64,000 nucleotides of DNA from Aureococcus anophagefferens (Eukaryota > Sar > Pelagophyceae > Pelagomonadales > Pelagomonadaceae): positions 392,685 to 456,684 of the forward strand of contig NW_008705573.1 of the NCBI RefSeq assembly GCF_000186865.1, read 5' to 3'. This document shows, in pieces, positions 1 through 64,000 of the stretch; the first letter of the stretch is position 1, and the number at the start of each line of letters is the position of its first letter. A model generated the notes under the pieces. The model did not search any database and was not told the DNA's origin. It was given only the letters and a program-made list of their open reading frames with translations. Both the position numbers and the translations under genes were made by a program.

Positions 1-463
1 CGAAGGCGGACGACGCGCCCGCGGAGGGCCCGAGGCCCAGGACGCCGTCCTCGTCGCCGCAGATCCAAAAGTTCGACGCGTCGACCTCGACGAAGGACTG
101 GTTCGCCGTCGCGACGCCGCCCCAGCCGAGCGCGTCGCGCGCGGCGACGCCCACGACGCTGTCGCCGTCGGCGTACGCGATCTCGACGCGCGCGCCGTCG
201 GAGGCGTACGTCGGCGACGCGTCGCGGTCGTAGATCGTCTGGGTGCAGGCATTGCAGTCCTTGCCCGCGACCCAGAGGTCGCTGCTGCCGGTGTCGACGA
301 CGAGCTGGAGGGCCTGGCCGCCGAGGGTGACCTCCGTATAATAGATCGTGTCGTCGCAGGCCTCGATGGTCGCCCTGCCGCTCGCGGTCGTTCGTCTTTG
401 TGTTCGCAGGCGTCGCGGCGACGCCGTCGCGCCGCATAGAGCGACGACGACGACTCGCCACAT
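1..463 (-). CDS. Pepsin-type aspartic protease, N-terminal part (cut by window edge)
   Basis: The minus strand reads open from an ATG at 463 to the window start, about 154 residues. Residues 1-16 form a hydrophobic signal-like segment (MWRVVVVALCGATASP). The frame then continues into YYTEVTLGGQALQLVVDTGSSDLWV-type sequence, shown here by the catalytic motif VVDTGSSDLWV, the first active-site Asp of family A1 proteases. An acidic stretch and a GVLGLGPS motif, typical of the N-terminal lobe, follow. The second catalytic Asp lies outside the window. The protein is probably secreted or vacuolar. The family call is firm. The exact start is less sure, because the segment between the signal and the protease domain is Arg-rich and could hide a small intron. 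Confidence 0.75.
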   Translation of the reverse strand, partial: MWRVVVVALCGATASPRRLRTQRRTTASGRATIEACDDTIYYTEVTLGGQALQLVVDTGSSDLWVAGKDCNACTQTIYDRDASPTYASDGARVEIAYADGDSVVGVAARDALGWGGVATANQSFVEVDASNFWICGDEDGVLGLGPSAGASSAF

Positions 464-989
464 CGAGGCGAGAGAGGAGGAGCGCACTCCTCGAGAGTTT
501 AGTGGGCCCCCCAGTGCCCGCGTCCGCCCAAGGCACACGCCGACGCCTACGCCGCTATCGTCGTCTCTGGGCAAGCGCCGCTTCTCGCCGCGGCGAATCG
601 AGCGGCGCGGGTGCCCTTTCGCATCGCACAGGGGAGATTGGACCGCGCAGCTCCGCGACAAGCGCGAGCGCGCGCGCGGAATCGCGCGCGCGTTGTGGCG
701 ATTTTGCGAGCGGCAACTTGAAGGCAACTAACCGAAAGGAGGTCCCTGATTGGTCAGGAGGTGGGTGGATGGGTGGCGGGCGCTCGATCGAAGAATCCGA
801 CAGGACGTGCCTGGGAGGCCTCCTGGGATTTTATCCCGGGCGGGAGATTTTTATGGCAATTCTTCGAGGAAATCGCCCTGCATTTCAAGCGCGTCCGCCG
901 TGCTCGCGTCCGCCGTGCTCGATAGTCTTTCTCCCGTGTGGTTCGAAGGCGGACCCGACGAAGTCGACAAGTGCACAACAGCCAGAAAC
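464..989. promoter_or_regulatory. Divergent intergenic region between protease and HECT ligase genes
   Basis: This 526-bp region separates two divergent genes and should hold both promoters. Open frames across it have no recognisable domains and look like GC-rich chance frames. At 746-757 lies CTGATTGGTCAG, which contains an inverted CCAAT box about 240 bp upstream of the HECT gene start. No TATA box is obvious near either gene. Confidence 0.4.
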
Positions 990-3900
990 ATGAACACGAA
1001 ATTCGTGAAGCTCTTGGCCCTCTCGGTCTCCTGCAGCCTCGTCGCGGGCGTGCCGCCAGGTTCGCGCGCCCTCCAACGCGGGCGGCGCGACGACGACGAC
1101 GACGACGGCTGGGATTGGGACGACGACTTCTGGGACGACGACTACGACTACGACTACTACTACGGCATCAGCGTCGACGACGGCGATCGGTGCGCGGAGC
1201 GCGATGAGCGCTGCGACGACGACACGGCGTGCTGCGGCAGCGATTCGTGCTTCTGGCTCGACGGCAAGGACTACGGCGAATGCGGCAAGAAGTGCCCCGA
1301 GAACGACCGCTTCGAGTGCTACGTGCCCGAGTGCGCGGAGCGCGATGAGCGCTGCGACGACGACACGGCGTGCTGCGGCAGCGATTCGTGCTTCTGGCTC
1401 GACGGCAAGGAGCCGTGTGGAAATCAAATCTTCATCCCGACTTCAATGTGCGCGTAATCGAACGGTTTGGACCAGACTCTTTCGCTATCGATTCGTCCAA
1501 AAATCAGCCGAATCGACTTCGATTTGACCGAGATAGAGAGTTCTGAAGTTGGTGGGAACCCCCAAACCAGCGGTTGATTTCCACACAGGCAAGGACCACG
1601 GTGAATGCCACAAGAACTGTCCCAACGACGACAAGTTCGAGTGCTATGTGCCCACGTGCGTCGAGCGCGGCGAGGACTGCTCCGCCGGCGGCGGCTCGTA
1701 CATGCCCTGCTGCGATTCCAGGGACTCGTGCTTCTGGAAGGACTCGGACACGGCCGAGTGCCGCCGCGAGTGCCCGGACAATCCGAGCTGGGACTGCTAC
1801 GTGGCGCCGGAACCGCGGCCGACGCCTCGGCCGACGCCGCGGCCCTCGAAGCGCCCGTCGCCGCTGCCGACTCCGCGGCCCGTCGCGCAGCCGGACCCCA
1901 CGGCGCGGCCCACGGCGCGGCCGAGCGCGAAGCCGACGCGCCGACCCACGCCTCGGCCGACAAAGCGCCCGTCGCCTCGACCAACAAAACGGCCGACGCC
2001 GCGGCCCGTCGCGCAGCCGGACCCCACGGTGCGGCCCACGGCGCTGCCGAGCCCGAAGCCAACTCGCCGACCCTCGCCTCGGCCGACAAAGCGTCCGTCG
2101 CCTCGGCCCACGCGACGCCCGACACCGCGGCCCGTCGCGCAGCCGGATCCCACGCGGCGGCCCACGCCGAGCCCGACGCGAGGCCCGACGCCTCGGCCCA
2201 CCCGACGCCCGACGCCTCGGCCCACGCGACGCCCGACACCGCGGCCCAGCCGCGCGACGCCGACGCCCGTCGCGCAGCCGGCCGAGGCAGAAAGTGTCGA
2301 CGAAGAAGAAGAGGAGGACATCGACGAAGAAGAGGAGGAGGACGGCGACGAGGAAGAGGAGGAAGCGGAGGACGAAGAAGAGGAGGAGGACGGCGACGAG
2401 GAAGAGGAGGAAGCGGAGGAGCCGACGCGCGCGTGCCCCGCGATCCGCGAGGCCGACGCCTGCCCCGAGGAGGTCGACATCGCGCCCTGCGACGCCGTCG
2501 GCCTCGTGCCCGGCGATTTCTGCGAGGGCGACGGCGAGTGCGGCACGGACCGGGGCCTCGACAACTGCGCCGAGGCCGACATGTACGTCGTCGCGGGCGT
2601 CGGCGTCGACCTCGTCGTCGTCCTCGAGGGCGTGACCGCGGAGGAGTTCCGGAAGACCTTCGTCGCCGAGCGCTTCGCGGACGCCGTCGCCGCGGTCCTC
2701 GACGTGCCGCCGGCGGCCGTGGGCGCGCCCGTCGCGTCGGACGCGCGGCGGCGCCTCCAGGAGGCCGCCGCGCGGTCGTGCCGCGTCGACTTCGTCGTCG
2801 AGGTCGAAGAGGACCGGGACGTCGAGGAGGCGGGCGGCGGCGGGTCGTCGCGGCCCTCCGCCTCGACGCTCCCCGTCGTCGTCGGCGCCGCCGCGGCCGC
2901 GGCCGCCGTCGCGGTCGCCGCCGCGGTCGCGCTGGCGCGCCGACGGCGCACGCGGAAGCGCCGCGACCCCCCGGACCTCGAGAGCGCGGCCTCCGAGGAG
3001 GTGAAGCTCGACGACGAGCCGTCGCCCTACTCGCCGCGGCTCTCCTGGAAGACGCGCAAGGCGCGCCTCGGCCGCTCCTTCGCCTGGGACGACGCCGCGG
3101 GCGCGGGCTGGGTGTCGTGGGCGCGCGACGACGCGCTCGGCCTCCAGTTCGTGCGGCGCTTCGACGCCCGAGGGCGCCTCGAGCTCGTCGACGCGCGCGT
3201 GGGCTGCGCCGTCGGCGCCGCGGACGCGGCGACGCGCCTCGACCTCGAGGATTCCGGGTCGTGGCCCTTCGCGCGGCGCGTCGCCGCGCTGCGGTCGACG
3301 CTCGAGGCGCTGCGGATCCCCTGGCAGACGGGCCGCGTGTCGCCCGTCGTGACGCGGGGGCCGACGCTCCTCCAGGACTGCTTCGACGCGCTCGGCGGCC
3401 TGCGCGACGACCAGTGGCGCTGGCCCTTCTTCTTCAAGTTCGCGGGCGAGCCCGGCCTCGACGCGGGCGGCGTCGGCCGCGAGTGCCTGCGGCTGGCGAC
3501 GTCGGCGATCTTCGCGACGCACTTCGGGCTCTTCAAGTGCGCCGAGGGCGACGCGCTGACGTACACGGTCCAGGACGACGCGGCCGTCGCCGCGGCCGTC
3601 GAGGGCGGCGCGCGGTGGCTCAACTTCGCGGGGAAATTGGTCGGCAAGGCGCTGTTGGACGGCGCGCACCTCGACGCGCACCTGAACCGCTGCTTGTTGA
3701 AGCACGTCTGCGGCGAGCCGCTGAGCCTGGTCGACCTCGGGTGGCTCGACGAGACGCTGCTGAAGTCGCTGTCGCAGCTGCGCGACATCGACGTCGGCGG
3801 CCTGGAGCTCACGTTCTCCGTCGACGAGTCGGCGTTCGGGGCCGTGCGGAGCCGCGACCTCGTGGAGGGCGGGTCGTCCAGGGCGGTCACGGAGGCGAAC

Positions 3901-4645
3901 AAGGAGGAGTTCATCGGGTTGCGGCTGAAGGACGCGCTCTTCGAGACGTCGAAGGAGGGCATCGAGGCCTTCCTCGCGGGCGTCTACGCCGTCGTGCCCC
4001 TCGAGGCGTTCCTGCTCGTGTCCGCCGTGGAGCTCGAGCTCATGCTGTGCGGCGCGTCGGAGTTGGACGTCGACAGCTGGATGGCGCACGCGCAGTACCG
4101 GGCTGTGTGGAAATCAACCACTGAGCTGGGGGGTCCCAACCAAACTTCAGAACTCTCTATCTCGGCCAAATCGACGTCGATTCGGCTGATTTTTGGACGA
4201 ATCGATTGCTCTCGTCGAGTTCTCGAAGCACAGCGAAAGAGTCTGGTCCAAACCGTTCGATTACGCGCACATTGAAGTCGGGTTGAAGATTTGGAATCCA
4301 CACAGGTACCGGGGCGACTTCGCGGAAAAGGGCGCGGACCACGACGTCGTCCGGTGGTTCTGGGACGCGGTGCGCGCCATGGACGGTGCGACGCGGAGCC
4401 AGCTGCTGCAGTGGACGACGGGCCACGGCCGCGTGCCCGTCCAGGGCTTCTCCCACCTCATGGGCCGCGACGGCGCGCTCCGGCCCTTCACGCTCACGAG
4501 CGTGGCGCTCTCCGCGGCGACGTTCCCGCGCGCGCACACGTGCTTCAACCGCATCGACCTGCCGCTCTACGAGGACCCGGAGAAGCTCGCCGCGGCCATC
4601 AAGTTCGTCCTCGAGTTCGGCGACGAGACCTTCTCGATGGACTAA
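990..4645 (+). CDS. Membrane-anchored HECT-type E3 ubiquitin ligase with Cys-rich ectodomain
   Basis: Three exons (990-1404, 1589-4094, 4306-4645) give 1086 residues; both introns are introners. The order is: a signal peptide (1-24), an Asp-rich stretch, Cys-rich repeats of the CCGSDSCFWLDGK type (about 65-205), a long Pro-Arg/Thr repeat tract (about 210-370), an acidic Glu run, a second Cys-containing region, one hydrophobic Ala/Val helix (about 564-588) followed by RRRRTRKRR, and a HECT domain (about 740-1086). The HECT end has the catalytic Cys in FPRAHTCFNRIDLPLY (about residue 1052). HECT ligases take ubiquitin from an E2 onto this Cys and pass it to substrate. The Arg-rich stop-transfer places the HECT domain in the cytosol and the Cys-rich repeats outside. 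The combination looks receptor-like. Domain identity is firm; the ligand and substrates cannot be read from sequence. Confidence 0.85.
1191..1412 (+). repeat. Near-identical coding repeat in HECT ectodomain
   Basis: A block of about 78 bp beginning TGCGCGGAGCGCGATGAGCG occurs at about 1191 and again at about 1335. The two copies are nearly identical, so the duplication is recent. Copy 1 continues uninterrupted, whereas copy 2 is broken by the introner at 1413-1588, so copy 1 shows the site before insertion. Confidence 0.85.
1405..1588 (-). mobile_element. Introner F1 copy 1 (intron 1 of HECT gene, GC-AG)
   Basis: The element is 1413-1588 (176 bp), in reverse orientation relative to the F1 reference. 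It starts CCGTGTGGAAATCAA and ends TTGATTTCCACACAG. The 8-bp target is GCAAGGAG (1405-1412) and GCAAGGAC (1589-1596), 7 of 8 matching. Removing 1405-1588 joins GAC-G to GC-AAG-GAC-CAC and keeps the frame. Splicing at the internal GTGTGG instead gives an early stop, so the GC of the target copy is the 5' splice site. Confidence 0.93.
1816..2280 (+). repeat. Pro-Arg-Thr coding repeat tract
   Basis: Degenerate tandem units encode RPTPRPTKRPSP-like sequence inside the HECT gene, broken by four copies of a PRPVAQPDPT-like motif. This is a typical extended, probably glycosylated stalk between a Cys-rich head and a membrane anchor. An acidic Glu/Asp run, itself partly duplicated, follows at about 2305-2420. 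Confidence 0.85.
4095..4305 (+). mobile_element. Introner F1 copy 2 (intron 2 of HECT gene, GT-AG)
   Basis: The element is 4103-4305 (203 bp), from CTGTGTGGAAATC to GGAATCCACACAG. The target duplication is a perfect GTACCGGG at 4095-4102 and 4306-4313. The upstream GT of the target copy is the 5' splice site and the element's CAG the 3' site. The join CA|G-TAC-CGG-GGC-GAC restores the conserved HECT segment AQYRGDF. Confidence 0.95.
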
Positions 4646-5058
4646 CAAGTGCGTAGCAAACAGGCGTCGCGTCTTCCCGTGGCTCTCCCTACGCCTGCCC
4701 TCCCTCCCTTCGAGTCCTCCCTGTGCCGCGGCTAACTGGCACGGCGTCCCATAGCCTAAGTCTTTTCGCCGCGTCGTCGCCCGAGCCCGAGATGCTGCGC
4801 TCGCGCGCGGGCGCGTCGTGCTCGGCCTTGGCGTCGTCGTCGCCGCGTTCCTCTCCGCGCCGACCTTCGCGGTCTGGTGCCTGGCGTTCTTGAACGCGAA
4901 GCTCGCCTGGCGCAAGGGCGACGACGACGCCGAGGGGGGCATGGAGAACGACATGAGTGTGGTGCTCTAGGGGTGGATTTAGCCTGGGGTAAGGTTTTGA
5001 GCGATTTTGCCCCTCTTGCGCCCCCGCACGTAGCCCTCGCGTCACTCCGCAAACGATC
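4646..5058. other. Intergenic region without a supported gene
   Basis: A 413-bp gap between two plus-strand genes. A plus-strand frame at about 4752-4970 reads a hydrophobic segment (VVLGLGVVVAAFLSAPTFAV) and ends in TAG. It has no ATG before the helix and an in-frame stop upstream, so it could be a stranded terminal exon or chance. It is not called as a gene. Confidence 0.4.
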
Positions 5059-6123
5059 ATGAAGGCCGAGTACGTCGAGAAGCAGCGCGAATACGAAGAG
5101 AAGAAGGCGCGGGCGAAAGCGCTACAGCTCCGTTTGACGTGCACAGTTTGTGGGGCGAAGCCGAAGACCTTGCTGAACTGTCCGTGTGGATCAACGCAAT
5201 ATTGCTCGACGGACTGTCAACGCGTCGATTGGCGCGACCGGGGCCACAAGAAGGTCTGCAAAAAGATCCGGGACGAGCGGGCCGCGGAGGCGACGCGGGC
5301 CGAGGCGCCCCCGAAGCCAGTCTTCTACGGCCCCGCGCCGCGGTCGGGCGCCGACGAGGTCCGCGCGCGTATCGCGGCGGAACACGAGGCCGCTCGCGTG
5401 CGCCGCGAGGCGAACCCGGAGCCAAAACCCATGCACGGGGAACGATACGGGGGGCGATGTCCGGTCTGCTACGAGGACTGGGACGTAAATGCGACGACTC
5501 GCATTCGTAAATGTTGTTGCCGGAAGATTTGCCGCGCGTGCGACGACAAGGTCGGATACAACCCGTGCCCCCTTTGTCGGGCACCGGCGTCGAAGAGCGA
5601 CGCGGAAGATCTGGCGCGACTTCGTCGCCACGTGGATAACGAGTTGCCGGAAGCTCTCCTTTATCTTGGGAACGCGTACAAAACCGGCGAGTTCGGCCTC
5701 GTTGCATCCATGAAGAAAGCGGCCAAGCTGCTCAAGCGCGCCGCAGAGCTCGGGAACGCGAACGCCATGTCGAATTTAGCGGCGCAGTACCTTGCTGGAG
5801 AAGGAGTCAAGAAGGACCAGAAGAAGGCGACGCAGCTCATTCGAAAGGCTGCGGAACAAGGCTTCCCGCCGGCACAGTGCACTGCTGGAATGGAGTGTGA
5901 GGCGGAAGGGAATTTCAGGGATGCATTCGCCTACTACAAGCTCGCAGCTGATCAGGGGTTCACGCAAGCAGAAGTCTTTCTCGGTATGGCTTATTGTCGA
6001 GGACAGGGCGTGGAAAAGAATGTCGACGAGGCCATGCGCTTACTTTTGCGCGCGGCCGAAAAGGGCAACGAGATTGCTATGAGCGTGCTCCGTGGCATCC
6101 ATGCGCAACTTCGGACCACGTAG
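5059..6123 (+). CDS. MYND zinc finger, RING-like and Sel1-repeat protein
   Basis: A single-exon gene of 354 residues. A coiled N-terminus leads to a MYND finger at about 28-70 (C-x2-C, C-x-C, YCSTDCQ, H-x3-C), which usually binds proline-rich peptides. A second Cys-rich zinc module of RING type lies at about 133-178 (CPVCYEDWD, then CPLCRAP). The C-terminal half (about 190-345) has four or more Sel1-type repeats such as AAELGNANAMSNLAAQYLAGEG, which form a helical scaffold. The likely role is a protein-interaction adaptor, perhaps a ubiquitin ligase; the RING activity is inferred. Its base composition is visibly less GC-rich than its neighbours and it has no intron. Both points fit a recently copied or transferred family member. 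Confidence 0.85.
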   Translation: MKAEYVEKQREYEEKKARAKALQLRLTCTVCGAKPKTLLNCPCGSTQYCSTDCQRVDWRDRGHKKVCKKIRDERAAEATRAEAPPKPVFYGPAPRSGADEVRARIAAEHEAARVRREANPEPKPMHGERYGGRCPVCYEDWDVNATTRIRKCCCRKICRACDDKVGYNPCPLCRAPASKSDAEDLARLRRHVDNELPEALLYLGNAYKTGEFGLVASMKKAAKLLKRAAELGNANAMSNLAAQYLAGEGVKKDQKKATQLIRKAAEQGFPPAQCTAGMECEAEGNFRDAFAYYKLAADQGFTQAEVFLGMAYCRGQGVEKNVDEAMRLLLRAAEKGNEIAMSVLRGIHAQLRTT

Positions 6124-6172
6124 TCTTGCAGCAGCCCCTCTAAACCTCCCTGTATCACCTTACTCCTAAACC

Positions 6173-7467
6173 TTACGAGTAGATCTGCTCCCAGTGGTCG
6201 AAGTAGGAGCCGTCCTTGACCGTCGGGAGCCACGCGTTCGCGTCGCCGCCGCCCGCGCCGCCCGCGCCGCCGTGCCAGTGGATGCCGAAGGCGCCGTCGT
6301 ACCAGTCCTTGACGACGTCGTACTGCGCCTGGAAGAGCCAGTTGCGGTTCACGGGTTCGGGAAAATTCAGCGACGGCCGCGTCATCTCGCCCGTGTGGTG
6401 GCCGTCCATGCGGAGCCAGAAGGGGTCCCAGGCCGTGCAGGGCAGGCCGTAGGTGTTGCCCAGGCCCTTGACGACCTTGGCCGTCCAGAGCGTGTTGCCC
6501 CAGCCCTTGCAGCAGCCCAGGCCCTTGAGCTTGCCGCCGTGGCGGATGAGGGCCTCGCCCTCGCCGCGCCCCAGACCCTGGACGGCGTTGTTGAACTTCT
6601 CCGGGATGAAGCTCCACTGGTACTCGAAGTTCAGGCCCCAGAGCGGGTAGAGGTCGCGGAGCAGGACCTGGTCCGCGTCGAAGTAGACGCCGCCGTAGCG
6701 CCAGAGCACGAAGAGCTGGAAGAAGTCGCTGAAGTGGCGCGTGCCCTCCTTCTTGTCCCCCGGCTTCGTCGTGCTCCAGTCGTGGGCGAGGACGGCGTTG
6801 GTCACGTACTCCTCGAAGAGCGTGCCCTTGGCCATGGCCTACCGGGCGCGTCGGTGACGGTTTCCCGGTCGACATCTCTCGAAAATCGTCGCCGCCGCGG
6901 GACACCGGCCGCGGCCTCCATGTGGAGCGTCTGGAAGACGACGGGCGCGCCGGACATTGCCTCGACCTGTTCGACCAAAGCGCGGCCGCGCTCCGTGGAC
7001 CGCTCCGTGCCGTCGCCGGGCGTCCAGACGACGAGCTTGGCGCACTGGGCGTGCTGCGTCGCCCGGAAGCTCCGCAGGAACATGGCGACGACGCGCACCA
7101 TGGGCCCGTCCCACCACGTGTGCGCGAGGAACGCCGTCTTCTCGCACGTGACGCCCTTGAGCTCCTCCTCGTCGAGCTTCTTGCGCCAGCGCAGCGCCTC
7201 GAGGCATTTGGACGTGTTCGACCCGCCGTCCTTCTTCGGCCGCTCGGCGAGGACGCAGGCGCTGTCGGGCGCCACGCCCGGGGGCGCCGGCTTGCCGCCG
7301 AGCATGGCCAGGGCCGTGTAGCGGGCGTTCGCCGCCGGCGACGCCGGGCAGGGCGTCGCCGGGTCGTTGTCCCAACACCTATGAAACAGCTGAACGTGCG
7401 CAAAACCCCGGAGCACGCTGCGTTGAGCACGTATTATCGAAGACGGGCACGAGCGGGTTTTCTGCAT
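6173..7467 (-). CDS. DXD-motif glycosyltransferase (GT32-like)
   Basis: Exons 7467-6916 and 6838-6173 (minus) encode 405 residues; the intron is an F3 introner. The second exon holds FFQLFVLWRYGGVYFDADQ, the sugar-binding DXD block of the GT32/OCH1-like family, in which the two Asp residues hold a nucleotide-sugar through a metal ion (about residue 236). The first exon carries the FLAHTWWDGP and KLVVWTPGDG segments expected upstream. The enzyme probably acts in the Golgi on a glycan or glycolipid. The N-terminus is uncertain: 7378 looks like a 3' splice site (TTTCATAG|GTG), and sequence upstream of it is less GC-rich and poorly protein-like, so the true first exon may lie elsewhere. Confidence 0.75.
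6839..6915 (-). mobile_element. Introner F3 copy a (intron of glycosyltransferase, GC-AG)
   Basis: On the minus strand the element is 6907-6839 (69 bp). It starts CGGTGTCCCGCG, carries the family core GCGACGATTTTCGAGAGA and ends CCCGGTAG. The flanking 8-mers are GCCGCGGC (6908-6915) and GCCATGGC (6831-6838), 6 of 8 matching. Removal joins ATG-GAG to GCC-ATG-GCC and keeps the frame into the DXD domain. Confidence 0.85.
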
Positions 7468-8297
7468 ACGCGAATGAGGCGAGGAGCCAGGCCGCGATCA
7501 TCGTCATAATTGGGCTGCCGGCACCGGTTGAACCCGTTGTTGCACTGAAAAAGCACGAAGGCCAAGGGGATATAAATCTAGATGGGGTGGCAGGCGAAAC
7601 GCGAGGTCCTCGTACTACTCGGGGCCGCCGCTAGCGTTTTCTTTCTTCTTCCACGCCGCAGCGCGCGGGCTGAGTGCAACGATGGCGGGTCGCGCGGCGC
7701 GGCGCGGCTGCGGAACCCTTCGACGGGGCGGGGCAGCGAATTTGGGCTGCTGAGATCATTGCGTTGGCTCGCGAGCGCGACGGTTGTTCGGCGGCGGGAC
7801 GAGAGGGCGGCGGTGTGAGTCGAGTGTGCGATATTTTCTTGTCCTTAGAGGTTGGAGGCGCCCTATGGGTACCCGCGGGGGGCTCGAAACCTTCAGGACA
7901 CACTTTTCCCACGATCTCAGAGCCTGCGCAGCCCCGGCGCCGACGGTGTCGCAACACAGTTTCTCGGGCAGCGTGCGGGCATTCGAGGTCGAGAACTTTT
8001 CGTGTCCTGAGATGCTCGAGCCCATCCATAGGTACCAACGAAGGGCTCTGCAGCGCCAGCAGACGGTCCACGACCATCATCATCGCGAACACGTCCAAGA
8101 GCTGCCCCAAAACCCCCNNNNNNNNNNNNNNNNNNNNNNNNNNNNNNNNNNNNNNNNNNNNNNNNNNAAGTCCCCGGCCAAAAGTCGTCAACATTGCCCC
8201 AAAACGATGGGTTGCAGTACGAGGAGCTCGCGCAACATAATCTCGTTGAGCTGCCACCCCATACTATTTATTACCCCTTGCGAAGGCTGCCCCGACG
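7468..8297. other. Intergenic region with assembly gap
   Basis: An 830-bp region upstream of the ABC transporter. A frame at 7582-7818 would encode 78 residues with a signal-like start (MGWQAKREVLVLLGAAASVF) and then low-complexity Arg-rich sequence, so it is doubtful. Between 7868 and 8036 there is a broken inverted repeat whose arms share CCTATGG, GGGCTCGA and TCAGGACAC. An 11-mer TGCCCCAAAAC occurs on both sides of the gap (8103-8113 and 8195-8205). I see no firm gene. Confidence 0.5.
8118..8167. other. Assembly gap (50 N)
   Basis: Fifty consecutive N, probably a nominal gap size. The shared 11-mer on its two sides suggests the gap falls in a small repeat. Confidence 0.99.
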
Positions 8298-10879
8298 ATG
8301 GAGGGCGTGAGTTTGATCTGCGACAAGGAGGAGGAGGGGACGATCTTCACGGTCGAGCTGCCCGCGGACGACGGCGCGTCGACGGCCGTGCGCGTGCGCG
8401 CGAACTGGAGCGACAGCGTCGCGACGCTCGCCGCCCACGCGCGGGAGAAGGCCCACAAGCACGGCGGCATCCACGCGAAGCTCCAGCTGGCGCTGCGGAG
8501 CGAGCCCGGCCGGCCCCGCGCGGTGCTCCACGACGAGGACGCGCTGGGCGACGTCATGACGGAGGCCGACCGGGACCGCGTCGTCGCGGCCGCGCCGGAG
8601 CCGGAGGGCCGCTTCGCCGCGATCGGCCTGGCGGCCGCGCGCCTCGAGAAGGCCGAGGCGGCGGGCGAGGCGCTGCCGCCGCCGCCGCCGGAGGCGCGGC
8701 GCGCCTTCGACTTCGACGACCTGACGTTCACGGTCGCGGACCGCGCGACGCGCGAGCCGAAGCATCTCGTCGCGGGCGTCTCGGGCAGCGTGCGCGGCGG
8801 CGAGATCATGGCCGTCCTCGGCCCGTCGGGGTCCGGCAAGTCGACGCTCGTCGCCATGCTCACCCTGCGCACGGCGACGGGCGCCGCGTCGGGCGCCGTG
8901 CGCATCGACGGCGCGAAGCTCACGGCGGCGCGGTTCCGGGCAGGAAAAGAGAGCGAAATTCCCAACTTCAAAGGGCTCCTATCTCGGCCGTTTCCACTCG
9001 TTTCGGCTGATTTTTGGACGAGCGATCATCTCTCGGAACGATCTCGAAGCATGGATGCTTTTTCCGGAACGCGCGCGCGCGGAACACTCATGTTGAAGCG
9101 AACTTGAATCACTCTTCCTGCCCAGGCGCGATTCCGGGCGTCGTGTTTCGTCGTCGAGCAGCGGGACGAGCTCTGGCCCTACCTGACGTGCCGCGAGTCC
9201 ATGGCCTACGCCGCGGCGCTCTACGGCGCGCCGGGGCGGGACCCGGACGCGCACCTCGACCGCCTCGGGCTCGCGTCGTGCGCGGACACGCTAGTGGGCA
9301 CGCACTTCCAGCCCGGCCTGAGCGGGGGCCAGAAGCGGCGCCTGTCCATCGCGCTGGCCCTCGTGAAGCGCGCGAAATGCCTGCTGCTGGACGAGCCGAC
9401 GTCGGGCCTCGACGCCGCCGCGGCCTACAACGTCGTGACGTTCCTCCGCGAGCTCGCCAAGGCCGACAAGCTGTACGTCGTGTCGACGATCCACCAGCCG
9501 AGCGCGCGCGTCTTCGCGCACTTCTCGTCCGTGCTGCTGCTGTCCAAGGGCCGCACGGCCTACTGCGGCCCGGCGGACGCCTGCCTCGCCCACTTCGAGG
9601 CCCTGGGCCACGCCGTGCCGCCCCACACGTCCGTCGCGGAGTTCTTATTGGACGCGGTGAACGCGGACTTCACGGACGACGCCAAGGTCGACGCGATTTT
9701 GGACGCGTGGGCGCCCGTCGAGGAGGACCGGGGGCCCGCGAAGGTCGACGGCGACGCGGCGCCGCCGCCGCCGGCGCAGCTCGCGGTCTGCCTCCGGCGC
9801 CAGTGCCTCCTGATCCGCCGCGACCCCATCCTCCTCGTGGTCCGGGCCGTCGCGCTCTTCGCCGGCAACCTCTACTTCTCCATCGTCTACATCCAGGCGC
9901 GGCGGCGCCACCAGGACCAGGTGCAGAACCGCATGATGGCGGCGCTGTGGCTCCTCGTGTACCCGACGGAGGCGTCGGTCCGCGCGGCATTCGACGACTG
10001 GTCCCGACCAAACTTCAAGACTCTCGAGCTCGGTCAAATCGATTCGGCTCATTCTTGGACGAGAGCTTTTCTCTCATCGAGCTCTCCACGAAGAGCACGG
10101 AAACCTTTGTCGAAACGGTTCGATGCGCACATTGAAGTCGGATTGAAGATGTGAATTCCACTCAGGTGTCGGTCCTGGTCGCGTACGCGACGAACATGGA
10201 GATGGGCTACGTGCGCACGGAGGTCACGAACGGGCTGCTCCGGGCCGGTCCCTACCTGCTCTCCAAGGCGCTCCTGGAGATCCCGCTCATGATCCTGCTG
10301 GCCTTCGCGGCGCTCGGCGTGCCGGGGTTTTTGGTTTTGGACTTTGGGAACTTCGGGTCGTCCATGGTCGTCTGGGCGCTGCACCAGTACGCGTGCGAGA
10401 CGACGGCGGCGTGCTGCGCGTGCCTGGGCCACCCGCTGCTGGCCATGGCGGCCTACATGACCATCTGGTACTGCGACCTGCTCTACTGCGGCGTCTGGGT
10501 GCCCCGCGACGACATGGTCTGGCCGCTGCGGGCCTTCCACTACCTGTCGCCGACGACCTACGGCCTCCGCCAGCTCGTCTGGAGCGACCTGAGCTACGGC
10601 CACTACGACAAGTGCGACAACTACCCCAGCGACCAGTACTGCTTCTGCGGCGACGACGTCGACGCGCGCTGCGACGGCGAGTCGGTCCTCCGGAACCTGC
10701 ACAAGCTCTTCGCGCTCTTCCACCCGAAGGACACGCTCGCCGTGGACTCCCTCAAGCTCATCGGCATCGCCGTCCTCTACAAGGCGACCCAGGCCGCGCT
10801 CTTCATGCACTCCTGCCACGGCGCGACGGCCGTCGAGCCGGCGAAGAAGCGCGCTGAAGCGTGCCTAAAGCGAGCGTAG
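8298..10879 (+). CDS. ABCG-type half transporter
   Basis: Three exons (8298-8927, 9126-9971, 10166-10879) give 729 residues; both introns are introners of different families. The N-terminus (1-130) is a folded-looking extension. The ATPase domain follows: Walker A GPSGSGKST (about 174), signature LSGGQKRRLS (about 275), Walker B CLLLDEPTSGLD (about 296) and switch His in STIHQPS. The C-terminal half carries about six hydrophobic segments and a Cys-rich loop (CDNYPSDQYCFCGDDVDARC) before the last helix, as in ABCG proteins. Half transporters of this nucleotide-binding-domain-first type dimerise and export lipids, sterols or other hydrophobic compounds. The substrate is not readable. It ends 59 bp from the convergent RCC1 gene. 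Confidence 0.93.
8928..9125 (+). mobile_element. Introner F2 copy 1 (intron 1 of ABCG gene, GC-AG)
   Basis: The element is 8936-9125 (190 bp), from CCGGGCAGGAAAAGAG to CTCTTCCTGCCCAG. The target copies are GCGCGGTT (8928-8935) and GCGCGATT (9126-9133), 7 of 8. Removal joins ACG-GCG to GCG-CGA-TTC in frame. Its middle part shares TTCGGCTGATTTTTGGACGA and TCTCGAAGCA with family F1. Confidence 0.93.
9972..10165 (+). mobile_element. Introner F1 copy 3 (intron 2 of ABCG gene, GC-AG, diverged)
   Basis: The element is 9980-10165 (186 bp). It starts CCGCGCGGCATTCGACGACTGG and ends GAATTCCACTCAG, and is more diverged from the F1 reference than the other copies, so it is probably older. The target copies are GCGTCGGT (9972-9979) and GTGTCGGT (10166-10173). 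Splicing joins ACG-GAG to GTG-TCG-GTC inside a membrane helix. Confidence 0.9.
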
Positions 10880-10938
10880 CCTAAAGCGAGTACTCGCCCC
10901 GAAGCAGCAATCCGGCGGCCCTTAGCGCCGCGGGTCGC

Positions 10939-12528
10939 CTAGAGCCCCGCGCCGGGCGCGAACTGCTTCACGGACGCGACGACGGCGGAGTGCTGGCCGC
11001 CGCCGGCGACCTGGGTGACGACGATCTCCGCCTTGTCGCCGAGGGACGACGTGAAGGACACCTTCTCGGGCTCGAACTTGTCCACCGCGGTGCCGAGGCC
11101 GAGCGCGTTCATGTCGCCGTAGCCCCAGGCGAAGACGGCCCCGGACCGCGACAGCGCGAGGCAGTGGTTCGAGCCGCTGCAGACGGAGCCCACGGCCGTC
11201 GTCGGCACGGGCACGCGCGTCGGCGCCGTCACGAAGTCGCCCGCCTTCGCGCCGACGTCGACCCCGATGCCGAGCTGGCCGTAGTCCGCGCGGCCCCAGC
11301 TGTACAGCGTCCCGTCGGCGCAGAGCGCCAGCGAGTGGTGCTGGCCGCCGTCGAGCTGGGCGAGCGCCACCTGGTCGAAGAAGGGCACGGGCACGGGCGT
11401 CGCCGCGTCTTTCGTCGTCCCGTCGCCGAGCTGGCCGTAGTTGTTGAGGCCCGTCGCGTAGAGCGCGCTCGACGTCGCCGCCAGCAGATGGTAGGCGCCG
11501 CAGCCCAGGGCCTTGAAGGTCGTCGCCTCGAGGCCGCTCAGGTGGCCCGGGCTCAGGTGGTCGCTGACGATCGCGGGCTTGTCGTACTCGCCGTCGGCGC
11601 CGCGCATGGGCCGGACGGGCCGGCCGAGCTCGCCGACCTCGCCGACGCCCCAGGTGAGGCAGGAGCCGTCGCCCAGGAGCGCCGCGTTGAAGGCCGCGCC
11701 GCACTTGACCGCGACGACGGCGGCGAGCGGCGAGCCGCGCGAGACCTCGAGCGGCGTCGTTTGTTTCCTTTTCGGATCCAAACCCGCGTTCGGCGGCGCG
11801 TCGAACCACTGCTTGCCCTCCTTGTCCTTGTAGCAGCCCCAGCCGAAGACGCACCCGGACATGGTCACGGCGAAGGTCTGCGAGTCGCCCGCGGCGACGC
11901 ACGTCACGGGGTCGCCGTTCGACACGGAGACCTCGAGCGGCAGGTACTCGTCGCCGCCGCGCCCGAGGCTGCCCTCGTCGTTGCAGCCCCAGGTGTAGCA
12001 CTTGCCGTCGGCCGTGCAGGCCGCGTTGTGCAGGCCGCCGCAGGAGAGCATGACGACCTTTTTTTCCCGGAGCGAGAGCACGCGCCGCGGCCGCGGCACG
12101 ACGGTGTCGCGCTCGTCCTCGAGGTCCTTGCTGTGGGCGAGCTGGCCGCAGTCGCCGGAGCCGAAGCTCAACACGTCCGTGTGCGCGACGAGGAACTGGG
12201 CCTCGAGCTGCTCCGCGTAGTTGACGTAGTCGCGCGCGGCCTCGAGGACCGCGACCGCCGGCTCCGCGGCGAGCTGGCCCTCGGCCCAGGCCGCGAACTT
12301 GGCGTTGAGCGCGGAGACGCGCGTCTGGTAGAGCTCGCGGGCGAGCGCCGTCTCGCCGCGGCCGGCCCAGCCCCCGCCCTTGCCCTTGGACGCCTTGACG
12401 AGGCGCCGAGACTCGAGCTCGCGGCTGCTCGCGACGGCGAAGCCCGCGGGCGCCGCCTGCTGCGACGACTCGCTGCGTAGCTCGTAGGCCGCCCGCGAGA
12501 TCTGGCCGTCCTCGGCGCGGCGCTTCAT
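10939..12528 (-). CDS. RCC1-repeat protein
   Basis: A single exon of 529 residues. After a basic, helical N-terminus (1-125), RCC1 repeats run to the C-terminus. Each has the blade pattern of CGxxHxxxL and GxxYxWGxNxxGQLGxG. Examples are CGGLHNAACTADGKCYTWGC, CGAYHLLAATSSALYATGLN and GGQHHSLALCADGTLYSWGR. About seven blades would close a propeller. Classical RCC1 is the nucleotide exchange factor for Ran on chromatin, but many RCC1-like proteins act on other GTPases or as scaffolds, so the exact role is open. It has no introns. Confidence 0.85.
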   Translation of the reverse strand: MKRRAEDGQISRAAYELRSESSQQAAPAGFAVASSRELESRRLVKASKGKGGGWAGRGETALARELYQTRVSALNAKFAAWAEGQLAAEPAVAVLEAARDYVNYAEQLEAQFLVAHTDVLSFGSGDCGQLAHSKDLEDERDTVVPRPRRVLSLREKKVVMLSCGGLHNAACTADGKCYTWGCNDEGSLGRGGDEYLPLEVSVSNGDPVTCVAAGDSQTFAVTMSGCVFGWGCYKDKEGKQWFDAPPNAGLDPKRKQTTPLEVSRGSPLAAVVAVKCGAAFNAALLGDGSCLTWGVGEVGELGRPVRPMRGADGEYDKPAIVSDHLSPGHLSGLEATTFKALGCGAYHLLAATSSALYATGLNNYGQLGDGTTKDAATPVPVPFFDQVALAQLDGGQHHSLALCADGTLYSWGRADYGQLGIGVDVGAKAGDFVTAPTRVPVPTTAVGSVCSGSNHCLALSRSGAVFAWGYGDMNALGLGTAVDKFEPEKVSFTSSLGDKAEIVVTQVAGGGQHSAVVASVKQFAPGAGL

Positions 12529-12699
12529 GACACCGGTCGGGGCGCCCGCGCGCGCGGCGACGGCGACGGCGATTGAGGCGACGCCGGCGTCGAGCGGCGT
12601 CGAGCGGTGCGGCGCGGGCTGCCGCCGGCGAGCGGTGTTGCGGCAAAGGTCGACCTTTCAGCGAGGCCTAGTGAGCGAGTAGAGCTAAGTGAGCATCTG
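12529..12699. promoter_or_regulatory. Bidirectional promoter interval
   Basis: A 171-bp interval between the divergent RCC1 gene and the unknown gene at 12700. The downstream gene's frame is open from an ATG at 12607, so part of this interval may be coding. No box motif stands out. Confidence 0.35.
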
Positions 12700-14778
12700 A
12701 TGAGCGGCTTCATTTCATATGAGCGCGACTTCGACGCCCTCAAGCTGCTCGTCGACGCGGCGAAAAACGCGGGGGTCCCGCAGGAAGTAGCCAAGCTCTA
12801 TGACTACATCGTGAAAAAAACGACGGTGAAGAAGTACGCATCGACTGATTATAGGAAGAGTCTCAAAGCGTTCATCTCCAAGCGCTTCGTCCCGAAAGAT
12901 CCGGACGCGCCGCCCGCCGGAGCACGCATCGTCGAGGACCTGTCGACGGCGACGCCCGGGGCACTGACCTACCCCGTCTCGACATACGTGCCGGGCGGGC
13001 CGCATGTCGCGAACGCGGCGGTCGGCGCGGACGCCGCGGAGGAGGAGGAGCTGACGCCGCAGCACACCTTCGTCGTCGAGTTCTACCCCGGCTACCGCAA
13101 CAAGGTCAAGGTGACGAAGTCGGTGATGGGCCGCGCGGTCGCGCGCGTGCCCGCGCCGACGCACTACGGCTCGGTGCGCGAGGGTTACCAGGACGCATCA
13201 TCTCATCCGTTCGGCGTGAGCTTGGGCACGAGGCTGTTCAGCGTCGAGGAGCGCGGCCCGGAGGCCGCGCAGGCGATGGCGCACGAGGACGCCCTCGTGA
13301 TCCTCGGCTTCAAGAAGGTCTACGAGGGCCAGCTCGAGCGCATCGCCGACGAGGAGATGCGCGCGCGGGTCCTCGCGGCCCACGCGGAGCTGGCCGCGAG
13401 GAGGACGCTCCGCAGTCCCGTCAAACACGGGGCTCTTCGTTCCGCAGCACCCGGCCTGGGGCCCGTCAGGCGCCGCGGGGACGGCTACCAGGTCAAGGTG
13501 CAACGCAAAGGCCACGACCACTGGGTCGACGCGACGGACGTTGACGCCATCAACAACGCGTCCGAGCGCGCCGTCGCCGGCTTCGGGTCGAAGCACCTCT
13601 CGAGGCTCCGGAACGCGGAGACGACGAAGGCGTTGGACTCCGGCGAGGTGTCGTTCCCGGAGGCGACGAACTCCTGGCGGCGCCGCGAGTCCATCGGGAC
13701 CGTGTTCCGCCCGGACGCGCTCGCGAACGTCGACGACGTCGACGACGGCGACGACGAGTGCGCGTCGGCGTCGTCGCCCGCGGGCCCCGGCGCGGCGCTC
13801 GAGCTCGCGAAGCAGTCCGCGGAGTCGCGCGGAGACATGGCCGCCGTGTCGCCGCCGCGGACGCGCTCCCGCGGCGCGCGCGCCGACGACGTGGCGCCGA
13901 CCCTCGACGACGACGCCGCGGACGCCCCGAGCGTCGAGTCGTCCGCGAAGAGCGACGCCGCGGAGCCGCCGCAGGACGGAGAAGGCGACGCGCGGAACCC
14001 GTCGCCGCTGTCGGCGATCGACGCGCTCGCGGCGGCGCTCGTCGCCGGCGGCGTGAGCCTGGACGCGGCCGGGACCGTGGAGCTCATCCTAGGAAGTCTG
14101 GAGGCGTCCGGCTGGTCGCTCGTCTCCTCGAACGTGCCCCGCGGCCGCTGGGACGACTTGGACTTCGGCGCGTCGTCGGACGACGACGTGTGCTTCAAGA
14201 ACCTGTTGCCGTTCTTGGGTGAGGGCGCGAGCCGCTGGACGGACACGACGCTGCCAGACGAAGAAGCGGACTGCTACGACAGCCTCACGGACTACCTGTC
14301 GTCGGCAGGCGTAGACTTTATTCGTCCGAGCTTCGCGCCGCCGGCGCCGCCGACGGAACTCTACGGCATCGCGCGGGGCTCGCGCGCGTCCGCCGCGCTC
14401 CTCGACGCCGAAGCGCGGCGGCGGCTTGGCTCCACGTTCGAATTCGAGGCGCTCCAGGACATGGTCAACGACCTCGCCTTCGAGCAGTCCGACGTGGGCA
14501 AGCGCCTCGTCGAGCTCCGCCTCGGCCTGCGTGCAACTCAACCACTGGTTTGGGACGAACTCAGGCCCATGTGGTGCCTGGCTTACCTTCTCGAAGGCGA
14601 GCAGGCGACGGCCGCGGGCCTGGTGCTACGGCCCGTCACCTTCCAGCTGAGCTGGGCGGGGATGCAGAACCTGCCCGAGATCGTCAAGTACTACGGCTCC
14701 GCCCGCTTCGCGCGCGTCTCCGACAGCGTCCTCGACGCCACCAAGGAGCGCACCTCCGACGAGCGCGCGAACGGTTAG
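12700..14778 (+). CDS. Protein of unknown function
   Basis: A single exon of 692 residues from the ATG at 12700; an in-frame ATG at 12607 would add 31 residues. I chose 12700 because the compact, helical, conserved-looking sequence begins there (SGFISYERDFDALKLLVDAA). A beta-rich segment around 115-150, a long disordered acidic/Ser-rich stretch (about 370-450) and an ordered C-terminal domain follow. I do not recognise a family. Within the C-terminal domain, 14527-14554 resembles the first 28 bp of introner F1 (25 of 28 identical) and is read in frame as LRATQPLVWD. It is described separately. Confidence 0.65.
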   Translation: MSGFISYERDFDALKLLVDAAKNAGVPQEVAKLYDYIVKKTTVKKYASTDYRKSLKAFISKRFVPKDPDAPPAGARIVEDLSTATPGALTYPVSTYVPGGPHVANAAVGADAAEEEELTPQHTFVVEFYPGYRNKVKVTKSVMGRAVARVPAPTHYGSVREGYQDASSHPFGVSLGTRLFSVEERGPEAAQAMAHEDALVILGFKKVYEGQLERIADEEMRARVLAAHAELAARRTLRSPVKHGALRSAAPGLGPVRRRGDGYQVKVQRKGHDHWVDATDVDAINNASERAVAGFGSKHLSRLRNAETTKALDSGEVSFPEATNSWRRRESIGTVFRPDALANVDDVDDGDDECASASSPAGPGAALELAKQSAESRGDMAAVSPPRTRSRGARADDVAPTLDDDAADAPSVESSAKSDAAEPPQDGEGDARNPSPLSAIDALAAALVAGGVSLDAAGTVELILGSLEASGWSLVSSNVPRGRWDDLDFGASSDDDVCFKNLLPFLGEGASRWTDTTLPDEEADCYDSLTDYLSSAGVDFIRPSFAPPAPPTELYGIARGSRASAALLDAEARRRLGSTFEFEALQDMVNDLAFEQSDVGKRLVELRLGLRATQPLVWDELRPMWCLAYLLEGEQATAAGLVLRPVTFQLSWAGMQNLPEIVKYYGSARFARVSDSVLDATKERTSDERANG
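14527..14554 (+). mobile_element. Introner F1 terminal fragment inside coding sequence
   Basis: CTGCGTGCAACTCAACCACT and the 8 bases after it match the F1 reference end CTGTGTGGAAATCAACCACT at 25 of 28 positions overall. No second terminus is present nearby and the frame stays open through it. It is either a deleted introner now translated, or a very short intron (GTGCAA to CTCAG, 34 bp), which seems too small. Confidence 0.6.
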
Positions 14779-15228
14779 GCCCAAGTAAGCGCGAGCCCCC
14801 GCGGGCGACCAACGTCGATAGACGAACATGTCCTACGCGAGCTGCAGCACCGACATCGGCGGCTGGGACACGTCCAAGGAGACGAGCATGTACGGCATCG
14901 TACGTGGCGTGTAGACGTCCGAGGGCGGCTCCGCGGAGACGCCGCGCCCGTCGGTCGCCGCGCTCATCGAGCGGCTCGCGCCGGTCGCACCGGTCGAGCG
15001 CCACGCGGCCTACCTCGCCGTCGCCGCAGCGCGCGAGGGCGACGGCGGCGTCGCACCGCAGTGCTTCGACGGCCACGTCTATGCGACGACGCGGACGCGC
15101 GCCGCCGTCGACCGCCGCGGCGGTGCCCGGCCATGGCGACTCCTCTCGCGGCGGCCCGCGGCGCAGACCCGGTCGTCATGCGGCCACCGCGGCGCGACCC
15201 CGACGGAGGCATCCAGTGCTATTACGCC
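14779..15228. other. Intergenic region, possibly a decayed gene
   Basis: A short frame (14828-14914) starts MSYASCSTDIGGWD and ends at TAG after 28 residues. Just beyond, another frame (about 14919-15230) reads protein-like sequence (SVAALIERLAPVAPVERHAA) without a start. They could be two exons of a small gene joined at GTACGT (14901), or a broken gene. Neither is certain. Confidence 0.35.
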
Positions 15229-16615
15229 CTACGCGACCTTGACCGCGCGCACCATCGCCGTAAGGCAGATCTTCAGCCATTCCCCGCAGGGAACCATGAC
15301 CGCGCGCGTGTAGTAGTCCGACTTCCCCGCCATGTTGCGGAAGTCGGCGAAGTGGCAGTTGAGGGGGCCGAAGTCGAGGAACATGTTCATGGGGTGGTCG
15401 CCTGTGTGGAAATCAACCACTGGTTTGGGGGGTCCCCACCAAACTTCAGAACTCTCTATCTCGGTCAAATCGAAGTCGATTCGGCTGATTTTTGGACGAA
15501 TCGATTGCTCTCGTCGAGTTCTCGAAGCAAGGCAGAAGAGCTCGCGTCGAAACGGTTGCATGCGCGCACATTGAAGTCTGGTTGAAGATTTGATTTCCAC
15601 ACAGGTGACCACACGCCGCGGAGAAGACGTGGTCGAAGTGGACCTTCTCGACGAGGGCGTCGAGGACGTGCGGCACCGCGCGCAGCCGCGGGAACCGCGC
15701 GGAGAGCACGCGCTTGATGCCCTCGGGTCCGAGCTTGTCGCGGAAGATCTTCTTGAGCCCGTCGACGCCGCGGTTGCTCCGCTTTTTCGACGCGCGGTAG
15801 GCCTCCATCACCGCCCGGTGCTCCGGACAGTCCTCGTGGCCGAGGAGGGCACAGCGGGGGTTGTCGTCCGGCAACCCAGGGCCGTGGTAGCCGATCTTGT
15901 CGCGCTCCGCCTGCCCAAAGCTCACGTCGACGCAGAGCTGCTCGAGCAGTCCGTCGAAGTCGCCGTCGATCTTCGCCGCCGCGGCCGCGCCGCGGCCCCG
16001 CGCGAGGTCGTGCGCGAGCAGGCGCCGCGTGATCGACTGCACGCGCTTCATCTCGACGACCTCCTCGGTCGTCGCCGAGCCCGCCGCGGTCGCGTAGTCC
16101 TTGACGAACTCGTACTGCGTGTCGCCGAGCTTGAGGTCCCCCATGTTCGTGAGGTCGACGACGACGGACTTGTAGGACGTCGTCACAGTCCCATCATCAT
16201 TCCGACAGTACTCCCGCGTCTGCAAGCACGTCTGCCCGTCGGCCCGCGCTACCATGGCCTTGCCCGTCGCGAAGTTGCGACGTGCGCCCGGCGCGCCGGG
16301 CGGCACGACTCCTTCCCGCGCGCGGCCCGCGGCGGTTTTCAGCCGCTTCGCGATAGGGTTTTCCCACACGTCGGAGTCGTCCGGCGCGTACGAGAGCCAA
16401 CGGATGCGCGCACCGTCCAGCGCCTTCTCGAGCACGTCCAGCGCGCGCCCGCCCGGTCTAGAATCGCAGTTCGCTGTGAAATGAGGCCGATAATAGTCGA
16501 CCGTGTCTTCGCCCGCGCCCGCGCTGTGGCTGTATGTGACCATCCCTCCATATGTGAGGGCCTCGAACGCGGCGCGGTCGCGCTTGCCAACAACGCCGCG
16601 TTTTGGCGCCGACAT
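15229..16615 (-). CDS. Protein of unknown function (two exons)
   Basis: Exons 16615-15613 and 15401-15229 (minus) encode 391 residues; the intron is an introner. The start is taken at MSAPKRGVVGKRD (16615); another in-frame ATG lies at 16711. The sequence mixes helices and charged loops and contains several Cys/His residues (CRNDDG, CALLGHEDCPEH), but I recognise no domain. After splicing the tail reads FSAACDHPMNMFLDFGPLNC and continues for a further 46 residues to a normal stop, which supports the exon junction. It is divergent from the Abi-like gene. Confidence 0.7.
15402..15612 (+). mobile_element. Introner F1 copy 4 (intron of unknown gene, GT-AG)
   Basis: The element is 15402-15604 (203 bp), with perfect F1 ends CTGTGTGGAAATCAA and TTGATTTCCACACAG. 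The gene is on the minus strand, so the element is reversed relative to it. On the minus strand the target copies are GTGGTCAC (15612-15605) and GCGACCAC (15401-15394), 5 of 8. Splicing joins GCG-GCG-T to GC-GAC-CAC and keeps the frame. Confidence 0.9.
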
Positions 16616-16720
16616 CGCCTCGCGAGCGGATCGAGCAGCCAGACGAGCGCCGAGCTGTGGCAACAGGGCGTCCGCGCCGCCGTCCAGCCCGCGCGGGAGC
16701 CGATCCAGCAAGCGCGGGAG

Positions 16721-16782
16721 CTGCCGACGCCCGAGGAGCGCCCTCGAACGCCTGCCGACGCCCGAGGAGCGCCCTCGAACGC
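16721..16782 (+). repeat. 31-bp perfect tandem repeat, two copies
   Basis: CTGCCGACGCCCGAGGAGCG with the next 11 bases occurs at 16721-16751 and again at 16752-16782 without mismatch. It lies in the 191-bp shared promoter between the divergent genes at 16615 and 16807, so it may carry doubled regulatory sites. Confidence 0.85.
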
Positions 16783-16806
16783 GACCACACAGACACCACA
16801 GCCGCC

Positions 16807-17379
16807 ATGTCCGCGTCCCCCGCCGCCCCGGCCTTCGACGAGGACGCGGGCGCCGCCCGCGCCGCGGACGTCAAGGCCGCCCGCGCCGCGGCGATGCAGC
16901 GGCTGGCGTCGACGGACATCCCCAACGCCCTGCACGAGCTCGGGCAGAAGCACACGTACGTCAACGACGTGATCCAGTGGTGCGAGAGCTCGTACATGTC
17001 CGGGAACAAGAAGGAGGTCCAGGCGCAGACCCAGGAGTACGTCGTCGACGCGCTGGGCTCCGTCGCCAAGGAGGTCGAGGAGACGTCCGCGAAGCTCGCG
17101 GAGTTCCTGAAGCTGCAGAGCGACTCCGTCGACACGCTCGCGATCCAACTGGACGTCGTCAAGGAGCGCCTCGCCGTCGCCAAGGCCGCCAACGCCGAGG
17201 CGCGCCTGGCCAAGTTCCGGCCCACGGAGCCCCGGCCGAAGCGCGAGGCCGCGAAGGAGGCCCTCGGCGACGCGGAGCGCGAGGCGGCCATGCCCGCGGT
17301 CGTCGCCTACGAGCGGGACCTCTCCGCGCGCCTGTCGGCCTTCGACGACGTCGGCACGTGCCTCCAGAAGCGGAACTAA
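16807..17379 (+). CDS. Abl-interactor (Abi)-like subunit of the SCAR/WAVE complex
   Basis: 190 residues, one exon. The core (about 35-130) matches the Abi N-terminal helical region: IPNALHELGQKHTYVNDVIQ, WCESSYMSGNKKEVQAQTQE, then EFLKLQSDSVDTLAIQLDVV. In other eukaryotes this region forms the coiled-coil that joins Abi to SCAR/WAVE and HSPC300 and so regulates Arp2/3-driven actin branching. The proline-rich and SH3 parts of animal Abi are absent; a short conserved-length core is normal outside animals. Assignment is by pattern recognition and is fairly confident. Confidence 0.7.
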   Translation: MSASPAAPAFDEDAGAARAADVKAARAAAMQRLASTDIPNALHELGQKHTYVNDVIQWCESSYMSGNKKEVQAQTQEYVVDALGSVAKEVEETSAKLAEFLKLQSDSVDTLAIQLDVVKERLAVAKAANAEARLAKFRPTEPRPKREAAKEALGDAEREAAMPAVVAYERDLSARLSAFDDVGTCLQKRN

Positions 17380-17464
17380 GAGGTTTTTCTTATGACGCGG
17401 GGGCCGGCGGCGGCGGGCTCGTCGCGGGCGCGGCGGCGGCGGGGCCCCGCGCCGTCTCGCGCGG

Positions 17465-18204
17465 CTAGTGGCCGTTCGACAGCTCGAGGCCGACGACGCC
17501 GGCGATGATGACGAGGATGGACAAGATCTTGTTCCGGCTGATGCTCTCCCCGAAACAGATCACGCCGACGGCGTAGGTCAGCGCGCAGCCCGCGCCGCTC
17601 CAGATCGCGTAGGCGACGCCCAGCGGGATCACCTTGAGCACGTGCGTGAAGAGCGAGAAGCAGGCGACGTAGCCGAGCACCGTGCCGACCTGCGATGGTC
17701 GCCGCTCGCGCGGCGAAAAGGCGGCGCGGGGGACCCCGGACCGCGGACTAGGCAGGACAAGAGAGCGAAATTCCCAACTTAAAAAGCTCCGATCTCGGCC
17801 GTTTTCCACTCGTTTCGGCTGATTTTTGGACGAGCGATCATCTCTCGGAACGCTCTCGAAGCGTGGATGCTTTTTTCCGGAACGCGCGCGCGCGGAACAC
17901 TCACGTTGAAGCGAAGTTGAATCACCCTTGTGCTGCCCGGGCCGCGGACGTGCCAGATCTTGTTCGTCGCGGCCATCTTCATGGACGTCGTCGCGAAGAT
18001 CTCCAGCGCGATGGTGACCGCGAGGGTGACGCGGCCCTCCATGAGCGACGGCGGCGCGGCCTCGAGCGCGCCGCCGCCGCGCGGCAGCGACGCGGGCTTG
18101 GCGAGCGCGCGCGCGGGCCGTCGCCGCGGCCGCGCGGCCGCGCGCGGCGCCTGCAGCAGCGCCGCGGCGGACGCCGCGAGCGCCAGCAGGAGCGCGGCGC
18201 GCAT
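17465..18204 (-). CDS. Small multidrug resistance (SMR/EmrE)-type transporter with organelle presequence
   Basis: Exons 18204-17950 and 17689-17465 (minus) encode 159 residues. Residues 1-20 are a signal peptide and 20-50 an Arg/Ala/Pro-rich, transit-like stretch. The rest has the four short helices of SMR proteins. Helix 1 is in VTLAVTIALEIFATTSMKMA with the essential Glu. Helix 3 has IPLGVAYAIWSGAGCAL, matching the EmrE AYAIWSG signature. SMR proteins are homodimeric proton antiporters for cationic compounds. The presequence suggests plastid or endomembrane location (inferred). The intron (17690-17949) contains an F2 introner; splicing joins KIWH to VGTVLGY, as expected from EmrE alignment. 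Confidence 0.85.
17690..17949 (-). other. Spliceosomal intron of SMR gene with an introner nested in it
   Basis: On the minus strand the intron runs from GTCCGCGGC (17949) to ATCGCAG (17690), 260 nt. Only this join gives the SMR frame. Without the element and one target copy it would be a 59-nt intron with its own GT and AG, similar in size to other introns here. The introner therefore landed inside an existing intron close to its 5' end. Confidence 0.8.
17740..17948 (+). mobile_element. Introner F2 copy 2, nested within an intron
   Basis: The element is 17748-17940 (193 bp), from CTAGGCAGGACAAGAG to CTTGTGCTGCCCGG. The target copies are ACCGCGGA (17740-17747) and GCCGCGGA (17941-17948), 7 of 8. 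It is reversed relative to the gene. It is the only copy in the window whose target copy does not provide the 5' splice site in use; on the minus strand the GT begins one base upstream of the target copy. Confidence 0.9.
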
Positions 18205-18529
18205 GGCCTGCGCGGACGCGCGTGAGGGCCGGCGCGGCGCGGCGGCGTTCGGGAAGCGCATCGCTCGTGCCTCGGTCTCTTCGAAAAGGTCCAATGATCT
18301 CTGCGTCACGCGCGCGGTCCGATACTATCTAGCGTTGTCGGTCGTTCGTCCTCGGCACGAACGTCTACGACGGCGAGGACGCGGGCGCGGCACTGCTGGA
18401 TCGGCGGAATGGGCGGAGCCTGACGAGACGACGAGATGACGATGTCGATGCCGCTGCCGCAAGGATGCTGAAGTTTTCATCGCTCGCTATCTGCTCGCTG
18501 TTGAAGAGGGGCCCCTGCGCGACGGTGCG

Positions 18530-18760
18530 TGCCGCGGTCCCCGGCCACGTCCCCGGCCCGTGCCCGGGCCGTGCCCGGGGCCCCGTGCCGGGCCCGTGCC
18601 GGGCCTCCCCGGCCCGTGCCCGGCCCGTGCCCGGGGCCCGTGCCGAGTGCCGGGCCCGTGCCGGGCCGCGTGGCCCGTGCCCGGCCCGTGCCCGGGGGCC
18701 CGTGCCGAGTGCCGTGCCGCGTGCCGGGCCCGTGCCGGGCCGCGTGCCCTGAGCGCATTT
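18530..18760. repeat. GC-rich simple repeat (GTGCCCGG / GTGCCGGGCC units)
   Basis: Irregular runs of GCCCGTGCCCGG and CCGTGCCGGGCC, with both strands highly self-complementary. It could fold into many hairpins and is a likely replication or sequencing hotspot. I see no coding meaning. Confidence 0.85.
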
Positions 18761-18930
18761 ACCGTGCCGGAACCCCCGTGCCCGCCGTCCCCGCCCCCCG
18801 TCCCGGGGCCGGACCGTCGCGCAGGGGCCCGTTTGAAGGCGACAAACTCTGATCACGTCGCACGTCTCGGGCAGGAGGGGAGAAGCGCCGGAAGCCGTAC
18901 TTCAGGTTTGACGCGCGCGCGGCGTTCGAC

Positions 18931-19009
18931 GTGTCCATTGTCACGGGATAGCGCGTCTGAAAGCCGGGAACGCCCTCTCTTCGGAACTGTGCGCCGTGAC
19001 AATGGACAC
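18931..19009. repeat. Perfect 15-bp inverted repeat with 49-nt loop
   Basis: GTGTCCATTGTCACG (18931-18945) and its exact reverse complement CGTGACAATGGACAC (18995-19009). It is compositionally unlike its surroundings. It may be the stem of an RNA hairpin, the ends of a tiny inverted-repeat element, or a protein-binding pair. Confidence 0.85.
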
Positions 19010-19904
19010 CCTCGCGTTCGTTTTCTATGCGGGCGCAAAGTCGCTACTTTTCGGGTGCTCTCCCAGCACGACTTCGAGCTGCTCGCAGCGCACTGCGCCC
19101 TCCTTTCGGCCGCCGGAGACGTTCGACGAACGCTATTATGATGTGCGAACGCGCGCTGATGCGCGCAGAGGTCTGGTTCGAGGCTGGAGAGCGCATACGG
19201 ACCCGTCGGGCGCTCACGCCGTAAACGAGAGCGTTTTTTGCGAGCGCGCACCGCGACATAGTTCTGGCCCCGGACGATGGGCGGGATGTCCCCGAGCATG
19301 TACCCTACACGTGACGGGCCGCCGAAGGCGTCAGAGCGGTGCAGCGATGCGATCTGGACGCAACAGAGCTGGTTTCAGCCCGGAAGTGGTGCGTTTTGGT
19401 GCTGCAAGGACTCATTCGCGTCGCCCGATCACCGTCGCTGCACTTCGCTGGACGATTCGTCATCGCATACCTCCTGGACGGCGTCCTGAACAATCATCGG
19501 CGCCAAGATGGTACTCGAAACGTTCGCGCGCCGTCGGCGCCCAGATAGCCGCCGGGGACCCCGTTTTCGGACCTCGTAAAAATCGCGCGCCCGTGCGCTT
19601 CTCCGGTGCGCGGCGGCGTGTTTGTCCTTGGGGACGTCCATACGGGTCCTAAAAGAGAGAGGGACGATGCAGAACGTCCCAAATGGCGTCGAAATGTGGC
19701 TTCAAGTTGCGGGGCAAATATTCCCCAACGGACGCCAAAAATGGTGCTTCCCCCCTCATGTCTCGGGCGGTGAAGTTGGGCCAGGGAGATCTCGACGGCC
19801 ATCTGTGCAGTCCCAACCCGCCGCGCGAGCCGCTCCCGTCGACGCGCAGCGCGGGTCGCGCCCCGGCTAGCCCGCGCCGCGCTCCCGAAACCGCCGCCGG
19901 CGCC

Positions 19905-22900
19905 ATGTCGGCGGCGAAGCGCGCGCGGACGACGCGGTCGTCGTCGTCGCGGAGCGCGACGAGCAGCTTCACGCTCCAAGGGGACGAGTCGGCCACCTGC
20001 GCGGTGCCCGAGGCCGACGCGCGCAAGTCGCCGACGCTGCGCGCGCTCCTCGACGAGGGCGCGCGGTCGCGCGCCGTGCCCGCGACGCTTGAGACGCTCG
20101 AGCGCCTCCGCGACTTCCTCCGGGGCTACGACGGCGCCGCGGACCTGAGCGCGGACCAGGCGCGTCCCGCCGCCNNNNNNNNNNNNNNNNNNNNNNNNNN
20201 NNNNNNNNNNNNNNNNNNNNNNNNNNNNNNNNNNNNNNNNNNNNNNNNNNNNNNNNNNNNNNNNNNNNNNNNNNNNNNNNNNNNNNNNNNNNNNNNNNNN
20301 NNNNNNNNNNNNNNNNNNNNNNNNNNNNACGTCATGGGCAACAACCTCGTCCAGAACTTCATCACCAAGGAGTACCGCGCGCTCGTGCAGGCCGTCTTTG
20401 ACAACGCGCTCGGCGGCGTCGAGACGGCCAACTTCGAGTTCCCCCTCGTCACCAAGGCCGGCGCCCGCGTCGAGGTGCTCCTCAACGCGACGCCCCGCCG
20501 CGACGAGCGCGGCGCCGTCATCGGCGTCGTCGGCATCGGCCAGGACATCACCGCGCGCATCAACCAGGAGCGCGAGTACGCGCGCTTGATCGACACGGCG
20601 AACGCGCCCATCTTCGGCGTCGACGTCAACGGCAAGGTCAACGTCTGGAACCAGTGCGCCATCCGCATGACGGGCTACACGGGCGAGGACGTCATGGGCA
20701 AGCACCTCGTCAACGAGTTCATCACCGACGACTACAAGTCGTCCGTGCAGGACGTCATGAAGAAGGCGCTCGAGGGCGACGAGACGGCCAACTTCGAGTT
20801 CCCGCTCCACACGAAGCTCGGCGCCCGCGTCCAGATCCTCCTCAACGCGACGACGCGCCGCGACGAGCACGGCGCGGTCCTCGGCGTCGTCGGCATCGGC
20901 CAGGACATCACGGCGCGCATCGCCCAGGAGCAGGAGTACGCGCGCCTCATCGACACGGCGAACGCGCCCATCTTCGGCATCGACGCGGACGGCAACGTCA
21001 ACGTCTGGAACAGCTGCGCGTCGCGGCTCATGGGCTACGGCCCCGAGGACGTCATGGGCAACAACCTCGTCCAGAACTTCATCACCAAGGAGTACCGCGC
21101 GCTCGTGCAGGCCGTCTTTGACAACGCGCTCGGCGGCGTCGAGACGGCCAACTTCGAGTTCCCCCTCGTCACCAAGGCCGGCGCCCGCGTCGAGGTGCTC
21201 CTCAACGCGACGCCCCGCCGCGACGAGCGCGGCGCCGTCATCGGCGTCGTCGGCATCGGCCAGGACATCACCGCGCGCATCAACCAGGAGCGCGAGTACG
21301 CGCGCTTGATCGACACGGCGAACGCGCCCATCTTCGGCGTCGACGTCAACGGCAAGGTCAACGTCTGGAACCAGTGCGCCATCCGCATGACGGGCTACAC
21401 GGGCGAGGACGTCATGGGCAAGCACCTCGTCAACGAGTTCATCACCGACGACTACAAGGCGTCCGTGCAGGACGTCATGAAGAAGGCGCTCGAGGGCGAC
21501 GAGACGGCCAACTTCGAGTTCCCGCTCCACACGAAGCTCGGCGCCCGCGTCCAGATCCTCCTCAACGCGACGACGCGCCGCGACGAGCACGGCGCGGTCC
21601 TCGGCGTCGTCGGCATCGGCCAGGACATCACGGCGCGCATCGCCCAGGAGCAGGAGTACGCGCGCCTCATCGACACGGCGAACGCGCCCATCTTCGGCAT
21701 CGACGCCAACGGCAACGTCAACGTCTGGAACAGCTGCGCGCAGCGCCTCACGGGCTACGACGGCCAGGACGTCATGGGCAAGCACCTCGTCAACGAGTTC
21801 ATCACGCCCGAGTACAAGGCCCCGGTCCAGAACGTCTTCGACTCGGCCCTCGAGGGCGTCGAGACGGCGAACTTCGAGTTCCCGCTCATCACGAAGCAGG
21901 GCACGCGCATCGAGGTCCTCCTCAACGCGACGACGCGCCGCGACGAGAAGGGCCGCCAGATCGGCGTCGTCGGCATCGGCCAGGACATCACGGCGCGCAT
22001 CGCCCAGGAGCAGGAGTACGCGCGCTTGATCGACACGGCGAACGCGCCCATCTTCGGCATCGACGTCAACGGCCACGTGAACGTCTGGAACCAGTGCGCG
22101 TCGCACCTCACGAGCTTCGCGGGCCGCGACGTCATGGGCAAGCACCTCGTCAACGAGTTCATCACCGCGGACTACAAGGAGTCGGTCCAGGAGGTCTTCA
22201 TGAAGGCCCTCGACGGCGTCGAGACGGCGAATTTCGGCTTCCCCCTGCAGACGAAGCAGGGCACGCGCGTCCAGATCCTCCTCAACGCGACGACGCGCCG
22301 CGACGAGCAGGGCGCGGTCATCGGCGTCGTCGGCATCGGCCAGGACATCACGGCGCGCATCGCCCAGGAGCAGGAGTACGCGCGCCTCATCGACACGGCG
22401 AACGCGCCCATCTTCGGCGTCGACGCCAACGGCAACGTGAACGTCTGGAACCGGTGCGCGTCGAACCTCACGGGCTTCCGCGGCTCGGACGTCATGGGCC
22501 GCCACCTCGTCAACGACTTCATTACGCCCGAGTACAAGCAGAGCGTCCAGGACGTCTTCGAGACGGCGCTCCGGGGCACGGAGACGGCGAACTTCGAGTT
22601 CCCGCTCATCACGAAGCAGGGCACGCGCGTCGAGATCCTGCTCAACGCGACGACGCGCCGCGACGAGCACGACTTCATCGTCGGCGTCGTCGGCATCGGC
22701 CAGGACATCACGGCGCGCATCGCCCAGGAGCAGGAGTACGCGCGCCTCATCGACACGGCGAACGCGCCCATCTTCGGCATCGACGTCAACGGCCACGTGA
22801 ACGTCTGGAACCAGTGCGCGTCGAACCTGACGGAGTTCGACGGCGACGAGGTCATGGGCAACCACCTCGTGCGCGAGTTCATCCGCGAGGAGTACCGGGC

Positions 22901-25446
22901 GAGCGTGCAGAACGTCTTCGACAGCGCGCTCAACGGCACGGAGACGGCGAACTTCGAGTTCCCGATGATCACGAAGCGCGGCGCGCGCGTGGAGATCCTG
23001 CTCAACGCGACGACGCGGCGGGACGCCATGGGCGCCGTCGTCGGCGTCGTCGGCATCGGCCAGGACATCACGGCGCGCATCGCCCAGGAGCGCGAGTACG
23101 CGCGGCTCATCGACACGGCGAACGCGCCGATCTTCGGCGTCGACGTCAACGGCCACGTCAACGTCTGGAACCAGTGCGCGTCCAACCTCACGGGCTTCGC
23201 CGGCGAGGAGGTCATGGGCAACCACCTCGTGTCGACCTTCATCACCGTCGAGTACCGCACGTCCGTGCAGGACGTCCTCGAGAAGGCGATGCGCGGCGTC
23301 GAGACGGCCAACTTCGAGTTCCCGCTCATGAACAAGGACGGCACGCGCCTCATCAACATCCTCCTCAACGCGACGACGCGGCGCGACGCCATGGGCGGCG
23401 TCGTCGGCGTCGTGGGCATCGGCCAGGACATCTCCGAGGCGCGCGCGAAGCAGGACGCGGTGCTCCGGCAAAGAGCTGTGTGGAAATCAAATCTTCAACC
23501 CGACTTCAATGTGCGCGTATGCGACCGTTTCGACGCGAGGCTTTCTGCTGTGCTTCGAGAACTCGACGAGAGCAATCGATCCGTCCAAAAATCAGCCGAT
23601 TCGACTTCGATTTGACCGAGATAGAGAGTTCTGAAGTTTGGTGGGGACCCCCCAAACCAGCGGTCGAATTCCACACAGGCAGCGCGAGGCCGAGGCCGCG
23701 CAGGCCGCGCAGGCGACGATCAGCGCCCACGTCTACCACGAGATCCGCAACGTCGTCGGCGCCGTGCTCGCGCTCGCGGACCGCGTGTCCGAGGCCGTCG
23801 AGCTCGCGCTCGAGGAGGGCACCGTCGCCGGCGGCGACGACGTCGCCGCGGCCAAGAGCAAGGCCGCGGCGCTCAAGGAGCGGCTCCCGAAGCAGGTGCG
23901 CCAGCTCACGGAGCACCAGCGCCTCGTCTGCCAGCACGCCGTCAACACGCTCAACGACATGCTCGACGTCGCCAAAATCGAGAACGGCATGTACACGCCC
24001 AAGGAGGACGTCGTCGACCTCGGCGACCTCTGCAGCCGCGCGGCCAAGCTCCAGGGCCCGCGATTAAGGCCCGGCGTCGAGCTGGTGGTGGACGCGCCGC
24101 CCCAGGGGTCGCTCGTGGTCCTCACGGACAGCGTGCTGCTCCTCCAGTTCCTCACGAACTTGTTGAGCAACGCGGCCAAGTTCACGTCCGCAGGCAAGGT
24201 CATGGTCCACTGCCACGTGCTGAGCGCGCCCGCGGAAGGATCGTCCATCTCCAAGCCCGCGGCCAGCGACTCGGACGAGTACGTGGACCTCGTGCTCGCC
24301 GTCGCGGACACGGGGCCGGGCATCGCGACGGCGCAGCAGCAGCGCGTGCTTTTGGCGTTCACGACGGGCGACGCGGTGCCCCACGAGGATCTACGGGACG
24401 CGTCGCGGTCGACGGGCATCGGGCTGCGCCTCGCGGACCTCATCGCGAACGTGCTCTGCTCCGCGGAGCCGCACCAGCCCGAGGGGTTCCGGACGTCGGT
24501 CGTCGGCGGCGGCGGCGGCGGCGGCGGCAGCCCCGGGGAGCCGCCGGCGTCGGGCGAGAAGAAGTGGTGGCGCAAGCAGCGGCGGGGCATCCAGCTCGAG
24601 TCGCCCGTGTCGGCGGAGGTCCGGGCGAAGATGGCGCCCGAGGGCGGGCCGGGCACGCTGTTGTGGCTGGTCGCGCGCATGAAGCGCGCGCCCGAGCCGC
24701 TCAAGGCGCGGCTCGCGGCGCCGTCGCCGTCGCTCGGCGGCTTCCGGCTGGAGCTGCGGGGCCGCATGCGCGTGCTCGTCGTCGACGACCAGCGCACGAT
24801 GCGCCAGATGGTCGCGACGCTCTTCCAGCGGCTCTGCCAGGACAACGCGGACCTGCGCGTCGAGTTGCACACGTGCCTCAGCGGCGAGCAGGCGATCCGC
24901 CAGGCGGCCGCGTGCACCTACCACGTCATCACCATGGACGAGCAGCTGAGCGAGCCCTACTGCCGCGCCGTCGCCAAGGAGCGGTGCGACCGCGAGGCCA
25001 AGGGCGAGCTCAACGCCGTCGCGCGCGGCGCGGACGGGTTGCCCGCGCCGCTCGGCTTCGGGCCGGACCGCATCGAGAACGCGCAGAAGCGGCTGGCCTT
25101 CTTCGACGCGGAGATCGACTACCAGTCGCCCCGCGACGGCGACGGCATCCTCCCGGGCCACGAGGCCATCTCGAGGATCCGCGAGGCCGAGGCCGCGGCC
25201 GCGCGGCCCGCGGCGATCATCTTCAACCTCACGGGCAACGTCCTCGAGAGCGACCGCACGAAGTACACCGAGAGCGGCTCCAACGGCGTCCTGCCCAAGC
25301 CCACGAAGCTCAGCGACCTCCAGAACCTCCTCAGCGTCGCCGTGCCCCAGTTCCTCCACCGCGGCTTCTGCGACCGGCGGGGCGACGCGGTCTTCATGGC
25401 CCGCAGCGACCTCCAGATCGGCACCTTCCTCCCGCCCCAATCGTAG
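19905..25446 (+). CDS. Hybrid sensor histidine kinase with at least nine tandem PAS domains
   Basis: Exons 19905-23467 and 23679-25446, with a gap of N inside exon 1. The start is MSAAKRARTTRSS (19905), though the frame is open from 19683. From about residue 141 there are nine units of 120 residues (360 bp). Each has the PAS/PAC pattern RLIDTANAPIFGIDVNGHVN, VMGKHL and GVVGIGQDITARIAQE. Then come a dimerisation/phosphoacceptor box (HVYHEIRN, about 1208), an ATP-binding domain (FLTNLLSNAAKFT, DTGPGIA, STGIGLRLA) and a receiver domain (RVLVVDDQR, about 1550; VITMDEQL with the Asp; NGVLPKP with the Lys). No membrane helix is seen, so it is a cytosolic phosphorelay sensor. The PAS units most resemble those of phytochromes. 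Ligand or cofactor is unknown; the LOV flavin Cys motif is absent. Confidence 0.92.
20175..20328. other. Assembly gap (154 N) at the start of the PAS array
   Basis: The gap sits exactly where the nearly identical PAS repeats begin, so its size is doubtful and further repeat units may be missing. Confidence 0.99.
20329..23440 (+). repeat. Array of 360-bp PAS-coding repeats
   Basis: The GACGTCATGGGC marker recurs every 360 bp (about 20329, 20689, 21049, 21409, 21769, 22129, 22489, 22849, 23209). Units 1-2 (20329-21016) and 3-4 (21049-21736) are almost identical over about 690 bp, differing at only a few bases, so a two-unit block duplicated recently. Later units are more diverged. Confidence 0.95.
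23468..23678 (-). mobile_element. Introner F1 copy 5 (intron of histidine kinase, GC-AG)
   Basis: The element is 23476-23678 (203 bp), reversed, from CTGTGTGGAAATCAAATC to GAATTCCACACAG. The flanking 8-mers are GCAAAGAG (23468-23475) and GCAGCGCG (23679-23686), only partly matching. Splicing joins CTC-CG to G-CAG-CGC-GAG and runs straight into the HisKA box, so the intron is secure. Confidence 0.92.
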
Positions 25447-25924
25447 CGACCGGCGGCGGGGCAACGTAACGATACCGCCCGGCTCTTTCGCCCCGCGGAG
25501 CCCGCCGACGAGCGCCGCGCCGACGACGGCCGCGGCGGCCGCGGACGCCGCGGCCGGCCCGCCGCCGCTCGTCGTCCGCGCGTTGAGGTCGTGGCCGGCC
25601 CCCGCGGCCGCGGGCCTTCGGCGGCCGCCGCCGCGGGCGCGCCGCGCGCGCGGCGCGGCGTCGGCCGCGACGACCGGAGCCGCGGCTACCGGCGGCTCGC
25701 GACGCTCTAAGGTGGGGTTATTGGGGGGCTTGCGTCCTAACATATCCCGCCGGCGGGATTGTCAAACGCCGCTAGGTTGGTCGTGAGGGAGGCGAGGGCG
25801 GCGCGGTCCGCGAGGCGGCGCGCGCCCTCGTCGATTCGGCGGGAGAGGGTGTGCATGGCGGCGTTCCTGCCATTGGCGTACTTGAGGCCGGCGAGCAGGT
25901 AGCGGGAAAGGGGTAGTGTCTCGC
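25447..25924. other. Intergenic region between convergent genes
   Basis: A 478-bp region, very GC-rich at 25500-25700 with alternating CGCG tracts. It contains one arm of a long-distance inverted repeat at 25741-25772. No gene is supported. Confidence 0.5.
25741..25772 (+). repeat. Inverted-repeat arm, left (partner 28539-28571)
   Basis: CATATCCCGCCGGCGGGATT followed by GTCAAACGCCGC. The reverse complement of 28539-28571 matches it over about 33 bp with few differences. The inner TCCCGCCGGCGGGA is itself palindromic. The two arms bracket the calcium-binding-repeat gene. Confidence 0.75.
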
Positions 25925-27709
25925 TTATGAGCCGTCCCAACCGCCGCAGCAATCCGCTTCCCAAGCCTCGTCGCAGTCGCAAAGTTCGGTTTCGCAGTCG
26001 CTACGGCAGTTGCAGTAAGCACCCCCGCCCTCGTAAGCGTATTGGGGACAGTAAAAGTAGACTGGGGCCACATAGTCGCAGTTGGGTGTGCAGTAGCTGT
26101 ACGAATATGCGCCGCCATCTGCGAATTTGCATTTGGCGTCCGTGAGCGCGCTCCCCTGGAACGTGCACGTGTCGTCGCCTCCTCCCCCGTCGATGCGCAC
26201 CGGTGTGTCGCCGCCCATGGAGAGGACATCGTCGCCAGCACCGCCGTAGACGCAGGCGTTCGGGCCGCCCGCGTAATCGACGGCGATCGTATCGTCGCCC
26301 GCGCCCCCATAGATGGTATCGGTGCCCCCTTTTGCGCTGTACTGCGTTTCCACGATGTGTATGTTGTCGTTTCCATCATCTCCGTAGATGTTACCGCCGC
26401 CGTAGTCGGCCATGACGTCGATCGCAAGCGTGTCGTCGCCCTCTCCGAGACGGATATCGCCCCTCCTCAAACTTCCGATGGAGACGACGTCGTCGCCCCC
26501 CTCGCTTGTAACAAAACAGTAGTCGCAGAGCTTCACGTTGATCGTATCGTGTCCCTCGCTCGGCGTGTAGTCTTGGTCTTCGGTGTAGCTGTACGAATAC
26601 TCCCCAATAATACTCCCCAAGTCGCAGTGTTTGCAGTGTTGCCACACGTAGTCTCCGATCGCCTGCCTGTCACCGAAAATGCTTCCAGACCCCATTGTCA
26701 CCGTGATCACATCGTCCCCGGCCCCGCCCGACATGTAATTCTTCAAATTTCCCACGGTAATTGTGTCGTCGCCTACGGAGTGCAAGGGTAGGCATGGAGG
26801 CAGAGGGCCTCTCTCGGCGCGGGCCGGCACCGTTGCCCCCGTCGATCGACGCGTAATCCCCGGAAATGCCCACGTAGATCGTGTCGTCGCCATCGCCACC
26901 GGCCAATTGGCCTACCAAGCATGACGGTGACGACTTCTCATTGTTTTCCCACCCAAAATCTCTCGGAAATCGTCACGGCCACGGGACGCTGGACATCGCC
27001 GATTTGGTCAAGCACCGTCATGGAGATGGTATCGGCGCCGGCATCGCCCGTGACCTTAAAGCCGGACCGCCCGATCTCGATCACGTCGTCGCCGGCTCCG
27101 CCGTCTAAGAATCCTTTGTGGTAGTCCAACTCTAATGCGTAGATTTCGTCGTTGCCGTCGCCGCCGATGATCTCATTATTAGCAGCGTGTTTGACCGCGA
27201 GCTCGTCGTCGCCGCTCCCTCCGTCGATCGTGCTTTTGTGTTCCGCACTGATCACGTCCACGACGTCGTTCCCTTCGCCGGCGTACAGCGCGACCTGAGG
27301 AGGGGGGGGCGAGCGTCCGCGATGGCCCGGCCGCGCGGTGGCTCACCTTACGGCCTATGGTCGTGATGAACGCGCAGTCGTCGTACGCGGTCAGCGTCCA
27401 CGACTCTGCTGGAGCACTGTAGTCGTTCTCGTAGTCGTTCTCGTAGTCGTAATGCCTTGGTCGGAGATCGCCTTCGATGCACACGCACTCTTCTGAGGCG
27501 CTCAGGTCCTGCCCCCGCCGATAAGTGATGGCGGTCGCGGTGCACTGCGGGCAGTCGGCTGCGCACGTGCGGCTGAAGGTATGCGTAGCGAGCGAAGAAA
27601 CCCCTTCGACCGTCTCCGTGACTTCGACCGTCTGGATGTAGCCGAAGCCGTGCGCGCCGCCGAACAGGAAGGCGAGCGGGAGCGCGAGGGCGACGAGGCG
27701 GGCCGGCAT
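25925..27709 (-). CDS. Secreted protein with RTX-like calcium-binding Gly-Asp repeats
   Basis: Four exons on the minus strand (27709-27347, 27294-27000, 26911-26831, 26772-25925) encode 528 residues. Residues 1-21 are a signal peptide (MPARLVALALPLAFLFGGAHG). A Cys-containing segment follows, then repeats of the GGxGxD class: TIDGGSGDDELAV, FLDGGAGDDVIEI, GGAGDDVITV, YGGAGDDTIAV. In known proteins such repeats wind into a beta-roll that binds Ca2+. The C-terminus is Tyr/Cys-rich (CNCRSDCETELCDCDEAW) and likely disulfide-bonded. Nothing indicates a pore-forming or toxin domain, so a cell-surface or matrix role is more likely. Such repeats are common in bacteria, so bacterial ancestry is possible. 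All three introns were set by frame and borders: 27295-27346, an F3 introner at 26912-26999, and 26773-26830. Confidence 0.85.
26773..26830 (-). other. 58-nt intron of the RTX-like gene (GT-AG)
   Basis: On the minus strand it runs from GTGCCGGCCC to CACTCCGTAG and joins GGC-AAC-G to GC-GAC-GAC, restoring the repeat DGGNGDDTITV. The 3' end CCGTAG|GC resembles the F3 introner end, so it may be a decayed F3 copy. Confidence 0.85.
26912..26999 (-). mobile_element. Introner F3 copy b (intron of RTX-like gene, GC-AG)
   Basis: On the minus strand the element is 26991-26912 (80 bp). It starts CAGCGTCCCGTGG, has the core GTGACGATTTCCGAGAGA and CGTCACCG, and ends TGCTTGGTAG. The flanking 8-mers GCGATGTC and GCCAATTG match at about half the positions, so this copy is probably old. 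The join ATC-G|GC-CAA-TTG gives IGQLAGGDGDDTI, which continues the repeat. Confidence 0.85.
27295..27346 (-). other. 52-nt conventional intron of the RTX-like gene (GT-AG)
   Basis: On the minus strand it is GTGAGCCACC to CCCTCCTCAG, with a pyrimidine-rich tract and the classic GTGAGC donor. It joins GGC-CGT-AAG to GTC-GCG-CTG. It shows what a non-introner intron looks like here: very short, with a C-rich tract. Confidence 0.9.
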
Positions 27710-28680
27710 GGTCGCGAGCGAGGCGGCGGGACCTGCGACGCGCGAGGGTGACGCGCGAGGATTCGGGAGGGGGCAGCTCCAGTCCCGGAGAAGAGCCGCA
27801 GCTCCGGCGGATCTCCGCGGCTCCCGCCGGGAGCTCCCCGCCGCGCTCGGACCGCGTCCGACCGCCGCGTCAAACGCGGCCGCCCCAAGCCGCCGCGCGA
27901 GCTGGGGCCGTCGTCGCGTTTGAAGGCGGTGCTCGACCGGGCAGCGCTGCGTCGCGGAAGGCCTGGGGGCGCCGTGCGCTCCTCCGCGGCTCCGAGCGAC
28001 GTCCGGAGCCGAGCCGTCGCCGGCGCGTCCGTTTGTCGGCGGTCGTCGGGGCGGCGCGGTGGCACATCCAGTGGATCCGCGTGGAGCCGCGGTGGGTCCG
28101 GTGGCGCGGCGGCCCACCAGCGCCACGCCGCCGTCCGTCGCGCCGCGGCTGGAGCAAACGTCGCCCGCACGGGCATTTGAGAGCTTTGGTGGCTGGTGCT
28201 GGGCGGCTTTCGGGTGGGAATTTGTGGGACGCTGGTGGGACGCGCGGGGTCTACGATGCGGATCGCGTCGGATGTGGTTGGGCAGCGGCGGCGATGGGCA
28301 CGTGTGCGCGAGCAGGTGTCAAATAATACGCGACGTCGCCACACAATTCAATCCAAGCGTTCAAAAATCCAAGATCGACTGGCTTCACTATTACAAACTT
28401 GAACCACCAACAGGGACCTCAACACCGCCGCTTGCCCTTCAAAAGGGACCTCAACTCCGCCGCTCACGCCTTGCGGGGGACCTCAGAGGCGCCGCCCACG
28501 CCTCGCTGGCAGTGATCGTCTCGGTCGGCTTTAAAGAAGCGGCGTTTGACACATCCGGCCGGCGGGATATGCCAAGGGGGTCAAGCAAGAGCCGCGGGGT
28601 CTCGACGCCCACTGCCGCGGCCGCAAGGTTTCTTGGAGTTGAAACCGAAGTACGTACTTTAGCCCCCGGGGGTCGCGCGC
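27710..28680. other. Intergenic region between RTX-like gene and next minus-strand gene
   Basis: About 970 bp. It is GC-rich with several overlapping frames but no recognisable domain. The half nearer 28680 falls in GC content (28310-28600) and contains a loose tandem pair (GGGACCTCAACACCGCCGCT and GGGACCTCAACTCCGCCGCT) and the right inverted-repeat arm. It may hold a non-coding element. Confidence 0.45.
28539..28571 (-). repeat. Inverted-repeat arm, right (partner 25741-25772)
   Basis: GCGGCGTTTGACACATCCGG followed by CCGGCGGGATATG, the near-perfect reverse complement of the left arm. The pair encloses about 2.8 kb with one gene. No clear target duplication is visible outside the arms. Confidence 0.75.
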
Positions 28681-29316
28681 TCAAAGTTCCCCCGTCGACG
28701 CGGAGTGCGCCGCGGCCGCGTCCGTCGCGGCGACGGGCGCGCAGCCCGCGTCGCCCGGCGCGCAGGCCGGCGCCGCGGCCCGGGGCCTCGCCCGGAGTTT
28801 GCCCTTCTCGCGCTCGACCCAGTCCTCGAGGTCGCCCGCGTCGTCGAGGTCCCCCGGGTAGACGGCCGTCTCGAGCGCGCCGCTGTGGTTGCTGAAGAGC
28901 GCGTAGTTCGGGATGGTCACCTTGTAGTAGCGCGCGGCGGCCATGGACAGCGTCGCGGCGACGGCGACGGTCTTCTCCTTGGCGAGCTCCTCGAGCGTGA
29001 CGAGCTTCGTCGGCGTCTTAAACGTCTCGAGGAAGCCGCAGAGCAGGGGCGTGCCGTCCTCGGGCAGGTTTCGCAGTATGGTTTTCAGCGTGCGCAGCTT
29101 CCCGAAGGCCGACACGTTGCCGTTGGCCGCGAGCCACTCGGGCTGGAACTCGTCGCCCTGCTTCGAGAGCTGGTTCTCGTCGCGCACGACGCCGGGCGCG
29201 GACACGTTCACCTTCTCCATGAAGGTCTTCACGATGTCGTCGCGCGCGTTGCCGACGAAGGCGCGGCACCCGGGCAGCCCGGCGACGAGGGCCGCGAGGA
29301 TCCCCAGGCGCAGCAT
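28681..29316 (-). CDS. Secreted or organelle protein of unknown function
   Basis: A single exon of 211 residues from the ATG at 29316. The N-terminus MLRLGILAALVAGLPGCRAF is a clear signal peptide. The rest is helical (LRTLKTILRNLPEDGTPLLC, LVTLEELAKEKTVAVAATLS) and ends in an Ala-rich tail with two Cys. CRAFVG after the signal resembles the Phe-containing cleavage site of heterokont plastid presequences, so plastid import is possible but unproven. I recognise no family. It is divergent from the next gene by 131 bp. Confidence 0.7.
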   Translation of the reverse strand: MLRLGILAALVAGLPGCRAFVGNARDDIVKTFMEKVNVSAPGVVRDENQLSKQGDEFQPEWLAANGNVSAFGKLRTLKTILRNLPEDGTPLLCGFLETFKTPTKLVTLEELAKEKTVAVAATLSMAAARYYKVTIPNYALFSNHSGALETAVYPGDLDDAGDLEDWVEREKGKLRARPRAAAPACAPGDAGCAPVAATDAAAAHSASTGEL

Positions 29317-29447
29317 CGTCGCAGGCGTCGCCACGCGGGCTGCACCTCGATGATAATGCCGTGAACTTGCCGTGCGCCAACGCTGCTGATGGGGGGGCCA
29401 AACTCGGCCCGAAAAGTGATGGGCGCGGCAGCCCGGCCCGAAAAGTG

Positions 29448-31928
29448 ATGGACGGGGCAGCCCTACCCGAAAATGTGGCGCTCACCCGCCCTCGGGCGAC
29501 GCGCCGCGTGGCCGAGTCGCCGCCGCCGGATGCGCCGGCGCCCGAGCGCGTCACCATCGGCGGGTCGCCCGGCGGCGCCTTCCGCGCCATCATCCAGCGG
29601 CCCAAGACGCCCGTCGGCGACCGGCCGAAGACGCCCGTGCGCCCGAAGACGCCCGTGGGCCAGCGTGTCCTCAGCCCGCCCATCTACGCGCAGCGCGCCT
29701 CGAGCGCCAAGAACGACGTCGAGTCCTACGCGTCCTCGTCGTCCGGCGGCGGCATGAACCTGGCCGCGTTCGGCGCGCTCGGCGCGGCCGCGGACCTCGC
29801 GAACGCGCACGCGGAGCTGGGCATGCTCGCCGTCACGGAGCAGTGGGTCTCGAGCGACTCGCTGCAGCTCGCGTCCCCGCGCGACGCGTCGAAGCCGCCG
29901 CCGCTGCCCTCGAACCGGCGCCGCGCGTCCATGGCCGAGTCCGCCGCGGAGCGCAAGGCCCGCGGCGCCGCGGACGTGCGCCAGCGGCGCGCGACGGCGC
30001 GCACGACGACGCTCGGCGGCCGGCCGCGGCGGGCCACGCAGGCCAGGAAGCCGCAGCCCGACGGCGTCACGGAGATGTACACGCCCATCGTCGCGTACGA
30101 GGGCCGGAAGATGTCCGTCGTCGACTTCCACGCCATGAGCACCAAGGCCCTGCCGCCGCTGGCCATGCCGGCCTTCAAGAAGAAGGAGCGGGACCCGTTC
30201 CTCGACGAGATGGCCAAGGACGCCATCACCGTCGTCGTCTACCGCGACGGCGCGCCCGAGACCGCGATCGAGATCGCGCAGACCTACTACCGCAAGGAGC
30301 CCCAGGCGTCCTGGGGCGAGTTCATGCTCAAGGTCGAGGTCGGCCTCGGCATCTCCCGGGCCGTGCAGATCAAGCTCGAGAAGGACGGCAACGCGTGCCT
30401 GCGCATCGCGTCGCTGCTCCCGCGGGAGCGCTACGTCGTCGAGCCGTCGCAGGGCGACGCGCTGCTCAGCACCATCGTCTGGGGCCACGGCTGCGGCCTC
30501 GACGAGCTCAACGCGCGGCCTCGCCTCAAGAAGTCGTCGTACGGCGGCCCGTCGTTCGCGAACGAGTTCCAGGTCCTCTGCCAGACGGTCACGGACGCGC
30601 AGCGCCACCTCCTCCGGACCATGGACGAGGCCAGGGAGCGCGGCTGGGAGCTGAGCTCGGACGCCATGGCCGACGCCCGCCAGGCCTTCGAGGAGAAGAC
30701 GGCGCCCAAGCCCAAGGCCAAGGCGCGGACGCGCGCGGAGGTGTTGGCGCGCGCGACGCGCGAGGCGGACCGCGCCGAGGCGACGCGCGTCGCGCTCGCG
30801 GCCGTCAAGTTCCTCGACGACTACCGGGCGACGAAGCGCGGCCGCTTCGACGTCTGCAACGACGTCGACCGCTACCCGGGCGTCTACTTCCAGGCCCTCG
30901 ACGAGATCGAGGCGGACCACTTCTACCGCAAGTCGTCCGAGCCCATGACCCGCGAGGACTGCCGCGCGCTCTACCGCAAGTCCGCGCGCTGGATCGCGGT
31001 CCAGGCCATGAAGCTGTCGACGGCGCGGCCCGTCGTGACGGCCAAGGGCCACGAGCGGCTCCTGCGCTACCTCGACCCGGAGAAGCGGGGCGTGCTCCGC
31101 GACGACCTGCCGAGCTTGCAGTACGCGCTCTGCTTCTTCGCGAACCTCGCGAACCTCAAGGACGACGCGCGCGAGCTCAAGCACAAGCTGAGCCTGCTCC
31201 CGCTCAAGGCCGGCGGCGCGCTGTTGGCCATGGAGGTCATCCACGTGCGCTGCGGCGCGCTGAGCAAAGCGACGCACAAGGCCGACGAGAGGCTCCGCGC
31301 GGCGTCCGCGGTCGCGTGCAAGGCGCCGCGGCCCGCCGAGTACGGCCACGAGATGGCCCTCCCGACCAAGGCGACGGTCTACCACCCGAAGACGCTCACC
31401 GTGCCCCAGGTGCGCCGCGTCGCGCGCGCGCACCGCACGACGGAGCGCGACGGCCACCCGGACATCCACGACTACACGCGCATCCACTGGTGGGCGCTCT
31501 GTGTCATCCTCGCGCTGCTGCGCGGCGAGGCGCGGCCCGTCGCGCTGCCGCTCCTCGTGGACCACGGGGGCCTCGTCGAGGCGCTCGCGCAGACGCTCAT
31601 GCGCTGGAACCGCTTCAACGCGATCGTCATGATGCTCGCGTGGGTGCTGCGGGAGCTCGCGATGGAGAGCGAGGCGCTCCGCGCGAAGATGCGGGCCATG
31701 GGCTTCTACAAGCTCCTCAAGATCGCGCAGACGCGCCACGCGGAGGTCGGCGACGTCCGCCGGGACCTCCAGATGGTGCTGGACCTCATCGACGACGGCA
31801 CGGAGGCCACGCGCGTCGAGAACAAGATCGCCGAGGCCATCGGCGACCTCGAGCTCCCGCTCCTCGACACGGACATGTCCGCGTACCGCGAGTTCGCGCT
31901 CCACTCCGACGGCCACTCCAAGTACTAG
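29448..31928 (+). CDS. Large protein of unknown function
   Basis: A single exon of 826 residues from the ATG at 29448. The first 280 residues are disordered and rich in Pro/Arg/Thr (RPKTPVGDRPKTPVRPKTPV, a short tandem repeat). A globular region then follows (ITVVVYRDGAPETAIEIAQT), then long helices. The C-terminal 180 residues (LVEALAQTLMRWNRFNAIVM and after) look like helical armadillo-type repeats. I cannot name a family. It has no introns and ends 68 bp from the convergent FERM gene. Confidence 0.7.
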   Translation: MDGAALPENVALTRPRATRRVAESPPPDAPAPERVTIGGSPGGAFRAIIQRPKTPVGDRPKTPVRPKTPVGQRVLSPPIYAQRASSAKNDVESYASSSSGGGMNLAAFGALGAAADLANAHAELGMLAVTEQWVSSDSLQLASPRDASKPPPLPSNRRRASMAESAAERKARGAADVRQRRATARTTTLGGRPRRATQARKPQPDGVTEMYTPIVAYEGRKMSVVDFHAMSTKALPPLAMPAFKKKERDPFLDEMAKDAITVVVYRDGAPETAIEIAQTYYRKEPQASWGEFMLKVEVGLGISRAVQIKLEKDGNACLRIASLLPRERYVVEPSQGDALLSTIVWGHGCGLDELNARPRLKKSSYGGPSFANEFQVLCQTVTDAQRHLLRTMDEARERGWELSSDAMADARQAFEEKTAPKPKAKARTRAEVLARATREADRAEATRVALAAVKFLDDYRATKRGRFDVCNDVDRYPGVYFQALDEIEADHFYRKSSEPMTREDCRALYRKSARWIAVQAMKLSTARPVVTAKGHERLLRYLDPEKRGVLRDDLPSLQYALCFFANLANLKDDARELKHKLSLLPLKAGGALLAMEVIHVRCGALSKATHKADERLRAASAVACKAPRPAEYGHEMALPTKATVYHPKTLTVPQVRRVARAHRTTERDGHPDIHDYTRIHWWALCVILALLRGEARPVALPLLVDHGGLVEALAQTLMRWNRFNAIVMMLAWVLRELAMESEALRAKMRAMGFYKLLKIAQTRHAEVGDVRRDLQMVLDLIDDGTEATRVENKIAEAIGDLELPLLDTDMSAYREFALHSDGHSKY

Positions 31929-31996
31929 CGCCTGTTGTGTGTCTCGAGGCCGCGCGCGCGCGCGCGTCCGCGGGGGTCTCGCGGCGCCTCGGCATC

Positions 31997-34150
31997 CTAG
32001 GCCATGAGGGCCTCGACGTAGGCGCGGACCATGACGTTCATCTCCTTGCCCTGCTCCGTCTTGAAGTAGACCTTGGTCTGCTTGACGGCGTCGCCGGTGA
32101 CGACGACGAAGGAGTTCGTCGAGTGGCCCCAGGTGACGACCTGCGAGTAGGGGTACTCCTGGAGGAACTCCTTCGTGTCCGGGTCCACGACGAGGATGCC
32201 CTTGGCGTTGATCGCGAGGACGACCTCGGACGGGAAGTCGCGGTTCTGCTTGGGCTCGGCGAAGTAGTAGGAGCTGCCGTAGATCTTCCAGCTCTTGACG
32301 TAGTCGAGGTACGAGAGCCGCGCCTCCTTGGCGCTGTAGCCCGACAGCTTCGCGTAGAGTTTCAGCAGCTGGTCCTCGAGCTCGCCGTCGTCGGACCGCT
32401 CGAGCTCCTTGGCGCTGAGGTACTTGCCCAGGTTGCCCTTGAGGTAGCAGCAGTCGCCGTCCGTCGGGATGTCGCCGAACTCCTCCTGGACCTGGAGCGC
32501 GGCGAGCGTGATCGCGTCCTGGGCCTCGCAGGGGTAGCGCGCGTCGACGACGTCGTGCTTCGCCTGGACGTAGATGAGCTCCACCGCGGCGTCGTCGCCG
32601 TCCTTGACGTCGAAGAAGTGGCGCACCTTGTAGGCGAAGTGGAACTCCTCGACCTCCGACTTCTTGCCCTTCTTCTCGCGCGCCTCGCGCTCGAGGCGGT
32701 CCCAGTACGCGACCAGATCCAGGACGCGCTCGTCGGCGTCCAACACGCGCTCCTCGTCCTCGGTCGACACCTCGAAGACGGAGAAGGGCGCGCCGTCGGC
32801 GACGCCCAGGAGGCCCGCGATCTGCGCCGCGAATTGCGCCGCCGTCGTCCACGCGTCGACCTTGAGGGTGACGTACTTGGCGTCGAGGAAGAAGACGCGC
32901 ACCCAGGCCTTGTCCATGCGCATCGTCGACTCGATCTCCACGGGCGTCGGCAGCTCGCGCCGCGCGCCGAGCTTGCAGATCTGCGGCACCTTCTTCAGGC
33001 AGAACGCGGCGACGTCCGCCACCTTGACGTCGCCGTCCTCCTGCGTCGACGCCACGTTCGTCGCGCAGAAGTGGCCCAGGTAGGGCGCGAGCGCGTCCGA
33101 AGGCGGGAACGTCGCGAGGCAGACCGCCAACAGCTTCCAGCCGAGCACCGTCGACTCGCCCGACGGGTTCTCCGTCGTCTGCTTCATGATCTGGCAGTAG
33201 GCCTCGTTCCGCAGCTCCTCCGGCGACTGGAGCATGTTGTGCATGATCTTCGTGCAGTGGTCGATCGTGTCCTTGCCGCTCTTGCGGTCGCCCATGAAGC
33301 CGAGCACGTTCCGGTTCGTCTGGAGCGCCTCGGCCTGGAGCTCGCCGTCCTTGAAGTTGAGCAGCGCGAGCTTCATGAGCTCGTTCTTCCAGCGCGTCAC
33401 CTTGTCCAAATCCGTCTTCGTCTTGAACATGCCCTTGCGGCAGAGCTGGAAGTTCTCCTCGGCGAACGTCTTGAACTCCATGCCCGCGTAGAGCTCCGTC
33501 AGCTCCTCGACGCTCTGCTCGCCGGCGCCGGGCGCGGCGGCGGGCGGCGCCGCCGGCGCGGACTTGGCCGTCATGACGGGCTCCGCCTCCTTCGCGGGCG
33601 CGGACCCGAGGCACTCGGGCTTCGTCCACGTCGTCTCCTTCGTCACGGTGTTGTAGTAGTACTCGCGCTTCGACGCCTCGTCGACCTTGCTGAGCCACTT
33701 GGCCGGGTCCGTCGCCGCCGCGGCGGCGGCCTCGGGCGTGCTCTCCGCGCCCTTGTAGCCGGGCCTACGCGGTGCGCCGCGTCTCGTTTCTCGAGCGTTC
33801 CGGCGAGGACGCGGCGGGACGCGCGGCGGCGTCCACGACGTCTCCTGCGTCGTCTTGTTGTAGTAGTAGATCTTCCCCGAGCTCGGGTCCGTGCGCTCGT
33901 CCCAGTCCGAGGCGCCGCCCGGCGACGGGCCCTGCGGTCGGCGGTGACGCGGCCGCGGCGCGCGCGCGCGCGTCCGGGCGCGGGCGCCGCGCGAGCTCCG
34001 AGGGCCACTCCCAGCGCGTCTCGCCCGACGCGGCGTTCGCGTAGTACTTGCGGCCTGCGGTCGCGCGTCGGGGGGGGGGCGGCGGCGGCGGGGGGACTCG
34101 CCTGAGGAAGGATCATCGTGTTCCATCCATCCGCCCCCGACGTCCGTCAT
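31997..34150 (-). CDS. WW-WW-WW-MyTH4-FERM protein without a motor domain
   Basis: Four exons on the minus strand (34150-34102, 34054-33993, 33931-33825, 33764-31997) encode 661 residues. Three WW domains come first: GWMEHDDPSSG|RKYYANAAS with WEWP, then DWDERTDPSSGKIYYYNKTT with TSWTPP, then WLSKVDEASKREYYYNTVTK with TTWTKP. A MyTH4 domain (AEENFQLCRKGMFKTK to about QICKLGARRELP) and a FERM domain with its ubiquitin-like, acyl-CoA-binding-like and PH-like lobes follow. MyTH4-FERM modules usually sit on myosin or kinesin tails and bind microtubules or membrane receptors; here no motor is attached. The first WW domain is split by a 47-nt intron, and the second and third introns are short GC-AG types. 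The likely role is a cytoskeletal adaptor. Confidence 0.85.
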   Translation of the reverse strand: MTDVGGGWMEHDDPSSGESPRRRRPPPDARPQAASTTRTPRRARRAGSGPRSSRGARARTRARAPRPRHRRPQGPSPGGASDWDERTDPSSGKIYYYNKTTQETSWTPPRVPPRPRRNARETRRGAPRRPGYKGAESTPEAAAAAATDPAKWLSKVDEASKREYYYNTVTKETTWTKPECLGSAPAKEAEPVMTAKSAPAAPPAAAPGAGEQSVEELTELYAGMEFKTFAEENFQLCRKGMFKTKTDLDKVTRWKNELMKLALLNFKDGELQAEALQTNRNVLGFMGDRKSGKDTIDHCTKIMHNMLQSPEELRNEAYCQIMKQTTENPSGESTVLGWKLLAVCLATFPPSDALAPYLGHFCATNVASTQEDGDVKVADVAAFCLKKVPQICKLGARRELPTPVEIESTMRMDKAWVRVFFLDAKYVTLKVDAWTTAAQFAAQIAGLLGVADGAPFSVFEVSTEDEERVLDADERVLDLVAYWDRLEREAREKKGKKSEVEEFHFAYKVRHFFDVKDGDDAAVELIYVQAKHDVVDARYPCEAQDAITLAALQVQEEFGDIPTDGDCCYLKGNLGKYLSAKELERSDDGELEDQLLKLYAKLSGYSAKEARLSYLDYVKSWKIYGSSYYFAEPKQNRDFPSEVVLAINAKGILVVDPDTKEFLQEYPYSQVVTWGHSTNSFVVVTGDAVKQTKVYFKTEQGKEMNVMVRAYVEALMA
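33765..33824 (-). other. 60-nt GC-AG intron of the FERM gene, F3-like
   Basis: On the minus strand it is GCGCGTCCCGCCGCG to GCACCGCGTAG, joining CCG-CC to G-CCC-GGC. Being 60 nt without a stop, it could also be read through, so it is less certain than its neighbours. The CGTCCCGC start and GTAG end resemble F3. Confidence 0.5.
33932..33992 (-). other. 61-nt GC-AG intron of the FERM gene
   Basis: On the minus strand it is GCGCGGCGCCC to CGACCGCAG. A frame change is needed between WEWPSEL and GPSPGGASDWDERTDP, and this is the only border pair I find that gives it. Confidence 0.65.
34055..34101 (-). other. 47-nt GC-AG intron splitting a WW domain
   Basis: On the minus strand it is GCGAGTCCCCCC to GCGCGACCGCAG, with a long C-tract. 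It joins DPSSG to RKYY and makes a complete WW domain. It is one of the shortest introns in the window. Confidence 0.75.
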
Positions 34151-34433
34151 GTTTCGCGACGCCTTTCCGGAACCCGGCGAGGCTCCGCGACCGGCGGCGG
34201 CTACGACCACGACGACGCGCGGGTGGGGACGCCCGCGCCGCTCTCCGCGACTCCCAGTTATGGGTTCTGCGGGGCTGCCTTGTGTGGCTGGGAGATCGAG
34301 CGGCAGCCTTCTGTGTAGGATGGTGTTGTGTACTGCATGTTGCAGAGCGCTCTACCAGGATCCCAGATCGCTCTCGAATCGTCGAGAGGCGAGATAGCTG
34401 CTCTGTTTGAATCGCAGCCAGCCTCCGAGAAGA

Positions 34434-35789
34434 ATGGACGGCGCCTTGTCATCCGGCCGATACAATAGGGAGAAGGACCATGGCAAGATAAATATGCAGC
34501 GCAACGAAACGCGCCCGGACGGCGGCACCAAGGACCGCCAGCGCCAGGATGGCGGCGGCAAGCGCGACGACGGCCAGCGCCGCGACGACGGCCGGCGCCG
34601 CGACGACAAGCGCGACGGCCAACGCCGCGACGACAAGCGCCGCGACGACGACCGCGGCGAGCGCCGCGGCGACGACCGGTCGCGGTCGCGCGAGCGCCGC
34701 CGCGACGGCGACCGGGACCGCCGCGATGGCAAGGACCAGCGCCGCGACGGCAAGGACCACCGCCGCGGCGACCAGGACCAGCGCCGCGGCGGCGGCGACC
34801 GCCGCGGCGACCAGGACCGCAGCCGCCGCGACGACGCGCGCCGCCGCGCGGATCCCGCGGCGGTCTGGGGCGCCGCGCCCGCGGACGCCGCGCTTCCAAC
34901 CAAGGCCGACGACCCGCGCGCGACGGGCCCGCTCGGCAAGGCGCAGCGCGCGGCCCTGGGCCTCGGCGTCGCCACGGGCCGGAACACGGAGTCCTTCGAC
35001 CCCGCGTCGACCCTCGTGCGGCCGTCGATGCGCGTCATCGTCGCGAGCAAGAAGGCCGCGACGTACGACAAGCCCCTGCGGCACGACGACGTCGTCATCG
35101 TGCCCGAGTTCTTCTGCGACGAGGACGACATGGCGCTCTACTACACGCTCGTCGAGGAGATGCGCGCGGCCCAGGACGCGGCGCCGGCGGGCAAGCGCAA
35201 CGGGCCCGAGTGGCAGTCGTGGCACGAGGGCGCGCACCTCATCTCCAAGGACCCGTCGGGCTCCGCGACGTACCGCGACATCGAGCAGCGCATGGGCGAC
35301 TACTTCAAGCTCCGGCCGAACTCACGGGGCACGCGCTTCAACTGGTACAACAACCCGTCGGACTGGAAGCCCTTCCACCACGACTCCGCGGCCTTCAACC
35401 CGCAGCGCGCGCGGAACCAGAACGTCACCGTGGGCGTGTCCTTCGGCGACACGCGCGAGCTCGCCTTCGTCGACGCGAACGACCCGACGAAGCGCTTCTA
35501 CTTCCCGCAGACGAACGGCTCGCTCTTCTACTTCGGCCGCGACGTCAACCTGCGCTTCAAGCACGGCGTCAACTACCAGAAGGAGGCGGACCGGTCGGGC
35601 AAGGGGCGAATCTCCATCATCCTCTGGGGCTGGGCCGACGCCGTCGACGAGGCCGGCTCGCCGCCCATGCTCACGAACGACGCGCGGAACGGCTTCGACA
35701 ACCGCCGCAAGCCCGACCGCCGCGACGGCCCGCGCCGCGACGACCGCCGCCCGCGCGACGACCGCCGCCGCGACGACCGCTCGCGGTGA
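34434..35789 (+). CDS. AlkB-like 2-oxoglutarate/Fe(II) dioxygenase with RD/RS-rich tails
   Basis: A single exon of 451 residues. Residues 30-150 are a long Arg/Asp repeat (RRDDKRDGQRRDDKRRDDDR type) with one RSRSRERRR stretch, and the C-terminus is again RRDDRRPRDDRRRDD. In between is a dioxygenase fold. The iron ligands are H-x-D in FHHDSAAF (about 315) and H in FKHGVN (about 375). The 2-oxoglutarate Arg is likely in GRISIILWGW (about 391), and YNNPSDWKPFHHD matches AlkB-type substrate loops. AlkB enzymes oxidatively remove methyl groups from nucleic acids. The RD/RS tails are typical of pre-mRNA splicing and processing factors, so an RNA substrate in the nucleus is likely (inference). Confidence 0.8.
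   Translation: MDGALSSGRYNREKDHGKINMQRNETRPDGGTKDRQRQDGGGKRDDGQRRDDGRRRDDKRDGQRRDDKRRDDDRGERRGDDRSRSRERRRDGDRDRRDGKDQRRDGKDHRRGDQDQRRGGGDRRGDQDRSRRDDARRRADPAAVWGAAPADAALPTKADDPRATGPLGKAQRAALGLGVATGRNTESFDPASTLVRPSMRVIVASKKAATYDKPLRHDDVVIVPEFFCDEDDMALYYTLVEEMRAAQDAAPAGKRNGPEWQSWHEGAHLISKDPSGSATYRDIEQRMGDYFKLRPNSRGTRFNWYNNPSDWKPFHHDSAAFNPQRARNQNVTVGVSFGDTRELAFVDANDPTKRFYFPQTNGSLFYFGRDVNLRFKHGVNYQKEADRSGKGRISIILWGWADAVDEAGSPPMLTNDARNGFDNRRKPDRRDGPRRDDRRPRDDRRRDDRSR
34550..34850 (+). repeat. Arg-Asp coding microsatellite
   Basis: Short imperfect units (CGCCGCGACGAC and relatives) encode the Arg/Asp repeat tail of the dioxygenase. A smaller copy of the same motif encodes its C-terminus (about 35700-35785). 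Confidence 0.85.
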
Positions 35790-35964
35790 GGGAAGGTGGG
35801 TCGTCGTCGCGACGCCTGGGAGGCCTATGTTTACCCTTGTTGAAGTCGATGACGCCTCTAGTGGCAAAACGAGTTCGCATTAAAGATCGCACACATCACC
35901 AGCTCTCCCGTCGCTCGCGCGCCGCCCGAAAGCTCGCCTCGCAGCAATAGGCATCGTCGCACCG

Positions 35965-36543
35965 ATGGCTGCGCACCTCGCGATGCAGGCCGCGCGGCGC
36001 GCTGCGCCCGCGGCGCGCCGCTTCATCGCCACGGGCGACGCCGCGGCCGCCTCGGGCCTGAGCCTGCAGAGGGCGCGGCCCTGGCTCAATGGCGACGGCC
36101 CGGCGGGCAGCGACTCGTCGAACCAGGCGAGCGACCACGCCGTGGCCCTCGGCGACCTCTTCGCCGGCAAGCGCGTCGCGGTCTTCGGCGTGCCCGCGCC
36201 GTTCACGGGAACCTGCACGGAGCAGCACGTGCCCGGCTACGCGGCGCTCGCGGGCGACTTCGAGGCCAAGGGCGTCGACGTCGTCTGCTTCAGCGTCGCC
36301 TGCCCCTACGCCATGCGCGGCTGGCAGCAGGCCATGGGCGTCGACGAGACCGCCATGACGTTCCTCGCCGACGACCTCGGCGCGGTCACGGCGGCCTGGG
36401 GCGTCGCCAAGGACTACAGCGGCACGAGCCTCGGCCCGCGGTCCGAGCGCTTCTCCATGCTCGTCGACGACGGCACGGTCAAAGCGTTCACCATCGTCGA
36501 CGACGCCGCGGCCGACGCCGCCTGGCTCCTCTCGAAATGCTAG
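35965..36543 (+). CDS. Type II (Prx5-like) peroxiredoxin
   Basis: 192 residues, one exon. The N-terminus (1-25, MAAHLAMQAARRAAPAARRF) is Arg/Ala-rich, like a mitochondrial or plastid presequence. The catalytic block is VPAPFTGTCTEQHVPGY, with the peroxidatic Cys at about 83 in a slightly altered PxxxTxxC motif; GVDVVCFSVACPYAMRGW follows, with further Cys. Type II peroxiredoxins reduce hydrogen and alkyl peroxides using glutaredoxin or thioredoxin. The gene ends 28 bp from the convergent MLO-like gene. Confidence 0.9.
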   Translation: MAAHLAMQAARRAAPAARRFIATGDAAAASGLSLQRARPWLNGDGPAGSDSSNQASDHAVALGDLFAGKRVAVFGVPAPFTGTCTEQHVPGYAALAGDFEAKGVDVVCFSVACPYAMRGWQQAMGVDETAMTFLADDLGAVTAAWGVAKDYSGTSLGPRSERFSMLVDDGTVKAFTIVDDAAADAAWLLSKC

Positions 36544-36571
36544 GGACGCCGCTTCCCCTAGTCGCGGAGTC

Positions 36572-38616
36572 TTAGCCGCGCACCATCACCCCGGACCCTC
36601 GCGGCGAGGGGTCTCCGATGCGGCTCTCGGAGCCGTGGCGGGCCAGGGGGATCTCGTGGAAGTCGAGCGCGACGACGCGGCGCGGCGACTCGTGGGACGC
36701 GAGGGGCGTGTCCGGCGTCGGCGCCCTTGCCGGCGTCCCGAAGAGGTCCGACGCGTGCGCGCCGATGGCGCTGAACCTACCAAGTGCGTCGGTGGCGGTT
36801 TTGCGTCGATTTTTTGTCTCGAAAATTGTCGCGGTCGCAGGACGCTGCGCTGAACTTTCCTCTGCCCACTAAGTAACTCCGAAACTCGTCAAAATCCAGC
36901 TCCGCGTCCGTGGCCATCTCCGTGAAGAGCCGCTCCGCGAACTTCTTCGAGACGCGCGTCTCCTCGAGGGACGCCAGGAGGACTTCGAAGTTGTCGAAGC
37001 TCATCGTCGGCTTCGCGGCGAGGCCCGTGAGCTGGCGCGAGAGCCCCCGCCGCGCGAGGCCCCGGCGCGCCGGCTTCGCGACCGCGCCGCACGCGTCCTC
37101 GAAGAAGTCGGCGAGCGCGGCCTCGGACCGGTCCGGCCGGCCGCGCCAGAAGGCGAGGAACGCGGACCGGTACTCCGCGACGTCCCGCGCCGCGGCGTTC
37201 GCCCGCTCGAGGGCCCGGTCGACGAGGTCCGGCTTCGGGTCCGTGATCGCCGAGACGAGGACGGCCCGCGACACGTGGTCGACGAGGCTCGCCCACGCGA
37301 GGACGAGCGGCGCGAGGCAGGCAAACGAGAGCCGCGCGCGCGTCCAGGCCGCGGGCAGCTCGTCCAGCGGGTAGCGCGCGTAGCGCAGGAGGAACAGGGA
37401 GAAGAGCAGCGCGCGGCAGCCGACGAGCGTCGCCGCGACGGCGTCGCCGCCGTCGCGGTGCGCCGTCGCGTGGTCGTCGTGCGGCGGCGCGGGCCGCGTG
37501 ACGTCGCGCGCGCGCCTGTGTGGAAATCAACCACTGGTTTGGGGGGTCCCCACCAAACTTCAGAACTCTCTATCTCGGTCAAATCGAAGTCGATTCGGCC
37601 GATTTTTGGACGGATCGATTGCTCTCGTCGAGTTCTCGAAGCACAGCGAAAGAGTCTGGTCCAAACCGTTCGATTACGCGCACATTGAAGTCGGGTTGAA
37701 GATTTGATTTCCACACAGGCGCGCGCGCGCGGCTCCGCTCGTCGCGGTCGAGGCGCGCGGCGCGCAGCAGGTCGCCGTCGCCCGCGAGGCCCGCGACGCG
37801 CTCCAGGCGCGCGAGGCGCCGCCGGCCGGACGCGTCGACGACCGCCTGGGCCCCGAGGACGGCCCACGCGGCCGCGACGTAGGCGAGGACCTCGTCGCGC
37901 GCCGCGAGCGACCCGGCGACGGCGGGCAGGACCGGCGCCGCGGCGGCGGCCGCGCAGAACGCCACCAGCGTCGCCTTGAAACGGAGCGGCGCCTCGAGCA
38001 GCTCGATGACGTACTCGTAGGTCGCGTCGGCGAAGTACGCGGCGAAGTCGACGGACAGCGGCAGCTTCTCGACGCTCAGGAACCGCCGCCGGAGGCCGAT
38101 GAAGCGCGCGACGTTTCGCCAGTCCTCCAGCGGCAGGCCCCGTTGCGTCGCCTCGTGGAACGGCCCCGCGCAGATCGCGTCGAGGTCCAGCCCCTCCATC
38201 TCGTGGACGCGCCGCTCGATGGCGTCGGCGCCCGCGAGCAACCCGACGCAGACGCCGAAGGACGTGAGCGCCATGAAGAAGAGGAGCGTGTGCGCGAATT
38301 CGAAGCTGAGCTTCGCCTCGTGCGGAACGTCGACGAGCTGCTCGGCCATGCTCAGCGCGAAGCCGAGGAAGCCCATGAGCGTGAGCTCGCCCTTGACCTT
38401 CTCCACGATGACCCGGCGCGTCTCGTCGGCGGCGTGGTGGAGTTTATGTTCGAAGAGCTCGAAGGCCGTCGTGAACACGACGAGGCCGCCGAGCCAGAGG
38501 CAGATGGGGCGGCCGTCGACGGCGCCCGGCGGGCCGAGCTCGAAGAGCGACGCGTGGTGGTGGCGGTGCTCCGCGACGGGCGGCGGCCGCAGGCCCACCA
38601 GTCTTAGAAGCCCCAT
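36572..38616 (-). CDS. MLO-like multi-pass membrane protein
   Basis: Three exons on the minus strand (38616-37727, 37515-36856, 36776-36572) encode 584 residues; both introns are introners (F1 and F3). The N-terminal part matches the MLO pattern: LVVFTTAFELFEHKLHH, then VEKVKGELTLMGFLGFALSM, then EFAHTLLFFMALTSFGVCVG. Further hydrophobic segments and a Ser/Pro-rich C-terminal tail follow. In plants MLO proteins are plasma-membrane proteins linked to calcium signalling. The similarity is from motifs only and the C-terminal half is not recognised. An FDEFRSYL segment looks EF-hand-like. Start chosen at MGLLRLVGL. Confidence 0.6.
36777..36855 (-). mobile_element. Introner F3 copy c (intron 2 of MLO-like gene, GT-AG)
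   Basis: On the minus strand the element is 36847-36777 (71 bp), CAGCGTCCTGCGACCGCGAC to CACTTGGTAG. The target duplication is a perfect GTTCAGCG (36855-36848 and 36776-36769). The element ends are inverted repeats: TGCGACCGCGACAATTTT against TGCGTCGGTGGCGGTTTT. Splicing joins GGA-AA to G-TTC-AGC. This is the copy that defines the family best. Confidence 0.95.
37516..37726 (+). mobile_element. Introner F1 copy 6 (intron 1 of MLO-like gene, GC-AG); reference copy
   Basis: The element is 37516-37718 (203 bp), with perfect ends CTGTGTGGAAATCAA and TTGATTTCCACACAG. The target GCGCGCGC is duplicated exactly (37508-37515, 37719-37726). The gene is on the minus strand. Splicing gives CGG-AGC-C|GC-GCG-CGC. 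The full ends make this the best F1 reference. Confidence 0.94.
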
Positions 38617-38870
38617 CGATCCTGGGGGCTGCTCTCGATGCGACGTTCTCCCCAAGGCAGACCTACCAGTCGGAGCAGGCCACCATTTGATGTCGATCCT
38701 GGAACGGGCTGCTCCTCGTCGGCACCGTGAAGTGACAGGGTGAATGTTTCCCCAAAGGTGCCGCTCGGTTGTGACGATGGGACGACTGTGTGAGGTCGTC
38801 GCGCCGCGCGTTGCAAAGCGACACCGGTGACGACCACACCGCCGCCGCCGCGCTGTTGCAAAGCGTCGCA

Positions 38871-39857
38871 ATGGCGCACGCCTGGGCCAGCGCGATGCAC
38901 ACGCGGTTCACGCGGTCCGGCGTCGCCTACGCCGTCCGGTCGACGGCAAAGGCTCAACCCACCTCCCCCACGGTGCTCTTCGCCCACGGCACGGGCCTCG
39001 CCAAGGAGATCTGGCACCCCGTGCAGCGGCGCCTCGAGGACGCGGACTACCACGGCGTCGGCTGCGACCTGCCGTGGCAGGGCGAGTCGCGGCGGGGCTT
39101 CGCTCCGTCGCCGCATCGAAGCGGGAGCGCGCGGCGCGGCGTCCCGCGAAAACGCGTCGAAAAGACTTGTGCGTAGGTCTGGCTGCGGCCCGTCGAGGGC
39201 GACTGGGCCGCCGAGTGCCCCGCGGCGCTGCTGGAGGTGCTCGACGACGCGGCGCCCGCGGGGCCCGTCGTCGGCGTGGGCCACTCGCTGGGCGGCGCGT
39301 CGCTCGTGCTCGCGGAGCTGAAGCGGCCGGGCACGTTCGCCGCGCTGGTCCTCGCGGAGCCCGTGCTCCTGCCCTGGTGGACGAAGCCCGTCGTCGCCGT
39401 CGCGGGCACGCCCGTCGCGAATTCGACGGCGAAGCGGCGGGACGCGTGGCCCGACCGCGCGGCCTGCGTCGCGTCCATCGCGCGGGGCGTCGGCCGGCGC
39501 TGGCCCGCGGACGTCGTCGAGGACTACGTCGACGGCTGCGCCGTCGAGCGGCGCGACGGCTCGTTCGCGCTCCGCTGCGCGCGCGAGGACGAGGCGGCCA
39601 TCTTCCGGAGCTGCGGCGACACGGGCGCCATATCGCGGCTGGGGAAAATCGGCTGCCCGACGACGGTGTGCGCGGGCGCGCTGTCGCCCTTCCCGCTGAA
39701 CGTCGAGCCGGCGACGGCGTACTACGCGAAGCTCGCGGCGAAGTTCCCCGACGCGGCCTTCGTCGCGATCCCGGACTCGGACCACAACATCCCCATGGAG
39801 CGCGCCGACGCCCTCGCGGACCTCGTGCGGCGGCGCGTCGAGGAGGTAGGCGGGTAA
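38871..39857 (+). CDS. Alpha/beta hydrolase
   Basis: Exons 38871-39101 and 39177-39857 encode 303 residues. Oxyanion region VLFAHGTGLAKEIW, nucleophile elbow GVGHSLGGAS (Ser at about 114) and catalytic His in DSDHNIPM (about 278) are all present, so the triad is complete apart from the acid residue, which I cannot place. Substrate unknown; esterase or lipase type. The intron (75 nt) is needed because the first frame runs into a stop shortly after the exon. Confidence 0.85.
39102..39176 (+). other. 75-nt GC-AG intron of the hydrolase gene
   Basis: GCTCCGTCGCC to GACTTGTGCGTAG. It joins GGC-TTC to GTC-TGG-CTG. Length and the CGTAG|G border resemble F3 introners, but the internal sequence matches F3 only weakly, so it is not counted as one. 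Confidence 0.7.
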
Positions 39858-40042
39858 GGAGCGCAGATTAACCTAACGATTGAGTCGTGCATGCCCTCGC
39901 CTTCGGCGGCCCCGACGGCCGGCGCCTCCTCCGGTAGCCCCGGCGAGCGAAACGCCTGTCCATAGGTGCGGAGAATCCAATCGAGCACCGACGCTCGACG
40001 CGAGAGACGACTGCCGCTGCTCTTCTTGAGCGCGGCTAGCAC

Positions 40043-41248
40043 ATGCCCGAGGAGCCGCTCGAGGTGACCGCGCCCACGGCGACGCCCGCGCCCGAAGCAA
40101 CGATCGAGGACGCGCAGACCTTCGTCATGTTGGCGCGGGAGACGACGCTGGACCTCCTGGTCCACGTGAACGCCCTGCTCCCTTGCCTAGTCGTCTGGTG
40201 GACGCTCGTCATCGTCGAGAGCGCCTACCTGGCCGTCTTCTGCTACGAGTTCGTCCTCGTCGCCGGCCCGCTGCTGACGCTCTGGCTCCGCGGCGACGCG
40301 CCGAGCGCGGCGGCGACGCGGAAGAAGGTGGCGACGCTCGGCCGGTCGCTGTCGCGGCCCTACGAGTGGAAGCGCTGCGCGCTGATCACGACGGGGAGCC
40401 TGTGCGTCGTCGGCTTCGGCGGCTTCTTCGTCTACCTCGCCGCGCTCCAGCGCGAGCTCGACGACCTCGGCATCACGAAGGAGATCAAGTCGGGGACGCG
40501 GGACAAGGGCCTCTACCGGGGCACGACGCTCCGCGACGGCGCGCTGCTCTTTTTGGGCGTCTGGTTCTGCACCGTGAACCCCGTGCTCGAGGAGCTCTTC
40601 TGGCGGGGCTACTGCTACGCGGAGGTCGGCCGCACGCTCAACGGCCGCCCGCCGGACGACTCCGGCGCGGACGCGTCGCTGAACTCGGACCCGTCGGACG
40701 ACGACGACTGGAAGCCGCGGAGCCGGAACGCGCGGACGCGGCGCGCGCTGCTCAACGCCGCGGAGCAGACGGGTTTCAGCCGCTGGCTCACGAGCGTTTA
40801 CTTCGGCAGTTTCCACGGAGTGGTGGTCCACGTCTTCGTGGGCTGGGAGGTCGCGCTGCTCTGCTTTTGCGCTTTGGCCCTCGCGTCGCGGGTCTGGATC
40901 TGGCTCGGCGAGCGCGCGCCCTTCGGCTTCCCCTTTGTGGTGGCGTTCCACGCGGGCGCGGACGTCGCCGTCGTCCTGATCGTCTCGGCCTGCGACTTCG
41001 GCTGGACCTACGAGGCGGCCTACGTCGTCGCGCTCGTGTCCTGCGGCCTCCTGGCCTGCTGCGGCGCGGGCTTGCTCTACGTCGCCTGGCGCAACGAGTC
41101 GTTCCCGCGCGTGCCCTGCGCCCGCGGCGGCGACGACGACGACCTCGACGCGGCGCTCGCGCGCGACCTGGGCCCCGGCGGCCGCATCCCCATGCCGACG
41201 CACCGCTCGGCGTCGGGCTCCGTCGACATCCAGGGCGGCATCGTCTAG
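40043..41248 (+). CDS. CPBP-family intramembrane protease (CAAX protease type)
   Basis: 401 residues with about eight hydrophobic segments. The three catalytic motifs of the family are visible: EELFWRG (about 182), FGSFHG (about 253) and FHAGAD (about 302). In the family, the Glu pair and these His residues form the active site for cleavage within the membrane, as in Rce1-type CAAX processing. A long acidic loop sits between motifs 1 and 2. Location is probably the ER or a plastid membrane. Confidence 0.85.
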   Translation: MPEEPLEVTAPTATPAPEATIEDAQTFVMLARETTLDLLVHVNALLPCLVVWWTLVIVESAYLAVFCYEFVLVAGPLLTLWLRGDAPSAAATRKKVATLGRSLSRPYEWKRCALITTGSLCVVGFGGFFVYLAALQRELDDLGITKEIKSGTRDKGLYRGTTLRDGALLFLGVWFCTVNPVLEELFWRGYCYAEVGRTLNGRPPDDSGADASLNSDPSDDDDWKPRSRNARTRRALLNAAEQTGFSRWLTSVYFGSFHGVVVHVFVGWEVALLCFCALALASRVWIWLGERAPFGFPFVVAFHAGADVAVVLIVSACDFGWTYEAAYVVALVSCGLLACCGAGLLYVAWRNESFPRVPCARGGDDDDLDAALARDLGPGGRIPMPTHRSASGSVDIQGGIV

Positions 41249-41268
41249 GCTCTTTATTTAGATGTGGC

Positions 41269-41685
41269 TCAGATGTTCGACTCGTCCGCGAGCGGCGCCT
41301 TCTTCGCGGGTTTCTTCGCGGGTTTCTTGGCCGGTTTCGCGTCGTCGCCGGCGGCTTCGGCGACGGGCGCCTTCTTCGCGGCAGGCGCCTTCTTCGCTGG
41401 TGGAGCCCTCTTGGCCGGCGCGTCGCCGTCGGCCGCCGCCGGTGCCTTCTTCGCTGCTGGAGCCTTCTTGGCCGGCGCGTCGCCGTCGGCCGCCGGCGCC
41501 TTCTTGATCGCCTTCTTCGGAGGCGGAGGATTGATGAACGTGTCGATCTTCTTCGCGTCCATGTTCAGCAATTCGGCACACAGGCGCGGTCCGCCGCGCC
41601 GCGGCCGGGGCGACCTTCGACGCCCCGCGCGGATTGGAACCGCGCGGTCCGAGTCCCGGCAACTCCCGCTTACACCACGCGCCAC
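41269..41685 (-). CDS. Lys/Ala/Pro-rich tail paralogous to the next gene's end
   Basis: The minus frame reads ELLNMDAKKIDTFINPPPPK and then KKAPAA-type repeats resembling a histone H1 tail, ending at TAA (41269). The first 20 residues are almost the same as the end of the neighbouring plastid protein (LELLNMDAKKIDAFINPPPPK). The sequence upstream of this homology (Arg-rich, 41580-41685) is doubtful coding. It may be a duplicated terminal exon, an alternative 3' exon or a partial gene copy. Confidence 0.5.
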   Translation of the reverse strand: MARGVSGSCRDSDRAVPIRAGRRRSPRPRRGGPRLCAELLNMDAKKIDTFINPPPPKKAIKKAPAADGDAPAKKAPAAKKAPAAADGDAPAKRAPPAKKAPAAKKAPVAEAAGDDAKPAKKPAKKPAKKAPLADESNI

Positions 41686-41698
41686 CCCGCCGCGGCGC

Positions 41699-42154
41699 CT
41701 ACTCCTTGGGCTCCTTCTTCGCCGCCTTCTTCTTCGGCGGCGGCGGGTTGATGAAGGCGTCGATCTTCTTCGCGTCCATGTTGAGGAGCTCGAGGTCGCC
41801 GAACTTGTCGAGGAGCTTCTTCTGGTCGCCCTCGCTGTACGGCTCGAGCTTGGCGTCGAGGGCCGCGCCGTTGGCGCTCGTGAAGGCCGCGTCGAGCTGC
41901 GACGGGTCGACGAAGACCGTCGAGTAGGCCTCGCGGTCCCAGCCCATGGGGCCGTCGAAGATCGACGAGCCGTCCAGGCTGTCCTCGGGCATGGGGCCGG
42001 CCGTGCCGAGGCCGCCGGGCAGGAAGGCCGGGTACGAGTCGTCGACGTTGCCCATCTGGCCGTTGTTGTGGACGACGACGGCCGACGCCTTGGGCGCGGC
42101 CCGCGGCGCGAACGCGGCGACGGGCGCGACGAGGAGCGCGGCGGACAGCTTCAT
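41699..42154 (-). CDS. Small plastid-targeted protein of unknown function
   Basis: 151 residues. The N-terminus MKLSAALLVAPVAAFAPRAA is a signal peptide followed by AFAP, the cleavage motif of heterokont plastid presequences. The mature part has PAFLPGGLGTAGP and GWDREAYSTVF segments, then ends in a Lys-rich tail (NPPPPKKKAAKKEPKE). No family recognised. Confidence 0.75.
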   Translation of the reverse strand: MKLSAALLVAPVAAFAPRAAPKASAVVVHNNGQMGNVDDSYPAFLPGGLGTAGPMPEDSLDGSSIFDGPMGWDREAYSTVFVDPSQLDAAFTSANGAALDAKLEPYSEGDQKKLLDKFGDLELLNMDAKKIDAFINPPPPKKKAAKKEPKE

Positions 42155-42547
42155 GTTTGCTGCGGAGGGGGCGGACGCGTGAGCGTCGCGGCGCGCGATG
42201 GCGGTGGTTCTCTCGCGATTTGGCGCAGCCCTCGTCCCCGCCGCGGCTCAAATCGAGGCCCGGGCGAAGCGGCAGCGGCAGAGCGCCGCGCGGGCCCGGA
42301 AGAGCGCCGAAGCGGGATTTTTTCACCTCCATTTCTCTGTGTGCTATCGTGCGACGCTCTCTTGCCCTCGCTGCCCTCTCGGATGAGACTGCGGCTCTGC
42401 TAATGTGGACGACGGACGCGGACATTGATTATGCCCCAGTGCAAGCCACAGGATGATCGGGCGGTTTTGGCCGGGGGTGCCCGAAAAAAAAGAGCCTCGT
42501 CCGGCGCCGCCGGTGCGCCGCGGTCACACTCCCTGGGCCACCACGCG
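42155..42547. other. Intergenic region
   Basis: 393 bp between two minus-strand genes, including the promoter of the plastid protein. A brief less GC-rich stretch lies at 42310-42440. No gene or clear motif seen. Confidence 0.4.
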
Positions 42548-43733
42548 CTACCCAACCCCGTTACCCCGCGCCACGGCGACGACGTCCGCGATGCCCAGGG
42601 GCCGCGTCTTGTGCCGCAGGGCGAAGGCGATCTTGCTCGCCGAGTCCGGCAGCGCGCGTTTGTTCGAGCACCGCCGGTCGAAGGCCGCGGCGACGCCGTC
42701 GCCCGCGGGCACGAGCTGGAAGCGCGCGAGCTCGCCCTCGGCGAAGGCCTCGGCCGCGGCGGCCGCGCGGGGCACGGCCGTGCCGTCGAGCGTCCGCAGC
42801 TCGCCGCGCTCGTGGCGCAGCACCACGAACAAACTCTCGTCGTCGGCCGCGAAGTACCGCGTGCACGCCGCGTCCTTGAAGAGCGCCACGAGGGGCGTCG
42901 GCCCGAGGGCGTAGTGGCCCTGCTTCGCGTAGAAGAGGAGGCCGTCGCGGAGGTAGGGCAGGGGCCCGCCGTGCGCCGCCAGCACGCCGTCGCCGTCCGC
43001 GTCGAAGTACGGCGCGGGGGCCAACGCGTAAGGCGCCGCCTCCTCCGGCGGCTCCAGCTCGCCGAGCTTCGTCCGGAGCCAGTAGAAGCGGAACTCCGCC
43101 GTGCAGTCGTAGAGGCTGTAGCCCCCCCAGGTCATCACGTCCACGACGAAATACGTACTCGACGGCTCGTAGAAGACGCACTCGAGCACGGTGGCCTGGT
43201 CGTCCTTCGTCGCCGTCTGCGGCGACCCGGAGGGCACGGCGCTGCGCCAGCGGTGGAGCACGTCGCCGTGGGGGAGCCTCGACGCGGTCTTGCCCCGCGA
43301 CGCGACGACCAGGCACCGCTTGCCCTCGGGCCGCGGCACGACGTACCAGCCGCCGCCGTGGGCGTCGCCCTTGCCGTTGAGGTCCGGCCTACGGATGACG
43401 TTTCATAAGCGTGGCGCTTGGGCGGACGCCGCTTCCGCGCGGGATCTCGACGAGCCACTCCGGGATGCAAAACTCGAGCGACCACTTCGCCGCGCGCTCC
43501 TTCGCCTCGCGGTCCGCGCGCCGCCGCTTGAGCTCCGCCTTGCTGAGCGTCGCGTCGACGTCCATGCGCGGCGCCTCGGGCTCCGGCGCGGCGAGGGCCC
43601 GCGCGTGGTCCGCGAGGTTGCGCCGCGCGTCGCGCTGCCGCTGGAGCGCCTCCGCGCGCCGCCGGTCCTGGCAGAGCGCGAGCCGGTCCCGCGACAGCGG
43701 TTTCCGCGACGGCGCGGAAGCCATCGCTGCCAT
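42548..43733 (-). CDS. SNUPN: Snurportin-1 homologue (m3G-cap import adaptor)
   Basis: Exons 43733-43441 and 43388-42548 (minus) encode 377 residues, close to human snurportin's 360. The cap-binding fold is clear: GKRCLVVASRGKTASRLPHG, YFVVDVMTWGGYSLYDCTAE and RFYWLRTKL. The N-terminus is helical and Arg-rich, as in the importin-beta-binding region. Snurportin carries spliceosomal snRNPs with trimethylguanosine caps into the nucleus. The 52-nt intron joins LEFCIPEWLVEIP to PDLNGKG. Confidence 0.88.
43389..43440 (-). other. 52-nt GC-AG intron of snurportin
   Basis: On the minus strand it is GCGCGGAAGCGG to CGTCATCCGTAG. A frame change is required between the two conserved parts, and this pair gives it. 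It ends in CCGTAG|GC, like the F3 family. Confidence 0.7.
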
Positions 43734-43949
43734 CGCTGCGGATGGGGCGCGCGACGAGGCTCGCGCGATCGATTGTTGAGAGGCCTGATGCAATGCGACG
43801 GAAACCAAAGTGGTGCAGTTCTCGTTGAACAATTTGTTGACCCACACGACCGGTGCGATGCGCGCCGGAAGCTGCCCCGTGCTCGAACTGTGAGCCGAGC
43901 CGGCCGACACGCAACACCTTCTGAGCACGCCGCGCCGCAAAACACCCTC

Positions 43950-46415
43950 ATGGAGGGCTTCGACGTCCTGAAGGTGCTGGGCTCCGGGTCCTTCGGGCGG
44001 GCCATGCTCTGCAGGGACCGGCGCAGCGGCGAGGAGGTCGTCGTCAAGGAGATCAAGTGCGAGGACGCGAAGGCGTTGGCCGAGGCCAAGAGCGAGGCGG
44101 ACCTCATGGCCCAGCACGAGCACAGCAACATCTGCCGCTACGTCGCGTCCTTCGCCGACGAGCCGTCGCAAAAGTTCTACCTCGTCATGGAGTACGCCGA
44201 CGGCGGCGACCTCGCCGGCGCGATCAACCGCCGGCGGAGCGCGGGCCGGTACTGGCCCGAGGCCGACGCCATGTCCATCTTCGTCATGTGCCTCGTCGCC
44301 GTCCGCCACTGCCACGCGAAGCGCATCGTCCATCGCGACATCAAAGCGGCGAACGTCTTCCTCACGAAGGCGGGCGTCGTCAAGCTCGGCGACTTCGGCG
44401 TGTCCAAGCGGCTCCGGGGCCGCGAGGGCGCGACGGTGCTCGCCCAGACCCAGGTCGGCACGCCCTACTACCTCTCGCCGGAGATCTTCGAGGGCCAGGC
44501 CTACGGGTTCAAGAGCGACGTCTGGTCGCTCGGCGTGCTGCTCTACGAGGTGCTGGCGCTGAAGGTCCCCTTCGAGGCGCGGTCCATGGCCGCGCTCTGC
44601 CGCCTGGTCACGGGCGCGAAGGACCCGAAGCCGCTGCCGCCGGCGTACTCGCCGCAGGCGGCGGCGCTCGTGAAGCAGCTCCTCGCGCGCGACCCAAGCC
44701 GCCGGCCGTCCGCGGACCGCGTGTTGCGGACGAGCGACTACGTGCGGTCGCACGTCCAGTCCGTGCTCTCGCACACCATGGGCGGCCACGCGCTCAACCT
44801 GAGCCGCGACGCCGTGCGGCGCGACGACGGCCTCGCCGCGGACCGGCGGAAGCGCGAAAGGCGCCGCGCGGCCAAGGCCGCGGAGAAGCTCAAGGAGCGG
44901 CCCAAGTGGCGCGGCGTCGTGAGCGACGACGACGACGCGGCGCCGCCGCCGGAGAGCGCCGACGACGGCGGCGACGCGCGGCCGCCGCCGGCCGCGGAGC
45001 CGCGGCCGCCGCGGTCGCGGTGGCGCGACGGCGGCGAGCGGCCCCAATATCGCGGCGTCGTCGACGACGAGAAGCCCGAGTGGCGCGGCGTCGCCGACGG
45101 CGGCGACGACCGCGACGAGGAGGACTGGCGGCCGCCGCTGCCCATCGGCGGCGCCGTCGCGCTCCCGGAGGCTCTCAAGGACGAGTACGACCGGCGCCAG
45201 GCCGAGGTGCGGCGCAACAAGGAGAAGATCCACGGGCCGCCGGCGACGCCGACGCGCGCGCCGCCGCGGCCCGCGTCCGAGGGCTCGCGCGTCGTCGCGA
45301 GCCCGATCCGGCGCCTCGACGACGGCGACGACGCGCGGCGCCGCGGCGCCGCAAACCGCCGCAGGGCCGAGGAGCGGCGCGTGCTCTTCGCCGACGACTA
45401 CGACTACCCCGCCGAGCCGCCGGAGCGGCCGAAGCCCGCCGTCGACGCCGACGCGGCCGCGCGCCAGTTTCACGAGAACCGCGCGCGCGCGCGCGAGGCG
45501 AAGCGCCGCTTCCGCCTGGAGCAGGAGCGCGGCGACGCGCCTCCGGACACGCCGGCGGCGGCGCTCCTCACGGCCGACGAGGTCCGCGCGCGCAAGGCCG
45601 CCCTGGAGCGGGAGACGCGGGAGCGCCGGGAGCAGGCGCTGCGCCAGTTTCACGAGAACAACTCGAAAGCGCGCGAGGTCGCGCGGCGCGTGCGCGCGGA
45701 CCTGGAGCGCAACGAGGCGCCCGTGCGCGTCGGCGACGACGACTTCTACGACGCGCAGACCGACGCGTCGCCGCGGAAGAACGCGCGGGAGATCCGCGAG
45801 GACGGCCGCGCGGAGAGGGACCGGAAGATCCGCGCGCACGAGGAGCTGCTGCGCCAGGAGCGCGACCGGCTCCGCGAGGCGCGCCAGGCCGCGCCCGCGG
45901 CGGCGAACGCCGTGCTCCAGTTCGACTTCGGCCCGCCCAGGAAGAACGTCCGCCGGCGCCGGCCGCGGTCGCTCGAGCCGCGCGCCGAGGCGCCGCCGGC
46001 CGTCGAGTCGCCCGTCGTCGAGGGGGGCTTCGTCGTCGTCGAGGCGCCGCCCGTCGAGGCGCCGCCGGCCGTCGCGCGCGCGGCCGCGCCGGACGCCGCG
46101 CCGCGCCGCCGCCGCCGCCGCCGCTGGGACGACGCGTCGGCGGAGCGCGAGCCCGCGGACGAGAACGCGACGCCGCCGGACGCGCAGGCGGGCATGTTCA
46201 AGGCCCTCGACGGCATGTGGGAGCAGGTCGCCAAGGCCGCGGCCGCGCGGAACCGCGGGCCGCCGCCGCCGCCGCCGCCGCTCGCGCGCTCGCGCGACGA
46301 CGCCGACGTGCGGTCGACGCCGCCGACGCGCGCGCAGGAGCCCGGCGACATCGCGGCGCTGAACGCGGCGCTGAACGCGGCGCTCGCGTCGCCGCGCAAC
46401 GGCGACTCGGACTAA
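43950..46415 (+). CDS. NEK-family protein kinase
   Basis: 821 residues, single exon. The kinase domain is 1-270: GSGSFGRAML (Gly loop), VVVKEIK (Lys), HRDIKAANVFL (about 128), DFGVSK (about 147), GTPYYLSPEI. The tail is highly charged. It has two matching QFHENRARAREAKRRF and QFHENNSKAREVARRV segments and WRGVV repeats, followed by Ala/Pro/Arg-rich sequence. This layout is that of NEK1/5-like kinases, which act at cilia, basal bodies and in the cell cycle. Target unknown. Confidence 0.9.
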   Translation: MEGFDVLKVLGSGSFGRAMLCRDRRSGEEVVVKEIKCEDAKALAEAKSEADLMAQHEHSNICRYVASFADEPSQKFYLVMEYADGGDLAGAINRRRSAGRYWPEADAMSIFVMCLVAVRHCHAKRIVHRDIKAANVFLTKAGVVKLGDFGVSKRLRGREGATVLAQTQVGTPYYLSPEIFEGQAYGFKSDVWSLGVLLYEVLALKVPFEARSMAALCRLVTGAKDPKPLPPAYSPQAAALVKQLLARDPSRRPSADRVLRTSDYVRSHVQSVLSHTMGGHALNLSRDAVRRDDGLAADRRKRERRRAAKAAEKLKERPKWRGVVSDDDDAAPPPESADDGGDARPPPAAEPRPPRSRWRDGGERPQYRGVVDDEKPEWRGVADGGDDRDEEDWRPPLPIGGAVALPEALKDEYDRRQAEVRRNKEKIHGPPATPTRAPPRPASEGSRVVASPIRRLDDGDDARRRGAANRRRAEERRVLFADDYDYPAEPPERPKPAVDADAAARQFHENRARAREAKRRFRLEQERGDAPPDTPAAALLTADEVRARKAALERETRERREQALRQFHENNSKAREVARRVRADLERNEAPVRVGDDDFYDAQTDASPRKNAREIREDGRAERDRKIRAHEELLRQERDRLREARQAAPAAANAVLQFDFGPPRKNVRRRRPRSLEPRAEAPPAVESPVVEGGFVVVEAPPVEAPPAVARAAAPDAAPRRRRRRRWDDASAEREPADENATPPDAQAGMFKALDGMWEQVAKAAAARNRGPPPPPPPLARSRDDADVRSTPPTRAQEPGDIAALNAALNAALASPRNGDSD

Positions 46416-46466
46416 CGTCTATTTTGGTACGAGGAGTCTCTCGGATTTTAAGACGCCATGGGAGCC

Positions 46467-47168
46467 CTATCGCATTAGGAGGAGCGCGTAGGCGAAGCCG
46501 AAGCAGCGCGCCGCCCACGGGCCGTGCCCCCCCGCGAGGCCGACGGCGTAGTCCGCCGCGGCGACGCACGCGAGCAACGCGAGCCGGTCCGTCGCGACGT
46601 CGTCCTTCCGGAGCAGCGGCGGCGGCGCGGGCGCCGACTCGTCCATGTCGGGCTTCGAAACGGGGAATGTCGCCTCCTCGGCGGCGTCGTCCTCCCAGGC
46701 GTCGTCCTCGACCGACCAGTTGCCGCGCAGCGACCGCTCGGAACGGATCTGCTCGTCGTCCTCGTTGTCGCGGAACTCGAAGATGCTCGAGCGCTTGAGG
46801 TCCACGACGGGCGTGCGCCGGCCCGGCGACGTCCACGCGTGGCCGCGCGGGGGCCCGGGGGACTTTTTGTCGGACCGCGGCGGCGTCAGCGGCGCCAGTT
46901 TGGGGATCGTCGGCGCGTCCGCCGCGGCCGCGCGCGGGAGCATCGACGGCGGGTTCGGCGGCGACAAAGGGAGGCCCACGTCGTCGTCGGCGTCGTCGTC
47001 GGGGTTCCAGTGAATGCGCCGGTCGGGGAAGGACTGGACCTCGTTCGGCGACGGGCTTTTGCGCGGCGATTGGATCTTCGAGACCGGGAGGAATTGGAGC
47101 GGCCTAATCTTTCGCGATGGCGACGAGCGCTTCTCAGAGGGCACGTGGGACGTTGCGACGGCCGTCAT
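46467..47168 (-). CDS. Protein of unknown function with C-terminal hydrophobic segment
   Basis: 233 residues. The first two thirds are disordered and rich in Ser/Pro/Asp. A hydrophobic stretch (LALLACVAAADYAVGLAGG and FGFAYALLLM) ends the protein, as in a tail-anchored protein. No family recognised. Convergent with the NEK gene, 51 bp apart. Confidence 0.65.
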   Translation of the reverse strand: MTAVATSHVPSEKRSSPSRKIRPLQFLPVSKIQSPRKSPSPNEVQSFPDRRIHWNPDDDADDDVGLPLSPPNPPSMLPRAAAADAPTIPKLAPLTPPRSDKKSPGPPRGHAWTSPGRRTPVVDLKRSSIFEFRDNEDDEQIRSERSLRGNWSVEDDAWEDDAAEEATFPVSKPDMDESAPAPPPLLRKDDVATDRLALLACVAAADYAVGLAGGHGPWAARCFGFAYALLLMR

Positions 47169-47331
47169 CGTGTCTTGTGGGGCGACGCGGCGAGCCTCAA
47201 ATCCTCAGAATACTCGAACGGTCAAAAGATCCGCGTCAAGCGAAGTGTGCTGCAACCCACCTGCAACAGCGCGATGAAATGCCGTGCGTGCGCGCACCAA
47301 CGTCTGTTAACTACTCCCCACACTAAGGGGC

Positions 47332-50151
47332 CTACCCATTAGCGTAGAGCCGCCGCCGCCGCTCGAGCGCCAGGTCCCCCTTCGCTCGCGACCGCAGCAT
47401 GTCGTCGAGGTGCCGCAGCATGGACTCGACGCGCTTCGCGACCTTGACGTGCGCGAGCGACACGAGGTTGTGGACGCCCCGGACGCGCTGCGCGACGTCG
47501 AAGAGGTGGCCGACGGACGAGATCTTGCGCTTCGCGAGCTCGGCGATGGCCGGCCGCGCGTCGGCGACGGCCGCGCGCCAGAGCTGCGCGAGCGAGATGC
47601 CCCGGCGGCGCCAGCCCAACCCCGGCGCCTCCGCCAACTCGAGGAGCATCGCGTGGACGACGAAGGTCGACGCCTTCTCGTTGCGCACGTGGGAGACGCG
47701 CGTCGGCTTCTCCAGGGGCACGCCGCAGGCCGTCGGCGGCGCCTTGCCCGGGGACCGGTCGATGGCCGGTAAAGCGCCTTCCAAACGCGCGGCGATCTTC
47801 GCTTTAAAGGTCTCGTTCGGCCGGTCCGCCTTGAGGTTCGTCAGGCTCTCGCACGTGCGGCAGGTCCGAGCGCGCGCCGCGTCCGGGATGATGGCGTGGC
47901 AGCGGCGGCAGATCTCGTCGTCCCAGACCCAGCGCATCTTGTAGCCGCGCTTCGCGTCGGACTCGGGGAGCACGGACGCGTCCTGGGCCACGCCGCTCTC
48001 GAAGAGGCCGCCCGCCGCCGCGACGACGGCCCCGACGGCGCGCCCCTCGCCCGACGACGCCATGAGCGCCCGCCGCCCGCGGCTCTTGCCCTTCTTGTTC
48101 TTGAAGCGGAGCGCGCCCTCGCGCAGCGCCAGCGTCAGCTTGATGTCCTTGACCTTGTTCAAGTCGCGGCGCGCCTCGGCCCGCTTGACGAGGCGGTCCG
48201 CGGACCCGTTGCTCACGTAGGGCGTCTCGTCGCGCTCGTGCTCGAGGCCGTGGGTCCGGTTGAAGTGCGTCCGCGCGTCGATGACGCTCGCCCGGCTCAT
48301 CTCCGGCGACCGCCAGAGCTCGTCGTCCACGGGCAGCCCGTCGACCACCGTGCCCTCGTCGACGAACGCGTCCCAGGGGTCGCGCAGCAGCCCCCGCGCG
48401 AAGCACTTGAGGAGCAGCGCCTGCTCCTCCGACGACTTCTCGGACCGCTCGACGCGGTCGCCCGCGTTGCACCGCTTCACCTCGTCGTCGACCTCCAATA
48501 AGAACGTCCAGAAGGCCACGGGCAGCAACCGCTCGTCGCCCCGCTTCAGCGAGATGTACTCCTCGAGCGAGGGGTCCGCGAGCTCGAGCCGCGTGCCGAC
48601 GACGCGCGACTTCAGAAACGGGCAGAACCCGGACGTGCCGTCGGGCACCGCGCCGGCCCGCCGCAGCACCTTGTCCAGCGATTCCACGAGGCGGCCCCAG
48701 TCGCCGTCCGCGAGGAAATACACCAGGGCCCCCTGCACCTCCGGCTCGCCCGCGGACCGCAGGTGCCGCGCGACGTCGTTCTTGTAGGTCCGCGCGACGT
48801 ACCAGCCCTTGAGCCCGTTCTTGATCACGAGGATCGCCATGCCCCGCTTCCACGTCTCCTTGGCCCGGGCGACGTCGAGCGCGCGCCGCCGCCACTCGCG
48901 GACGACCTCCGCGACGAACCGCGTGTTCTTCCGCTTGTAGAGCTCGTTCGCGGCCAAACGCGCCTTCCGCAGCGCCTCGAGGCGCTGGCGCCGCTTCTTG
49001 AGCTTGTACTTGGCGCGCCAGCGCGCCGCCAGCCGGAGGCAGATCCAGTTGACGCGGATGGCGTGCGCGCGGTAGTTCCGGTAGGCCTTTTGGATGCAGA
49101 AGGCGAGCGGGTCGTAGAGCTCGGGCTTGAAGTTGTAGGACGCGAGCGACTCCTCGTCGTCGGTCTTGTGGAAGCGGAAGAAGTCGACGATGAAGCGCCC
49201 CTTCAAACCCAGGTCGCCCTGCGACGACCGCACCGTCGCGCCCCGTAAAAAGCGCTGGATCTTCCACGCGGCCTTCGTCCGCCGTTGCAGATCCCGCGCC
49301 TGCGCCTCCTGGAGCGTCGCCTCCATCTTGCCGATGGCCGTGGAGATGCGCTCCGCGCGGTCCTCGAGGGCCATGAGGGGCCGCGGCGCCGAGGCGTCGC
49401 GCCCCTCCTTCTCCGCGAGCTCTTTGGCCTCGAGCGCTTGCGCGCGGACTTTCCGGAGCATCTTCTTGTGGACGACGATGGCGTTGCCGTTGAGCGTGCG
49501 CTTCTCGTCCTTGCGGCGGTTCGCGTGGAGGCGCTGGCGCTGCGTGACCGTGAGGTCGTTGCGCTTCATCATGAAGGACTCGTACGCGCTGAGGCCGAAC
49601 GCGGCAGAGTCCAAGGATCCCAAGGTCGCGTCGTCCTCGGCCCCGCGCTCGCTCGGCGGGTCCAGCGCCCGCAGCTGGCGCTTCGTCAGGGCGTGGTCCG
49701 TCGCCGTCAGGGGCCGCCGCACGCACGTCGACCCGTCGGGCCCGTAGAAGCGCTTCACGCGGTCCGTCCGCGCGCGAGAGGCGAAGTCCGCGGCGACGGG
49801 CGGCGCGAGCTTCTCGGCCAGCGGCACGGGGTCGGGCACGCGCTCCAGCAGGTAGCCCCGCAGCAGCCGCTCCGCCGCCGTCTTCGGCTTGCCCAGCTCC
49901 GCCATCTGCTGCGCCGTCGACGGCCGGCTCAGGTTGCTGTCCAGAGACCCGAAGCTGCCCCGGCTCATCGTCGGCCGCCGCCGCGGCGCGTCGATGCCCA
50001 GGGACCGCAGGTCCGCCGTCGACCGCAGGTCCGGCGTGCCCTTCGACACCTGCGACACATGCCGCAGCTGCTTGCGGCCGCCCGGAGGGCCATGGCGGCC
50101 CTCCATGGTGCCGCACTCAGCGCCCAGGCCCTGCAACGCCGGCCTGTTCAT
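47332..50151 (-). CDS. IQ-motif-rich protein of unknown function
   Basis: 939 residues, single exon, from the ATG at 50151 (MNRPALQGLGAE); an upstream frame exists but looks non-coding. The middle has IQ-like motifs (WKIQRFLRGATVR, FCIQKAYRNYRAH), which bind calmodulin, embedded in long basic helices. A four-Cys zinc-type site follows (CRRCHAIIPDAARARTCRTC). It may be a flagellar or cytoskeletal protein. Confidence 0.7.
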   Translation of the reverse strand: MNRPALQGLGAECGTMEGRHGPPGGRKQLRHVSQVSKGTPDLRSTADLRSLGIDAPRRRPTMSRGSFGSLDSNLSRPSTAQQMAELGKPKTAAERLLRGYLLERVPDPVPLAEKLAPPVAADFASRARTDRVKRFYGPDGSTCVRRPLTATDHALTKRQLRALDPPSERGAEDDATLGSLDSAAFGLSAYESFMMKRNDLTVTQRQRLHANRRKDEKRTLNGNAIVVHKKMLRKVRAQALEAKELAEKEGRDASAPRPLMALEDRAERISTAIGKMEATLQEAQARDLQRRTKAAWKIQRFLRGATVRSSQGDLGLKGRFIVDFFRFHKTDDEESLASYNFKPELYDPLAFCIQKAYRNYRAHAIRVNWICLRLAARWRAKYKLKKRRQRLEALRKARLAANELYKRKNTRFVAEVVREWRRRALDVARAKETWKRGMAILVIKNGLKGWYVARTYKNDVARHLRSAGEPEVQGALVYFLADGDWGRLVESLDKVLRRAGAVPDGTSGFCPFLKSRVVGTRLELADPSLEEYISLKRGDERLLPVAFWTFLLEVDDEVKRCNAGDRVERSEKSSEEQALLLKCFARGLLRDPWDAFVDEGTVVDGLPVDDELWRSPEMSRASVIDARTHFNRTHGLEHERDETPYVSNGSADRLVKRAEARRDLNKVKDIKLTLALREGALRFKNKKGKSRGRRALMASSGEGRAVGAVVAAAGGLFESGVAQDASVLPESDAKRGYKMRWVWDDEICRRCHAIIPDAARARTCRTCESLTNLKADRPNETFKAKIAARLEGALPAIDRSPGKAPPTACGVPLEKPTRVSHVRNEKASTFVVHAMLLELAEAPGLGWRRRGISLAQLWRAAVADARPAIAELAKRKISSVGHLFDVAQRVRGVHNLVSLAHVKVAKRVESMLRHLDDMLRSRAKGDLALERRRRLYANG

Positions 50152-50291
50152 GGTGTGGTGCCGCGATGGTGCCGCCGCGGATGGGCTCTGGCTACTCTCG
50201 GGTGCTGTCTCACGAGCTGCTGCATAGCCTACGATGATGCGATAGAGCTGCACAGCCTACGATGAGGCGATAGCGCTGCGGAGCCGCACGG

Positions 50292-51538
50292 ATGGCGTCG
50301 CAGCAAGAAACGGCTGCAAACGCCGCGCCGCAGCACGCGAAACGCTGGCGCATCGTCGCCGCCGCCTTCGTGACCATGGCCCACGCGCCGGGCCTCCACT
50401 ACGCCTACGGCACGCTCATGGTGGCGCTGATGGAGGCCAACATCTCGACGAGCCGCGCTTTACTCGGCGGCGTCGGATCGCTGTCGACGGGCGCGATGCT
50501 CAGCGGCGCCTACGTCTCCGGGCGCCTGCAGTCGCGCTTCGGCGCGGCTCGAGTGGTGGCCGCCGGCGGCGCCGTCGCCGCCGCGGGGCTCGCGCTGTCC
50601 GCCGCGGCGACGGAGCTCTGGCAGCTCTACTCGCCTTCGGCCTCGTCGTTGGCCTCGGCCACTCGCTCGCGTTCCCGCCGTGCCCGGTAGCGGTCGCCGT
50701 CGCCTTCGCGGGCCGCGACGACGCGGCGCTCGCGTCGGGCGTCGCGACGGCGGGCTCCGGCGCGGGCACGGTCGTCCTCGGCGTCGCCGCACGCCTGCTC
50801 ATCGTCGCCGCGGGCTGGCGCGCGACGTTCGGAGCCCTCGCGCTGTCGACCTCGATCTTCGTCGTGGGCCTCGCGGCGCCGACGCTGCGGAGGCCGCAGA
50901 ATCGAAAGCCGGCGGCGCCGGTCCGGGAGACGAGGCCGCCGCAAACGCCGCCCCTGCTGACGCCGCGCCTGCGATTACTCTGCGGCATCGTTTTCACGTA
51001 CGCGTTCGCCTGGGAGGTGCCGTTCGTGCACTTGGTCGCCTACGCCGGCGACGCGGGCCACGCCGCGGCGGCGGCGTCGTTGGTTGTGGTTTTCGTCGGC
51101 GCGGGCGGGTCCCTCGGCCGCGTCGCGGTCGCGCGCGCCGCCGACGCGAAAGGGGTTCAACCGACCTTTCGCGCGATGCTGCTCGCGACGGCCCTGGCGG
51201 ACGCGGCGCTTCCCTTCGTCGTCGACTCCATCGCCGCGTGCTACGCTTACGCTTTGATCGTCGGCACCGCGGCCGGCGGCTGCATAGCGCTCACCACGCC
51301 CATGGCGCGGTCCTGCGTCGCCGCCGAGAGGCTCGCCGAGGCGTCCGGCGCGGTCTTCTCGTCCATGGCCTGCGGCCTCGTCGCCGGCCCGTTCCTCGCG
51401 GGCGTCGTCTACGACGTCGCGGGGTCCTACGACGCCGCGTTCTACGGCGCCGCGGCGCTGTGGCTCGCGGCCTTTGGGCTCTGCCGCGGCCTGGGACGAG
51501 GCGTCGCGCGACACCCCGTCGAAGCCCCCGGACGATAA
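50292..51538 (+). pseudogene. MFS-type transporter with a one-base frameshift
   Basis: The frame from MASQQETAANAAP reads the first helices, then the homologous sequence shifts by one base at about 50627-50631 (ELWQLY then LAFGLVVGLGHS). It then continues without a stop to the end (51538), about 415 residues in all. Helical content and Gly-rich motifs match a major facilitator of the monocarboxylate type. A single missing C in the assembly would explain it as well as a true mutation, because the rest is intact. Confidence 0.7.
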
Positions 51539-51548
51539 GCTGTAGTTT

Positions 51549-52920
51549 TTACCGGCAGATGCAGGAGCGGACGCGGCCGCGCTGGTTCCTCCCGCCGCCC
51601 TCCGTGGCCGGCCGCCGCTTGTCGTCCGCGGTCACGACGGTGCCCGCGGACGCGAGGGACTGGAGCGACGCCTCGTGGGACAGCTTCTTCCGCGGCGACT
51701 GCTTGCCCCCGTTCTTGAGGGCGTCGAGCGCCTCGAGGCCCTCGAGGAACTCCTGCGCGGTGAGGTCGCCGTTGCCGTCGTCGTCGATCTCGTCGAAGAG
51801 CGTCGAGAGCTCGAGGAGCGAGTGCTGCGAGAGGAACTTGCCGCGCGCGACGACGCGCCCGAAGGCGCCGATCTTGCCCGCCTCGCGCACCTTCTCGAAG
51901 AAGCGCTCCTTCTTGATGCCCCCGCGCCAGCAGACGGACTCGCGGAGCCGCCTCTCGCGGTCGCGCGCCGCGCGCCGCTCGTCCTCCCAGCTCTCCAGCG
52001 CCGTGTAGAACTCGTCGAAGCTCAGCGAGTTGGACCGGTCCTCGTCGATCATGTAGAAGATCTTCGTGAGCGCCGCGTCGGACAGGTTCGCGAGCTTCGA
52101 CCTGTGTGGAAATCAACCGCTGGTGTGGGACGTCCCGACCAAACTCGAGAACTCTCTATCTCGATCAAATCGATGTCGATTCGGCTAATTTTTGGACGGA
52201 TCGATTGCTCTCGTCGAGTTCTCGAAGCACAGCCGAAGAGTCCGGCACAATCCGTTCAATTACGCGCACATTGAAGTCGGGTTGAAGATTTGATTCCTGC
52301 CCGGGCTTCGACGCGTTCGGGAGCGCGGGCTCGAGCATGCCCAGGCCGCCCTTGCCCGTGCGCACGCAGTTCAGGAACTCCTGCAGGGAGAAGTCGAAGC
52401 CCCCGGCGACCTTGGCGCCGGGCGCCGTCTTGTGCTCCGCCGCCGCGGGCGTGCCGATGAGGCCGGGGATGAGCTGCGGCGCGTTCTTGCGGACGACGCG
52501 GTTCGTCGCCGTCGAGTAGGTGAGCTGGCGCGGCGCCGTGCAGGACGGCGACCCGCGCCAGCCCCGCTCGAGGCGGCGCACGTTCCAGCGGAACGACGCG
52601 CCCGAGTCCGCGACGACGCCCGGGATCCGCGCCGCGCTCGCGTCGTGCGACGGCACGACGGTCATCGACGAGTCAAAGGCCTCGAGGTAGGGGTCCACGG
52701 GGTCCAGCAGGGACGCGTCGTCGAGCGTCTTCCCCTCGTCCTGGAGCAGCATCTTCTTCCGCGCCCGGGCGACCATGCGCTCGCCCAGGCGGTCGCCGCA
52801 CTGGAGCACCTGGTACTGCAGCGCGAGGTCCGACTCGACGCAGCGCGTCAGCCGCTGCTGCCGCGCGCGCACGAAGACCTCCAGCGCATCGAGCTCCGCC
52901 CGGTTCACGTCCTTGACCAT
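51549..52920 (-). CDS. EF-hand calcium-binding protein
   Basis: Exons 52920-52313 and 52101-51549 (minus) encode 386 residues. Two EF-hand loops are visible: DEDRSNSLSFDEF and DEIDDDGNGDLTAQEF, the second near canonical. The N-terminal half is helical (MVKDVNRAELDALEVFVRAR) and links to a conserved-looking middle with Pro and Thr. The intron is an introner whose removal brings the first EF hand into frame. It may act as a calcium sensor. Confidence 0.8.
52102..52312 (+). mobile_element. Introner F1 copy 7 with mixed ends (intron of EF-hand gene, GT-AG)
   Basis: The element is 52102-52304 (203 bp). One end is the F1 end CTGTGTGGAAATCAA. The other is TTGATTCCTGCCCGG, which is F1 inside but F2-like at the tip. 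The target GCTTCGAC is duplicated exactly (52094-52101, 52305-52312). In the minus-strand gene it splices AAC-GC|G-TCG-AAG. Confidence 0.92.
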
Positions 52921-53074
52921 GCGGCCGCGCACGACGCGCCGATCACACCGTCGTGCTCTCCATGATCGTTGTGTAAAGTTGTTATTCTTCACCACCAACT
53001 CTTCACCATCGCCCTGGTGCTTCCCATCTCGGGGCAGCGCTGGTGCGCTCTTAAGCCGCTCCGTCCGCGCCGCC

Positions 53075-56000
53075 ATGGGCGACGCCGCGCCGGCGAAGGA
53101 GGCCGACGACGCGGCGACGGGCGCGGACGACGCGAAGCAGGAGGACGACCACCGGCGCGACAGCCAGCAGCGCGTGCTGGCGGCGATGCAGCCGCGGCCG
53201 TCGCAGCCCATGGACACGGCGGCGAAGGAGGCGGCCATCTTCAAGGCCATGCACGGATCCCACGAGGACGTCGACGACCACGACATGGACATCCCCGCGA
53301 TCCGCCTCGACCACAAGTCGACCATCGGCGCCATGCGCTGGGCCAAGCTCCAGGCGCAGGTCGGCGACTCGTCGAAGGACTTCCAGCTCCTCGCCGCCGG
53401 CAAGGAGAACGACGAGGAGACGATCACGAGCTCCGTCAAGTCGCGGAGCCGGCTGCGCTACGGCGCGCCGAACTTCATCTGGGCCGCGGGCAAGGTGGGG
53501 CCTGACGGCCGCCGCGCCGCGGACCCGAACCAGGCTGCGCGCGAGGCCATGCACCGCGAGGGCACGATCCGCGCGACCATGTACCGCGCCCCGACGGGCG
53601 ACGCGTCGAGCACGGGCGAGCTCAACCGCGAGGGCACGGTGCGGCTCCAGCCCGCGGACGGCGCGCGGCGGAGCGGCTGCGACGCGATCCCTGTGCTCTA
53701 CCCCGACGGCCCGCTGCGGCTCCGGTGGGACGTCTGCCAGGTCTTCGCGCGCGCCGCGGCGTCCCGCATCCGCGACGATTTGCGAGAGACTCGGACCGCA
53801 GAAACGATGAACAATCGTCACCGACGCGCGTCGTAGGCTCGCCTACGTTTCGGTGATGGTGCCCGTGCGCATCGGCCTCGACTACCCGGCCATCGGCGTC
53901 TGGTTCATGGTCGAGACGGCCATCGACGTCTACTTCATCCTCGACATCCTGGTGAACTTCTTCACGGCGCTCTACGCGACGGAGATGGGCGAGAACGCGG
54001 CCGTCGTGGACCAGATGGCCGCCGTGGCCCACGGCGGCGCCAAGGTCACGGCGAACAAGCGGCGCATCGCGGCGGTCTACCTCCGGGGCTGGTTCATCAT
54101 CGATTTGTTGGCGTGCGCGCCCGTCGACTACCTCCAGCGGGGCTCCGCGGACGCCATCGGCTGCTCCTACCACCCCGTGCGCCCCTGCACGTCGCGGGCG
54201 AACGCGGCGCCCCAGGGCCAGGCCTTCAAGCTCTTCAAGTTGTTGCGGACGTTCCGCGTGCTCAAGCTCTTCCGCTTGTTTCGGCTCAAGCGGCTCATGA
54301 AGAAGTACCAGGACGAGCTGCTCTACTGGCTGCCGCTCATCCAGGCGGGGAAGCTGCTCGTGATGCTCGTCTTCGCGAGCCACTGGATGGGCTGCGCCTA
54401 CGCGTCCGTGTTCCCCTTCGGCGACGACGTCACGCGGTCCGAGCGCTACGTCGCGTGCGTCTACTGGGCCATGCAGACCATCACGACCGTGGGCTACGGG
54501 GACATGGGGTCGCCGTTGCTGCGGTGCCGCCTCGTGGCCATCGTGTCCATGGCCGTGGGCGCGCTCCTCTTCGGCTGGCTCATCCAGTACGTGCTCACGG
54601 TGCTCGACCCGGACACGTTCGAGCGGAAGCAGCAGGCGAAGATCGAGCGCATCATGGCCTACCTGCGCGCGAACTCGCTGCCCATGGACCTCGCGCAGCG
54701 CGTCATCCGCCACGTGCGCCAGCAGAACTCGCGCCAGTCCGAGGCAGGGCAGCAAAAGAGAGCAAAATTCCCAACCTCAAAGCCTCCTATCTCGGCCGTT
54801 TCCCACTCGTTTTGGCTGATTTTTGTACGAGCGATCATCCCTCGGAGCGGTCTCGAAGCATGGATGCTTTCTCCGGAACGCGCGCGCGCGGAACACTCAC
54901 GTTGAAGCGACGTTGAATCTCTCTTTTGCTGCCCAGGTCCGAGGACCGCGCGGTCCTCGAGGCGCTGCCGCGGCAGCTCCGGGGCGAGATCTTCCTCAAT
55001 TTGTACGAGGAGCACGTCCGCACGGTGCCGCTCTTCAACGGCGTCGGGCCCGCCTTCGTCGCCGACATCTGCGCGAAGCTGAGCCCGCTGACCATCCCCG
55101 CGGGCGAGGTCGTCTACGGCGTCGGCGACCTCGCGGACGAGGGCACGTACATCGTCGCGGCCGGCGTGGAACTCAAATCTTCAACCGGACTTCAATTTGA
55201 GCGTATGCGACGGTTTTGACGCAAGCGCTTCCATCGTGCTTCGAGAACTCGACGAGAGCACTCGAGTCGTCCAAACATGAGCCGAATCGATGTGACCGAG
55301 CTCGAGAGTTCCAAAGTTTGGCCCCGACGTCCCAGCCCACCGGTTGATTCCCACGCAGGTCGCGTCGGGCGAGGTGACCATGGCCGCGCGGCGGGTCAAG
55401 CCCCCGGGCAAGCGGGCCATGCAGCACATGAAGGCCCTGGGGCTCGTGGCCCAGCCGACGTCCGTCGCGCTCATCATCGAGCACGTCGGGCCCGGGTCCG
55501 TCTTCGGCGAGGGGTCGACGCTCGGCTGCTCGCGGCGCATCGACGAGGCCATCTCGCGGGGCCAGACGGAATTATTGACCATCCCCGGCGACGACTTCCG
55601 CCAGACGCTGAACCTCGTGCCGAAGCTGCGGTGGCGCGTGCTCAAGCGCTACGTCGAGTACCTCATCAAGTCCGTGTCCCAGGACAAGGTCAAGCTCTGC
55701 CACGCGCTCCTCGAGATGCAGCTCCCGGAGCTCGTCGAGGGGCGGACCTACGACGCGCCGGCGGGCGCCGGCGAGCTCGTGGGCCGCGCGCGCGGGCTCG
55801 CCATCGACGCCGAGTGGCGCGAGATTTTGGTGGACCTGCGGGAGACGTGGGAGGCGCGCTTCACGAACCTCGAGCCCCTCATCACGTCGGCACCGTCGTC
55901 GCACGCCGCAGCGCCCGCGCCGGAGAAGCAGCCCCTGCCCCGGGAGACGCTGCGGGCCCAGGCCGCGCACGCGCGCGAGGCGCGGGGCAAGGCCGACGAC

Positions 56001-56111
56001 GTCCACCGGCGCATCGACGGCCTCGAGGCCGAGGTCGCGAAGCTCCGGGACGACCTCGGCGCGAAGCTCGACCTGCTCCTGCGGAAGCCCGGGGCGCTCG
56101 AGCCCCTCTAA
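53075..56111 (+). CDS. Cyclic-nucleotide-binding K+ channel
   Basis: Four exons (53075-53748, 53837-54736, 54937-55153, 55359-56111) encode 847 residues. S1 starts at about 225 (LAYVSVMVPVRIGLDY). S4 is Arg/Lys-rich (LLRTFRVLKLFRLFRLKRLM). The pore has the K+ filter TTVGYGDM (about 440). A C-linker and cyclic-nucleotide-binding fold follow (about 575-720; PAGEVVYGVGD, SVFGEGSTLG) and the protein ends in a coiled coil. It is likely a voltage- and nucleotide-regulated potassium channel of the plasma membrane. It carries one introner from each of the three families. Confidence 0.9.
53749..53836 (+). mobile_element. Introner F3 copy d (intron 1 of K+ channel, GC-AG)
   Basis: The element is 53757-53836 (80 bp). 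It starts CGGCGTCCCGCATCCGCGAC, has the core GACGATTTGCGAGAGA and CGTCACCGACGCGC, and ends GTCGTAG. The flanking 8-mers are GCGCGCCG (53749-53756) and GCTCGCCT (53837-53844), 6 of 8. The GT at 53761 would also keep the frame and add four residues, so the 5' site is not fully settled. Confidence 0.85.
54737..54936 (+). mobile_element. Introner F2 copy 3 (intron 2 of K+ channel, GT-AG)
   Basis: The element is 54745-54936 (192 bp), CAGGGCAGCAAAAGAG to CTCTTTTGCTGCCCAG. The target GTCCGAGG is duplicated exactly (54737-54744, 54937-54944). It splices CGC-CA|G-TCC-GAG. Confidence 0.95.
55154..55358 (-). mobile_element. Introner F1 copy 8 (intron 3 of K+ channel, GT-AG, diverged)
   Basis: The element is 55162-55358 (197 bp), reversed. 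It starts CGGCGTGGAACTCAAATC and ends TTGATTCCCACGCAG. The target copies are GTCGCGGC and GTCGCGTC (55154-55161, 55359-55366), 7 of 8. It joins TAC-ATC to GTC-GCG-TCG within the nucleotide-binding fold. Confidence 0.92.
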
Positions 56112-56152
56112 CGTCCATGGTCCGAGAGAGTCTAAAGCGCGCAACGAGCGCG

Positions 56153-59100
56153 CTAGCGGTGGTGCCGCGTCGACGGCGGTGGTCGGTGCGTCGCCTTGGG
56201 CGAGTGCTGCTTCTTCATCGTCGCGTGGACGCCCCGCGTCGGCGCGATCTCGCCGCTCAGCGACGATAGCTCGTCGTCGTCGTCGTCCTCGGCGTGGTGC
56301 TCGGGCACGGAGCGCATGGACCCGGGCTGGACCATGACGTGCTTCGAGCTCGGGCCGCCCGCGCGCTGCGACGCGGCGCGGTTGCTCGCGCGCGAGCTCC
56401 GCGTGCCGTTGGTCATGGAGCCGCCGCCGACCATGGACGACCCCTTCTGGTAGATGTTCGCCAGCGAGTGGCGCACGCGCGCGGCGACGGTGCCCGCCTG
56501 CTCCGCGCGGTGCTTCGCGGCGAGCGACACGAAGAGGGGCGTCCGCGCGTCCTCGTCGTCGTCCGTCGACATGAGGCCCGCCGTGCCCTCGTTGAGGTGC
56601 GCGTTGAGGTGCAGCAGCTGGAGCCGGTCGATGCGGCTCCGCGCGACGCGCGTGATGTACTTTAAAATCTCCGGGTGGTCCTCCAACACCTCGTCCATGT
56701 CCTCCGAGGAGACGGTGTAGCTCGACATGAGGTGCTTGCACCGGATCGTCGCCGTGCGCTTCACCTTGAGGAGGCACGCGGCCTCGCCGAAGAAGCACCC
56801 GTCCGCGATGAGCTTCACGACCTGGTCGCCCACGGCCTCCACGAGCACCTCCGCCAGACCCTTGTCGATGAAGTACATGGCGTCGCCGTAGTCGCCCTCC
56901 TTCAACACGACGTCGCCCTCCGTCGTCACCGTCGGGTGCAGCGCGGGGGCCAGCGCTTCGGAGAACGCCTTCGGCGTCGTCCGCAGCAGCGGCACCTTGG
57001 GCACGAGATCGCGGATCTTGTAGTTGAGGATCTCGAGGCAGAGCTCCGGGTTCAGCCGCTCGAGGATCAGCGACTCGTCGAAGATGACGCCCTCCTTCCA
57101 GCGGTGGTGGTAGTAGTCGCGGATGCGGTCCCGGAGCTCGCCCGGCAGCCTTAAACTCCGCATGTAGTCGTTCGTGCGCTGGAGCTGCTCCTCGAACTCC
57201 TGCATGGACACGTCCATGGACACCAGGATGGACGTGATCGTCGACACGAAGATCGCGTTGAAGAAGCAGCCCGCGAAGACGCCCACGAGCGTCATCCACG
57301 ACTCGATGACGCACCAGCCGTGGGAGCTCTCGCAGACCTGGGCCGTCGGGAACTCCTGGTAGGCCTGGCCCAGCACGAGCATCAGCGTCTTGTAGATGCC
57401 CCAGGTGTAGCAGTGGAGCACGGACTTGACGGGCACGCCCGTGTGGGGCGCGACGACGTCCCAGCGCACGGCCCACGACGCGTAGGGGTACTTGTAGGCC
57501 TTGAGCAGGATGAACATGAGGCAGGACCCCCAGTGGGACAGCGTGAGCATCATGAAGAAGAGGCGCCACAGCTTCAGCGTCGCGTCGGACACGAAGATCT
57601 TGTAGAACTCCATGAACGCCATCAGATTCTCCCGGATCTTCTTCACGAGCTGCGACGCGCGGAGCAGCTTCACGAGCTTCGTCATGCGCACGAGCCGCAA
57701 TAATTTCAAAATCTTCTTCGAGCCCATGACGCCGCCGCCGTCCTCCTTGCCCTCCGTCGCCGCGTCCATGACGCGGTCGATGGGCACGGAGCTCACGATG
57801 TCGATCAGCGCCCAGGTCTGGAAGTAGTTCTTTAAAGCCATCTTCCGGTCCATCACAACAACCCCCCGGTCGTCGACGTAGCCCACGTTGCAGTTCTTCA
57901 CCACGTCCAGACAGAAGATGAGGTCGCACGCGAAGTTGATGTCCAGCAGCGCCGTGTTCACGCGGTCGAACGCGAGGCACAGGGGCAGCGTCATGAACAC
58001 AAAAAGCAGGACGAACATCATCAAAATTTCGAAGTTCTCGATGATGTCGTTCTTCGGGTGGAACATCTTCAGGCCCAGGCACATCTGGTCCTCCTCGCCG
58101 ACGGTCCGCACGAACTCCTCCGCGCCCGAGATCTCCAGCAGCTCCGCGCACTCCTTGCGGCCCGCGTCCAGCATGATCTGCGTCCGCCGCTCCTCGACGG
58201 AGACGACGAGCTCCACGAGCAGGTCGCCGTTGACGCCCGGCGGCGCGGGCCGCGCGCGGAGCACGTCGTCGACGAGCGACCGCGGCGCCTCCCTACCCAG
58301 CTCGAGGAGCACGTCCGTGAGCCGCTCCGCCGCGGACCCGTGGCCCGCGAAGGCGCCGGAGACCTGCAGCGCCGCGACGGCCTTGGAGATGCGCTTCCGG
58401 AACGAGTCCAAAAACTGGTCGAAGACCTCCTCGGCCTCCATCGCGCGCGAGTGGTTGTTCTCCGCGCCCTTGAGCGTCATGCCCCAGCGCACGCGGTGCG
58501 CCGCCTTGGGCAGCGCGCCCATGACGGCCATGCCGTCGACGATGGTCTGGCGCATGCGGTTCCCGCCGTGGCGCGCGGCCTTGTCCTTGCCGAACGACTT
58601 CCGCGCGGGCGTCGACTTGAGGTTCCGCGCGGACGCGGCCGGCGACCCCTTGTCCTCGGGGACGTCGATGGCGTTCATGCCCAGCCGCGAGCCCATCTCG
58701 TGGAGCTCGTACGAGTTCTGCCGCTTGAGCATGTGGCCCGGGTTCGCGGGCCGCACGACGTCGTTCGACAGGGGGCCCACGACGTCGTTCGACAGCGGGC
58801 TGACGTCGTCGCCCTCCTCCTCCTCCTCCATCGATCGCATGGAGCTGGCGGAGCCCCGGATCGTCATGAGCGCGGACGGCGCGACGCGCGCCGACGGCTT
58901 CGGCGACGACCGCGCGCCGACGGAGTACTTCGCGCCGGCGCCGACCTCGAGCGCCGCGGCGGGCCGCGCGGCCTCGAACAGCTCGTCGCGGGACGTCTCC
59001 CCCTGGTTGATCCGGAAGTCGAGGTCGCGGTTCATGCCCGTCTTCCCCAGGCGCCGCGCGATCGACGTCCGCTTCCTCCCGCGGCGGCTCGTGAACGTGC

Positions 59101-59482
59101 GCCGCGGGGTCATGAGGCGCTCCGGGTTCGCGTGGAAGGTCTGCTGCAGCTTCTCCTCCGCCGTCTTCATCTCCTCGACGGAGCGGTGGCCGCCGGCGCG
59201 CGCCGGCTCCGCGGCGGCGCCGACGGCGGGCGCGTCGTCGTCGCCGTCGTCCCAGGGCGTCACGGCGACGCCCTGGCCCGCGGCCTCGCGGACGAGGCTA
59301 CTCAGCTCCTGGAAGTCGTCGACGAGGGCGCTGAAGCCGCCGATGGACGCCTCCATGGCGATGACGCGCTCCGCGTCGCGCGGGCCGGACCGGAGCGACC
59401 GGCAGGCGGCGGTCACGGAAAACTTGAGCGCCCGCAGGTGGGCCTCGAGCACGTCGGCGTCGCCGTCGCCGCCGAACGCCAT
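56153..59482 (-). CDS. CNG/HCN-like channel with a non-canonical pore
   Basis: 1109 residues, single exon; start at the ATG at 59482. The N-terminal half is long and mostly disordered (1-480). Six helices follow (MMFVLLFVFMTLPLCLAF for S1; a Lys/Arg S4 in LLRLVRMTKLVKLLRASQLV). A pore loop (YTWGIYKTLMLVLGQAYQE, about 692), a C-linker and a cyclic-nucleotide-binding fold (VVLKEGDYGDAMYFIDKG, about 855; CFFGEAACLL) come next. The loop lacks GYG, the K+ filter. It may therefore be a cation channel with other selectivity, or a regulatory subunit. It is convergent with the K+ channel gene, 41 bp apart, so the pair may have arisen together. Confidence 0.85.
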   Translation of the reverse strand: MAFGGDGDADVLEAHLRALKFSVTAACRSLRSGPRDAERVIAMEASIGGFSALVDDFQELSSLVREAAGQGVAVTPWDDGDDDAPAVGAAAEPARAGGHRSVEEMKTAEEKLQQTFHANPERLMTPRRTFTSRRGRKRTSIARRLGKTGMNRDLDFRINQGETSRDELFEAARPAAALEVGAGAKYSVGARSSPKPSARVAPSALMTIRGSASSMRSMEEEEEGDDVSPLSNDVVGPLSNDVVRPANPGHMLKRQNSYELHEMGSRLGMNAIDVPEDKGSPAASARNLKSTPARKSFGKDKAARHGGNRMRQTIVDGMAVMGALPKAAHRVRWGMTLKGAENNHSRAMEAEEVFDQFLDSFRKRISKAVAALQVSGAFAGHGSAAERLTDVLLELGREAPRSLVDDVLRARPAPPGVNGDLLVELVVSVEERRTQIMLDAGRKECAELLEISGAEEFVRTVGEEDQMCLGLKMFHPKNDIIENFEILMMFVLLFVFMTLPLCLAFDRVNTALLDINFACDLIFCLDVVKNCNVGYVDDRGVVVMDRKMALKNYFQTWALIDIVSSVPIDRVMDAATEGKEDGGGVMGSKKILKLLRLVRMTKLVKLLRASQLVKKIRENLMAFMEFYKIFVSDATLKLWRLFFMMLTLSHWGSCLMFILLKAYKYPYASWAVRWDVVAPHTGVPVKSVLHCYTWGIYKTLMLVLGQAYQEFPTAQVCESSHGWCVIESWMTLVGVFAGCFFNAIFVSTITSILVSMDVSMQEFEEQLQRTNDYMRSLRLPGELRDRIRDYYHHRWKEGVIFDESLILERLNPELCLEILNYKIRDLVPKVPLLRTTPKAFSEALAPALHPTVTTEGDVVLKEGDYGDAMYFIDKGLAEVLVEAVGDQVVKLIADGCFFGEAACLLKVKRTATIRCKHLMSSYTVSSEDMDEVLEDHPEILKYITRVARSRIDRLQLLHLNAHLNEGTAGLMSTDDDEDARTPLFVSLAAKHRAEQAGTVAARVRHSLANIYQKGSSMVGGGSMTNGTRSSRASNRAASQRAGGPSSKHVMVQPGSMRSVPEHHAEDDDDDELSSLSGEIAPTRGVHATMKKQHSPKATHRPPPSTRHHR

Positions 59483-60018
59483 GGCCACCCGGGGGCCGCA
59501 CCCGCGGGCGGCGGGAGCAGCACCCGAAGTCCGGCGCTCAGCGCAGCCCCTCTCGAGCTCCCGTCGAAGCGCGAAGGTTAAAGTATCATCCTGATAATTT
59601 TATCGAGTTGACGTTGAATAGGGCGACCGACGACGATGGCGAAAGTGACGGACGAGTCCACTTGTCCCGCTGCGGGGCGGGCTTGGCTCGGCGTGTGGTG
59701 AGGAACCAGTAGGGGCTGTCCGACGGCCAGTTCGCTTCCATTCCCGAGCAAGTCGCTGGCGTAGAAGCGGTGGCTGTGCGGTGAGGAGCAGCGTACCCGG
59801 GATAGTGCCGCGGCTCTGCTTGTCTCTCATTCCCGACCGAGGCGCTGGCGCAGGCGCGAAGGCTGGCGCGGCGTGCACCACTACGGGCTGCACGCCGACC
59901 CCCCCCGGCCACACAAACCACCCACCGCTCCCTCGCAAAATCGACCCGCCCGCGTGATTGAGCTGGACTGCACGCGATCCAGTCCATTCTACGCCGCCAG
60001 CCGTCCCGCACGACGACC
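59483..60018. promoter_or_regulatory. Divergent promoter of channel and light-harvesting genes
   Basis: 536 bp separating two divergent genes. It is less GC-rich than the coding flanks, with a short AT-rich stretch at 59580-59610 (AAAGTATCATCCTGATAATT). It likely drives the light-harvesting gene. No other feature seen. Confidence 0.45.
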
Positions 60019-60663
60019 ATGAAGGCCTCGATGCTCCTCCTCGCGGCGCCCGCCATGGGCCTCGTCGCCCCCGTGACGAAGTCGGCGACGGCCCTCGGCG
60101 CGTCGGGCCTCGACGGCATGTACGGCGGCGTGGAGGCCGGCGACCCCATGCCCGGCGCGGGCGCCTGGGACCCCATGTCCTTCGGCGAGCTCCACGACCT
60201 CGTCAAGGGCAGCGAGCACGCCGGCGTCATGCCCCACCCCCAGTGGCTCCGCGAGGCCGAGATCAAGCACGGCCGCGTCGCGATGCTCGCGTTTACCGGC
60301 GCGCTCGTGCAGTCGTACGGCATGCACTTCCCGGGCACGCTCAACGGCGAGTACTACGAGGCGGGCGTGAACCCCTTCGAGGCGACGCCGTCGGCCTTCG
60401 CGACGTGCCCGACGGGCATGGCCCAGATCCTCCTCTTCATCGGCCTCACCGAGGGCTTCACGTTCCCCGAGGGCGCGTGGGCGGGAGCCATGACGCGCGA
60501 CGCGGGCGACCTCGGCTACCGCTGGGACTGGGCGAACAAGAACGACCTCGAGGCCCAGAAGGTCACGGAGCTCAAGAACGGCCGCGCGGCGATGATCGGC
60601 ATCATGGCCTTCTCCGCGGCCCACTTCATCCCGGGCTCCGTGCCCTTCTTCTTCAACGCGTAG
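60019..60663 (+). CDS. Fucoxanthin-chlorophyll a/c light-harvesting protein
   Basis: 214 residues, single exon. The presequence is MKASMLLLAAPAMGLVAPVT, with a VAPV site. Helix 1 has the conserved REAEIKHGRVAMLAFTG and helix 3 VTELKNGRAAMIGIMAF. In both, the Glu-Arg pair holds chlorophyll and locks the helices. It is a plastid thylakoid antenna protein and identifies the organism as photosynthetic with red-type plastids. The length fits the family. Confidence 0.95.
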   Translation: MKASMLLLAAPAMGLVAPVTKSATALGASGLDGMYGGVEAGDPMPGAGAWDPMSFGELHDLVKGSEHAGVMPHPQWLREAEIKHGRVAMLAFTGALVQSYGMHFPGTLNGEYYEAGVNPFEATPSAFATCPTGMAQILLFIGLTEGFTFPEGAWAGAMTRDAGDLGYRWDWANKNDLEAQKVTELKNGRAAMIGIMAFSAAHFIPGSVPFFFNA

Positions 60664-60805
60664 GGCGGCGCCGCGGCGAGAAGGCATATCGGGGGGGCTA
60701 AGGGCGCAGTCTTTCTCTCTTTCAGCACTCGGGTGTCTCGAGAGCCAGGCCGGGCTCCCGCCGCCGGCGGCGAAAAAGACGAAACGCACACGAAAGAGCG
60801 GTCCT

Positions 60806-61831
60806 TTACGGCGCCCCGCTGCCCGCGTCGTCGGGCGCCTCGAGCTTGACGCGGCGCTTGGCGCCCGTGGCCTTGAGCTGGACGAGGTGCGTGTTCGTGG
60901 GCTCGTCGTAGTCGAGGACGAGCGCCTCGCCGCCGAGCGCGGCGCCGAGCTGGACGCGCTTGCCCACCGTGTCGAAGTTCCAGAGGTACTTGCGGCGCGT
61001 CTCCGTCGGGAGGAGGACCTCGTAGGCCTCGTGGGCCGCCTTGAGCGCGGAGCGGGCCCGGTTGACGGACTCGCGGCGGCGGCTCGACGTCTCGAACTCG
61101 TGGCGGCGCTGCTGGGTCGCGTGGGCCTGCTTGACGTCGGGCGTCGAGCAGCCCTGGGCCGGCGCGAGGCCCAGCGCGTCGAGGTGGCGCGACTTGGCGC
61201 GCGCGTGCTTCGCGTGGCGCTCCGTGACGTCGCGCTGCGCGAGGCGGTCGAGCGCGCGCGCGGCCTCGTCGGCGACGTCGGCGTCGGGGGACCCGGCGAG
61301 CGTGCGGAAGACCTTGCGCGCCTCGGCGACGTCGCCCAGGAGCACGAAGACCTTGCCGAGGCGGAGCCGCGCCCGCGCGTTGTCGGGGTCCCGCTCGAGC
61401 GCCAGCGTCGACGCGCAGAGGGCCTGGCAGGCGTACTCGTCGCACTTCTCCGCGTCGTGGACGGCGGCGCTCAGGTAGGCCGCGGCCTCGTTGGCGTACT
61501 CGCGGCTCGCCTCCGCCGGGCTCTCGGCCGCGTCGCCGAGCGCGCGGAACGCGGCCGCGGCCTCCGCGTGCTTGCCCTCGCCGTAGAGCGCGCGGGCGCG
61601 GTCCTTGGCGTCGTCGGCGCCGTCCTCGCGCCGGGGCCGCGGGGACCGGTCCTTGCTCTCGCGGCGCCGGGACGACGAGGAGCGGCTCCGGGAACGTTGC
61701 CGTTTCCGCGAGCCCGACGGCGTCGTCGCCGAATTCGGCGGCGTGCCCGGGTCCGTGGTCGTGCAGCGGGGGCTCGTTGCAGACGGGATGCGCAGGGTCG
61801 CGGGCTTGTCGCCCTTGGGTTCGTCGCTCAT
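60806..61831 (-). CDS. TPR protein with a J-like domain lacking HPD
   Basis: 341 residues from the ATG at 61831 (another is at 61849). A Ser/Arg-rich start (RKRQRSRSRSSSSRRR) is followed by TPR-like helices (about 80-205). A region of J-domain shape comes next (LDALGLAPAQGCSTPDVKQA to YEVLLPTETRRKYLW). The essential HPD between its helices is absent; the position reads ATQQRRHEF. It probably does not stimulate Hsp70 and may be a scaffold. The SR-like start suggests a nuclear location. Confidence 0.75.
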   Translation of the reverse strand: MSDEPKGDKPATLRIPSATSPRCTTTDPGTPPNSATTPSGSRKRQRSRSRSSSSRRRESKDRSPRPRREDGADDAKDRARALYGEGKHAEAAAAFRALGDAAESPAEASREYANEAAAYLSAAVHDAEKCDEYACQALCASTLALERDPDNARARLRLGKVFVLLGDVAEARKVFRTLAGSPDADVADEAARALDRLAQRDVTERHAKHARAKSRHLDALGLAPAQGCSTPDVKQAHATQQRRHEFETSSRRRESVNRARSALKAAHEAYEVLLPTETRRKYLWNFDTVGKRVQLGAALGGEALVLDYDEPTNTHLVQLKATGAKRRVKLEAPDDAGSGAP

Positions 61832-62019
61832 AGCAGTCCACACCTCCAACTAGCGCAGTTTACGGACGCTCTCCGAAGCCGCCTGGTGGAACGTTATCTT
61901 AGCCAGGCTATCGATCGCTCGGCGCTGCGCCGGCCGTCAAACCGGCGCCCGGCAGTCCTCCGGCGGCACAGACACGTGGCAGCGAAAAGTTTTCCAGCAG
62001 CGATGGCTTCCTGAGCCTT

Positions 62020-63072
62020 TTACTCGACCATGCCCGCCCCCTGTTTGAGCGCGGCCCGCGCGTCGCCGAGGACCGAGTCGACGATGGCCGCCGCGGGCCG
62101 CACGGACGTGACCAGTCCGCAGGCCGCGCCGGCCCACGTCGCGCCCCACTCGAGGCCCTCGCCGGTCGCTTGGACGCCGGCGTCGTGCTCCGCCCGGAGC
62201 TCCGCGCGCCCCGCGTCGTCCGCGGCGAGATACGCGGCCTCGAGCCTCGTGCTCCTGTTGACGACGGCGCGGCCCGGGAGGCCGCTCGAGTGGTGGTCGA
62301 TGCCGCGGACCGCGTCGATGAAGGTGCCGAGCGTCGTGCCCGACGCACCACACGTCGTCTCGACGACGGCGCGTTTCTGGGAGGCGGTGTACGTCGACTC
62401 TCGGGCGGCGGCGAACGTCGTCCCGAGAACCCCGGCGTCGGCGCCGAGGACCAGCGCGGCCGCGAGGCCGCGACCGTCCGCGATACCTCCGGCGGCCGCG
62501 AGGAGCGTCGACCCGTGGCCCGCGGCGTCGAGCGCCGCGCGCGCCTGGGGCACGAGCGCGAAGGCCGACGCCGTCGGATGCGTGTGGCCGCCCGCGTCGG
62601 AGCCCTGGGCGACGACGACGTCGACGCCCGCCTCCGCGTGCGCGACGGCGCCCTCCGAGTCGCCGCAGTTCGAGTAGAGCGTCGCGCCGGCGTTCTTGAC
62701 GGCCGAAGCGTACGCGCCGCAGTCGCCGAAGCTCAGGTAGACGTGCTTCGGCCCGAGCTCCGCGAGGAGCGCCTCGAGCGTCCGCGGCGCGTAGCCGTCG
62801 AGCTGGCCGACGTTGAGCCCGAAGCCGAGCAGGTCGCGGTCGTGCGGCGCGGCGAGCGCGACGGCCCACTCCTCGCGCAGGAAGTCGAGCGACTCGCCGC
62901 CGGAGCCGACGAGGCCGACGGCGCCCGCCTCGGTCACCGCGGCCGCGAGAGCGCCGCCCGCGCAGCCGCCCATCGGTGCTAAAATGACCGGTGCGGCGCC
63001 GAGTTGCGTTGTGAAGCGCGTGCGGAGCGCGCGCGCCATGCTTGCGACCGCGAGGAGGAGCCACGGGCGCAT
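62020..63072 (-). CDS. Nitronate monooxygenase-like FMN enzyme
   Basis: 350 residues; start at MRPWLLLAVASMARA. TIM-barrel motifs are clear: VILAPMGGCAGGALAAAVTE, VVVAQGSDAGGHTH (the conserved GGH) and LLAAAGGIADGRGLAAALVL, which bind FMN phosphate. The family oxidises nitronates or acts as enoyl reductase. The N-terminus is a possible signal or organelle presequence. Confidence 0.85.
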   Translation of the reverse strand: MRPWLLLAVASMARALRTRFTTQLGAAPVILAPMGGCAGGALAAAVTEAGAVGLVGSGGESLDFLREEWAVALAAPHDRDLLGFGLNVGQLDGYAPRTLEALLAELGPKHVYLSFGDCGAYASAVKNAGATLYSNCGDSEGAVAHAEAGVDVVVAQGSDAGGHTHPTASAFALVPQARAALDAAGHGSTLLAAAGGIADGRGLAAALVLGADAGVLGTTFAAARESTYTASQKRAVVETTCGASGTTLGTFIDAVRGIDHHSSGLPGRAVVNRSTRLEAAYLAADDAGRAELRAEHDAGVQATGEGLEWGATWAGAACGLVTSVRPAAAIVDSVLGDARAALKQGAGMVE

Positions 63073-63273
63073 GCAAAAGACTCGACAGTAACGATCGCTG
63101 CTACCGCTGCGTTTGCTACCGCTGCAAGCTCGGTTCGCGCTGCACGCGAGAGCAACGAGCGCTGCCTCGTGCCGGAGCTCCGGGAGAGGCGCCCCGAAGG
63201 TCATGTTGAACTGCATGTTACATTTTCTTGCGGGTGGGCTGCCGGACATGCGCGCGCAATCCGATCCGAGTCG

Positions 63274-64000
63274 ATGCTTCCTACGAGGATGCTTCCTACG
63301 ATGCTCCTCTCGATGCTCGTGCTGCCCCTGGCCTCCGCCGCCAGCGCGCACCGCGCCCTCAGCGGCGACGAGGAGGCGCGCACGGACCGGGTCGAGTACC
63401 TGACGGGCTTGAACCCCAAGTCGCCGGAGGAGCCCGAGGATGTGGTCACGGAGAGCTACGGCATGGCCCTGGTCAACCTCGGTATCACGGTCGCGATCAT
63501 CGGCGGCGCGCTCATCTTCCTCAGCTTCCTGTGGAATCTCATCCACTGCTGCCGGCGCTGCTGCTGCAAGTGCAGCTGCTGCGCGTGCGTCGACACGTGC
63601 ACCAAGGGCAAGGGCGGCCGCTACCGCATCCTGCTGCTCTTTACGCTCCTCGGCCTCGCGGCCTCCATGACTTCCTTCAGCCACGGCGAGAAGACGCTCC
63701 AGGCCGGCGTCAAGAACGTCGCGGACGGTTTGGAAAGTCTGAGCGACCTCCTGAACCACCTCGACGACGTCATCGGCGACATGGCGGGCGCGACGGCGGA
63801 CATGACGTCCGCCGTCCACGACGTCACGTGCTCCGGCGGTGAGCTCGACGAGTTCATGGACGAGATCCGCGCGGTCAACGACACGATCTACGACGTCTCG
63901 GGCATCTTCGGGGACATGCACGAGCCCGTGGACAACGCGGAGGACGCGGTCCGCGAGCACGGGCGGCGCTGGGTCGCCATCGTCATCCCCGCGGCCGTCG
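63274..64000 (+). CDS. Multi-pass membrane protein, prominin/tweety-like layout (cut by window edge)
   Basis: Start at the ATG at 63274; further in-frame ATGs are at 63289 and 63301. A signal peptide is followed by TM1 (ALVNLGITVAIIGGALIFLS), a Cys-rich cytoplasmic stretch (CCRRCCCKCSCCACVDTCTK), TM2 (ILLLFTLLGLAASMTSF) and a long helical outside loop. A third helix begins at the edge. Prominin and tweety families share this order. I do not claim a firm family. Confidence 0.65.
   Translation, partial: MLPTRMLPTMLLSMLVLPLASAASAHRALSGDEEARTDRVEYLTGLNPKSPEEPEDVVTESYGMALVNLGITVAIIGGALIFLSFLWNLIHCCRRCCCKCSCCACVDTCTKGKGGRYRILLLFTLLGLAASMTSFSHGEKTLQAGVKNVADGLESLSDLLNHLDDVIGDMAGATADMTSAVHDVTCSGGELDEFMDEIRAVNDTIYDVSGIFGDMHEPVDNAEDAVREHGRRWVAIVIPAAV

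Follow-up and report, generated by a model that had tools for sequence, protein, structure and literature searches.

Introner elements of three families as putative introns in a 64-kb window of the Aureococcus anophagefferens genome

Many near-identical introns sit in unrelated genes of the Aureococcus anophagefferens genome, which raises the question of what they are and how inserted DNA could come to act as introns. Introners are a well-documented bulk source of new introns; they were reportedly described in this species by Huff, Zilberman and Roy in 2016, and their presence in A. anophagefferens is already known. The window, that is the whole stretch of 64,000 nucleotides analysed here, carries 15 copies which, judging from their sequence, are very probably (about 95%) introners of this kind, MITE-like non-autonomous DNA transposons that would be spliced as introns.

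The copies were recovered by self-comparison and by motif and profile searches, and fell into the families F1 (8 copies), F2 (3) and F3 (4), exactly as in the original prediction. The coordinates of two F1 copies had to be mended; the copy near 52101 occupies 52102-52304, and the copy at 10 kb begins at 9980. The copies are as follows, with introns as predicted (TSD, 8-bp target duplication).

1413-1588, + strand: F1 introner, antisense to a + strand gene for a cysteine-rich protein (by eye); intron 1405-1588; donor TSD 1405-1412 GCAAGGAG, right TSD GCAAGGAC, 7/8; frame restored
4103-4305, + strand: F1 introner in a HECT ubiquitin-ligase gene; perfect TSD GTACCGGG; intron 4095-4305
6839-6907, - strand: F3 introner giving intron 6839-6915 of a - strand gene that by eye resembles a glycosyltransferase gene; TSD GCCGCGGC at the donor, with GCCATGGC as its second copy
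8936-9125, + strand: F2 introner in an ABC transporter gene beginning at 8298; TSD GCGCGGTT/GCGCGATT; intron 8928-9125
9980-10165, + strand: F1 introner in the ABC transporter gene of the preceding copy, probably older because its ends are decayed; TSD GCGTCGGT/GTGTCGGT; intron 9972-10165
15402-15604, - strand: F1 introner giving intron 15402-15612 of a - strand gene; decayed TSD copies, matching at 5/8
17748-17940, - strand: F2 introner with a TSD of 7/8, in a gene that by eye encodes an SMR-type transporter; nested next to the donor of what appears to be an older short intron
23476-23678, + strand: F1 introner in a + strand gene in which PAS-like repeats and an H box resembling that of histidine kinases were recognised by eye; TSD 5/8, donor GCAAAGAG
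26912-26991, - strand: F3 copy, candidate intron; TSD 4/8; flanks hardly coding
36777-36847, - strand: F3 introner in a - strand gene; perfect TSD GTTCAGCG; intron 36777-36855
37516-37718, - strand: F1 introner in a - strand gene; perfect TSD GCGCGCGC; intron 37516-37726
52102-52304, - strand: F1 introner in a - strand gene with EF-hand-like motifs (by eye); perfect TSD GCTTCGAC; intron 52102-52312
53757-53836, + strand: F3 introner giving intron 53749-53836 of a gene that resembles those of cyclic-nucleotide-gated K+ channels; TSD GCGCGCCG/GCTCGCCT
54745-54936, + strand: F2 introner of the one-way CAGGG subfamily in the K+ channel-like gene; perfect TSD GTCCGAGG; intron 54737-54936
55162-55358, + strand: F1 introner in the K+ channel-like gene of the copies at 53757 and 54745; TSD GTCGCGGC/GTCGCGTC; intron 55154-55358 (TSD donor) or 55166-55358 (in-frame donor 12 nt downstream)

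Inverted ends had been claimed for all three families; they were found in F1 and F2, while those of F3 were weak. F1 and F2 have a common interior and unlike ends. The element ends open with CTG or CAG, and F1, F2 and F3 all have a G(T/C) inside the element, at positions 5-6. Each F1 inverted end is 15 bp long and reads outward as TTGATTTCCACACAG, which looks like a branch point, pyrimidines and AG combined. The acceptor AG sits in the element end and the donor in the duplicated target; target copy and element together give an F1 intron length of 211 nt. The interior also contains a conserved block, TCGGCTGATTTTTGGACGA, which we take to be Sm-site-like; a functional role for this block was considered and is unsupported by any result here.

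An unselected sample of 186.6 kb gave 10 F1, 6 F2 and 4 F3 matches, two of these 20 being weak, and the 15 copies per 64 kb in the window amount to about twice that density, in line with the high density originally claimed. No further abundant repeat family was present among stretches below 64% G+C in window and sample, and no Rfam match reached the gathering score within the window. A repeat at 41495/41709 was first taken as F3 and rejected, as it lies in coding sequence. A mechanical scan for inverted ends with duplications gave 195 candidates, mostly due to chance in this GC-rich window; filtering on base composition and on ends in AG reduced them.

The target copies, predicted to range from perfect to decayed, matched at 7 or 8 of 8 bases in 10 of the 15 window copies and at 4 to 6 bases in the remainder. 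The match was 8/8 at 4103, 36777, 37516, 52102 and 54745; 7/8 at 1413, 8936, 9980, 17748 and 55162; 6/8 at 6839 and 53757; 5/8 at 15402 and 23476; and 4/8 at 26912. From base composition, a chance pair of 8-mers matches at 7 or more of 8 bases with a probability of about 0.001. A wider tally of copies and their duplications, proposed with the original prediction, gave 8/8 in 46/71 F1, 25/31 F2 and 8/29 F3 rows; these counts lean upward because the element ends were placed within 6 bases in favour of matching duplications and expected end letters. Of the 72 F1 matches found, 71 were placed. The 40 F1 stretches taken comprised 39 listed matches of one query and 1 from another search; for F2, 20 of the 39 listed matches (query excluded) were taken, and for F3 20 of 32.

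Removal of one target copy plus the element restored the frame at 13 of the 14 non-nested window copies under a codon-position model. The original prediction had claimed restoration everywhere except at the nested SMR copy; this copy (17748) did fail, and at 26912, which has hardly coding flanks, the frame was right at 1/3 offsets. The model was first trained on three genes that had been joined beforehand by the tested rule; these contain six of the 13 restored junctions (ABC 2, HECT 1, channel 3), so that only 7 of the 13 are independent. Flank coding scores were weak at 36777 and, away from the junction, at 15402. Within coding segments of the window, 10 of 11 frame changes fell no more than 60 bases from an introner and one elsewhere (43329-43482), which supports the claim that these elements make most of the introns in the window, the test being blind to introns in UTRs or introns keeping the frame index. 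Scanning mechanically for open frames failed to discriminate the expected splice sites, since such frames run long in GC-rich DNA.

In the unselected sample the coding score exceeded 10 on at least one flank in 17 of 17 copies and was at least 9 on both flanks in 13 of 17 (two weak F3 matches and one F1 copy cut by the locus end were left out), although, with 56% of the sample scored as coding, chance alone will often give one coding flank. Of 11 unambiguous copies, 10 had at least one flank whose coding strand was that of the donor; the mismatch was an F3 copy at L015:4775 with a TSD of 4/8. The flanks of the copy at L017:2416 scored on opposite strands.

For the one-way F2 subfamily an exact whole-assembly count, without freedom of end placement, found GT or GC exactly 8 bases upstream in 253 of 266 places, compared with 19.6% expected. 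Among copies with 8/8 TSDs a GT/GC donor was present on at least one strand in 45/46 F1, 25/25 F2 and 8/8 F3 copies against an expected 0.352. This tally used 123 of 131 rows; those dropped were six rows scoring below 50, L001, and for one F3 locus its L029 copy, whereas L002 (a duplicated stretch) and one doubtful L029 row were kept. Sampled copies of the CAGGG F2 subfamily carried donors one way only, F3 nearly so, and F1 both ways: its perfect-duplication copies were 14 forward, 13 reverse and 18 both by donor alone, and 14, 16 and 15 when an acceptor AG was required too. Surviving copies almost always have a GT/GC that is correctly placed and oriented, and the near-total confinement to spliceable places is striking.

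It is unlikely that this rule mainly reflects a target preference of the transposase rather than selection by splicing. In favour of such a preference, the octamers show a weak mirror bias, with C at position 8 in 46 and AC/GC ends in 35 of the first 100 of the 253 places (21.4% expected for the latter). However, a symmetric preference would not favour F1 donors on one strand only, which occurred in 27 of 46 perfect-duplication copies (14 forward versus 13 reverse), and the window donors lie on the gene's strand. The ratio of GT to GC was 47:53 in the first 100 of the 253 places and 33:26 in oriented copies, against a null GT share of 0.259; in odds, GT is enriched 2.5- to 3.6-fold over GC relative to base composition. 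Splicing selection fits this excess better than a plain base preference of the transposase. Past GT/GC there was little donor motif.

Uniform insertion with neutral intergenic copies predicts about 8 copies outside spliceable coding sites for each copy within them if 44% of the DNA is non-coding, or 1.1:1 if 10% is. The one-way F2 subfamily gave about 0.065:1 and so falls short of these values 17- to 120-fold. Target choice might also be coupled to transcription or splicing competence, with insertion at sense-strand gene-body sites, so that unspliceable copies would be rarely made and not only removed; we regard this as rather improbable.

The proteins predicted with the TSD donor bear on the exact splice site. 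Pfam domains span five of the six junctions in the three spliced proteins (ABC, HECT, channel), the HECT domain (72-383 of the joined piece) crossing the junction of the 4103 copy; the sixth junction, of the F2 copy in the channel gene, falls between two Pfam domains. At the five junctions of the ABC and channel genes no residues were gained or lost compared with junction-spanning relatives (four for the ABC gene, four or five for the channel gene). In aligned columns the channel protein was 100% identical to A. anophagefferens P0121 and 99% to P0122, placing the genome in this species or a close strain; BLASTP gave 92% identity over the full length and 97% where 48% of the query aligned.

The G(T/C) inside the element, at positions 5-6, could instead be the usual donor, keeping 12 nt (8 of target and 4 of element) in the mRNA. 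At the 55162 copy P0121 and P0122 are annotated in this way, with the donor lying 12 nt further downstream, and Gozashti et al. 2022 (PMC9860276) describe a family in Aureococcus sp. that adds exactly 12 bp to the mRNA. With an internal donor, however, GT/GC in the duplication would be unneeded, yet 253 of 266 places have it; the four extra residues are absent from relatives, and P0121 and P0122 agree with the TSD donor at 54745. Compared with that example, the donor statistics here favour an unchanged mRNA, and the internal donor is improbable as the usual one. Conserved residues are missing in the annotated P0121 (at the F3 copy) and P0001 (at both ABC junctions), and because these models and P0122 vary or lose conserved residues at junctions, the annotation leaves the splice sites unsettled.

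Spread through RNA, by reverse splicing of introns into transcripts and copying back as proposed for fungal introners, would likewise place copies in or beside coding sequence at spliceable sites, and F3 and the CAGGG F2 subfamily were sense only in the copies seen. Nevertheless, copies are flanked on either side by 8-bp duplications of their own, and 95 different upstream octamers occurred among the first 100 of the 253 places, which speaks against this route because reverse splicing would bring the donor octamer along. F1 moreover occurs in both orientations in the 27 unambiguous perfect-duplication copies, and RNA-based spread is accordingly very improbable. That the elements are ordinary old introns made alike by gene duplication can practically be dismissed: a single pair, 15402 and C9:172714, is the same copy with common flanks, that is a duplicated stretch with its introner, whereas the other fetched copies carry differing duplications and the copy at 37516 differs in its target octamer from a 99% identical relative.

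Insertion of a DNA transposon thus remains the preferred reading. A non-autonomous element, presumably moved by a transposase acting in trans, would insert into a gene with duplication of 8 bp and bring the 3' splice site on its end, while the 5' splice site would come from the duplicated target when its first two bases, read on the coding strand, are GT or GC. The inserted elements may act as introns because the copied eight gene bases serve as one splice site, and splicing in vivo would take out one target copy and the element, leaving the mRNA unchanged. The GT/GC association would be made by selection against unspliced copies. Anatomy, target duplications, frame restoration and the association itself were observed directly.

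A search for transposase domains covered the three families hAT, KDZ and Mutator (PF05699, PF18758, PF10551); no match was obtained, with a positive control that rang for PF10551 only and was silent for the hAT dimerisation domain PF05699. Patterns catching part of the possible ends found one match for F1 ends around another interior, an ordinary F1 copy, and none for F2. In L020 a repeat of 4.5 kb, bounded by long inverted ends and related to window positions 25738-28571, was considered as an autonomous partner and rejected because its ends differ. Exact-word scans gave 85 viral-contig loci with exact short matches and no convincing viral copy; profile matches there were weak and covered only part of the elements (F1 once, at E 0.05; F2 never; F3 at best with E 4e-4 over 32/80 positions, in loci preselected by an F3 16-mer). 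The F1/F2 core was absent from bacterial and archaeal genomes.

Short inverted ends and 8-bp duplications are features of hAT-type MITEs. The present elements share both and differ in having ends that open with CTG or CAG and in giving no match to the hAT dimerisation domain, for which the control was silent. Like Aureococcus introners they have 8-bp TSDs, carried and co-opted splice sites (on sequence evidence) and restored coding sequence on removal, and membership in that system, as originally proposed, fits species, inverted ends (F1, F2), donor and acceptor roles, frame and copy number. The introners of 2016 are treated in PMC9860276, PMC10228655, PMC9612004, PMC9481584 and PMC7789003. 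Species, duplications, inverted ends, both orientations, high copy number (hundreds to thousands) and the use of one carried and one co-opted splice site are reportedly the same, the F1 intron of 211 nt is close to the roughly 210 bp given as characteristic (PMC9481584), and no essential difference was recognised. The catalogue of 2022 (PMC9860276) likewise describes gene enrichment, diverse splice-site sources and Aureococcus families with 8-bp duplications, and gives no introner homology between genera; the Micromonas pusilla introners, known to us from passages in citing papers, resemble the present ones by description, not sequence, in being of DNA type with a co-opted splice site.

Added here are the common interior of F1 and F2, the orientation-locked F2 subfamily and the whole-assembly donor count. 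The sequences suggest that GT/GC with little further motif can accompany an apparently working intron, which is relevant to the minimal requirements of a new intron. The subfamily spliceable in one direction only is a clean natural experiment on the confinement of surviving copies to spliceable sites, and the choice between targeting and purging becomes countable in new insertions among strains.

Self-comparison, end scans, and motif and profile searches recovered the eight F1, three F2 and four F3 introners that the original prediction had counted in the window, which has a G+C content of about 70%. Typical lengths were 203 bp for F1 and 192 bp for F2; F3 copies were mostly about 80 bp long, with a range of 69-80 bp within the window. 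The predicted 8-bp target duplications (TSD) matched at 7-8 of 8 positions in 10 of the 15 copies.

The reading frame across the elements was assayed with a codon-position model, for which the training set was three window genes at first and sample sequence afterwards. According to the original claim, the frame is restored once one target copy is removed along with the element; this held at 13 of the 14 non-nested copies. The remaining one, copy 26912, gave the right frame at one of three offsets, and its flanks were hardly coding. The nested SMR copy (17748) failed the frame test, as had been stated. Because six of the 13 restored junctions belong to the training genes, where they had been joined by the rule under test, seven are independent of training. 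Ten of the 11 frame changes inside coding segments sit at elements, in agreement, as far as introns that shift the frame index within coding sequence are concerned, with the claim that introners make up most introns of the window. The sole frame change away from the listed elements lies at 43329-43482. The segment at about 43390-43440 on the minus strand ends in CGTAG and by eye faintly resembles a shortened F3 copy.

Spliced proteins were tested for an ABC transporter (F2 and F1), a HECT ligase (F1) and a channel (F3, F2 and F1). Of the six junctions, five are crossed by Pfam domains and one falls between two domains. When the donor was placed at the start of the duplicated target (the TSD donor), comparison at the protein level with relatives spanning the five ABC and channel junctions showed residues neither gained nor lost. 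Over aligned columns, the channel protein assembled from the window had 100% identity to the annotated Aureococcus anophagefferens protein P0121 and 99% to P0122; by BLASTP one match had 92% identity over the whole query and the other 97% over 48% of the query. These values place the window in that species or in a very close strain. Both annotated proteins are consistent with the TSD donor at copy 54745. At copy 55162 both contain four extra residues, their donor there being element positions 5-6. These positions are occupied by GT or GC in F1, F2 and F3, and a donor there would leave 8 + 4 = 12 bases, keeping the frame. Such an outcome is also described for an introner family of an Aureococcus sp. 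(PMC9860276), in which 12 bp kept in the mRNA resemble the annotation at 55162. Conserved residues are missing from P0121 at the F3 junction and from the annotated ABC protein P0001 at both junctions. Three public A. anophagefferens models thus drop conserved residues or gain four at introner junctions, sites at which gene prediction is therefore fallible.

Copy numbers were estimated for the assembly (49.05 Mb, 86 contigs), in which the window occupies positions 392685-456684 of contig C13. Twenty 10-kb stretches picked by coordinate (186.6 kb excluding N) contained 10 F1, six F2 and four F3 matches, two of the latter weak. By our arithmetic from these small numbers, the genome would hold about 2,600 F1, 1,600 F2 and 500-1,050 F3 copies. 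First-look candidates in the assembly, among which cross-matches are possible, numbered 1,749-1,788 for F1 and 1,569 for F2, of the same order as the extrapolation. The F3 core 16-mer occurred 369 times at no more than one mismatch, and the control 0 times. The window was about twice as dense in introners as the sample, which bears out the high density first noted. The introner at 15402-15604 recurs with its flanks at position 172714 of contig C9; since the flanks are shared, this stretch was duplicated together with its introner. Other repeats in the window were as follows.

4751-5855: about 72% identical to positions 1462-2578 of locus L013; judged by eye, likely members of a gene family that carries zinc-finger and Sel1-like repeats
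18534-18742: degenerate GC-rich repeat with units like GTGCCCGGGCC
20329-23437: eight 360-bp tandem repeats, two identical over 300 bp, apparently PAS-like coding units; an N run lies just upstream
25738-28571: related to positions 1103-5632 of locus L020, both bounded by the palindrome TAACATATCCCGCCGGCGGGATATGTTA or its variants; the L020 repeat has inverted ends of about 127 bp, 99% alike and 4.5 kb apart; possibly a separate transposon

Among sample octamers, 19.6% open with GT or GC; the share is 35.2% when either strand may supply the dinucleotide. Among introners with a perfect TSD, a GT/GC donor was present on one or both strands in 45 of 46 F1, 25 of 25 F2 and 8 of 8 F3 copies; with all rows used, the values were 64/67, 30/31 and 22/25. 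The perfect-TSD F1 copies had the donor in the forward sense only (14), in the reverse sense only (13) or in either (18). One F2 subfamily has a left end beginning with CA (CAGGG) instead of CT and hence no reverse acceptor AG; all 20 copies examined had a forward-sense donor. The other 11 F2 copies had it forward (7), in reverse only (3) or in neither sense (the nested window copy). The left end of the one-way subfamily was counted exactly in the whole assembly: GT or GC stood exactly eight bases upstream in 253 of 266 copies (95.1%). Among the first 100 of the 253 listed, GT and GC occurred 47:53, so that GT is commoner relative to GC than the null predicts (GT share 25.9%, p = 6e-6). In the same 100, octamer positions 3-8 showed weak preferences at most (positions 3 and 8, p ~0.01), and 35 octamers ended in AC or GC (21.4% expected, p = 0.002). 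The excess at the octamer's far end is a mild mirror preference and hints at some transposase target preference as well. The base before the donor matched the genome expectation in 59 oriented copies.

The interiors of F1 (38-185) and F2 (26-174) are homologous, with E values mostly of 1e-9 to 1e-11 for the window copies. Global alignment of the two consensus sequences scored 47 (shuffled mean -33, maximum -6), and their outer parts are unlike each other. F1 and F2 thus form a single lineage in which the ends have diverged or been replaced. No clear similarity of F3 to F1 or F2 was detected (local alignment scores 13-17).

A transposase acting in trans likely binds the element ends and generates the 8-bp duplications; the inverted end likely serves also as the 3' splice site, the donor probably coming from the target duplication. 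In the consensus, both F1 ends, read outward, are TTGATTTCCACACAG, which contains TTGAT, pyrimidines and AG. We take TTGAT to be a branch-point-like motif; its presence with pyrimidines and AG at each end would explain F1 splicing in both orientations. Searches with profiles PF05699, PF18758 and PF10551 (the control responded for PF10551 alone) and with two partial end patterns found no transposase. A later survey reportedly dealt with horizontally moved introners. Exact-word scans of viral contigs yielded no convincing introner copy, and those of prokaryote genomes yielded none at all.

The kind of element is already known, as papers citing the 2016 description report nucleosome-linker insertion and the use of both orientations (PMC10228655), one splice site carried and the other co-opted (PMC9612004), constant-length direct repeats and inverted ends with canonical motifs (PMC7789003), and introns of about 210 bp (PMC9481584). 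Neither the orientation lock of F2 nor the interior common to F1 and F2 nor the whole-assembly donor count was found in the compared passages of this citing literature, and none is claimed as new.

In a rough map, sequence scored as coding made up 56% of the sample. Each of the 17 copies scored there had one or both flanks above a coding score of 10, and in 13 both flanks reached at least 9. In 10 of 11 unambiguous copies, at least one flank was coding on the strand that the donor predicts; the eleventh is an F3 copy whose duplication is poor. Agreement at a single flank is weak by itself because so much of the sample is coding. Uniform insertion with harmless intergenic copies should give no clear majority at spliceable sites. 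By our arithmetic, about 94% of the one-way F2 subfamily lie at such sites after correction for chance donors. Introners were gene-enriched in 161 of 175 genomes and evidence of negative selection on them has been published (PMC9860276), so the direction of the placement bias is not new. The bias would arise either by gene-body targeting followed by purging of failures or by avoidance of unspliceable sites from the outset.
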